Positions 1 through 23,533 of a stretch of 23,533 bases of DNA are shown here, one piece after another. The DNA is taken from the IMG/VR virus record IMGVR_UViG_3300021433_000093, positions 1 to 23,533 of that record. One strand, 5' to 3'. How positions within the stretch are numbered: the first letter of the stretch is position 1; each line of letters begins with the position of its first letter. The notes beneath the pieces were generated by a model that did no database searches, was not told where the DNA came from, and saw only the letters and a program-made list of their open reading frames with translations. The translations under genes were made by a program, and so were the position numbers. Origin of the DNA: a virus.

Positions 1-572
1 ATCTTGGCCTGCCGCTGCATCTGCCATGTTTTCGTTGCTTCCTCGTCCTTCAGCGCATCCGCCTGCTGCCTGTCGTTTATTCCCCCCTGCACTGAGGCTG
101 CAAAGGCCCTTGCGTGGCCTCCTGGCCCCTGACCGGCTGCTAACCCTCTCCCCGCGCCCTGGAGCGCTGCTGCGCCCACCCTGGCCCATTGTTGGGCATG
201 TGTCATGGGCGGGTGCTGAATGAACTTGTTGCCGTCCTGGTCGATGTAGACTTCCCCGCCCTGGGTGCCGGTCAGAAACTTGCCTACCTCGTCTATGACC
301 CCTTGCATCCCGTGGCGTCTCAGCGGCTGGAGAACGACCGGCGCGGCGCTCGGGGTTGCCGGTGCGATACCCTGCGCGGTCTGCCATGCCTGCGTCTCGG
401 CCTTAGCTGCCGGGTGCGAAGCCGCGATCATGGCATCGCTCGGCGGCGCGGGCGGATTGCTGCCAGTGGTCGGCGGCGGCGAGCTGGTGCCGCTGTCCGC
501 TGGCGGCGGCGGCGGCGGCGGTGTCGCCGTCGAGGGTCCAACTCCGATGTCTGGTGCGTCTGCGTCTGCCAT
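1..572 (-). CDS. Internal-virion/ejection-type protein, N-terminal part (cut by window edge)
   Basis: An open minus-strand frame begins with ATG at 570-572 and runs off the left edge, so 190 codons of the N-terminus are seen. AAGG lies about 8 bases upstream of the start. Residues 1-50 are Ala/Pro-rich with a run of seven prolines encoded by a GCC/GCG tract. A more ordered part follows, including GKFLTGTQGGEVYIDQDGNK and an Ala/Gly-rich helical stretch ending in a Gln/Arg/Lys-rich coiled-coil-like segment. Long proteins of this style close the tail module of podovirus-like prophages and are usually internal virion or DNA-ejection proteins. That role is inferred from position and composition, not from a recognised domain. 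Confidence 0.75.
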   Translation of the reverse strand, partial: MADADAPDIGVGPSTATPPPPPPPADSGTSSPPPTTGSNPPAPPSDAMIAASHPAAKAETQAWQTAQGIAPATPSAAPVVLQPLRRHGMQGVIDEVGKFLTGTQGGEVYIDQDGNKFIQHPPMTHAQQWARVGAAALQGAGRGLAAGQGPGGHARAFAASVQGGINDRQQADALKDEEATKTWQMQRQAK

Positions 573-613
573 AGTCCCGCCTTAGATGTATTCAGAGCCT
601 GAATTTTGGGTCG

Positions 614-663
614 CTTGATAAACCCCTTGATAACCGCTTGTATCAGCGCCGCTCCCCGGCGCT
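614..663 (-). other. Short direct repeats plus GC hairpin at a stop codon
   Basis: Between the genes starting at 572 and ending at 662 lie the near-repeats CTTGATAAACC (614-624), CTTGATAACCG (626-636) and CTTGTATCAG (637-646). A 6-bp GC hairpin, AGCGCC (645-650) pairing with GGCGCT (658-663), overlaps the TAG stop at 662-664. No U-tract follows on the minus strand, so a simple intrinsic terminator is not supported. It may be an mRNA processing or regulatory element. Function unknown. Confidence 0.35.
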
Positions 664-1264
664 AGGCTCCCCCCAGGGCCATCCCTCCTATCTCGCCCGC
701 CGCTCCGATCGCCGCATTGATCCAACTGTTGTTTTCCTGCGCGATCTGGTTTGCCGTCGAAGCCGCCGCACCCCCGGCGCTGGTGGCCGCCCCGGAGAAG
801 CTAACCGGGCTTACCATCTGCGCGGTTGTGTTCATCCCCTGCGCCGCATTCAGCCAGTTTTGATAGCCCTGCGTGTATGACGACTGCGTAATCCCTAGCC
901 GCTGGCTGGCCTCCTGGCTGGCGGCGCTAGACGCCAGCTCTCCCTTGATCGTCGCCGTGGCCCCGCTCGGGATCGCGATGTTTCCGCCGCCCTGCGCGGC
1001 CAGCTGTTCGCCCACCGCTTGCGCGGCCTGCCCGTAGTTCTGCGCGGTCTGGTCGGTAACCTGGGTATTCAGGTTGGCTTTTTCTTCCGGCGAGAATCCC
1101 TCCTGGTCCGGCCCTTTGGCGAAGATCGGCGCATATACGGAGCGCATCTGCGCGAGAATGTCTTGATCCTGACCCCAGGATGTCTGCTGTTCCTGCATAG
1201 CCTCAGACATGAACTGCTGCTGCTGCTGCTCGATCTGCGTCTGTTGTGGAGCTGCGCCGCACAT
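662..1264 (-). CDS. Gln-rich, Ala/Gly-rich virion-associated protein (putative ejection protein)
   Basis: A 200-residue protein. The N-terminus is Gln-rich (residues 7-17 are mostly Gln) and the middle is polar and helical (QMRSVYAPIFAKGPDQEGFS, then QNYGQAAQAVGEQLAAQGGG). The last 45 residues are Ala/Gly-rich and mildly hydrophobic, ending INAAIGAAGEIGGMALGGA. Such low-complexity, amphipathic, Gly/Ala-ended proteins between tail genes and a large terminal protein are typical of podovirus internal core or ejection proteins. The ATG at 1262-1264 lies 2 bases after the TGA of the upstream gene, so the genes look translationally coupled. I do not recognise a named family. Confidence 0.75.
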   Translation of the reverse strand: MCGAAPQQTQIEQQQQQFMSEAMQEQQTSWGQDQDILAQMRSVYAPIFAKGPDQEGFSPEEKANLNTQVTDQTAQNYGQAAQAVGEQLAAQGGGNIAIPSGATATIKGELASSAASQEASQRLGITQSSYTQGYQNWLNAAQGMNTTAQMVSPVSFSGAATSAGGAAASTANQIAQENNSWINAAIGAAGEIGGMALGGA

Positions 1265-1266
1265 AG

Positions 1267-1719
1267 TCAGACCCCGATTTCTTTCTCCAACCTAAAATCT
1301 TTAGTTTTCGAGAAATTTAGTTTTTTCATCGCGAACGAGACCAGGCCCTGAGAGTGACTGTCAAAAGCCAGATGACTAACCCCGTGGTCGCGCAGCTTCC
1401 CTTCTAGCCAGTCCAGCCCCACCATCAGCGCCCGCCCTACTCTCAGCGCCTGATCGCGTGTGTATTCGGGCGCAAATTGGATGTGAATGTCTACCGAATT
1501 TGCATCCATCTGGTGCAGCTTCAGAAAGAAGACTCGCCCCTGGCCATCGAGAAGCACGTAACTATCACGGGTCGCGGTTTGTTCCAGCCAGAAGTCCGGC
1601 GCGGTTAAATCCTTGTGGTCGGGATCGGCCAGCGTCCAGTTAATCGCAAACGTGCGATCGGTCTCGTCAACCGGCCTCAGCATATAGCGATCAAAGTGGA
1701 ATGTGCGGCTGGCGCTCAT
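1267..1719 (-). CDS. GNAT-like acetyltransferase-fold protein in tail module
   Basis: A 150-residue protein whose layout resembles GNAT N-acetyltransferases. It has an N-terminal strand/helix region, a central beta segment (RDSYVLLDGQGRVFFLKL), then DIHIQFAPEYTRDQALRVGR and a C-terminal segment LAFDSHSQGLVSFAMKKLNF. The last segment matches the usual ending in which a late-strand side chain precedes a helix and a final GF-type turn. The acetyl-CoA loop (R/Q-x-x-G-x-G/A) is not clear, so it may be a catalytically silent GNAT fold. Such proteins occur beside tail genes in other phages, possibly modifying virion or host proteins. The ATG overlaps the upstream TGA (ATGA). An AT island with CTAAAA and TTTAG motifs lies in its last codons. 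Confidence 0.6.
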   Translation of the reverse strand: MSASRTFHFDRYMLRPVDETDRTFAINWTLADPDHKDLTAPDFWLEQTATRDSYVLLDGQGRVFFLKLHQMDANSVDIHIQFAPEYTRDQALRVGRALMVGLDWLEGKLRDHGVSHLAFDSHSQGLVSFAMKKLNFSKTKDFRLEKEIGV

Positions 1720-1946
1720 GGCAGGATCGACCTCCGTGTAGGCACGATGGTTTTCCCGTAAAACTGGCGGGTGATGCCGTCAACGTCCGTGGACATGGCG
1801 GGCAGCGACGAAATAAAAACCGGGCTTAGTTTTAAATGCTGCGGCAGATCGGGCGGCATCTGCGGCGGCGGCTGCACGGGCAGCGGCGCTGTTATCCGGC
1901 GCATGTTCGACGTGTCCACAGCTCGGCTTTGTGCGGGGGTTGGCAT
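1716..1946 (-). CDS. Small Pro-rich hypothetical protein of the tail operon
   Basis: A 76-residue protein with a Pro-rich N-terminal half (PLPVQPPPQMPPDLPQHLKL) and a C-terminal segment (SSLPAMSTDVDGITRQFYGK) that may be the folded part. Its start overlaps the stop of the large tail gene (TAATG at about 1944-1948), and its TGA overlaps the next start, so it is coupled on both sides. AAGGAG is present but about 12 bases from the start. No family is recognised. Operon position suggests a virion or assembly role. Confidence 0.7.
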   Translation of the reverse strand: MPTPAQSRAVDTSNMRRITAPLPVQPPPQMPPDLPQHLKLSPVFISSLPAMSTDVDGITRQFYGKTIVPTRRSILP

Positions 1947-4900
1947 TATCCGGGTTGCTCCTTCCGTTCTCCGTACTTCGCGCCGTAGATGGCGTGCGAC
2001 AACAGCTCGTCGCCTTCCGCCTGGTCCGGCCAGCTAATCAGGATCTGGCAGTGCGTGCATTTCGGGCATTCTCCGTCCTGGCTGGTAACGTAGCGATCGG
2101 AGTAAAGCGTCTCCGATGCGGAGAGGGTCGGCGGGTCCACGCTGGTGTAGTCCAGCATGTCAAATGAAATCGTGGCGGATTCCGCTATCTCGTCGTAGAG
2201 CATCCCCACCTGGGGCCGATCGCCGGTCAGAATCGAGTCCAGCTCGATGTGCGCGACCTCCGCGACTTCGCCGGTCTGACACAACACCACGTTGCCTAAA
2301 ACTCCGTAGCAATTCCCCTCCCCATAGGTCTTGCCGTTGTCCGTGAACACCGAAGTATCCCGCATCAGGATTTGCCCGGTCCCCTCGGCGTATGAGACTG
2401 TGCCGGTCTCGGGGACGGCGGGCGTTATCTCGGGTAGCAAGCTCTTGACCTGGTTTAGCAGGATGCGATTGCCGGAATAGCCAACAAGAATGAACGACTG
2501 CCCGTTGAGCGCGGGCACGGTGGTAAGCCCGTTGAGCGTGACCGTGATTAACGGGTCCACCAGCGGCGCATCGAGAGTAAGCGTGATCGTCGCCAGAGGA
2601 TTGTCTGAGGGGTCACTGGCAAAGCCAATCAGGATTTGAATTTCCTGTATGTTTCGCGTGCCCGAATCGTTGGGGCCTACTAACAATTCCCATTGCCCGG
2701 TGGCTACTTCCACGCTCTGCACGGCGCTGGTGCCGCCTACGATCGCCGCGAACGGCGACCAGAGAAAACCCGTTTCAGGCGGCGCAACCGGCGAGTATCT
2801 AAACCAGCCCACCGCACCATCCGCAACATAGAGCGCGGTATCTCCCGATTTCTTCTCGTGCCAAGTGACATAGGTTGTCGCTGGATCGAAAAGCGTATCC
2901 TCAAAACCTCCGGTGCTCATCTGCGTAAACTGGTCCCCGATCGGGAAGCCATATTCGACGTAGCCAGCTCCGGGGTCCAGCTCTGCCCCCTTTTGATTAT
3001 TTGTAAAAAGATAAAAAGTAGAACCCACAACTTCTATAGCGTCATAATTTAAAACCCCTAAATTTTTCATGTAGACAACCGGGTAGAACGGCTCCGCAGC
3101 CGTGCCGTTGCCCAGGATGGCGTACACGTTCGCGGTGCCGAAGACCAACAGCGCCGCATCGTTGGTCACCGATGAGACCAGGCGGGTTAATTTCTCGGAG
3201 AACTGCAACACGTTATTGCCGGGGAAAGCCGTTAGCCCGTTGCCTACAACCGTGTCCGGCCCGCCGCTCCAGATCACTTGCGAGCCGTTGCTAATCATCC
3301 AGACACGCTGCAAGTGATATTCCGGCGCGGTAGCGCCCACGGGCGGCGGGTTGTTCGCGCCTATGGCATTCAGGGGAGCTGAAATCAAAGGATTGAGCGC
3401 GGCGCTGGTCGGGTCGGTGTCTACGAATGTCCAGCTGGTTGCACTGCCGGGGATCGGGTTGGGGATCGAGGCACGAAACACCATCACCGCGCCGCCCTGG
3501 TCGGTGCGCCAGATCCAAATTTGATCGCATTGCGGATCTGCCGGACTGTTCCCTATGACGTTCACAGAGAAGCCGCCAGCTGGCCCCAGGATGCCGTTAG
3601 GGATAACCGCTGCCGGTGACGCGGTAGTTATGCTGCCGTCCACACAATGAAACGAGTAGGCGTATTGAAACCCGCCCGTGCAAAGCACTGAGCCAGGGCC
3701 TGCACACGTCCAGGTCAGATCCGCGTCGAATACAACCCCGCCTACTGTAGTGCTCCAGACTGGCTCCGTCGCGCCGCTGGTGCTGGGCACGCTCGACGGT
3801 GCGCCCACGGGTGCGCCGGTCGTGCATATCTGCAAATTGCCGTTGCTGTCGAGGATCGCGGTATCTAGAAACGTGTAGGTGTAGGGCGACCATGTTCCCA
3901 GATTCCCGCAGTTCGTCCAGAGGATCGTGTTCCCGTCCTGCGTGACGCCCTGAAACTTCCCTGACCATGTTGGCTGCGTCGAGCCGGTGCGCCCAAGGTT
4001 GTTAACCCCGCTTACGACTTCTATGTTTTCGTTGGCATCGAAAACGGGATACCACACTGACGGACTGCTCAAGGGTTGCCAGTAGGTAAGATTCGACGGC
4101 GTGTTGAGGATCGGCGCGGAGGTTGGGCCTGCCAACGACAAATTTTGCACCGCTGGCCCCTGACACATCCATGTCACCGTCCCGTCTGTTGTGCTTCTGC
4201 CGGTGTTTTGCCATGCTGGAGCGGTTGAGCCGCTGAGTCCTCCGTTGCTCGCCCTGCCGCCGCCAAATCCTGAGTCGGTTATCACTCCGGTTGCGGGACC
4301 GTAGTAGAGGAAATACGTGCCGTTCGTGAGCGGAGTTAGCCCGAATTGCGCCGGTAGGTTGGGGTCATAGGGCAACCGCTGCCCGTTCAACTGTGTGAAG
4401 CTCGTCATGCCCCCGAACTGCACATTACCGCCTGGGGTCCATTGCGGCGAGGGGGTAGTCCAGATGACTAGCAAGACATAGTGCGGTGACAAGCCCCCGG
4501 TAGAAAGCACCTGCACGCTTTGCACTTGTAGGCTGGCCGCCGCGTTGCTGATGACCTCTTGAATGTTGCCGCTGGGGTCAACTATGAAATCGCCGCCGTT
4601 GTACTGCGTGTTCGGCTGCCATGTCTTCGCGGCTTGCGTCCATTTCATTTGCTGTAGGTCGTTGGTCATTATCAGCTGCGTACCAACACCCAGAAAGCGC
4701 GTGCGGCCCGCGTTGGGCGGCTTGCCGAAAAGCGATGTACCGGCAGGGTGCCCCGCTGTCACGTCCCAGACTTGACTTAGGGAATCGCCCAGAATGACGA
4801 CTTGCTGCACGTTGCTTTGAATATATTTAAAACTATAAAAACTAAAAATAGGAGGGTAGTAATTCGGGTTATAGACGATCAGCCCCGCCCGTCTCTGAAA

Positions 4901-5110
4901 TGTGAGCTTGGCGGTAATCTCGCGATTCAGCCCGTCGATCAGCGAATCAAAGCGCGAGGCCCCATAGAACTTGCCATACAGGTACGGCACGGCGGCGTCA
5001 CGTAGCGGGCTGCGCTGCGTCCACAGCCCGGTGATGTAGCGATCCATCGACAGCGGCGCGTACTGCGTCGGCTCATGGGCTACGCCCGCAGTTTCCAGAG
5101 GCCCAGACAT
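1946..5110 (-). CDS. Large tail protein with repeated GxTxPxW...DGxxTWxCxG modules
   Basis: A 1054-residue protein, the largest in the window. Residues 20-100 (ITGLWTQRSPLRDAAVPYLY, then DGLNREITAKLTFQRRAGL) match the opening of a family of podovirus-like tail proteins. Residues 163-472 contain at least three related modules. Each pairs an 'NGN-x-Q' turn with a G-S/A-T-x-P-x-W block and a DG-x-x-TW-x-C/N-x-G block: residues 295-318, 376-402 and 446-472. They probably form repeated beta domains. A CPKCTHC cluster near residue 1015 may bind metal. The start follows directly after the upstream stop (TAA-ATG) with AAGGGG 8 bases away. AT islands with CTAAAAA interrupt it near 3000-3065 and 4820-4850. 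A tail hub, nozzle or tubular protein B-like role is inferred from position. Confidence 0.85.
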   Translation of the reverse strand: MSGPLETAGVAHEPTQYAPLSMDRYITGLWTQRSPLRDAAVPYLYGKFYGASRFDSLIDGLNREITAKLTFQRRAGLIVYNPNYYPPIFSFYSFKYIQSNVQQVVILGDSLSQVWDVTAGHPAGTSLFGKPPNAGRTRFLGVGTQLIMTNDLQQMKWTQAAKTWQPNTQYNGGDFIVDPSGNIQEVISNAAASLQVQSVQVLSTGGLSPHYVLLVIWTTPSPQWTPGGNVQFGGMTSFTQLNGQRLPYDPNLPAQFGLTPLTNGTYFLYYGPATGVITDSGFGGGRASNGGLSGSTAPAWQNTGRSTTDGTVTWMCQGPAVQNLSLAGPTSAPILNTPSNLTYWQPLSSPSVWYPVFDANENIEVVSGVNNLGRTGSTQPTWSGKFQGVTQDGNTILWTNCGNLGTWSPYTYTFLDTAILDSNGNLQICTTGAPVGAPSSVPSTSGATEPVWSTTVGGVVFDADLTWTCAGPGSVLCTGGFQYAYSFHCVDGSITTASPAAVIPNGILGPAGGFSVNVIGNSPADPQCDQIWIWRTDQGGAVMVFRASIPNPIPGSATSWTFVDTDPTSAALNPLISAPLNAIGANNPPPVGATAPEYHLQRVWMISNGSQVIWSGGPDTVVGNGLTAFPGNNVLQFSEKLTRLVSSVTNDAALLVFGTANVYAILGNGTAAEPFYPVVYMKNLGVLNYDAIEVVGSTFYLFTNNQKGAELDPGAGYVEYGFPIGDQFTQMSTGGFEDTLFDPATTYVTWHEKKSGDTALYVADGAVGWFRYSPVAPPETGFLWSPFAAIVGGTSAVQSVEVATGQWELLVGPNDSGTRNIQEIQILIGFASDPSDNPLATITLTLDAPLVDPLITVTLNGLTTVPALNGQSFILVGYSGNRILLNQVKSLLPEITPAVPETGTVSYAEGTGQILMRDTSVFTDNGKTYGEGNCYGVLGNVVLCQTGEVAEVAHIELDSILTGDRPQVGMLYDEIAESATISFDMLDYTSVDPPTLSASETLYSDRYVTSQDGECPKCTHCQILISWPDQAEGDELLSHAIYGAKYGERKEQPG

Positions 5111-5812
5111 TTAGGTGCCCCTTCCCGCTGTGCCCTGTTGGGTCGCGGCCTGCGAGCGCATAACCGTTCGCGTCATGTTCATCCAGTTGGACAGGAACAG
5201 ATCTCGCGCCTGGTCATCGAGACCGTCTTGCAAGGAGAGAATGCGAGCCAAAAACCAGCGCTCGAAAACAGGGAAGCGCGAGTCATTCACCAGTAAACTT
5301 AAAAAAGCTAAAAACCCAAGATTGTAAACATGGGCGAAATAATCGGGGACCACATCCCACATCGAAGCCGGGGAGCTGATGAGACCAGGGCTGCGTTGAT
5401 AGTCGCCCGCGACCGTGTACACCGCATCGGGCGTGTTCTTCACGCGAAAGGTTATCGTTCCCTGGTTGTCGTTGTACTGCGGCGCTATCAGTGTCGGGCG
5501 GCTTTGCGTCGAGTCTTTGCCCAGAGATATAGCCCCGTTGAGCGCGAAGTTTTTCCCGGTTGAATCGCTGATCCATTGCGTCTCGATGAATCCAAAATCG
5601 GGAATCGGAACGGGGTAATCGGTGAGGCCGGTCTGAGTAGGGAACTGGAAGCTACGGCGATTGAAGGGCCAGCGGAACGGCGGCGCGAGGATGGTTTGCA
5701 GCACCAGGTTGCCCGCGAAAATTCCCGGCTCCTGGCCGTTGACATAGATCGGCTGGTTTTTTAAATATGGCCGGACGAAGTTTGCCGAATTTTGTACAGT
5801 CAGCGTGACCAT
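5111..5812 (-). CDS. Tail/head-to-tail connector protein, hypothetical
   Basis: A 233-residue protein between two tail genes. It is beta-rich in the first 150 residues (VYTVAGDYQRSP and similar) and helical after that, with WDVVPDYFAHVYNLGFLAFL, then FPVFERWFLARILSLQDGLD and DLFLSNWMNM. A beta head followed by a helical C-terminus fits a tail tubular or adaptor component. I cannot name the family securely. The ATG at 5810-5812 has AGG about 8 bases upstream, and the TAA abuts the next ATG. The segment coding GFLAFLSLL contains TTTTTAG (complement CTAAAAA at 5308-5314), read as Phe-Leu-Ala. Confidence 0.75.
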   Translation of the reverse strand: MVTLTVQNSANFVRPYLKNQPIYVNGQEPGIFAGNLVLQTILAPPFRWPFNRRSFQFPTQTGLTDYPVPIPDFGFIETQWISDSTGKNFALNGAISLGKDSTQSRPTLIAPQYNDNQGTITFRVKNTPDAVYTVAGDYQRSPGLISSPASMWDVVPDYFAHVYNLGFLAFLSLLVNDSRFPVFERWFLARILSLQDGLDDQARDLFLSNWMNMTRTVMRSQAATQQGTAGRGT

Positions 5813-5821
5813 GACGGCTAC

Positions 5822-6802
5822 CTAGTACGGCGTTGATGGGTCTCTTGGGTTCCTCATGCCTGGGTAAACCGCATCGACGGGATAGCTCGCCGGGACCAGG
5901 CCGTACATATTCAGCTCTTTATCTCCAGATTTTTTAATTTCTAAAAGGCTGGAAATCCATTCCTGATAATCCGGCTGGAAGCGCTGCCGGTCCTTGGGAT
6001 CTGGCGAAGCATCGAGCGCATAAGCCCGATAGCCCTTGCGGAAGTTCCGCGCCTGGTCGTCGGGGATGGGATCAATCATCTGGTCAAACGTGGTGAAGGT
6101 CGGCGGCAGCATCTGATAGCGCGGGATAATCTCCCACACTGGCCCGGTCCCCCCTGGCAGCGGGTACACGCGAAAGCCCTTGGAGTTAGGCGAGCAAATA
6201 ATCCAGCTCATCGTGCCATCAGGTATGATCTGCCCTTCTGCTGGCGCTGGCCCTAGCGACGGCGGCGTTGCGCCGGTTGTGCCGAACGTCCACACGCTTA
6301 GAATTTGCCCCTCGAAGAGAATCCCCATCAGCGGGTTGAACTGCACGGGGTTGCTGCCCGTCACCAGCGGGTAGTAAGTCACATTCGCCCCTGGCCACGC
6401 GCCTAGCTTCATGTGTCCGTTAAACATCCAGCAAACGTCTGTGATCGGCCCCTGACAGTAGCTGGTCGTTGGGATGTCTTTGCGTGCGGTGATCTGCTGT
6501 AGCGGCTTGGGATTCGACGTATTGTTGATGTCGATTCGATCGGCATTTTCCAGCCAGCCGATATTGTTGTTAAGCCCCGGCGAGGGGTAGTCCTGCTGCC
6601 AGGAGTTCGTCCAAAACGCATCGGCCAGCTGGCGATTCCACTTCCAATTGAAGCGCTCGGAGATTAGATCGCTCATCACATCGTTGCCGATGTCGAGCGC
6701 GAGCTGCGAGCCATAACCGGCAGGGTGATTAAGCGGAGACGGCACACCCTGCGCGGTTATGTGATCGATGACAGCCTGAAGCGAAATGGTAGAGTTTCCC
6801 AT
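5822..6802 (-). CDS. Tail tubular protein A (gp11-like)
   Basis: A 326-residue protein. The N-terminus is helical (AVIDHITAQGVPSPLNHPAG, then LALDIGNDVMSDLISERFNW) and contains the RFNWKWNR motif typical of gp11-like tail-tube A proteins of podoviruses. The middle carries one GATPPSLGP...DGTMSWIICSP block related to the modules of the 1054-residue tail protein two genes downstream. The C-terminus has DDQARNFRKGYRAYALDASP, then YQEWISSLLEIKKSGDKELN. No Shine-Dalgarno is seen: the 19 bases before ATG read GTTTCTAAAAAATAAAA-type sequence, including the upstream stop TAA. Translation may depend on coupling to the upstream gene. Confidence 0.8.
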   Translation of the reverse strand: MGNSTISLQAVIDHITAQGVPSPLNHPAGYGSQLALDIGNDVMSDLISERFNWKWNRQLADAFWTNSWQQDYPSPGLNNNIGWLENADRIDINNTSNPKPLQQITARKDIPTTSYCQGPITDVCWMFNGHMKLGAWPGANVTYYPLVTGSNPVQFNPLMGILFEGQILSVWTFGTTGATPPSLGPAPAEGQIIPDGTMSWIICSPNSKGFRVYPLPGGTGPVWEIIPRYQMLPPTFTTFDQMIDPIPDDQARNFRKGYRAYALDASPDPKDRQRFQPDYQEWISSLLEIKKSGDKELNMYGLVPASYPVDAVYPGMRNPRDPSTPY

Positions 6803-6804
6803 TT

Positions 6805-7371
6805 TTATTTTTTAGAAACTGTGGATGCTACGACCGCCGCCTGGTCGGTTGCGAACGTTATCCCAATGCCCACACTCGCATTTGCGGGGTGCGGCTCAAT
6901 GGTGCTGGCAGGCGTCCCGCGCTCTACAGCAAGATTGTTGGGATCGCTGCTGTTGGTAACCGTCATGTACTCAGAGTCGATCTGGAGGACCGTCCCCACG
7001 CCTACGCTCGTTTCTGGCGCGTTTTCGAGTGCAACGGTGGTGTCCGTCTCCCCGTCCATCGGCAGCGCCAAGATGCCCCACTCTCCCGGCTCCGATTGCG
7101 TGCCTGCGGGTGGCGGAGCTGGCGGCTCGGTTGGCCTGATGCCGTGCTGATCGAGGGTTGCCCAGATCGTGTCTATCTCGGTCTGCAATTCCTCAACAGT
7201 CGGCGGATCTGTTTCGGCGGCCTGCTGTGTGGGTGGTATGGCTTTGGGTGTGGCTTTGGCGGGTTTTTGTGGCGGCTGCGTCTGTTCTTCTTCGTAGTTG
7301 TTTGCCATCGCTCGGCTCCGTTTCTTCGCTGGTTTGGCCGCTTTGACGGCGGCTTTTTTCTTAGTAGGCAT
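6805..7371 (-). CDS. Virion-associated protein with EVM-V-RG...H-type motif
   Basis: A 188-residue protein from ATG at 7369-7371, chosen because AAGGGGG lies just upstream; longer in-frame starts would overlap the preceding gene. Residues 1-60 are Lys/Ala/Pro-rich and look disordered. Residues 60-95 form a short coiled coil (VEELQTEIDTIWATLDQHGI). The C-terminal domain contains GTVLQIDSEYMTVTNSSDPN, AVERGTPAS and EPHPANASVGIG. This is the pattern of small beta domains found in phage structural proteins (I-D-x-E-x-M-x-V ... V-x-R-G ... H-x-x-G). It lies between capsid and tail genes, so a decoration, stopper or linker role is plausible but unproven. Confidence 0.75.
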   Translation of the reverse strand: MPTKKKAAVKAAKPAKKRSRAMANNYEEEQTQPPQKPAKATPKAIPPTQQAAETDPPTVEELQTEIDTIWATLDQHGIRPTEPPAPPPAGTQSEPGEWGILALPMDGETDTTVALENAPETSVGVGTVLQIDSEYMTVTNSSDPNNLAVERGTPASTIEPHPANASVGIGITFATDQAAVVASTVSKK

Positions 7372-7381
7372 CGCGCCCCCT

Positions 7382-7924
7382 TCAGACTCGATCGGGAATG
7401 AACGGCACTCCATCGCGTTCAAACGTGAACGATGGCCCCCGAATCTCATCAAGCCCAGATTCCTGGGACATTTCTAAAAACTTGTCATATATAAGTTTTA
7501 GTTTTGTATATTCCTCGGGGTGTGACTTTCTCAGCGAGGGATGCGGGGTGAAGATTTTCATTCGGCAGCGCAGGCATTGCAGCAACCAGGTGTAACCGTC
7601 GAGCATCTGCGTGCGTACTATGCACGGCTTGCCATCGCCCGCGTACACGTTCTGCGGCCTTCCGCCCTGGCGGTGGCGGCAGATCGACTGCGCCATTTCC
7701 ATGTTGCGCCGCTCGGCGGCTACATCGGCCTGGATCTGGCGATTGTGGGCCTCTACCGCTTCTTTGCGAGCCAGCCGCCGCGCATTGTCATCTTTAACCC
7801 GGTCTAAATCTAAAATCTTAGCTTGCAGATCTGTCGCGGCAATGAGCCGCTGCATCTCTTCCAGGCTCATGTGCTGAAACTCTTGCGGGATCGCGGGCAG
7901 CGCTTCTTTCGATGGTTTGGGCAT
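7382..7924 (-). CDS. Zn-ribbon-like phage protein next to capsid gene
   Basis: A 180-residue protein. Residues 18-75 are a charged coiled coil (MSLEEMQRLIAATDLQAKIL, then NRQIQADVAAERRNMEMAQS). After it come ICRHRQGG and LLQCLRCRMKIFTPHPS, giving a C-x-H pair and a C-x-x-C pair about 35 residues apart, consistent with a zinc ribbon. Similar coiled-coil/zinc proteins occur near capsid genes of soil-bacterial prophages. It is the first gene after the capsid terminator region and has only weak ribosome-binding signal (AAAGG, distant). Role unknown. Confidence 0.75.
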   Translation of the reverse strand: MPKPSKEALPAIPQEFQHMSLEEMQRLIAATDLQAKILDLDRVKDDNARRLARKEAVEAHNRQIQADVAAERRNMEMAQSICRHRQGGRPQNVYAGDGKPCIVRTQMLDGYTWLLQCLRCRMKIFTPHPSLRKSHPEEYTKLKLIYDKFLEMSQESGLDEIRGPSFTFERDGVPFIPDRV

Positions 7925-8012
7925 GAGGCATCCAACCTTTCGGAGTGAAACTCAAATTGAGGGGTGCGCGGGCTTATAGGTGAGAATCAATCCCCAAATT
8001 GCTGTACACCCG

Positions 8013-8036
8013 TATAAAACCCGCGCTCTCCAGCGC
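8013..8036 (-). terminator. Intrinsic terminator downstream of major capsid gene
   Basis: On the minus strand GCGCT-GGAG-AGCGC (8036 down to 8023) forms a 5-bp GC stem with a tetraloop and is followed by GGGTTTTAT (8020-8012). This is a plausible Rho-independent terminator about 70 bases past the capsid stop. The U-tract is short, so partial read-through to the tail genes is likely. Confidence 0.5.
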
Positions 8037-8042
8037 CGCATT

Positions 8043-8090
8043 CGCGTTAGGTGTGTCGGAGGGACGGCAACCCATTGGCACACCTACGCG
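8043..8090 (-). other. Long hairpin in the capsid 3' untranslated region
   Basis: CGCGTTAGGTGTG (8043-8055) pairs with CACACCTACGCG (8079-8090) with a single bulged T, giving a 12-bp stem with a 23-nt loop. It lies immediately downstream of the capsid stop at 8107 and ahead of the terminator-like hairpin at 8023-8036. It probably protects or processes the capsid mRNA. No U-tract follows directly. Confidence 0.5.
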
Positions 8091-8106
8091 GGCGGCAGGT
8101 TAAGAC

Positions 8107-9273
8107 TTAGGTTGTCTGGGGTACTGCATCCCAACAACGGGCGCGGCTCGTCGTATCTGGCGGCGGGCCGAAAGCGAGAATCGCGTTATAGGAAACGCCC
8201 CCACCGATAACACCCGGAGGGTCGGCCTGGTTGCCCATCTGGTATTCGCCCATCCACAGTTTCATGTTTTTGTAATTCCCATCGTCAACATCCGTGCGGT
8301 TCTCACGGTTGAGCTTGATGGTGATGGCGGCGTCACGTCCGGCGCAGTAGGTGCGAATAGCCGTGTTGCCGGTAGCTTTCCAGTTGGGGGTCTGAGTGCA
8401 ATTAGTGCTCGCCATCCAATGAACACCGAACAGCTCAATAATGCGGATGCTGTCGCCGTCCTCTGGGTCGGGCAGCTCAGACAACTTCATCTGTCCTTCT
8501 GCGGTGTGCTTCCAGATGTCCACGATGCTGTTATTGGACGTGTCGAGCGCGACCATATCAGCAATGAAGAAGGGGTGAATCTTGCCGCCAAAGTAGCCGG
8601 TGTCCAGTTCGGCCACGTTCTGACCGCGCAGGCTGAAAGGTGCCTGCTCGATCATCGCCTTTGTGAAGTTGGGCGATCCTACCGTAGCGTCCAGGTTGGC
8701 AGTCTTCGGATCTAAAATCCTTAAATAATCGAAGATTGCCATTATCAAATCATCGACGGACAGGCCAAGGCGATACGCCATTTCACGGCGCAGCGCGATC
8801 ATGTCATCGCTGATCGAGGTAACCAGGGCCTTGTCGCTGATGTTGAGGTAATCCGCCCACTGGCCAAGAACATAGTCTTGGAAATTGGCGGTGGTGGTGA
8901 TGCCGGTTCCCACCGTGCCCTCGGCCTGTTCCTGAGTATTCGCGGGGAACACTGGCCACATGAAATTGCGGTAAATTTGACCAGACTTGGCAGGCATTGG
9001 CAGCCTGGTCGTCATCCGCATCATCACCAGTTTCGCTTTTAGGTTTTCTAAAAAGTTTTTATTATAAAACGTTGAAAAGGCTGCCTGCGGCATATTGCCG
9101 GATTGCATCGAGGCTGGCGAGAAGCCATCGCAGAATGCAGCTCCGGGGTGTGCAGCACAGGACAGCGCATAGCGCGAGGTAACAACGATCGCAGAACCTA
9201 GCGCAACGATCAGTTGGAGGATTGGGAAAACAACCCAATCGACCAGCCAGCGGGTAAGCCTCTCTGTCGGCAT
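8107..9273 (-). CDS. Major capsid protein, N4-gp56 family
   Basis: A 388-residue protein. QAAFSTFYNKNFLENLKAKL followed by PMPAKSGQIYRNFMWPVF, then ANFQDYVLGQWADYLNISDK and a helix-rich C-terminus, is the N4-gp56 major capsid pattern (HK97 fold, forms the icosahedral shell). The start at ATG 9271-9273 is chosen because GGAG (9281-9284) lies 7 bases upstream. An upstream in-frame GTG at 9292-9294 would lack a site. Oddly, residues 9-32 (LVDWVVFPILQLIVALGSAI) are strongly hydrophobic and precede the normal family start, which would be near Met-61. A cleaved or membrane-inserting N-terminal extension is possible. Flanking hairpins at 9294-9329 and 8043-8090 suggest message stabilisation. Confidence 0.88.
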   Translation of the reverse strand: MPTERLTRWLVDWVVFPILQLIVALGSAIVVTSRYALSCAAHPGAAFCDGFSPASMQSGNMPQAAFSTFYNKNFLENLKAKLVMMRMTTRLPMPAKSGQIYRNFMWPVFPANTQEQAEGTVGTGITTTANFQDYVLGQWADYLNISDKALVTSISDDMIALRREMAYRLGLSVDDLIMAIFDYLRILDPKTANLDATVGSPNFTKAMIEQAPFSLRGQNVAELDTGYFGGKIHPFFIADMVALDTSNNSIVDIWKHTAEGQMKLSELPDPEDGDSIRIIELFGVHWMASTNCTQTPNWKATGNTAIRTYCAGRDAAITIKLNRENRTDVDDGNYKNMKLWMGEYQMGNQADPPGVIGGGVSYNAILAFGPPPDTTSRARCWDAVPQTT

Positions 9274-9293
9274 GGCAGTGCTCCGGTCACGCA

Positions 9294-9329
9294 CTGCAAA
9301 CTAAAAAACCGGGAGTTTTTAGTTTGCAG
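9294..9329 (-). promoter_or_regulatory. Perfect 14-bp hairpin in front of capsid ribosome-binding site
   Basis: CTGCAAACTAAAAA (9294-9307) and TTTTTAGTTTGCAG (9316-9329) are perfect inverted repeats around an 8-nt loop. The arm contains one CTAAAAA heptamer in each orientation, and the upstream gene's TAA (9319-9321) lies inside the stem. The stem ends 9 bases before the capsid GGAG. No U-tract follows, so it is better read as an mRNA stability or processing element for the most abundant virion protein than as a terminator. Confidence 0.6.
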
Positions 9330-10170
9330 GCGCAACAGTGAGCGCAGCGACAGCCACAGCAAAGCCAGGTTCCGTTTCAAGTTTTCTACGGTACTCGGCA
9401 CTGCTCATCGCGTCGATCTGCGCTCGGGTGTACTTCGGCGTTTGTGATGCTGGAGCGGGCGCAGGGCTTGCGTGGTTCGCCCTGCGGTAGCTCGCAGCGC
9501 CTCTAGGCCGCCGTACAGTGACCGGAGTTTCCGCCGGGTGCGCGTCGGGTGATGTGGCGTCTGTGTCCTCTTCGGGCACGAACAGGCCCTGGTCGGACAG
9601 CTCGTTAAACACCGCGTCGAGAATTTCGGAAGTGATATTTTCATATCCCCCCGCCCTAATGACTGCGGCATCGTTCATTAACTTGTAGTTGGTCGGATGC
9701 TTCGGGAAATCTGGCCGGTTGATCGACCAGGCCGTTTGTATGGCGGCAATACGCTTCACCGTTTCCTGATTGGCAAACGAGCTGAAGTCGAAGCCTGTAT
9801 GACTTTCTATAAGTCTGGTAAGTGCGGCAGGGGCCTTGGCCGGGTTGGATAGATCGGCGGTGAGTGCCATCTGCTCACCCGCCGATAGCGGCGCTGGCTT
9901 CGGAGGGGTAGACGCGGCCCCTGTCGCTGGTCGGGCGGTTCCGCTGCCGTTAGGCTCGGAAGATCCACCAGGCCGGGTAGTGGTTAATTGTCCGCGTAGC
10001 TCAGAGATGGTGCGCTGGCCGTGCTCTACAGTCTTGGCCGCTTTGTCGAGAATTTCTTCCCGTGTTCGGCCCCAGACACGTAAAGGGTGCGTTCCATCTT
10101 CAGGATCGATTTCGAGGCAGAGTCGGCCCGATTGATCGGGCTTGCCATCATTCAGCCAAGTGCGTGCCAT
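9319..10170 (-). CDS. Putative scaffolding protein
   Basis: A 283-residue protein from ATG at 10168-10170. An upstream TTG at 10209 in the same frame would add 13 residues but has no ribosome-binding site. It lies directly upstream of the capsid gene, the normal scaffold position. Residues about 20-80 are charged and helical (PLRVWGRTREEILDKAAKTV and onward). Next comes a Pro/Gly/Ser/Thr-rich linker, then a helical domain (LTRLIESHTGFDFSSFANQE, SEILDAVFNELSDQGLFVPE), another Pro-rich linker, and a basic C-terminus (TPKYTRAQIDAMSSAEYRRK). Charged, helical and partly disordered architecture with a C-terminal capsid-binding basic helix fits scaffolds. This is inference from position and composition. 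Confidence 0.7.
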   Translation of the reverse strand: MARTWLNDGKPDQSGRLCLEIDPEDGTHPLRVWGRTREEILDKAAKTVEHGQRTISELRGQLTTTRPGGSSEPNGSGTARPATGAASTPPKPAPLSAGEQMALTADLSNPAKAPAALTRLIESHTGFDFSSFANQETVKRIAAIQTAWSINRPDFPKHPTNYKLMNDAAVIRAGGYENITSEILDAVFNELSDQGLFVPEEDTDATSPDAHPAETPVTVRRPRGAASYRRANHASPAPAPASQTPKYTRAQIDAMSSAEYRRKLETEPGFAVAVAALTVAPAN

Positions 10171-10240
10171 ACCTTCGGGGGAACCTTTTCGAACAAATTT
10201 GGCATACAACGCATTTGTTAAGATCTGGCAATTTTTAAAA

Positions 10241-10627
10241 CTAAACTTCTATTTTTTTAATTTGTTCTTGCACCATGAGCTGTATATCTCGCATCACGGT
10301 TTTGAAGCATGAAACATAAGCCCATTCGTTGACGATCTTTTCTTTGTTGCTCAGCGGATCTTGCGAGGACAGCAATGTAACACCTTTTTCACGATTCGCG
10401 ATAGCCGAATTTAATAACCTCAAAAATATGCCGAATCCAGGCTCGTGGATGAGCCGCCGCAGCCAGGTGCGGTCTTCATCGGTGAGCGGTTCGCCGTTCG
10501 CTTTCGTTTCGCCCAGCGTAACCGTTTCCGGGTCGGCTTCCATCGCGGGGTCGCGGCCCTCCATGAGAGCCGCGTGCTCGTCACTCAGCGGTAGTCCCGT
10601 TAGATACCGTTCCAGTTGGTCTGCCAA
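10241..10627 (-). CDS. Hypothetical protein, head gene region
   Basis: A 128-residue acidic/helical protein. The start is a TTG at 10625-10627 with GAGGG six bases upstream. This creates a 47-base overlap with the preceding gene, and a later Met is possible. Visible parts are LTDEDRTWLRRLIHEPGFGI, LRLLNSAIANREKGVTLLSS and a C-terminal helix MRDIQLMVQEQIKKIEV. No family is recognised. Its place just upstream of the scaffold suggests a virion or packaging accessory protein. The 3' end lies in an AT-rich patch. Confidence 0.65.
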   Translation of the reverse strand: MADQLERYLTGLPLSDEHAALMEGRDPAMEADPETVTLGETKANGEPLTDEDRTWLRRLIHEPGFGIFLRLLNSAIANREKGVTLLSSQDPLSNKEKIVNEWAYVSCFKTVMRDIQLMVQEQIKKIEV

Positions 10628-11069
10628 GCGCTTCCCTCAGTACCGCGTCAGTGTACGCCAGAACCACGGGAACGTTGTCAGGGAACGAGCGCCACTCGAC
10701 GCCCCGCACCCGATGCCGGTAGCGAACAAGTTTCTTATGGCCGTGGAGTCGCACGCGAAACCCATAGTGAAATTCGCGGTACTCGGCAAAGGCGGTCATA
10801 GACTGGCCCTTGTCGCGGAACATCGCTTGCAGCTGATCGATCGCGAAGTGTAGGCGCTTATGCTTCCACTCTTCCAGCTTTTCGCCGCCCAGGTCGATCG
10901 CCTGCTGCGTGCGTAGCGTCTGCCGCTCGACTTCCATCAAGCGCCGCGCCAGCCAGCCGCGCAGTCCCCAATTTTCCAGCGCCGTGTACCCAGGGCTGAT
11001 TTCTTCTTTGGTGGTCGCCATGTACAGCCGCTCGGCTGTAATCTTATCTTTCTGTGTTTCTAAAACCAT
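10581..11069 (-). CDS. Hypothetical basic protein at head of capsid operon
   Basis: A 162-residue protein, first gene of the leftward capsid operon. It has an amphipathic N-terminal half (ENWGLRGWLARRLMEVERQT, then LHFAIDQLQAMFRDKGQSM) and a very basic middle (YGFRVRLHGHKKLVRYRHRV). Start ATG 11067-11069 has a perfect AGGAG (11081-11085), but 13 bases away instead of 5-9. The extra spacing is the AT-rich TTAAAAAGCT. A second in-frame ATG at 11019-11021 lacks a ribosome-binding site. No family is recognised. Nucleic-acid binding is possible from charge only. Confidence 0.65.
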   Translation of the reverse strand: MVLETQKDKITAERLYMATTKEEISPGYTALENWGLRGWLARRLMEVERQTLRTQQAIDLGGEKLEEWKHKRLHFAIDQLQAMFRDKGQSMTAFAEYREFHYGFRVRLHGHKKLVRYRHRVRGVEWRSFPDNVPVVLAYTDAVLREALGRPTGTVSNGTTAE

Positions 11070-11077
11070 AGCTTTTT

Positions 11078-11112
11078 AACGTCTCCTGTAGCCGAAGGTA
11101 ACATGAGACGTT
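11078..11112. promoter_or_regulatory. Inverted repeat in divergent intergenic region
   Basis: AACGTCTC (11078-11085) and GAGACGTT (11105-11112) are perfect 8-bp inverted repeats in the 79-base gap between the leftward capsid operon and the two rightward genes. The left arm contains the ribosome-binding site of the leftward gene. It could be an operator shared by divergent promoters, or an RNA hairpin masking that site. I see no convincing -10/-35 pair, only AT-rich TTTAATTA (11129-11136) close to the rightward ATG. Confidence 0.4.
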
Positions 11113-11148
11113 GCCTCGCGCAAGCGCCTTTAATTACCCTGCAATTAC

Positions 11149-11499
11149 ATGCTCAAGAAATACATTCTCGATGCGAACGGCAACCCGGTGGTTTGCACCG
11201 ATCTGATGGCATGGGCGGCGTGGTATGAGACGGGGGACCAGCGCAGGCTAGCGTTTGACCAGGTTGGGGAAGTTAAAATCTCGACCGTGTTTTTAGGTTT
11301 AGATCACAACTTCGCGATGACCGGCCCGCCGATCCTCTGGGAAACCATGATCTTTGGCGGGCCATTTGACCGCGAATTATACCGCTACACTACGCGGGAT
11401 CTGGCGCTGATCGGTCATGCTGAGGCCCTGCTGATGGTGAAAACTACCATGCGCCACAAACAGCACGTTGAGGGGAAACGCCACAAATGGGAGACTTAG
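11149..11499 (+). CDS. Conserved phage hypothetical protein (plus-strand island)
   Basis: A 116-residue protein. It opens MLKKYILDANGNPV and contains WYETGDQRRLAFDQVGEVKI, STVFLGLDHNF, PILWETMIFGGPFD and YRYTTRDLALIGHAEALLMV. This pattern (STVFLGLDHNF ... P-x-L-W/F-E-T-M-x-FGG) is a widespread small phage protein of unknown biochemical function. I recognise the family from its motifs but know no activity. No Shine-Dalgarno precedes the ATG, and a short leader is possible. It is on the opposite strand from all virion genes, so it must have its own promoter. Confidence 0.88.
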   Translation: MLKKYILDANGNPVVCTDLMAWAAWYETGDQRRLAFDQVGEVKISTVFLGLDHNFAMTGPPILWETMIFGGPFDRELYRYTTRDLALIGHAEALLMVKTTMRHKQHVEGKRHKWET

Positions 11500-11696
11500 G
11501 GAACCCGCACTATAACACCGCAGAAGACGAGCCAGCCGAAATGAGAGTGATCGAGCTGAACGAAGACGACTACACCACAATGCTGCTCGCGTTGGGGATC
11601 GCTGCCGGTGCCGTGGCCTCAGACAAGGGGCCAAGCAATCTGAGCATGAAGATAATCGAGCTAGGCAAGCGAATCATGCAGGCTCAAAGTTTTTAG
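11487..11696 (+). CDS. Small hypothetical protein, coupled to preceding gene
   Basis: A 69-residue protein overlapping the 3' end of the previous gene by 13 bases. A second start at Met-19 (ATG 11541-11543) would give MRVIELNEDDYTTMLLALGI onward, the more protein-like part, with a helical core and GNAT-unrelated sequence. No ribosome-binding site is clear for either start, so coupling is likely. The final codons and stop are made by TTTTTAG (11690-11696). The opposite-strand gene at 11701 ends in the abutting copy, so one tandem TTTTTAG pair serves both convergent gene ends. Confidence 0.65.
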   Translation: MGDLGNPHYNTAEDEPAEMRVIELNEDDYTTMLLALGIAAGAVASDKGPSNLSMKIIELGKRIMQAQSF

Positions 11697-11704
11697 ATTT
11701 TTAG
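11690..11704. repeat. Tandem TTTTTAG pair at convergent gene ends
   Basis: TTTTTAG-A-TTTTTAG sits exactly where the rightward gene (stop TAG 11694-11696) and the leftward gene (stop TAA from 11701-11703) meet. It is a copy of the dispersed heptamer found throughout the window and supplies stop codons in both directions. Confidence 0.75.
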
Positions 11705-11934
11705 AGCCGCCGCCAGCGGCCACGGGGGAACTTGCGATGTAACTCCCCGAACAAAGTCGGGGCCTCCGGGGGAGCTGGCGGCTTAGGCGCTGCCCCCACA
11801 GCGTTTTCTAAATTCGCGAGGCACACCAGGCAAGGCCCGCGCCGCCCTGTGTCTACGCGGTGCATTGTCGGCTTGGCGCATTTCTTGCACCAGAATGAAG
11901 CGGCGACGGTTCCCTTAGTGAAATGTTCAGGCAT
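11701..11934 (-). CDS. Zn-ribbon small protein
   Basis: A 77-residue protein with two C-x-x-C pairs: FWCKKCAKPTMHRVDTGRRG at residues 15-34, then CLVCLANLE. The spacing is typical of treble-clef/zinc-ribbon proteins, followed by a Pro-rich linker and basic tail ending FPRGRWRRL. Small zinc-ribbon proteins are common in phages, as nucleic-acid or protein adaptors. Actual role unknown. ATG at 11932-11934 has no Shine-Dalgarno; it is preceded by ATTTTAAAAAA and then a strong hairpin (11947-11991). Confidence 0.75.
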   Translation of the reverse strand: MPEHFTKGTVAASFWCKKCAKPTMHRVDTGRRGPCLVCLANLENAVGAAPKPPAPPEAPTLFGELHRKFPRGRWRRL

Positions 11935-11946
11935 TTTTTTAAAATC

Positions 11947-11991
11947 CCGGACACCCTACCTTGGTTGAAAGGGTAGCAATAGGGTGTCCGG
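11947..11991 (-). terminator. Strong 12-bp stem, probable terminator/5' leader hairpin
   Basis: CCGGACACCCTA (11947-11958) and TAGGGTGTCCGG (11980-11991) are perfect inverted repeats. CTACC/GGTAG pairing inside the loop gives an alternative stem. On the minus strand the stem is followed by GGGATTTTAAAAAAATG, where ATG starts the next gene. It may end the glycosidase/DUF3309-like transcript, or act as the leader of the Zn-ribbon gene, which lacks a ribosome-binding site. Confidence 0.5.
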
Positions 11992-12000
11992 CCCCATTTT

Positions 12001-12020
12001 CTGATTCCAAAACGAATCAG
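12001..12020. promoter_or_regulatory. Palindrome CTGATTC-N6-GAATCAG
   Basis: A perfect 7-bp inverted repeat with a 6-base spacer, just upstream (on the minus strand) of the 12-bp stem at 11947-11991, in the gap between the genes ending at 12047 and starting at 11934. The symmetric 20-bp form suits a dimeric DNA-binding protein site as well as a small RNA hairpin. No U-tract is present. Confidence 0.4.
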
Positions 12021-12046
12021 TGCTCGCGAGTCTACACCTCTCAGCC

Positions 12047-12220
12047 TCAGCGATGCAGATGTAAGTTGAATCCGCCAAAAAAGTAGAGAAGTAAAACGAC
12101 GATCAGCACTAACCCCAGGATTCCGATGCCGCCGCCCGTTCCCCATCTCTGATAGCCGTAGTAGCCACCGCCGCCGCCAAAGAGCACCACCAGCACAATG
12201 ATTATCAAGATCAGTCCCAT
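12047..12220 (-). CDS. DUF3309-like small membrane peptide (57 residues)
   Basis: Read directly from the minus strand: ATG 12218-12220 to TGA 12047-12049. The peptide starts MGLILIIIVLVVLFGGGGGY, then a Gly/Tyr/Trp turn containing GYQRWGTGGG, then a second hydrophobic segment ILGLVLIVVLLLYFFGG and a short His-containing tail. Two membrane helices around a Gly/Trp/Tyr-rich centre are the layout of DUF3309-type small membrane proteins. A strong GGAGGG lies five bases upstream and overlaps the glycosidase stop, so it is co-translated with that membrane-anchored enzyme. Function unknown. A holin-like role was considered but the family has no such evidence. Confidence 0.8.
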   Translation of the reverse strand: MGLILIIIVLVVLFGGGGGYYGYQRWGTGGGIGILGLVLIVVLLLYFFGGFNLHLHR

Positions 12221-12231
12221 GTTTTCCCTCC

Positions 12232-13716
12232 CTACTGCGCGAGCTGGATAGCTACGGTCGAGTACGCGGGAACATCGGCCTTCACCATCGCTTCATCAGC
12301 GGGCGCGGCCCTTAGATCCTGCTTAGTTAGTGAGTTATTGCCCAGGGTGAATAGCTGGCTGTGCGTCGGCTTGATGCCCAGGTGCGAGAACTTCACCCGC
12401 AGCCCGCTAACCGCCGTGGCCGTGGGATTGATGAGCACCAGAGTATCTGCTGTTGGGTTGTAGAACGTGATGGTAAGCAAGCCGCTCGGCGCTGTCGGTG
12501 GAACCACTACGTTGAAGCCTGTCTCTTCGAGGTTGAGATAATCGCTCGCGCAGAACAGCTGAAAGGCCATCAGCGACGGATAGGGCACATAGGCGGCGTT
12601 GTAGGGCTGCCCATCCTTCGGGGGGTTGCACATCAGCGGATCGCCGCCCTGAATCCCCTCAAGGCAGAAATACCCCCGGCTGTCTGCGGACATGAAGTAG
12701 ACGATTCGACCAGGCGGCAGCGAGCCTTGCGCTACCACATCGAGAAAATCAGCAATCGCTACCGTGTTCCACAAAGGCCCATATACCGTGTCGTTCTGTA
12801 CGTTGTTCGGCTGGTACGCATAGTTGGTGTTGTACTCACTGACGATGATCGGCGTGGTGGCCGCGTTGGGCTGCGAGCCTTTGCGAACGGTTTGCTCAAG
12901 CTGGCGATAGTAGTAGGCGATTCCGCCAGTCGGGTTTTGCGTCGTCTGGTAAGCCTGGTCCCAAGTCATCCCCGGAAGCAACCAGGTGCCGGTGATGTAG
13001 ACGTGCCACGAAACGAAATCGACATAGGGCGCGGTGGCCCCGCTCAACAAGGGCGGTATCCAGCTGGCGATGTTGGCGGAGCTGGCCAGCGTGGGACCGC
13101 CTAGCTTGGCCGTGGGTGCGGCCTTTCTAAATTCCGGTCCCAAGGCCCCATAGAGTTTTAGATAGTTCCCCAGAGGATCGGACGGCGGGCAGAAACTGCC
13201 GTTGGCAACATCTGGCTCATTCCACAGTTCGTAATTCAATCCGGGGTGGAGCTGGTCCGTGTGCTTGACCGCCTGCGCCGCCAGCTGCGCCCACTTGGTT
13301 AGATTGCTCGGCATCGAGCATGGCTGCGGCCCCAGGCTCGGCGGCGTGCCGTAAATCGTAATCATGGGGCTTAACCCGTTCTGCGTGCCGCGTGACAACT
13401 GCCCATCCCAGGCGCTGTAGTTCGGCGTGTCGCCGTTGGCAAAGATGGTTTGAACGTTGATCCAGATACGATTACCGCGCAGGTTTACTTTGGTCAGATT
13501 GTCGATTCCGCTTTGACTCGAAACCGTCGAGCCTACACCGCCGCTGCCGAAGAAGTTCGGCGGCACGCTGACCGTGCTTGTGCGTCCACCAAAGTCCGCG
13601 ACCACATCGGCAGGCTTGTGGTGATGGAACAGCCACCAGAGCACCAGGAAAGCCAGCACCATGACAAGGAAGGTGTACAGAAACATGAATTTATAAAATT
13701 TTGGGTTGCCTGCCAT
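12232..13716 (-). CDS. Membrane-anchored clan GH-A glycoside hydrolase (GH39-like)
   Basis: A 494-residue protein. Residues 9-30 (KFMFLYTFLVMVLAFLVLWW) form an uncleaved N-terminal anchor, so the catalytic domain should face outside the inner membrane. A TIM-barrel domain follows with the clan GH-A signatures YELWNEPD (Glu-167, acid/base), SWHVY (237-240 region) and IIVSEYNTNY (Glu-294, nucleophile). The last 85 residues form a beta domain (TFYNPTADTLVLINPTAT), usual in GH39 and related families. It is likely a retaining enzyme on a xylan-, mannan- or exopolysaccharide-type substrate; which one cannot be told. GAGAGG lies upstream of the ATG. It sits in the virion operon between a zinc-finger gene and the DUF3309-like peptide, an unusual place for a metabolic-type enzyme. 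Depolymerase and auxiliary metabolic gene are both possible. Confidence 0.85.
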   Translation of the reverse strand: MAGNPKFYKFMFLYTFLVMVLAFLVLWWLFHHHKPADVVADFGGRTSTVSVPPNFFGSGGVGSTVSSQSGIDNLTKVNLRGNRIWINVQTIFANGDTPNYSAWDGQLSRGTQNGLSPMITIYGTPPSLGPQPCSMPSNLTKWAQLAAQAVKHTDQLHPGLNYELWNEPDVANGSFCPPSDPLGNYLKLYGALGPEFRKAAPTAKLGGPTLASSANIASWIPPLLSGATAPYVDFVSWHVYITGTWLLPGMTWDQAYQTTQNPTGGIAYYYRQLEQTVRKGSQPNAATTPIIVSEYNTNYAYQPNNVQNDTVYGPLWNTVAIADFLDVVAQGSLPPGRIVYFMSADSRGYFCLEGIQGGDPLMCNPPKDGQPYNAAYVPYPSLMAFQLFCASDYLNLEETGFNVVVPPTAPSGLLTITFYNPTADTLVLINPTATAVSGLRVKFSHLGIKPTHSQLFTLGNNSLTKQDLRAAPADEAMVKADVPAYSTVAIQLAQ

Positions 13717-13727
13717 GATGCCGCCTC

Positions 13728-13964
13728 TCAGTCGTCGTCGTTGGATAGCTGGCCCGGTACTTTGCCCCTAGTGCCGCAGCGATCGCAGGGGATGCCACCA
13801 GGCCGAAGCCCGCAGCCGTCGCAGTCGGGACAGGTGATAACTGTAGCTTTGCCTTTACAGAACGGACACAGGACTTTGCAGCGGAATTTAAAAACTTCAC
13901 GTCTAGCAATTATAGATTTTACTTTTCTAGCTTTCGGGCAAGGTTCGAGAATCGCGATGCTCAT
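13728..13964 (-). CDS. DnaJ-type zinc-finger (CxxCxGxG) small protein
   Basis: A 78-residue protein. After a basic N-terminus it carries CPFCKGKATV, CPDCDGCG and CDRCGTRGKV, i.e. C-x-x-C-x-G-x-x/G repeats as in the central cysteine-rich domain of DnaJ, without J-domain or substrate-binding domain. Stand-alone domains of this type are common in phages and plant/bacterial accessory factors. A role in protein folding or assembly is possible but unproven. Its ATG overlaps the portal stop (ATGA at 13961-13964). An AT island (about 13885-13930) codes its Lys/Ile/Phe-rich N-terminal region. Confidence 0.78.
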   Translation of the reverse strand: MSIAILEPCPKARKVKSIIARREVFKFRCKVLCPFCKGKATVITCPDCDGCGLRPGGIPCDRCGTRGKVPGQLSNDDD

Positions 13965-16129
13965 TGCGGATTCATCCCCCCTTCCAGCACTTGCTCATCC
14001 CCTTTGCGCTCGGCCAGCGCCATAGCGCGATTGAGCGGGACGCCTTCCTCGGTGCGCTCCATCGCTTTTTCGGTGATGGTGTTGGCGAGGTTGTCTTGTG
14101 ACTGCGCGTGTATCTCCGCGATGCGGTTCTGTCCGCGTGCCTGCTCAACCTGTAGCTTGCCCTGATTCTGCGCCTGCATGGGCGCAGCCGTGGCCTGCTG
14201 CACGTTTTGCTTTTCCTGCGGGGTGAGAGGCCGGATGATGTCCGGCTGTTGTTGCAGCTCGGAAACCTGCATGAGTAGATCCACGATCGTGGCAAAGTCG
14301 ATGGTGTCGCCGCGTGCGTGGAGAAACTGCAAGAGCTGCGGCTGCTGCACCATCTGCATGAAGAAGGGAATCACTTGTTGAATCCCCTGGCGCTTGGCCA
14401 GCTTTTCGCCAGCTAAAACTAAAACCTCAAATTCTGAATTTAAAAGTTGATTGACAAACAGGCTGTCGATCATGGCTTTGGAGTATTTCTCGGTGAGGAT
14501 CTCGCGAATCTCCCACAGCGGCATATTCTCTTTCACCATGTCGATCAGCCAGTAAACGACGCGCACGATAACGCCCTCGGAGACCGCCTCGACCGGCGTT
14601 GACACTGTTTCATCGGCCTTGTTCGCGATGCGGCTCGCGCCGGTCGCTGTGCGTGCGGCGGAGCTGCCGGGTCCGGGTAGGTTGCCCTGCATAAAGGCGG
14701 AGTTCGCGCCGCTGATGTCGTCGGCGCTCTGCGAGGACATCTCCAGCATGTGCCACGCATCGGCGGGCACGTTGGGCATTTCTAAAAATCCAACCTGGCG
14801 TTTTAGATCTGCACCTGGCGGCATCCCCTCGATCTGCCAGAATCCGCCCAGTCGGTGAATCACGTTTTGGGTCGGGGAATTGAGGCCGGACGCTACCATG
14901 AGCGGCGCATTCATGGGGTAGGCGATCATTTTTAAACACTCGTTCAAAACGCCCTGGTTGATGCGTTGGTCCGCGCCGGTACTGCGGCCTATGCCGATGC
15001 CCAGACCGCAATTGTCGATGTTCCACCAGTTAGCCGTGACGTGGATACAAGTGTCGTCGTGCGCCTCATTGCGGATGGTTAGTTTCTTGCCTTCGTAGTA
15101 GAGAATCGTCTGCACGTTCTCACAGTCCCACCGCTCGATGAGCATTAGCGGCTTCAGCAAAGGATCTTCGGAAGTCTGCGAGCTAGGCGCTTCGGAGTGC
15201 GTCACCGCGCTGCCTTCGCTGCTCATGTTCTGCGCTACGGTGGTCGCATACGGTGCGTCACCGATCGGGCGCGAGAAGAAGAACGCCCGCAGCGTGGCCT
15301 CGTCGGGAATGTTCTTATAGCACTCCAGCTGCCGCATCTGTTGCAGATCAGCGAAAGTTACATAATCAATATCGACGCAGTAATTGCCGCTTAGATCGGG
15401 CCGGTTGGGTGTAGACCACTTTGGATCAAAGAGCGTGGTCCCCAACTTGCGATATTCAAAACACGGCCACGATTCGGTGACTTCCTTCTCGATCACATCG
15501 AAGTCGTCACTTTCAACCGTGTTGATTTTCTTTTCCCCAAACGGACTGTTGATGGTGATGGGGGCTTTCTTCCGCACGCGATATTTCCGTCGCACCGTGC
15601 GCGTGTCCCAGAATGCTTTTCCTATGCCGGTGCCTTGCAGACATTGGCAGTCGATCAGCAAGCCAACGTGATACTGAAAATTCATGCGCTGTAGCAGCTT
15701 CCCGATTAGCACCGTCCAGGCATCGGCCATTGTCTGCGTTGTGTTCTTCGATGGGCGCAGGAAAAAAGGCACAGTCTCGGAGAACAGAGCGCGTTTCACT
15801 TGCCGCGACATGGTGTTGCTGTTCTTCGCGACTAAGTAGCGCGAGATGCGCCCTGGTCGCCCGTGTTCGTTGTAGGGGTAACGGTCGAGGTTGGGCGACT
15901 GGTAGAGGATGTCGGTGTGCTGCCATTCGAGAAGCCAGAGGTTCGATTCAACGTAGTTCTTTGCCCTCTGGTAGTCCTGCCATGCGATCGTTGCCGCCGC
16001 GTCGTCGGTCCAGACCTTCGGAGCTGCTCCGCCCTCTGTGGTGGTCTCCTGGTGCGATCGGATGGGCAGGGCGATTACCTGGCCGGGTGGCATCGCTCCT
16101 GGGGTCGCTTCTCTCGCGTTGGTCGCCAC
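13961..16129 (-). CDS. Portal protein
   Basis: A 722-residue protein directly downstream of the large terminase, the normal portal position, and with portal-like length for podoviruses. The N-terminal part has WQDYQRAKNYVESNLWLLEW and RISRYLVAKNSNTMSRQVKR. The core has LLIDCQCLQGTGIGKAFWDT and NIDNCGLGIGIGRSTGADQR with NECLKMIAYPMNAPLM. A Gln-rich C-terminal coiled coil follows (QQATAAPMQAQNQGKLQVEQ onward). It should form the dodecameric ring at the capsid vertex through which DNA is packaged. The start is GTG at 16127-16129 after the terminase TAA, with only a weak upstream site (GGACGG). The next gene overlaps by ATGA. Confidence 0.88.
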   Translation of the reverse strand: MATNAREATPGAMPPGQVIALPIRSHQETTTEGGAAPKVWTDDAAATIAWQDYQRAKNYVESNLWLLEWQHTDILYQSPNLDRYPYNEHGRPGRISRYLVAKNSNTMSRQVKRALFSETVPFFLRPSKNTTQTMADAWTVLIGKLLQRMNFQYHVGLLIDCQCLQGTGIGKAFWDTRTVRRKYRVRKKAPITINSPFGEKKINTVESDDFDVIEKEVTESWPCFEYRKLGTTLFDPKWSTPNRPDLSGNYCVDIDYVTFADLQQMRQLECYKNIPDEATLRAFFFSRPIGDAPYATTVAQNMSSEGSAVTHSEAPSSQTSEDPLLKPLMLIERWDCENVQTILYYEGKKLTIRNEAHDDTCIHVTANWWNIDNCGLGIGIGRSTGADQRINQGVLNECLKMIAYPMNAPLMVASGLNSPTQNVIHRLGGFWQIEGMPPGADLKRQVGFLEMPNVPADAWHMLEMSSQSADDISGANSAFMQGNLPGPGSSAARTATGASRIANKADETVSTPVEAVSEGVIVRVVYWLIDMVKENMPLWEIREILTEKYSKAMIDSLFVNQLLNSEFEVLVLAGEKLAKRQGIQQVIPFFMQMVQQPQLLQFLHARGDTIDFATIVDLLMQVSELQQQPDIIRPLTPQEKQNVQQATAAPMQAQNQGKLQVEQARGQNRIAEIHAQSQDNLANTITEKAMERTEEGVPLNRAMALAERKGDEQVLEGGMNPQ

Positions 16130-16132
16130 GTT

Positions 16133-17887
16133 TTAACCGTCCAGTCCGTAGAGATTGTTCGGCAATCCAAGTGCATTGGTGCTATTCAGCGCTCTAAGGC
16201 TGGCCATACGCTCCGCCTCGGCCTTGTCCTGCATCAGCCGCCCCCCTCGCTGGCCAAAGGCCATACGAAACATTGCGTCTTGGCGGCGCTTCTCTTGCAG
16301 TGCCACTTCTTCTTCGCTGATTTCGCGGCGCATCAGCGAGACCGGCACGCGGGCCGCAAGCCTGCTGATTGCGTCCACGATGCCGTTTTCTTGCACCAGT
16401 CCAAAATGAACAAATTGGCGGGCGATTTCCGACTGCTTACTGAGGCCGGTTGAGATGTGAACGCGCCCTGATTGCATCTGCGGTTCCAGCTGGCGGAGCC
16501 GCGCCTGCCGCACGTTGTCGTCCTCTTCAAATTCAAACCACTGCAAGCGCAGCGCCACGTTGCGCTTGAGCGATTCGTTTTTGATGTGCGATTCCATGTA
16601 CTCCGTGCCCGGTATGGCTTCAAGCAACAGGGTTGGAGTCTCGAAGTGCTTTTGCTCGCGGATGATCTTCTCCGCGAGGCCGGACGGGGTAAAGATGCCC
16701 TGCCACGCATCGAGAATGTAAATTCGCCCGTTCCAGATCCGCGCCGCCGCGCCCTCGGCGTGCTTGCTCATGTAGTCTTTGCCGCCATAAGGCAAGCGCC
16801 AGCAAATGACCGTCTCGCCCATCGGGGGGATGCGATCGGGCGACATGAGGACGCTGGCATACAGCTTTTCGCCAAAGGTGGAAACAGATCCGCCCTTGGG
16901 GTCGTTCTGCTGCTGCGTCATAAACGATTCGTAACTTTCATAGAACTTTTCGCGCAGCGTTTCGTAAGACAGCAATTGCGGGAAGTGCAGAATCACTTCG
17001 TCTTCACTAGGGAAAACCCCAGGCATGAGCGGCTCACCGCTGATGACGGTTAAAGAACCTCGAATTAAAACTTTCCAAGAATCTGGATTTTTGGCAATTT
17101 GGGTCAACACATCGCCGTACAGCTCGAAGGGGTGATACCGGGTGCCGCGAATGTTGATGTAACCGCCGTGCCGCAGAAGATTCTTGTTCACGTAGTACGT
17201 GTCAATCACGGTTTGGCGCGTGGTCTGCTCGGCGTGAATGCCGCTGTTGATGGCATCGCACATATCGTCTGGATCGATGATCCACGGGTGCCAGCCCGCC
17301 TGCGAAGTTTTGGGGCTGGTGTAGTCAAGCGTGTGATCCATCTCGATGATCGAGTGACAGGCGGTGTCCCATTTCGCGTCAGGCTTAGTTGACGTGACGA
17401 TGTGCGGGTAAAGCGCCTGCAACACGGTCGGCGCGTTGCCTGGTCGCTGCCAGAAGAATTTCGCCACAGACAGCGACAGCGCCTCGGCCAGCGGTTGCGT
17501 TGCGGATTCGTTGAGAATCGTAATAAGTTCGGGAAAGGCGGCGATCCATTGCGCCTTGTCCACTTTGCCAAGCGTGCTCTTGAACGTGTGGCGGGGGTCG
17601 AGATGCAGGCGATACTTAACTGGGTGCTGATCCTCGATGCTTAGATTTTTATTTTTTGGGAAATAAAGATCGACGGCGGGTTGATGCAACTCGGGGATGA
17701 ATTTATCAAACCCTAAAATCTCCGCCGCGAAAAAATGATCGCTCTCGAAGCGGTGGCGCAGTTCGTCCCCATATTCCTTATCCTCCGCGATCTGCGCGAT
17801 GTAGATAGTTCCGAAGCTGGTATGCCTCGGCGCGGCGGGTTTGGATTTATGCGCGTCTGCGGGCCTCGGGAGTCTCGTCGCTGGCAT
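16133..17887 (-). CDS. Terminase large subunit
   Basis: A 584-residue packaging motor protein. Residues 95-106 (HLDPRHTFKSTL) occupy the Walker A position, where Phe replaces the Gly usually before Lys. ITILNESATQPLAE (123-136) fits the following strand/helix. GWHPWIIDPDDMCDAINS (198-215) and RGTRYHPFELYGDVL (247-261) are conserved landmarks of this terminase type. The C-terminal nuclease region includes VICWRLPYGGKDYMSKHAEG and TLLLEAIPGTEYMESHIKNE; the first catalytic Asp is not obvious to me. ATG 17885-17887 overlaps the upstream TAA (TAATG), so it is coupled to the 101-residue gene. The family assignment is firm; subfamily is not. Confidence 0.88.
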   Translation of the reverse strand: MPATRLPRPADAHKSKPAAPRHTSFGTIYIAQIAEDKEYGDELRHRFESDHFFAAEILGFDKFIPELHQPAVDLYFPKNKNLSIEDQHPVKYRLHLDPRHTFKSTLGKVDKAQWIAAFPELITILNESATQPLAEALSLSVAKFFWQRPGNAPTVLQALYPHIVTSTKPDAKWDTACHSIIEMDHTLDYTSPKTSQAGWHPWIIDPDDMCDAINSGIHAEQTTRQTVIDTYYVNKNLLRHGGYINIRGTRYHPFELYGDVLTQIAKNPDSWKVLIRGSLTVISGEPLMPGVFPSEDEVILHFPQLLSYETLREKFYESYESFMTQQQNDPKGGSVSTFGEKLYASVLMSPDRIPPMGETVICWRLPYGGKDYMSKHAEGAAARIWNGRIYILDAWQGIFTPSGLAEKIIREQKHFETPTLLLEAIPGTEYMESHIKNESLKRNVALRLQWFEFEEDDNVRQARLRQLEPQMQSGRVHISTGLSKQSEIARQFVHFGLVQENGIVDAISRLAARVPVSLMRREISEEEVALQEKRRQDAMFRMAFGQRGGRLMQDKAEAERMASLRALNSTNALGLPNNLYGLDG

Positions 17888-18192
17888 TACTCAGGCCCGC
17901 CGCCCTGCGGTGGGGCTTCGCCGCCGCCAGCTCCGCCCTCGGGAGCTTCGCCGCCGCCGTCGCCGCCGCCGTCTCCCTGCCCCATTGCTTCCGGCGACAG
18001 GTGATCGTCAACGTGCTGGTGAAGGTCGGCCAGGTTTTCGCTGTAGCCGCCGAAACTCGAAGTCGGCGGATTGCCGTGGTAGTGGTGTTCGTGAACGAAT
18101 CCGCCATCTTCGGCAATGTGGTGGGTAATCGCCCGCAGCTTTTTCTTGGGCGCTTTAGATCCTGCCTTTTTAGATTTTTCTTTTTCAGCCAT
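17887..18192 (-). CDS. His-rich small protein encoded before terminase
   Basis: A 101-residue protein from ATG 18190-18192, chosen because GAGGG lies about 8 bases upstream; a longer frame start has none. It has a Lys-rich N-terminus, then ITHHIAEDGGFVHEHHYHG and SENLADLHQHVDDHLSPEAM, and a Gly/Glu/Pro-rich disordered tail. The order 'HH-x-x-x-DGG-x-x-x-H-x-H ... L-x-x-H-x-x-x-H' recurs in small proteins beside terminase genes of related prophages. It could be a small terminase-related or metal-binding factor. No helix-turn-helix is visible, so I do not call it TerS. Confidence 0.7.
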   Translation of the reverse strand: MAEKEKSKKAGSKAPKKKLRAITHHIAEDGGFVHEHHYHGNPPTSSFGGYSENLADLHQHVDDHLSPEAMGQGDGGGDGGGEAPEGGAGGGEAPPQGGGPE

Positions 18193-18275
18193 CGCTCGCC
18201 CTCTTTCCCTGGGAAAAAAGGTGAGGCTAGACGCCAGATCAATGCCTAGCCCCACGCTCTAGCAACAAAACGGGA

Positions 18276-18872
18276 CTAGAAGTTGACGGCAAATTCGTAC
18301 AGCTTCACGTAATTGCCTGCGTTGGCTGCACCAGGCGTAACGCTGAGTACGAATTGCTGAACCGGATCTGTCGCCCAATTGGGCGCGACCAGGGCGGATG
18401 CAATCGCGGCTTCAGCTCCCAGGGTGAGATTCACCAGGGATTTGAACGTGCCCACGATATGCCCGCTCACGCTGTCACCGATCAGGTTGGCCTTGATGTA
18501 AAACGGCACGGTGCCGGTGACGGTGACCGGAGCCACGGCATGAACCAGCACGTTGCTGCCTGGTGTAAGCGAGCTGCCCGCGTAGAGGGAAAAGCCGATC
18601 GTGCCAGCGGCGGTGAGCTGCGCCAGGACGCCCGAAATCAGAATTTCGAACGGCATCCCTTCCATGATCGACTTGCTAGGAACGGCGAGGCAGAGCGCGG
18701 AGCTAGCCACGGCGGGATTGGTCAGTACCTGCTCGGAACCTAGCGGGCAAGGGAAGATCGACGGCAGGACGGCTGCGTTAACGGCTTGCTTGTTGATGGG
18801 AAGTACGTTCGCTGGCTGGCCCGCTGCGGATGGGCCTTGCGGTACGACCGCGTAGTTTCGATTTGATGGCAC
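18276..18872 (-). CDS. Putative virion protein (beta-rich), first late gene
   Basis: A 198-residue protein starting at GTG 18870-18872 with GAGG seven bases upstream. After a polar N-terminus it is dominated by alternating small/hydrophobic residues typical of beta sandwiches: IGFSLYAGSSLTPGSNVLVH, VTVTGTVPFYIKANLIGDSV and LVNLTLGAEAAIASALVAPN, then PVQQFVLSVTPGAANAGNYV. This looks like a capsid decoration, head fibre or jelly-roll type protein. No specific family is recognised. It is the first gene after the noncoding boundary region 18873-19083. Confidence 0.65.
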   Translation of the reverse strand: MPSNRNYAVVPQGPSAAGQPANVLPINKQAVNAAVLPSIFPCPLGSEQVLTNPAVASSALCLAVPSKSIMEGMPFEILISGVLAQLTAAGTIGFSLYAGSSLTPGSNVLVHAVAPVTVTGTVPFYIKANLIGDSVSGHIVGTFKSLVNLTLGAEAAIASALVAPNWATDPVQQFVLSVTPGAANAGNYVKLYEFAVNF

Positions 18873-18913
18873 GGCACACCTCGGCGTAGAAGGTTTGCCG
18901 TCCCTCGATTGTG

Positions 18914-18942
18914 AGGATGCCCCAGACCAGGCAGCTTGTCAA
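18914..18942 (-). promoter_or_regulatory. Weak candidate late promoter
   Basis: On the minus strand TTGACA (18942-18937) is a perfect -35 box. A 17-base spacer leads to CATCCT (18919-18914), a poor -10. It lies about 45 bases upstream of the GTG at 18872. The -35 match is good, but the call as a promoter is tentative. Confidence 0.3.
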
Positions 18943-18994
18943 GAAATTGCTGTTTTATAGTTTTTTAGCTTATACTTTGCCTGTTCCCCAGAAC

Positions 18995-19073
18995 CCCGGC
19001 TTGGGTGGCGATGTTTGCGGTTACTTCTCTTGAACAGAAAAAACCCCGCAGGCGAATGATCCCCCAAGCCGGG
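18995..19073 (-). terminator. Long-stem structure between early and late operons
   Basis: CCCGGCTTGGG (18995-19005) and CCCAAGCCGGG (19063-19073) are perfect 11-bp inverted repeats about 57 bases apart, with a weaker TGCGGTT/AACCCCGCA stem between them. On the minus strand GCGGGG followed by six T (19043-19038) resembles a terminator 3' half that could pair imperfectly with the CCCGGC arm. It begins 11 bases past the stop of the 39-residue gene. Most simply it ends early leftward transcripts before the late genes. A structured leader RNA is an alternative. Confidence 0.45.
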
Positions 19074-19083
19074 TCTTACGATC

Positions 19084-19203
19084 CTAGTGAACCACGCACT
19101 CATTGCAAGCAGAACTGCCCCCGGTTGGATGCGTCGAAGCCCCAGAGTCGGGCACAGACATGCCGGTTAACACCGCCACTATCAAAGCTAGAGTCTCAAA
19201 CAT
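19084..19203 (-). CDS. 39-residue small protein with hydrophobic N-terminus
   Basis: Read directly from the minus strand: ATG 19201-19203 to TAG 19084-19086. It starts MFETLALIVAVLTGMSVPDS and ends with Ser/Gly/Thr-rich sequence and ACNECVVH, i.e. one short hydrophobic segment followed by a C-x-x-C pair. A near-consensus AAGGAG (19213-19218) lies 9 bases upstream. It directly follows the leftward small-gene operon and fills an otherwise empty stretch. Short hydrophobic peptides are common in such operons. Function unknown, and the strong ribosome-binding site is the main support. Confidence 0.5.
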   Translation of the reverse strand: MFETLALIVAVLTGMSVPDSGASTHPTGGSSACNECVVH

Positions 19204-19216
19204 TTAAGCATTCTCC

Positions 19217-19238
19217 TTTTTAGTTTTTATGTTTTTAG
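19217..19238. repeat. TTTTTAG heptamer pair at gene end
   Basis: TTTTTAG at 19217-19223 and 19232-19238 with TTTTTATG between them. They form the junction between the stop of the leftward gene at 19235 and the ribosome-binding site of the 39-residue gene. Same motif as elsewhere in the window. Confidence 0.7.
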
Positions 19239-19432
19239 TCTGAGAAGCCTACCTGCCATGCGTAGTCTTCCGCTGCTTCGCGGGTTGCGAAGTTCGATAC
19301 CTGGCTCTCGATGCCGAAGCCGCGACGATCGGTTTCGACCCATCGGCTTCCTGACCAGGCCAAGGTCGGCGTTTGCGGGTCCGTCAGAATCCAACGGCCA
19401 AAAGCATTTTTAGTTACGTTGCACGCACTCAT
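19235..19432 (-). CDS. Small hypothetical protein
   Basis: A 65-residue protein with alternating aromatic/polar sequence: AFGRWILTDPQTPTLAWSGS, then RWVETDRRGFGIESQVSNFA and a C-terminal helix TREAAEDYAWQVGF. It is probably a small beta-beta-beta-helix domain. No family is recognised. AAGGGG precedes the ATG by about 8 bases, with CTAAAAA filling the gap (19432-19439 in reverse). It is part of the leftward small-gene operon, separated from the previous gene by only 3 bases. Confidence 0.65.
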   Translation of the reverse strand: MSACNVTKNAFGRWILTDPQTPTLAWSGSRWVETDRRGFGIESQVSNFATREAAEDYAWQVGFSD

Positions 19433-19435
19433 TTT

Positions 19436-19702
19436 TTAGTTCCCCTTTGCTAGTTCAAAAAACTTAAAACTTATCCCAGCTGGGACCGGCGCGTTGTTCT
19501 TGCGCGAAATCTCAATCATATGATTTAACTCCGCTTCCGTTATGCCCGCGTGATACCACCAGTACCAGTCACCCTCCCAGAAGATCAGCCCGCCGCTCGC
19601 CTCGTCCATCGTGACGTGTGCGTGCCGGTGGCCGCGCTCTGCGGCGCAGCTGAAAATTTTACCCAATTTACCCACAGGCGGCGATGGCTTTCCGCAGATC
19701 AT
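19436..19702 (-). CDS. Small hypothetical protein, Cys/His/Trp-rich
   Basis: An 88-residue protein. It opens MICGKPSPPVGKLGKIFSCA then GHRHAHVTMDEASGGLIFWE and GDWYWWYHAGITEAELNHMI. The Cys-3, Cys-19 and His-25/27/29 cluster may bind metal. The C-terminus is a helix and a short strand (ISRKNNAPVPAGISFKFFEL). No family is recognised. The ATG has no ribosome-binding site; two tandem CTAAAAA copies (19705-19718 on the plus strand as TTTTTAG) lie immediately upstream. Confidence 0.68.
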   Translation of the reverse strand: MICGKPSPPVGKLGKIFSCAAERGHRHAHVTMDEASGGLIFWEGDWYWWYHAGITEAELNHMIEISRKNNAPVPAGISFKFFELAKGN

Positions 19703-19704
19703 AG

Positions 19705-19718
19705 TTTTTAGTTTTTAG
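19705..19718. repeat. Perfect tandem TTTTTAG-TTTTTAG
   Basis: Two abutting heptamers fill the five-base gap and flanks between the leftward genes starting at 19702 and ending at 19708, in the place where a ribosome-binding site would be expected. Confidence 0.75.
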
Positions 19719-20406
19719 GAATTAAACGCATCGCCCGGTCTAGATCGCGCTGCGCCGCCTCTACCGCTTCTGGCCCTTCCAGCGCCGCGTACTTGTCCAG
19801 CTCCGGTAACCCGCTGGCGATGCTGGCCAGAATTTCGTCCCGCGTGGCCGTGCGCCCTTCGCAGTACCACTCGACGCCCGCAGGCTTGCCGATCCTGAAC
19901 ACGTAGCCGTTAGACACACGTTGGAGCTTGTAGCTCGACGTGAACCACAACAGCGTTACGCCTGGGTTGCGCTGGATGAGTATGCCGCCCACGGTGTAGG
20001 TGTCCATCGAGCCGCCCTTGCCGCCGCCGATCGGACATTCCAGCGCCGCGCCGGTCACAGGATCGGCGGTAAGCTCGCGGCGCGTGGCGTGCGGGCGGCT
20101 GAGGAACGGGCAGGCCCTGGCGGAGTAGCGGGCGCAGTCGGGGTGCGACGGCGGCTCGGACGAGACGCGGTTAACGGCGCACATGGGGCCGATGACAAAG
20201 CAGCGGGCCGCGCCGGTCAGCTTGCCGCCGCACACCCAACACAGCCGCAGCGTGACCGCCTGCGCGAACTTATGCGAGTCCATGACGCGAAATTCCGGCT
20301 GGCCGTCGAACCAGCGAACGAACCAGGGGACTTTGAACCCGCGAGCCTCGGGCAGATTCTGCATCGCTCGCGGTATGGGAATGCTCGAATGGGGGCATTC
20401 GGCCAT
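19708..20406 (-). CDS. Conserved phage protein with CGG...C / PSHPDCARYSARACPF motif
   Basis: A 232-residue protein. The N-terminal half contains CWVCGGKLTGAARCFVIGPM followed by CAVNRVSSEPPSHPDCARYS and ARACPFLSRPHATRREL. This Cys-rich block, with the conserved 'SSEPPSHxxCAxYxAxACPFLSRP' string, recurs in phage and prophage proteins of GC-rich bacteria and probably binds zinc. The C-terminal half is a small alpha/beta region (GVTLLWFTSSYKLQRVSNGY) ending in a helix (AVEAAQRDLDRAMRLI). I know no biochemical function for the family. It sits mid-operon. Confidence 0.8.
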   Translation of the reverse strand: MAECPHSSIPIPRAMQNLPEARGFKVPWFVRWFDGQPEFRVMDSHKFAQAVTLRLCWVCGGKLTGAARCFVIGPMCAVNRVSSEPPSHPDCARYSARACPFLSRPHATRRELTADPVTGAALECPIGGGKGGSMDTYTVGGILIQRNPGVTLLWFTSSYKLQRVSNGYVFRIGKPAGVEWYCEGRTATRDEILASIASGLPELDKYAALEGPEAVEAAQRDLDRAMRLIPKN

Positions 20407-20412
20407 TGGGAA

Positions 20413-20763
20413 TTACCTCGGGGTTGTGTAGGCGTGACAGTTGGCGCAGTAGCCGCTTATCACATCGTTTTCGTTGTGGCTGGTCATTCCGCACATCGGG
20501 CAGGTGATGCTCGGGTCCGTAAACGAGTCGTGGAAGTAACCTACGATGCCCCTAGATCGCTCAGAATCGCCCGTAGGCGCGTCGGCGGGCTTGCGGGCGG
20601 TGAATAGATCCCGGATTAGCCCTGCGGCCTCCTCCAGCGTTTCTACGCGCTTAAGCAAGTCGCGATCGAAGCGGTAGCGACGGATGTTGATGGCGACGAT
20701 CAGCACACACACCACCAGGTTGACAACCACGGCGATGATCGTAAGGGCCAGCTGTAGTTTCAT
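20413..20763 (-). CDS. Single-pass membrane protein with C-terminal Zn ribbon
   Basis: A 116-residue protein. Residues 4-26 (LALTIIAVVVNLVVCVLIVA) are a membrane segment. A helical linker follows (DLLKRVETLEEAAGLIRDLF), and the C-terminus has TCPMCGMTSHNENDVISGYC then ANCHAYTTPR, i.e. two C-x-x-C pairs. The string 'CPxCGxTSxxxxDVxxGYCxNC' is a very common phage zinc ribbon usually found in soluble proteins. Here it is tethered to the membrane. Its ATG overlaps the upstream stop (ATGA). Confidence 0.78.
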   Translation of the reverse strand: MKLQLALTIIAVVVNLVVCVLIVAINIRRYRFDRDLLKRVETLEEAAGLIRDLFTARKPADAPTGDSERSRGIVGYFHDSFTDPSITCPMCGMTSHNENDVISGYCANCHAYTTPR

Positions 20764-20990
20764 CGGTAGCCCTCGATCCAGCGCCGCACTTCGCGGGGGT
20801 TGCTGATCCAGCCGGGAACGATCATCAAGCCTATCCCCATCCTGTTGCCTACGTGATTTTCAAAGTGTGGGTTCTTGGTCATGTCCCTGAGCATTGACGT
20901 AAAGGCTTGTGGTGGATCGTGTGGGAGATAGGCCAAGGCGCGTTTCTTGGCTGCCGCTAGATACTCCTCATCTTCGAGCGTCACTGTCAC
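20760..20990 (-). CDS. Conserved small phage protein (TSML...EGY type)
   Basis: A 76-residue helical protein: KKRALAYLPHDPPQAFTSML, RDMTKNPHFENHVGN, then a loop GIGLMIVPGWISNPREVRRW and final IEGYR. The pattern 'A-x-T-S-M-L-x-D-(L/M)-x-K-x-P ... V-R-R-(F/W)-I-E-G-(F/Y)' is widespread in actinobacterial and other phages, with no assigned function. The start is GTG 20988-20990, overlapping the upstream stop as GTGA. The next gene overlaps by ATGA. Confidence 0.8.
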   Translation of the reverse strand: MTVTLEDEEYLAAAKKRALAYLPHDPPQAFTSMLRDMTKNPHFENHVGNRMGIGLMIVPGWISNPREVRRWIEGYR

Positions 20991-21478
20991 GGGCGCACCA
21001 GCCGATGATTTTTAAACCAGTCCATCAGGGCCTCTGCGCTGTCATGGCAGAGCAGGTATTCGCCGCCCGTGGCCTCGACGTTTTCGCGGAACAGGATTTG
21101 CTTTTCGGTCAGCCTGCCGGTCCCGGCTTTAGCCTCGCACCAGAGCGCTACCTGCACGCGATTGGCGTAAAACTCAGCTCCGCTCATCTCCGTTCGCAGC
21201 TCGATGGTTGGCGTACACAGGCAGTCTGCCATCCCGCCATAGTGCTCCTCGCCAAAGCGATCAGTCCACGCGCCAACCCACATAGGCCGTATCCGCCCAT
21301 CTTCCCCTGTGACCTCGAACATTCGCGACTGCATACGAAAGCAGGGCTGCCCGTGAACTGCCGCACACTGCATGATGGCGCTTACAACCGCGTTCGATGC
21401 GGATACACGGCGCGGGCCGCGTCCTGGGGCAACGTCGCGCTTGCGCGGGTTAAAGCTGCGTCTGCTGTCCCAGCTCAT
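20987..21478 (-). CDS. VRR-NUC family nuclease
   Basis: A 163-residue PD-(D/E)xK-type nuclease. GGMADCL (81-87, Asp-85), then VQVALWCEAKAGTGRLTEKQ (108-127; Glu-115, Lys-117 and a conserved Gln-127) and a final ATGGEYLLCHDSAEALMDWF make up the usual VRR-NUC catalytic set: G-x-x-D, E-x-K, R-L-x-x-x-Q and a terminal G-x-x-Y-x-V/L-x-x-S. Phage VRR-NUC proteins are structure-specific nucleases, often replacing a Holliday-junction resolvase, so it probably resolves recombination or packaging intermediates. An insertion of about 25 residues lies between Asp-85 and Glu-115. The start overlaps the previous gene (ATGA). Confidence 0.85.
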   Translation of the reverse strand: MSWDSRRSFNPRKRDVAPGRGPRRVSASNAVVSAIMQCAAVHGQPCFRMQSRMFEVTGEDGRIRPMWVGAWTDRFGEEHYGGMADCLCTPTIELRTEMSGAEFYANRVQVALWCEAKAGTGRLTEKQILFRENVEATGGEYLLCHDSAEALMDWFKNHRLVRP

Positions 21479-21702
21479 CGCTCGTGCCTCTCGATGAACT
21501 CTTTCATCGCCGCGATCACATCCGCGCGATCGGCGCTCGACGTGTAGAACATATTCCCGCCCTCGCCATACTGGAAAATCAGCAAAGCGAAGCCATAGCC
21601 GGGAACCGCTTCAATGGCATCGCGCAGCCTGTTTCCGATGACTGCGAGACGCGCTTCTATCTCGGGGTCGCGAACTTCGAAAGTCCCAAATTCTTTACTC
21701 AC
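21475..21702 (-). CDS. Conserved small phage protein (FGEGG-MFYTS type)
   Basis: A 75-residue protein with an N-terminal helix (EIEARLAVIGNRLRDAIEAV), strand GFALLIFQYGEGGNMFYTSS and C-terminal helix RADVIAAMKEFIERH. The string 'FALLIFxxGEGGxMFYxSxAxRxD(V/M)xxAMxE' is familiar from many phage and prophage proteins without assigned function. The start is GTG 21700-21702 in a GTGA overlap, with GGGGGAG upstream. It lies between a small membrane-associated protein gene and the nuclease gene. Confidence 0.82.
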   Translation of the reverse strand: MSKEFGTFEVRDPEIEARLAVIGNRLRDAIEAVPGYGFALLIFQYGEGGNMFYTSSADRADVIAAMKEFIERHER

Positions 21703-21920
21703 TGGATCAGCTCCCCCGGCTTAAAGTCCAAGTCGATCAGGGGCGCGGCCATGCGTGCGATCGACAGTGCCTCGGAAAAAATTTCTGTGGGGGCCATGAC
21801 CATCAGCGCGGAGACCAGGGCAAGATAAAACTTCATCGTCTCGCTACTTCGCAAGTTCCCCACCGCTGCATCAAGCGCCGCCTGATTTGCGGCCTGATTC
21901 TCGGCTATGTCCATTCTCAT
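21699..21920 (-). CDS. Small hypothetical protein with hydrophobic helix
   Basis: A 73-residue protein: a polar N-terminal helix (DIAENQAANQAALDAAVGNL) followed by a hydrophobic stretch MKFYLALVSALMVMAPTEIF and an amphipathic C-terminus. One membrane-associated segment is likely. The start overlaps the upstream stop (ATGA), and AAAAAGGG immediately precedes it, made by the third CTAAAAA heptamer. No family is recognised. Confidence 0.7.
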   Translation of the reverse strand: MRMDIAENQAANQAALDAAVGNLRSSETMKFYLALVSALMVMAPTEIFSEALSIARMAAPLIDLDFKPGELIQ

Positions 21921-22120
21921 CCCTTTTTAGTTTTTAGATTTTTAGATGCTCGTTTAAATTTACCACGCCCGTCCGTGCCTAGCAGTACCCGCCGCGCTTC
22001 GTCTGACCGGCAGCGGGCGAGCTGTTCCATGAATGCCTCGGTGAGTTTGCGCCGCTCGATCACCTTCAGCCCGTAGAGTTCGGCCAGTCGAGCGCGGGCG
22101 GCATCGGTTACGCCCTTCAT
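21917..22120 (-). CDS. Small basic protein with heptamer-encoded tail
   Basis: A 67-residue protein from ATG 22118-22120, which overlaps the initiator gene's stop (ATGA); a longer frame start would lie inside that gene. It is mostly helical and basic: AARARLAELYGLKVIERRKL, TEAFMEQLARCRSDEARRVL, then a tail (KRASKNLKTKKG) encoded across three CTAAAAA heptamers. Charge and size suggest nucleic-acid binding. Proximity to the initiator could mean a replication accessory role, which is inference. Confidence 0.65.
   Translation of the reverse strand: MKGVTDAARARLAELYGLKVIERRKLTEAFMEQLARCRSDEARRVLLGTDGRGKFKRASKNLKTKKG
21924..21945. repeat. Three tandem TTTTTAG heptamers
   Basis: TTTTTAG at 21924-21930, 21931-21937 and 21939-21945, the longest run of the dispersed motif. 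It lies across the end of the gene at 21917-22120, where it encodes the Lys-rich tail, and supplies the ribosome-binding purines of the next gene. Confidence 0.8.
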
Positions 22121-22929
22121 TGCAGCCCCACTCGCATGTGTTGGGCCTGATCGAGTTTCGCCTGATCGATCGGCCAGCCGTCTACGTTGATCCAGTGCCC
22201 CTCCCTGATCCAGTTCCGCACGCCCCATCGAAAGCGCAAGTATGGGCCTAGCTTGATGAAATCTCCGTGGTTTTGGATCATCAGCCGCGCCGCCTCGGAA
22301 ACTTCCACGCTGGCGAACTGCGCGTATTGCTCAAGGGCTCTGGTGATGACAGTGGCTAGGCGCTCGTCGGTGAAGTGGCACTCATGCATAACCAGCTGAG
22401 TTTCAACGCGCACCCCTTCCGGCACGGAAGGGTAGGGTTGTTTAAGTTCTTTACTCTCTTTAATACTCTCTACAGAAGAGGGTTGGAGGTTTTTCCTCCT
22501 AGTGGTTGGAGGTTTTCCCTCCTTCCGGTTGGAGGTTTTCCCTCCTGCCGGTTGGAGGTTTTCCCTCCTAGTGGGGGCGAGGATAGCCTCTTTCGCCTGA
22601 AACACCGCTAAGTAGTTGACGCAGAAGTGCAAAACGTTGTTTTGGCCGCGTGTGTCTTCGCGGATGAAGCCAGCGGCTACCAGCTTCGCCCGCGCCGTCT
22701 CCTGTTCCCATCGGGTCATGGTGGTGTCGGCGGTCCATTGGTTCCGGCTGTGGTAAACCCATCGATCGCCGCCTGCGTCGGGGGGCACTCGTTCGGCCAG
22801 AAACAACATCTGGCAGAGCATTAAACCAGCTGTGATACTGCCAGCCATTCGTGCGTAAATAGCTTGAAATGCAATTACTTGAGATTCGCTTAAAAGCCGC
22901 TGTCGGGCTTGCTCAGCTGTGACTTGCAT
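22117..22929 (-). CDS. Replication initiator (gene O-like, winged-helix)
   Basis: A 270-residue protein from ATG 22927-22929 (GGGAGAGG 11 bases upstream); a GTG at 22948-22950 would add 7 residues. Residues 12-105 look like a winged-helix replication-initiation domain: ESQVIAFQAIYARMAGSITA, RWVYHSRNQWTADTTMTRWE and QETARAKLVAAGFIREDTRG. Residues 118-152 are Arg/Lys/Pro/Asn-rich and encoded by four iteron-like repeats. The C-terminal domain (FTDERLATVITRALEQYAQF, then FRWGVRNWIREGHWINVDGW) may bind a helicase loader or other partner. An initiator whose own gene carries the origin matches lambda O. It heads the leftward operon. Confidence 0.75.
   Translation of the reverse strand: MQVTAEQARQRLLSESQVIAFQAIYARMAGSITAGLMLCQMLFLAERVPPDAGGDRWVYHSRNQWTADTTMTRWEQETARAKLVAAGFIREDTRGQNNVLHFCVNYLAVFQAKEAILAPTRRENLQPAGGKTSNRKEGKPPTTRRKNLQPSSVESIKESKELKQPYPSVPEGVRVETQLVMHECHFTDERLATVITRALEQYAQFASVEVSEAARLMIQNHGDFIKLGPYLRFRWGVRNWIREGHWINVDGWPIDQAKLDQAQHMRVGLQ
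22437..22480. other. AT-rich, strand-asymmetric tract beside iterons (candidate unwinding element)
   Basis: Immediately left of the iteron array the plus strand reads pyrimidine-rich and AT-rich (GTTTAAGTTCTTTACTCTCT, then TTAATACTCTCTAC). Purines lie largely on the other strand. In lambda an AT-rich tract with the same kind of strand bias adjoins the four iterons and melts at initiation. The assignment here is by that analogy. Confidence 0.5.
22481..22569. repeat. Four iteron-like palindromic repeats, 23-bp period (candidate replication origin)
   Basis: GGTTGGAGGTTTTCCCTCCT occurs at 22504-22523, 22527-22546 and 22550-22569, and with one change (TTTTTC for TTTTCC) at 22481-22500. Spacers are 3 bp (AGT, TCC, GCC). 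Each unit contains GGAGG-N5-CCTCC. The exact 23-bp period is not a multiple of three, so the host gene reads successive units in different frames (RRENLQP, GGKTSNR, EGKPPTT, RRKNLQP). Conservation must therefore act on the DNA. Iterons of this number, size and place match an initiator-gene origin. Confidence 0.85.
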
Positions 22930-23036
22930 GTATACACGTACCTCTCCCACGTCGCAGACGCGGGGGATTAGCGCGCAAAAACGCGATCTAAAAAAAACGT
23001 TAAGTTATCGCGGAGTTTTGAACTTGGGGGTTCGCG

Positions 23037-23173
23037 CTCCGGTTAAGCTGTCGAGCTGCACCTGCCTACTGCGCCGTTTTCCGACAACCCTACAGCTGCC
23101 CGAAGAAGAATCAAGGGAAACGGCGCAGGGGTGAGAGGGACAACTTAACCGGAGACTTTAAGACCTCTCACCC
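23037..23173 (+). ncRNA. Candidate structured RNA with interleaved (pseudoknot) stems
   Basis: Stem A: CTCCGGTTAAGCTGTC (23037-23052) with GACAACTTAACCGGAG (23139-23154), 15 of 16 pairs. Stem B: CTGCGCCGTTTTCC (23069-23082) with GGGAAACGGCGCAG (23115-23128), 14 pairs with one U-G. Stem C: GGGTGAGAGG (23129-23138) with CCTCTCACCC (23164-23173), 10 pairs. The 3' arm of B, 5' arm of C and 3' arm of A abut without a spare base, and A and C interleave. Strand is uncertain: wobble pairs favour plus in B and minus in A. Confidence 0.55.
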
Positions 23174-23178
23174 TTGCG

Positions 23179-23270
23179 TTTGTGTCGCCTAAAACTCTAA
23201 GTCGGGAGACGTAGAGCAGCCAGTCCGTTGCAAGCGGACGCAGACAGATTAGGCGAGAGTTCCACACAAA
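23179..23270 (+). ncRNA. Candidate tRNA-like structured domain
   Basis: TTTGTGT (23179-23185) pairs with ACACAAA (23264-23270). Inside it CGCCTAA (23186-23192) pairs with TTAGGCG (23249-23255), a 7-bp acceptor-like stem. Two hairpins follow: CTCTA/TAGAG (23195-23199/23212-23216) with a D-loop-like AGTCGGGAGACG, and GTCCG-TTGCAAG-CGGAC (23223-23239), a 5-bp stem with 7-nt loop resembling a Cys GCA anticodon arm. There is no T-arm, so it is not a normal tRNA. AACTCT/AGAGTT offers an alternative pairing crossing the 7-bp stem. Confidence 0.45.
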
Positions 23271-23299
23271 GGCAACCATTTTCCACAGCTTATGTAACT

Positions 23300-23335
23300 G
23301 CTAGGAACCAATGCGGTTAACGGGGGAGCACTAGC
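23300..23335 (+). other. Composite hairpin GCTAG/CTAGC with inner AACC/GGTT
   Basis: GCTAG (23300-23304) can pair with CTAGC (23331-23335), with AACC-AATGC-GGTT (23306-23318) inside. It lies between the tRNA-like domain and the rightward promoter. Stems are short, so confidence is low. Confidence 0.3.
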
Positions 23336-23422
23336 CGACTAGATGACCAGCCGACCAGCCAACTTAGAAAACTTAAAATGCTAAAATAATATAGAAATAG
23401 ATTCTTAATATACGGTGTAGAG

Positions 23423-23452
23423 TTGACACGCCACCACGCCGTGTAGTATAAA
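23423..23452 (+). promoter_or_regulatory. Rightward sigma70-type promoter with possible operator
   Basis: TTGACA (23423-23428), an 18-base spacer and TATAAA (23447-23452) face right, out of the window. ACACG (23426-23430) and CGTGT (23440-23444) form an inverted repeat across the spacer. CGGTGTAG (23413-23420) recurs as CCGTGTAG (23439-23446). A repressor binding here would block the promoter, so this may be the early rightward control element. The genes it serves are beyond the edge. Confidence 0.55.
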
Positions 23453-23533
23453 AGAAGGCTAGATCGAGAGCTGCGCGGCAATTTAAAAGTCTAAAATCGA
23501 AAAATCTTAACGATTTAGAACTAAAAAACCCTC

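What the first reader, a model, noticed from the sequence alone, without database searches (positions are those of the whole stretch)
1292..23527. Dispersed heptamer TTTTTAG/CTAAAAA throughout a GC-rich genome
By hand I count roughly 39 sites of the 6-mer CTAAAA or its complement, where base composition (about 58% GC by eye) would predict well under ten. Sites lie in genes on both strands in different frames (Phe-Leu-Glu/Asp, Phe-Ser, Leu-Lys), at gene ends and in leaders. Several are tandem (19705-19718, 21924-21945, 11690-11704) or inverted (9037-9054, 9294-9329). The spread across frames suggests selection on DNA or RNA rather than protein. Possibilities are a binding site for a nucleoid or phage protein, an RNA processing/translation signal, or a replication/packaging mark.
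Basis: seen in the sequence. Interest (0 to 1): 0.7.

Follow-up and report, generated by a model that had tools for sequence, protein, structure and literature searches.

The report
Dispersed CTAAAAA sites across a phage
An uncultured phage carries dozens of copies of the short word CTAAAAA, placed near promoters, in gene leaders and even inside genes by choice of rare codons, probably as docking sites for a small DNA-binding protein encoded by the same phage.

Summary
CTAAAA/TTTTAG occurs 40 times (third-order Markov 14.1) and CTAAAAA 24 times (4.9); each ranks first for its length. Inside genes the excess survives synonymous-codon shuffling (24 vs 3.8-4.8), through rare Leu codons TTA and CTA; GTAAAA/TTTTAC controls are flat. 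AT-rich codon patches explain part, not all.

A relative with 89% identical DNA keeps the enrichment and 17 of 23 sites. A relative with 78-84% identical TerL, portal and capsid proteins lacks it. Two phages without recognisable TerL or portal relatives are enriched too; they share an early operon with a ribbon-helix-helix (RHH) gene. Of 54 loci with genes of that operon, RHH1 was found in three, and these have the three highest enrichments. Their other k-mer profiles are not especially alike, against a common host signature.

Best reading: CTAAAAA is the site of a phage-encoded DNA-binding protein, most likely this RHH protein, acting at early promoters and dispersed sites, somewhat like mycobacteriophage stoperators, with heptads like those of plasmid omega. 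Binding is inferred, not shown; three lineages are few.

The parts
21924..21945 (-). three direct copies of CTAAAAA (7- and 8-bp spacing) at the 3' end of ORF 21917-22228, just before a GGGATGAG-ATG start
19705..19718 (-). two direct CTAAAAA heptamers, 7-bp spacing, spanning the stop codon of ORF 19708-20406 and the leader of the next ORF
19407..19439 (-). two CTAAAAA: one over the stop codon of ORF 19436-19702 next to an ATG, one shortly downstream
19217..19238 (-). two CTAAAAA in a leader (CTAAAAACATAAAAACTAAAAAGGAG, then an ATG)
18962..18968 (-). CTAAAAA upstream of ORF 18276-18872, outside the gene set used
11690..11704 (-). two direct copies, 8-bp spacing, outside the gene set used; both changed in G007
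9301..9322 (.). inverted pair inside a 14-bp hairpin between the end of ORF 9319-10209 and the capsid gene; hairpin kept in G007 with a compensatory T:A to C:G pair
9037..9054 (.). inverted pair in the capsid gene (TTT-TTA-GAA and CTA-AAA) in an AT-rich synonymous patch; L009 (G001) has TTC-CTC and CTG-AAG for the same Phe-Leu and Leu-Lys; 9048 kept, 9037 changed in G007
7474..7501 (.). inverted pair in ORF 7382-7924 (CTA-AAA and TTT-TTA-GAA); 7496 kept, 7474 lost in G007
14413..14424 (+). two direct copies in the portal gene (sense GTT-TTA-GTT-TTA-GCT), both kept in G007
14782..14806 (.). inverted pair in the portal gene, both kept in G007
17713..17718 (+). site in the terminase gene (sense ATT-TTA-GGG; L009 has ATG-CTG-GGC)
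22951..23533 (.). region upstream of the replication gene: 5 sites in 583 bp (8.6 per kb, against 1.57 per kb outside the two dense outer regions), TTTTAG in the sense of the replication gene; probable control region
22117..22950 (-). O-like replication initiator gene downstream of the probable control region; holds 23-bp repeats at 22481-22570

Best explanation
CTAAAAA (about AAAWCTAAAA) is the recognition word of a sequence-specific DNA-binding protein that the phage itself encodes. The best candidate is the small ribbon-helix-helix protein RHH1 (PF20605) of the early operon, which lies outside the window at G005 4258-4614. In this model RHH1 dimers bind the heptads: clustered copies in and around early promoters act as operators; copies in the leaders of early genes and single copies dispersed through the late genes act as secondary sites that block transcription, or that coat or anchor the genome. 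The phage builds in-gene sites by choosing rare Leu codons (TTA, CTA) and A/T-ending neighbours. Shown: the enrichment, its independence of protein sequence, its conservation in G007, its concentration in the outer regions and early operons, and its co-occurrence with RHH1. Inferred: that RHH1 binds it, that the promoter-like sites are promoters, and what binding does.
For: Excess over Markov and synonymous-shuffle nulls with flat GTAAAA/TTTTAC controls. Conserved in G007: 17/23 sites against 441/914 other hexamers with five A/T (p 0.012); TTA codons kept in 10/11 motif sites against 10/21 outside (p 0.018). G008 and G013 lack recognisable TerL and portal relatives (G013 has a 46% MCP hit) but share the early operon and are enriched (57 vs 23.4; 31 vs 11.1). 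Of 54 loci carrying the AAA or clamp-loader gene of the operon, 3 have RHH1 and those have the three highest z (4.4-7.0; next 2.0). PF20605 was found in 3 of 101 distinct records searched, G005, G008 and G013. G001 shares head genes and ParA but has no RHH1 and no excess. In G005 the two best promoter-like sites of the first 7.4 kb each hold CTAAAA in the spacer after the -35. Density is highest in the outer regions (8.6 and 9.1 per kb against 1.57). In the early operons of the three phages CTAAAA is mostly in the sense of transcription: 11 vs 3, 19 vs 6, 10 vs 3. Apart from the motif the three share no especially similar k-mer profile. The RHH protein omega binds non-palindromic 7-bp repeats, one dimer each (PMC9499535, passages).
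Against: Only three lineages carry RHH1, and of these only G013 was found without use of the motif or of RHH1: G005 is the window's own phage and G008 came from a motif search. RHH1 travels with a whole operon, so another gene of it, or an unseen one, could be the binder. RHH1 is outside the window, and the G007 fragment has none of the early genes. With shuffling confined to 20-codon blocks the in-gene excess shrinks (window 24 vs 14.8, rank 13; full phage 33 vs 22.7), and other AT-rich words are also in excess in genes (TTTTAA 7 vs 1.2, TAAAAA 13 vs 3.2, TTTAAA 7 vs 2.0), so AT-rich patches are part of it. With TTA and CTA codons pooled the conservation test gives p 0.06. Late-gene sites occur in both orientations, unlike classic stoperators. 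The number of promoter-like hits in G005 is at the shuffled level (5 vs 4.8). The AlphaFold model of RHH1 is of low confidence. No binding data exist.
Confidence: 0.5

Rival explanations
1. Compositional by-product: the phage has short AT-rich patches of A/T-ending codons and AT-rich leaders, and CTAAAA is what such patches look like in a genome that uses TTA and CTA.
For: A/T tracts of 9 or more are in excess (25 vs 10.6); 30 AT patches in the window against 4 in the 18 kb of L009; other AT-rich words are in excess in genes too; with 20-codon-block shuffling CTAAAA falls to rank 13 (24 vs 14.8).
Against: GTAAAA and TTTTAC are not enriched. In the full phage the excess survives shuffles that keep every codon's GC3 class (33 vs 15.7, reached in 0 of 300) and local block shuffles (33 vs 22.7, 0 of 300); it repeats in G007, G008 and, more weakly, G013 (GC3-class shuffle 15 vs 11.5, reached in 13 of 300; block shuffle 15 vs 9.7, 2 of 300). 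It goes with one early gene in phages with unlike head genes.
Confidence: 0.2
2. Signature of a shared host: a host nucleoid or replication protein favours CTAAAA, and phages of that host carry it.
For: The host is unknown, and the shared early operon could mean a shared host range. That phages tend to match host word usage is recalled, not tested.
Against: Outside the motif, hexamer profiles of W and G008 (0.22) or G013 (0.15) are no closer than W and the motif-free G001 (0.24); palindrome profiles of W with G008 and G013 do not correlate (-0.03, 0.02). Four Acidobacteriota phages (Tunturi_4 whole, 50 kb each of three others) and 50 kb of one Acidobacteriota plasmid are not enriched, but that phylum is only a guess for the host.
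Confidence: 0.12
3. An RNA-level element: A-rich leader sequence that helps ribosome loading, a stop-codon context C-TAA-AAA, or a site for a protein that binds mRNA.
For: On the + strand CTAAAA is often followed by a ribosome site and start codon (9/39 in the full phage, background 0.06; 13/35 in G008, 0.11); orientation 40 vs 12 in early operons; two window sites lie in a conserved hairpin.
Against: In genes the sense TTTTAG form is at least as common (21 vs 12, full phage). Upstream of the G005 promoter-like site at 198 the copies read TTTTTAG and would lie outside its transcript. In G013 the + strand shows no ribosome-site association (2/17 against 0.09), nor does the - strand of the full phage (2/36 against 0.07), where the late genes lie.
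Confidence: 0.12
4. Partition or genome-folding sites: ParA and an RHH partner (RHH1 or RHH2) use the dispersed heptads as a diffuse centromere.
For: A ParA gene lies beside an RHH gene in G005; omega heptads are both centromere and promoter-overlapping (PMC9499535, passages).
Against: G001 has ParA (68%) and an RHH2-like protein but no motif excess. Omega needs four or more contiguous repeats for full activity; here at most three direct copies of CTAAAAA were seen.
Confidence: 0.06

Closest known systems
Stoperators and immunity repressor of cluster A mycobacteriophages (L5, Trixie, TipsytheTRex)
   Same: Many copies of one short asymmetric word over the phage genome, both in promoter regions and at dispersed places; orientation bias along transcription (here in the early operons); some such phages carry parABS (PMC6550527 and PMC9283540, passages read).
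   Different: There: 13-bp sites in short intergenic spaces, predominantly one orientation, bound by a monomeric repressor with an N-terminal HTH. Here: 7-8 bp, 33 of 75 copies within ORFs of 120 or more codons, both orientations in genes, and the candidate is an RHH protein.
Omega (RHH-type ParB of pSM19035) and its parS heptads
   Same: RHH fold class; non-palindromic 7-bp repeats that overlap promoters; single repeats have low affinity (PMC9499535, passages).
   Different: There: WATCACW in arrays of 7-10 at six loci. Here: CTAAAAA in runs of one to three dispersed over the genome. No omega chain is named among the 14 PDB sequences matched by the RHH1 profile at E 1 or better.
SvtR of archaeal virus SIRV1 (PDB 2kel)
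   Same: Best solved-structure match to the RHH1 profile (E 0.0039); a viral RHH repressor of its own promoter with three further sites on the viral genome, proposed to polymerise on DNA (PMC5569661, passages).
   Different: Archaeal virus, few sites, different consensus; the sequence match is weak.

Membership tests
Mycobacteriophage-type stoperator system | one asymmetric word repeated tens of times across the genome | tested here: met
   75 copies of the 6-mer and 46 of the 7-mer in 42.4 kb
Mycobacteriophage-type stoperator system | same word in early promoters | tested here: inconclusive
   present in the two best promoter-like sites of G005 (198-226, 5284-5313), but these are consensus matches, not mapped promoters
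Mycobacteriophage-type stoperator system | predominantly one orientation relative to transcription | tested here: not met
   biased 40 vs 12 in early operons of three phages, but 12 CTAAAA vs 21 TTTTAG in the sense of genes in the full phage
Mycobacteriophage-type stoperator system | located in short intergenic spaces | tested here: inconclusive
   4.28 per kb outside ORFs of 120 or more codons against 1.01 per kb inside; 33 of 75 lie inside
Mycobacteriophage-type stoperator system | homologous HTH immunity repressor | not tested
   none seen among the ORFs scanned, but not every ORF of the phage was scanned
Mycobacteriophage-type stoperator system | repressor binding stops elongation | not testable with these tools
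   needs reporter assays
RHH family Antitox_RHH (PF20605), for RHH1 | profile match over the curated cut-off | tested here: met
   63.6 bits against 27.2; G008 63.2, G013 60.5
RHH family Antitox_RHH (PF20605), for RHH1 | strand-helix-helix topology | tested here: inconclusive
   AlphaFold: strand pieces at 28-33, helices 35-47 and 52-66, but mean pLDDT 65
Omega-type heptad centromere/operator | arrays of four or more contiguous heptads | tested here: not met
   at most three direct copies of CTAAAAA in the contexts listed for the window and the left part of G005
Omega-type heptad centromere/operator | RHH protein encoded beside a ParA | tested here: inconclusive
   RHH2 is adjacent to ParA but does not go with the motif; RHH1 ends about 700 bp before ParA
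Host genome signature word | same word enriched in the host and in unrelated phages of that host | tested here: inconclusive
   host unknown; no common profile among the enriched phages

The most novel reading that the evidence does not exclude
A phage RHH protein marks its whole genome, coding sequence included, with a 7-bp site written into synonymous codons, so that one small protein silences early promoters, brakes transcription at dispersed sites and coats or partitions the prophage: a stoperator-like system built from an omega-like protein, carried on an early operon that moves between phages and brings the genome-wide word with it.
Probability: 0.25. Interest if true: 0.8.

Novelty: new variant of a known kind. 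Interest (0 to 1): 0.56.

Why it matters
If true, it extends dispersed-repressor control, best known from mycobacteriophages, to other phages and to a different protein fold, and shows that a phage can select codons genome-wide to hold a regulator's sites. It gives a clean test of how fast a genome gains or loses such a code, because a relative with 78-84% identical TerL, portal and capsid proteins lacks it, while phages without recognisable TerL or portal relatives that share the early operon have it.

Tried and rejected
The null 'a third-order Markov model explains it' was rejected. A phage tRNA for TTA/CTA codons was looked for; ARAGORN found none in the window, G005, G007, G001 or the parts of G006 and G002 given. 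The clamp-loader gene as determinant was rejected: five loci carry it (52-63%) without enrichment. AAA/DUF7192 as determinant was rejected: Tunturi_4 and 46 further AAA loci are not enriched. ParA and zinc-finger genes were rejected: G001 has both and is not enriched. RHH2 was disfavoured: the profile finds only RHH1 in the G008 record. A fixed 7-bp spacing was not established: direct CTAAA spacings of 5-8 and 15-16 bp all occur. Degenerate extra repeats beside isolated sites are hinted at in the full phage and G007 (offsets +8, +16) but not in G008, so not claimed. Two scans of GTDB genomes for terminase relatives confirmed none, so the host stays unknown. In annotated phages TerL gave no match, the AAA ATPase 424 records, all under 60%, top row Tunturi_4 38%, the clamp loader 681, all under 60%; in plasmids ParA, the 100-codon ORF and the clamp loader gave only matches under 60% among the records counted, so none named a host.

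Papers: seven searches. One for CTAAAAA with bacteriophage and motif as whole words returned 0 papers. The others were general, stoperators, RHH heptads, Tunturi phages, SvtR and N15 centromeres; of these I saw listings and the starts of abstracts. Passages were read from PMC6550527, PMC9499535, PMC5569661 and PMC9283540; no paper was read whole.

Limited rows: one search printed only the 45 most GC-rich of the loci then held; one search stopped with an error at the plasmid row after printing 16 records (the plasmid figure is); one search took 50 of the 78 pattern-hit loci. Several of the 51 RHH1-free loci look like near-copies of each other (L148/L149, L156-L158, L163/L168, L169-L171, by identical match statistics), so they are fewer than 51 independent lineages, and many are fragments. 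L139 is from a mirror-image contig and counts sites twice; the unique half gives z 5.8. The 'full phage' counts use the left part of G005 joined to the window.
Full report
What the sequence is. The window is a 23,533-base virus record. Its content is that of a tailed phage, with most of the long, plausible genes on the minus strand: terminase (16133-17887), portal (13961-16129), major capsid protein (8107-9294, weak profile match), a GH39-like glycoside hydrolase (12232-13716) and an O-like replication initiator (22117-22950). Contig G005 is the same phage (100% over window 1-11520) and extends it to the left; G006 also matches (99.97% over 1-15350); G007 is 88-89% identical over 1-15951. G001 is a more distant relative (MCP 84%, TerL and portal 78% amino-acid identity).

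Checking the observation. CTAAAA/TTTTAG occurs 40 times and CTAAAAA/TTTTTAG 24 times, against 14.1 and 4.9 by a third-order Markov model; each has the highest z of its length. The maximal-order expectation is higher (28.7 and 20.2), because the sub-words are themselves in excess. Most of the top 8-mers are overlapping frames of AAAACTAAAAA or ATCTAAAAA. The reversed-word control AAAAATC has 9 copies against 24.

Not a protein effect. With synonymous codons shuffled across all 23 genes or within genes, CTAAAA in sense is 10 against 1.8 or 2.4 and TTTTAG 14 against 2.0 or 2.4; GTAAAA (1 vs 1.4) and TTTTAC (3 vs 4.1) are at expectation. Other AT-rich words rise too (TTTTAA 7 vs 1.2, TAAAAA 13 vs 3.2, TTTAAA 7 vs 2.0). 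In-gene sites fall mainly as nTT-TTA-Gnn or CTA-AAA. At positions where window and L009 (part of G001) encode the same residue and the window's neighbourhood is AT-rich (53 codons), the window uses A/T-ending codons in 60% of cases and L009 in 25%, close to its usual 28% (the patches were defined on the window, which favours it). If swaps are allowed only within 20-codon blocks, the in-gene count is 24 against 14.8 (z 2.4) and the word drops to rank 13. So a good part of the in-gene excess comes with short AT-rich patches, which either are caused by the sites or carry them. The same tests on the full phage give 33 against 6.9 (within gene), 15.7 (GC3 class kept) and 22.7 (blocks), none reached in 300 shuffles; G007 and G008 behave alike, G013 more weakly (15 vs 4.7, 11.5 and 9.7; 0, 13 and 2 of 300 reach it), while G001, G014, G016 and Tunturi_4 show no excess.

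Conservation. In G007, 17 of 23 window sites are unchanged, against 441 of 914 other hexamers with five A/T (p 0.012). TTA codons inside motifs are the same codon in 10 of 11 cases, outside motifs in 10 of 21 (p 0.018); TTA and CTA pooled give p 0.06. One inverted pair (9301-9322) lies in a 14-bp hairpin before the capsid gene, kept in G007 with a compensatory base pair.

Where the sites are. On the full phage (window plus the left part of G005) there are 75 sites; 33 lie in ORFs of 120 or more codons (1.01 per kb) and 42 outside (4.28 per kb). Density is highest in the two outer regions: window 22951-23533 (8.6 per kb) and G005 1-550 (9.1 per kb), against 1.57 per kb elsewhere. These may adjoin in a circular genome, but no overlap of the contig ends was found. 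In G008 and G013 the early operon is also denser than the middle (3.33 vs 0.59 and 1.70 vs 0.44 per kb). In G005 the two best sigma-70-like sites of the first 7.4 kb (198-226 and 5284-5313) both hold CTAAAA in the spacer just after the -35 hexamer; the chance for one random spacer is 0.019. The number of promoter-like hits as such is no higher than in shuffled sequence. CTAAAA is often followed by a ribosome site and a start codon on the + strand of the full phage (9 of 39, background 0.06) and of G008 (13 of 35, 0.11), but not on the + strand of G013 (2 of 17, 0.09) nor on the - strand of the full phage (2 of 36, 0.07).

What the enrichment goes with. An exact search for CTAAAAACTAAAAAGG in 2.9 million viral contigs gave 78 loci. 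Among those printed (the 45 most GC-rich loci held), L092, part of contig G008, stood out (20 against 7.4). G008 has no tblastn hit to this phage's TerL, portal or MCP, yet carries a colinear early operon: AAA ATPase 50%, DUF7192 35%, clamp-loader-like ATPase 74%, a 100-codon ORF 61%, RHH1 47%; it also has a 54% lysozyme and a 41% holin-like protein. Searching with the clamp loader then brought G013, found without the motif or RHH1 as query; it has RHH1, no TerL or portal hit and a 46% MCP hit, and is enriched (31 against 11.1 in its unique half). Of 16 records tabulated, four are enriched (the full phage, G007, G008, G013) and twelve are not (z 1.7 or less). Of 54 loci with the AAA or clamp-loader gene, RHH1 was found in three, and those have the three highest z (4.4, 4.8, 7.0); the next is 2.0. 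The profile PF20605 is found in G005, G008 and G013 only, of 101 distinct records searched; many of these are fragments. Tunturi_4 has the AAA and DUF7192 genes but no RHH1 hit and no excess (20 against 15.5).

Host signature. Leaving out motif words and palindromes, hexamer profiles of W and G008 correlate 0.22, W and G013 0.15, W and the motif-free G001 0.24; palindrome profiles of W against G008 and G013 are -0.03 and 0.02, against G001 0.22. So the enriched phages share this word without sharing an especially similar composition or restriction-site profile, which fits a phage-borne cause better than a common host.

Mechanism. RHH1 is a small RHH protein (63.6 bits to PF20605). The low-confidence AlphaFold model has strand pieces at 28-33 followed by two helices. 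Omega, a plasmid RHH protein, binds non-palindromic 7-bp repeats, one dimer per repeat, weakly to single copies (PMC9499535, passages). In the full phage direct repeats of CTAAA at 5-8 and 15-16 bp spacing are common (22 pairs), against 8 convergent and 4 divergent pairs within 40 bp. In the early operons of the three phages CTAAAA reads along transcription 11:3, 19:6 and 10:3, while in genes overall both orientations occur. I therefore favour an operator word of a phage RHH regulator with stoperator-like dispersed copies. That RHH1 is the binder, and that binding represses, are inferences.

Limits. RHH1 is not in the window and is linked to a whole operon; three lineages are few; one of them was found through the motif itself; the early region of G007's phage is not available; the host is unknown; no binding was tested.

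Noticed in passing
window 1-23533: Broad avoidance of 6-bp palindromes: 35 of 64 are absent and the total is 151 against 453 expected (for example GCCGGC 0/21.8, CGGCCG 0/20.4, GGCGCC 0/19.3), while CGATCG, CAGCTG and TCGCGA are not avoided. G007 shares the profile (r 0.94 with the full phage); it suggests a host with many restriction systems.
   Followed up: partly
window 22481-22570: About four copies of a 23-bp repeat inside the O-like replication gene, as recalled for lambda-type origins; possible replication origin.
   Followed up: no
L096 6401-7168 (G005): A 255-codon minus-strand ORF with classical C2H2 zinc-finger matches (Pfam zf-C2H2, two stretches) in a phage; relatives in G007 (84%) and G001 (51%).
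   Followed up: partly
L121, L126, L127 (contig G013): The 68,976-base contig G013 looks like a mirror-image inverted duplication of about 34.5 kb with an AATTAAATTTAATT centre: assembly artefact, or a hairpin-ended or head-to-head replicating phage genome.
   Followed up: partly
window 9290-9335: 14-bp hairpin between ORF 9319-10209 and the capsid gene, kept with a compensatory change in G007; terminator or RNA processing site perhaps.
   Followed up: partly
window 12232-13716: GH39-like glycoside hydrolase with a hydrophobic N-terminal stretch (by eye), also present in G001 (56-57%).
   Followed up: no
L107 about 2884-6660 (G008): A recurrent intergenic element, AATCTAAAACC followed by a GCC/GGC-rich stretch and, in most copies, CGGAG, at several places between early ORFs of G008 (contexts).
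   Followed up: no

Follow-up and report, generated by a model that had tools for sequence, protein, structure and literature searches.

In phage lambda and the Stx phages the replication origin lies in the middle of the initiator gene, where palindromic iterons of ~18-19 bp each are found, four in the lambda ori within gene O and six in the Stx-phage oris (PMC7466680, PMC5043065). The lambda iterons are spaced at 20, 24 and 23 bp and are followed by an AT-rich tract, and dimers of the O protein bind them (PMC7466680, PMC5043065). The Obolenskvirus replication gene likewise has direct repeats in its middle, which were proposed in 2024 as a possible lambda-like origin (PMC10888812).

The window analysed here, a stretch of 23,533 nucleotides (IMG/VR virus record IMGVR_UViG_3300021433_000093, positions 1 to 23,533), shares with lambda the presence of palindromic iterons mid-initiator gene, followed by an AT-rich tract (Table 1). 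It differs from lambda in the sequence and orientation of the iteron arms (GGAGG-GAAAA-CCTCC against TCCCTC-AAAAC-GAGGGA) and in its strict 23-bp spacing. A preliminary description of this DNA had called the repeat sequence unrelated to that of lambda, which is only partly right, as G/C-rich arms around an A-tract are common to both. The same description likened the array to the lambda origin; the O-like character of the gene, the adjoining AT-rich tract, the recurrence of arrays in the same linker across the family and the covariation of the repeat with the DNA-binding domain all support this comparison. We regard it as very probable, on comparative sequence evidence, that the window array is the iteron part of a phage replication origin located inside its own initiator gene and bound by that initiator. 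While the lambda-type intragenic origin is a known arrangement, what is new is a two-residue specificity rule: two residue positions of a widespread O-like family probably set the sequence of the intragenic iterons, and would thereby define replicon types readable from sequence. If these residues set the iteron sequence, then initiator and origin would co-evolve within one gene. We found no published specificity rule of this kind in the open-access literature, most subscription journals lying outside the search.

Residues 25-115 of the window protein match PHROG 9773 ('replication initiation O-like', E=3e-17); the match ends at residue 115, the C-terminal part being diverged. Weaker matches are to other O-like and to DnaD-like families, and a tblastn search with the window protein returned 45 phage records, many of them annotated as O-like or replication proteins. 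Judged by these similarities, the gene is an O-like replication initiator, in agreement with its earlier designation as replication-initiator-like. Searches of Pfam and NCBIfam gave no match for the window protein, which therefore falls outside PF04492: its N-terminal domain is not the Phage_rep_O domain (PF04492 / TIGR01610), unlike that of lambda O, which matches strongly. Neither the RepA_N Pfam domain (PF06970) nor any PDB sequence was matched by the window protein.

An AlphaFold2 model built from a 50-sequence alignment predicts an N-terminal winged helix, with residues 96-111 as its beta wing, then a disordered linker and a helical C-terminal part. By these domain boundaries, the linker-coding stretch holds both the iterons and the AT-rich tract. 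When the model was compared with the PDB using Foldseek, the top matches were the RepA_N structures 4pql, 5kbj and 4pt7 (E 0.013-0.023, not significant); RepA_N initiators, known from staphylococcal plasmids and V. cholerae PLE satellites, are thus the best yet weak fold matches to a protein that does not carry Pfam RepA_N. The DnaD N-terminal domain (2v79) was also matched weakly and is a winged helix of similar shape, but this DnaD domain does not bind DNA (PMC7145576).

Table 1. Coordinates of the predicted initiator gene, its modelled domains and the adjoining DNA elements in the window.
Feature	Coordinates	Strand	Remarks
O-like replication initiator gene (predicted)	22117..22950	-	277 codons, GTG start, alternative ATG at codon 8
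Winged-helix DNA-binding domain (predicted), residues 30-124	22579..22863	-	AlphaFold2 pLDDT ~97 over most; conserved among relatives
R69 codon, N-terminus of helix 2	22744..22746	-	Position tracking half-site base +7
Recognition helix (predicted), residues 80-93	22672..22713	-	AlphaFold2; contains W81 (codon 22708-22710)
Predicted disordered linker, residues 125-177	22420..22578	-	Mostly low pLDDT, without secondary structure (AlphaFold2)
Iteron 1 in gene order	22550..22569	.	GGTTGGAGGTTTTCCCTCCT
Iteron 2 in gene order	22527..22546	.	Identical to GGTTGGAGGTTTTCCCTCCT
Iteron 3 in gene order	22504..22523	.	Identical to GGTTGGAGGTTTTCCCTCCT
Iteron 4 in gene order	22481..22500	.	One change, GGTTGGAGGTTTTTCCTCCT
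AT-rich tract, candidate DNA unwinding element	22438..22477	.	Directly 3' (gene direction) of array
Predicted helical C-terminal part, residues 178-277	22120..22419	-	Low to medium model confidence

The array spans 22481-22569, exactly where the preliminary description had placed it: three identical copies of a 20-mer on the plus strand and a fourth with one change, with start-to-start distances of 23, 23 and 23 bp, each period consisting of the 20-mer plus a 3-bp spacer (AGT, TCC, GCC). The 20-mer occurred in none of 100 dinucleotide shuffles, and allowing up to 3 mismatches revealed no copy in the window beyond these four. The units had been described as 20-bp palindromes; four 20-mers each containing a palindrome are indeed present, but the symmetry covers 15 bp (GGAGG-N5-CCTCC, here GGAGG TTTTC CCTCC), not the whole 20-mer. 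A CRISPR-like array was rejected because the spacers are only 3 bp, and an Rfam search gave no match.

That the repeat might exist at the protein level, as a linker peptide repeat selected for itself, is suggested by the first and last units, which encode nearly the same peptide (RRENLQP and RRKNLQP). Three 23-bp periods make a whole number of codons, which puts these two in one frame; the codon phases of the four units along the coding (minus) strand are 0, 2, 1 and 0, so that both middle units fall in different frames and yield different peptides (AGGKTSNR and KEGKPPT). Moreover, a period-based array score is 56.2 for the window gene, whereas none of its ten synonymous-codon shuffles exceeded 29.5, and the repeats are therefore not forced by the encoded protein. 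A repeat maintained for its peptide is accordingly hardly credible, and the earlier argument that rotating frames put the identity of the units beyond the reach of protein selection stands. The odd repeat-encoded linker peptides would be explained by selection acting on the DNA and not on the peptide.

A viral-contig protein search using the window protein as sole query found no relatives, and the family scans used an alignment of distant phage relatives as query. The sample consisted first of 11 annotated phage relatives, then of 160 further loci from scans of viral and genome contigs; the comparison of repeat with protein drew on ~70 diverged relatives. In nearly all 11 annotated relatives, 14-mers are repeated at 22, 23 or 46 bp in the linker, and Pseudomonas phage Atpa001 has six copies at exactly 23 bp there. 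Among phages with PHROG 9773-type initiators, Hollowayvirus, Obolenskvirus (Brutus/Scipio, Cato) and Acinetobacter phage TRS1 have a winged helix homologous to that of the window protein, followed by the same linker with a 22/23-bp array; the window shares only 17-28% identity with such relatives over the alignment, and differs from them in its palindrome and in its W81/R69 pair.

Arrays scoring above the 99th percentile of synonymous shuffles were found in 67 of 123 single-domain family genes. Spacings in these arrays were 23 bp (293), 22 bp (45), 24 bp (15) and 21 bp (4), such that 338 of 357 were 22 or 23 bp; the score permits steps of 21 to 24 only, and an unrestricted repeat search agrees, giving spacings of 22, 23, 45 and 46 bp. 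Of 250 control ORFs from the same loci, only two scored above 30: one was lambda O, which was part of this pool, and the other a frame that overlaps an O-like gene. As 13 of 53 diverged family representatives scored below 25, arrays appear to be common in the family but not universal, or else too diverged for the score.

The identity of three units, together with a linker whose predicted disorder could make insertions tolerable, might point instead to a recent mobile palindromic element or tandem duplication, selfish in the manner of Rickettsia palindromic elements, sitting in the linker and having no origin function. Against this, the position of the array and its 22/23-bp period recur, with different repeat sequences, in relatives whose overall identity is only ~17-28%, the repeat sequence covaries with the DNA-binding domain (see below), and no copies lie elsewhere in the contig. 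We consider such an origin for the array very improbable; the mobile palindrome was one of three explanations, along with the protein repeat and antisense terminators, that we considered and rejected.

The tract directly beside the array is ~70% AT, compared with 44.6% for the ORF. Across 94 array genes the 40 bp directly downstream of the array exceed the gene in AT content by a mean of 13.7 percentage points, and enrichment right after the array is seen in 96% of them. This tract bears on another reading of the palindromes, as autoregulatory operators or RNA elements that control expression of the initiator and not replication, whether by binding the initiator or another factor or by forming hairpins in mRNA or antisense RNA. 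Binding sites in a coding region could block transcription, autoregulation is compatible with an origin role, and units on the plus strand can form terminator-like hairpins (CCTCC-N8-GGAGG-TTTT). Yet these are no more frequent than in shuffles (3 found, 2.4 expected), and promoter and terminator scans gave nothing exceeding chance. Further, the palindromes of relatives differ in sequence (those of locus L007, for instance, are TGCGGAAAACCTGCA), yet they retain the period, the symmetry of the DNA and the match to the recognition helix, and the AT-rich tract after the array is likewise retained. A purely regulatory role is on this evidence improbable, if less so than a mobile element.

Returning to the array as part of an origin, the preliminary description had proposed looking for co-variation of the repeat with the N-terminal domain of the initiator, and this is what we observe. 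Iteron matrices were aligned to one register via a family template with well-conserved outer bases, and all winged-helix columns were scanned using 36 representatives (<75% identity). Column 63, the x of TRxEQ in the recognition helix and W81 in the window, accounts best for the core half-site at +2 to +5 (z 12.0); the runner-up, column 67, lies four residues or one helix turn further on (z 6.0). Column 63 again came first in a larger set of 56 representatives (z 14.4, next 8.8). At equal identity, pairs of proteins with the same x have closer cores than pairs with different x (0.27 vs 0.47 at 50-60% identity). Conversely, the residue class could be predicted from the core in 42 of 50 cases by leave-one-out when training was limited to proteins <60% identical outside the helix (under permutation, the mean was 26% and the maximum 46%); a nearest-protein baseline was right in 21 of 56.

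For the outer half-site bases, the best columns are in the wing (87) and at the N-terminus of helix 2 (51, 50), with R69 the window residue at column 51. All 11 genes with Arg at column 51 have C at +7, against 0 of 103 with other residues; for representatives <65% identical, the figures are 5/5 and 0/21 (Fisher p=1.5e-5). As this rule emerged from a scan of ~950 column-position pairs, the Bonferroni-corrected value is ~0.01 at the strictest clustering.

In its proposed form, the core rule would pair x = R with CGCC (right half-site), K with G at +3, W with CCTC, and Y, S, T, F, D or E with C at +3, and the outer-base rule would pair R as first variable residue of helix 2 with C at +7. We assessed it on proteins from the last two scans, predictions having been fixed beforehand. 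A first hold-out held 3 independent proteins only and was enlarged by further scans to 35 proteins, each sharing <75% identity with all those sampled before and with the other 34; 16 of the 35 have an array score >30. A nearest-centroid classifier, trained on earlier proteins only and whose form was picked after the simple tests, was right for 15 of these 16 (6.7 expected; no permutation out of 5000 did as well) and, at a looser score of 20, for 22 of 27. The simple tests were more mixed, two of four not being significant as coded. K63 accompanied G at +3 in 1/1 vs 1/15 at score 30 and in 3/3 vs 1/24 at score 20 (p=0.0014). No gene with Arg at column 51 was available at score 30, and at score 20 R51 went with C at +7 in 2/2 vs 0/25 (p=0.003). 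With averaged half-sites, R63 with G at +4 was not significant (6/8 vs 3/8, p=0.31), and neutral or acidic x with C at +3 gave no discrimination (p=1.0). When the right half-site alone is read, a reading introduced after the averaged version had failed, all 8 held-out genes with R63 have GCC at +4 to +6, compared with 0 of the 8 others.

The W found at column 63 in the window is rare. Locus L383, which has W at x and Gln at column 51, has palindromes ATGAGGAAAAACCACAT with left half-site CCTCA, whereas the left half-site of the window (W81, R69) is CCTCC; in L473, where the two residues are W and Arg, the repeats are weak and show C at +7. The window, L383 and L473 thus fit an association of W with CCTC and of Arg with the outer C, although these are very few proteins. 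A further W-type relative, L200, has no array in its gene.

For the window array we infer that the initiator binds and dimerises on the DNA, that the strands open, that a helicase is recruited and that replication starts there. In this scheme, every GGAGG-N5-CCTCC palindrome would be occupied by one dimer of the N-terminal winged helix, W81 in the recognition helix lying on the inner bases and R69 at the N-terminus of helix 2 on the outer base pair. Four such dimers at 23-bp spacing would build an O-some-like complex that could strain and open the adjoining AT-rich tract, after which the C-terminal part of the initiator may assist in recruiting the replicative helicase. No gene for lambda P, DnaC or a helicase could be recognised among those ORFs of the window that were searched; the contig is a fragment, with 583 bp left upstream of the initiator gene.

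If the rule holds, both the origin, which is not known for most uncultured phages, and its specificity class could be read from the initiator gene, the effects of one- or two-residue swaps would become predictable, and incompatibility or superinfection groups could be guessed from sequence.

Several other features of the window were observed. Upstream of the initiator gene, 23037-23178 contains nested and overlapping inverted repeats of 16, 14 and 15 nt (93-94% complementary), and on the gene strand the region 23020-23260 folds far better than shuffles (z -4.3), with no Rfam match. Near the initiator gene, 20987-21478 encodes a 163-aa protein with weak similarity to the Holliday junction resolvase family PHROG 5702, and a 494-aa protein matching glycoside hydrolase family 39 (E=9e-11) is encoded at 12232-13716, among phage structural genes. 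The region 13961-17887 includes a terminase with no phage match at E 1e-5 and a portal whose sole match, at 27% identity, is to Tunturiibacter (Acidobacteriota) phage Tunturi_3; the host of the window phage may be an acidobacterium.

Arrays were also encountered in other kinds of gene. A tandem pair of the window palindrome core occurs in one other contig, L005, where the full palindrome differs (CCTCCCAAAAAGGGAGG) and the array gene belongs to no recognisable family. In the same contig (9344-9546), six copies of a AACCTCCCTTTTTGGGAG-type palindrome, three of them at 22 bp, lie inside the coding sequence of a gene without any family match, and this array looks like another intragenic origin with a lambda-like palindrome. 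Two-winged-helix proteins (L130, L109, L172 and similar loci), some of which weakly resemble the STY4528 island replication family, can also have arrays in their genes. At L130 (4165-4348), palindromes of two types follow each other in turn with a super-period of 46 bp, as though each winged-helix domain read its own site.
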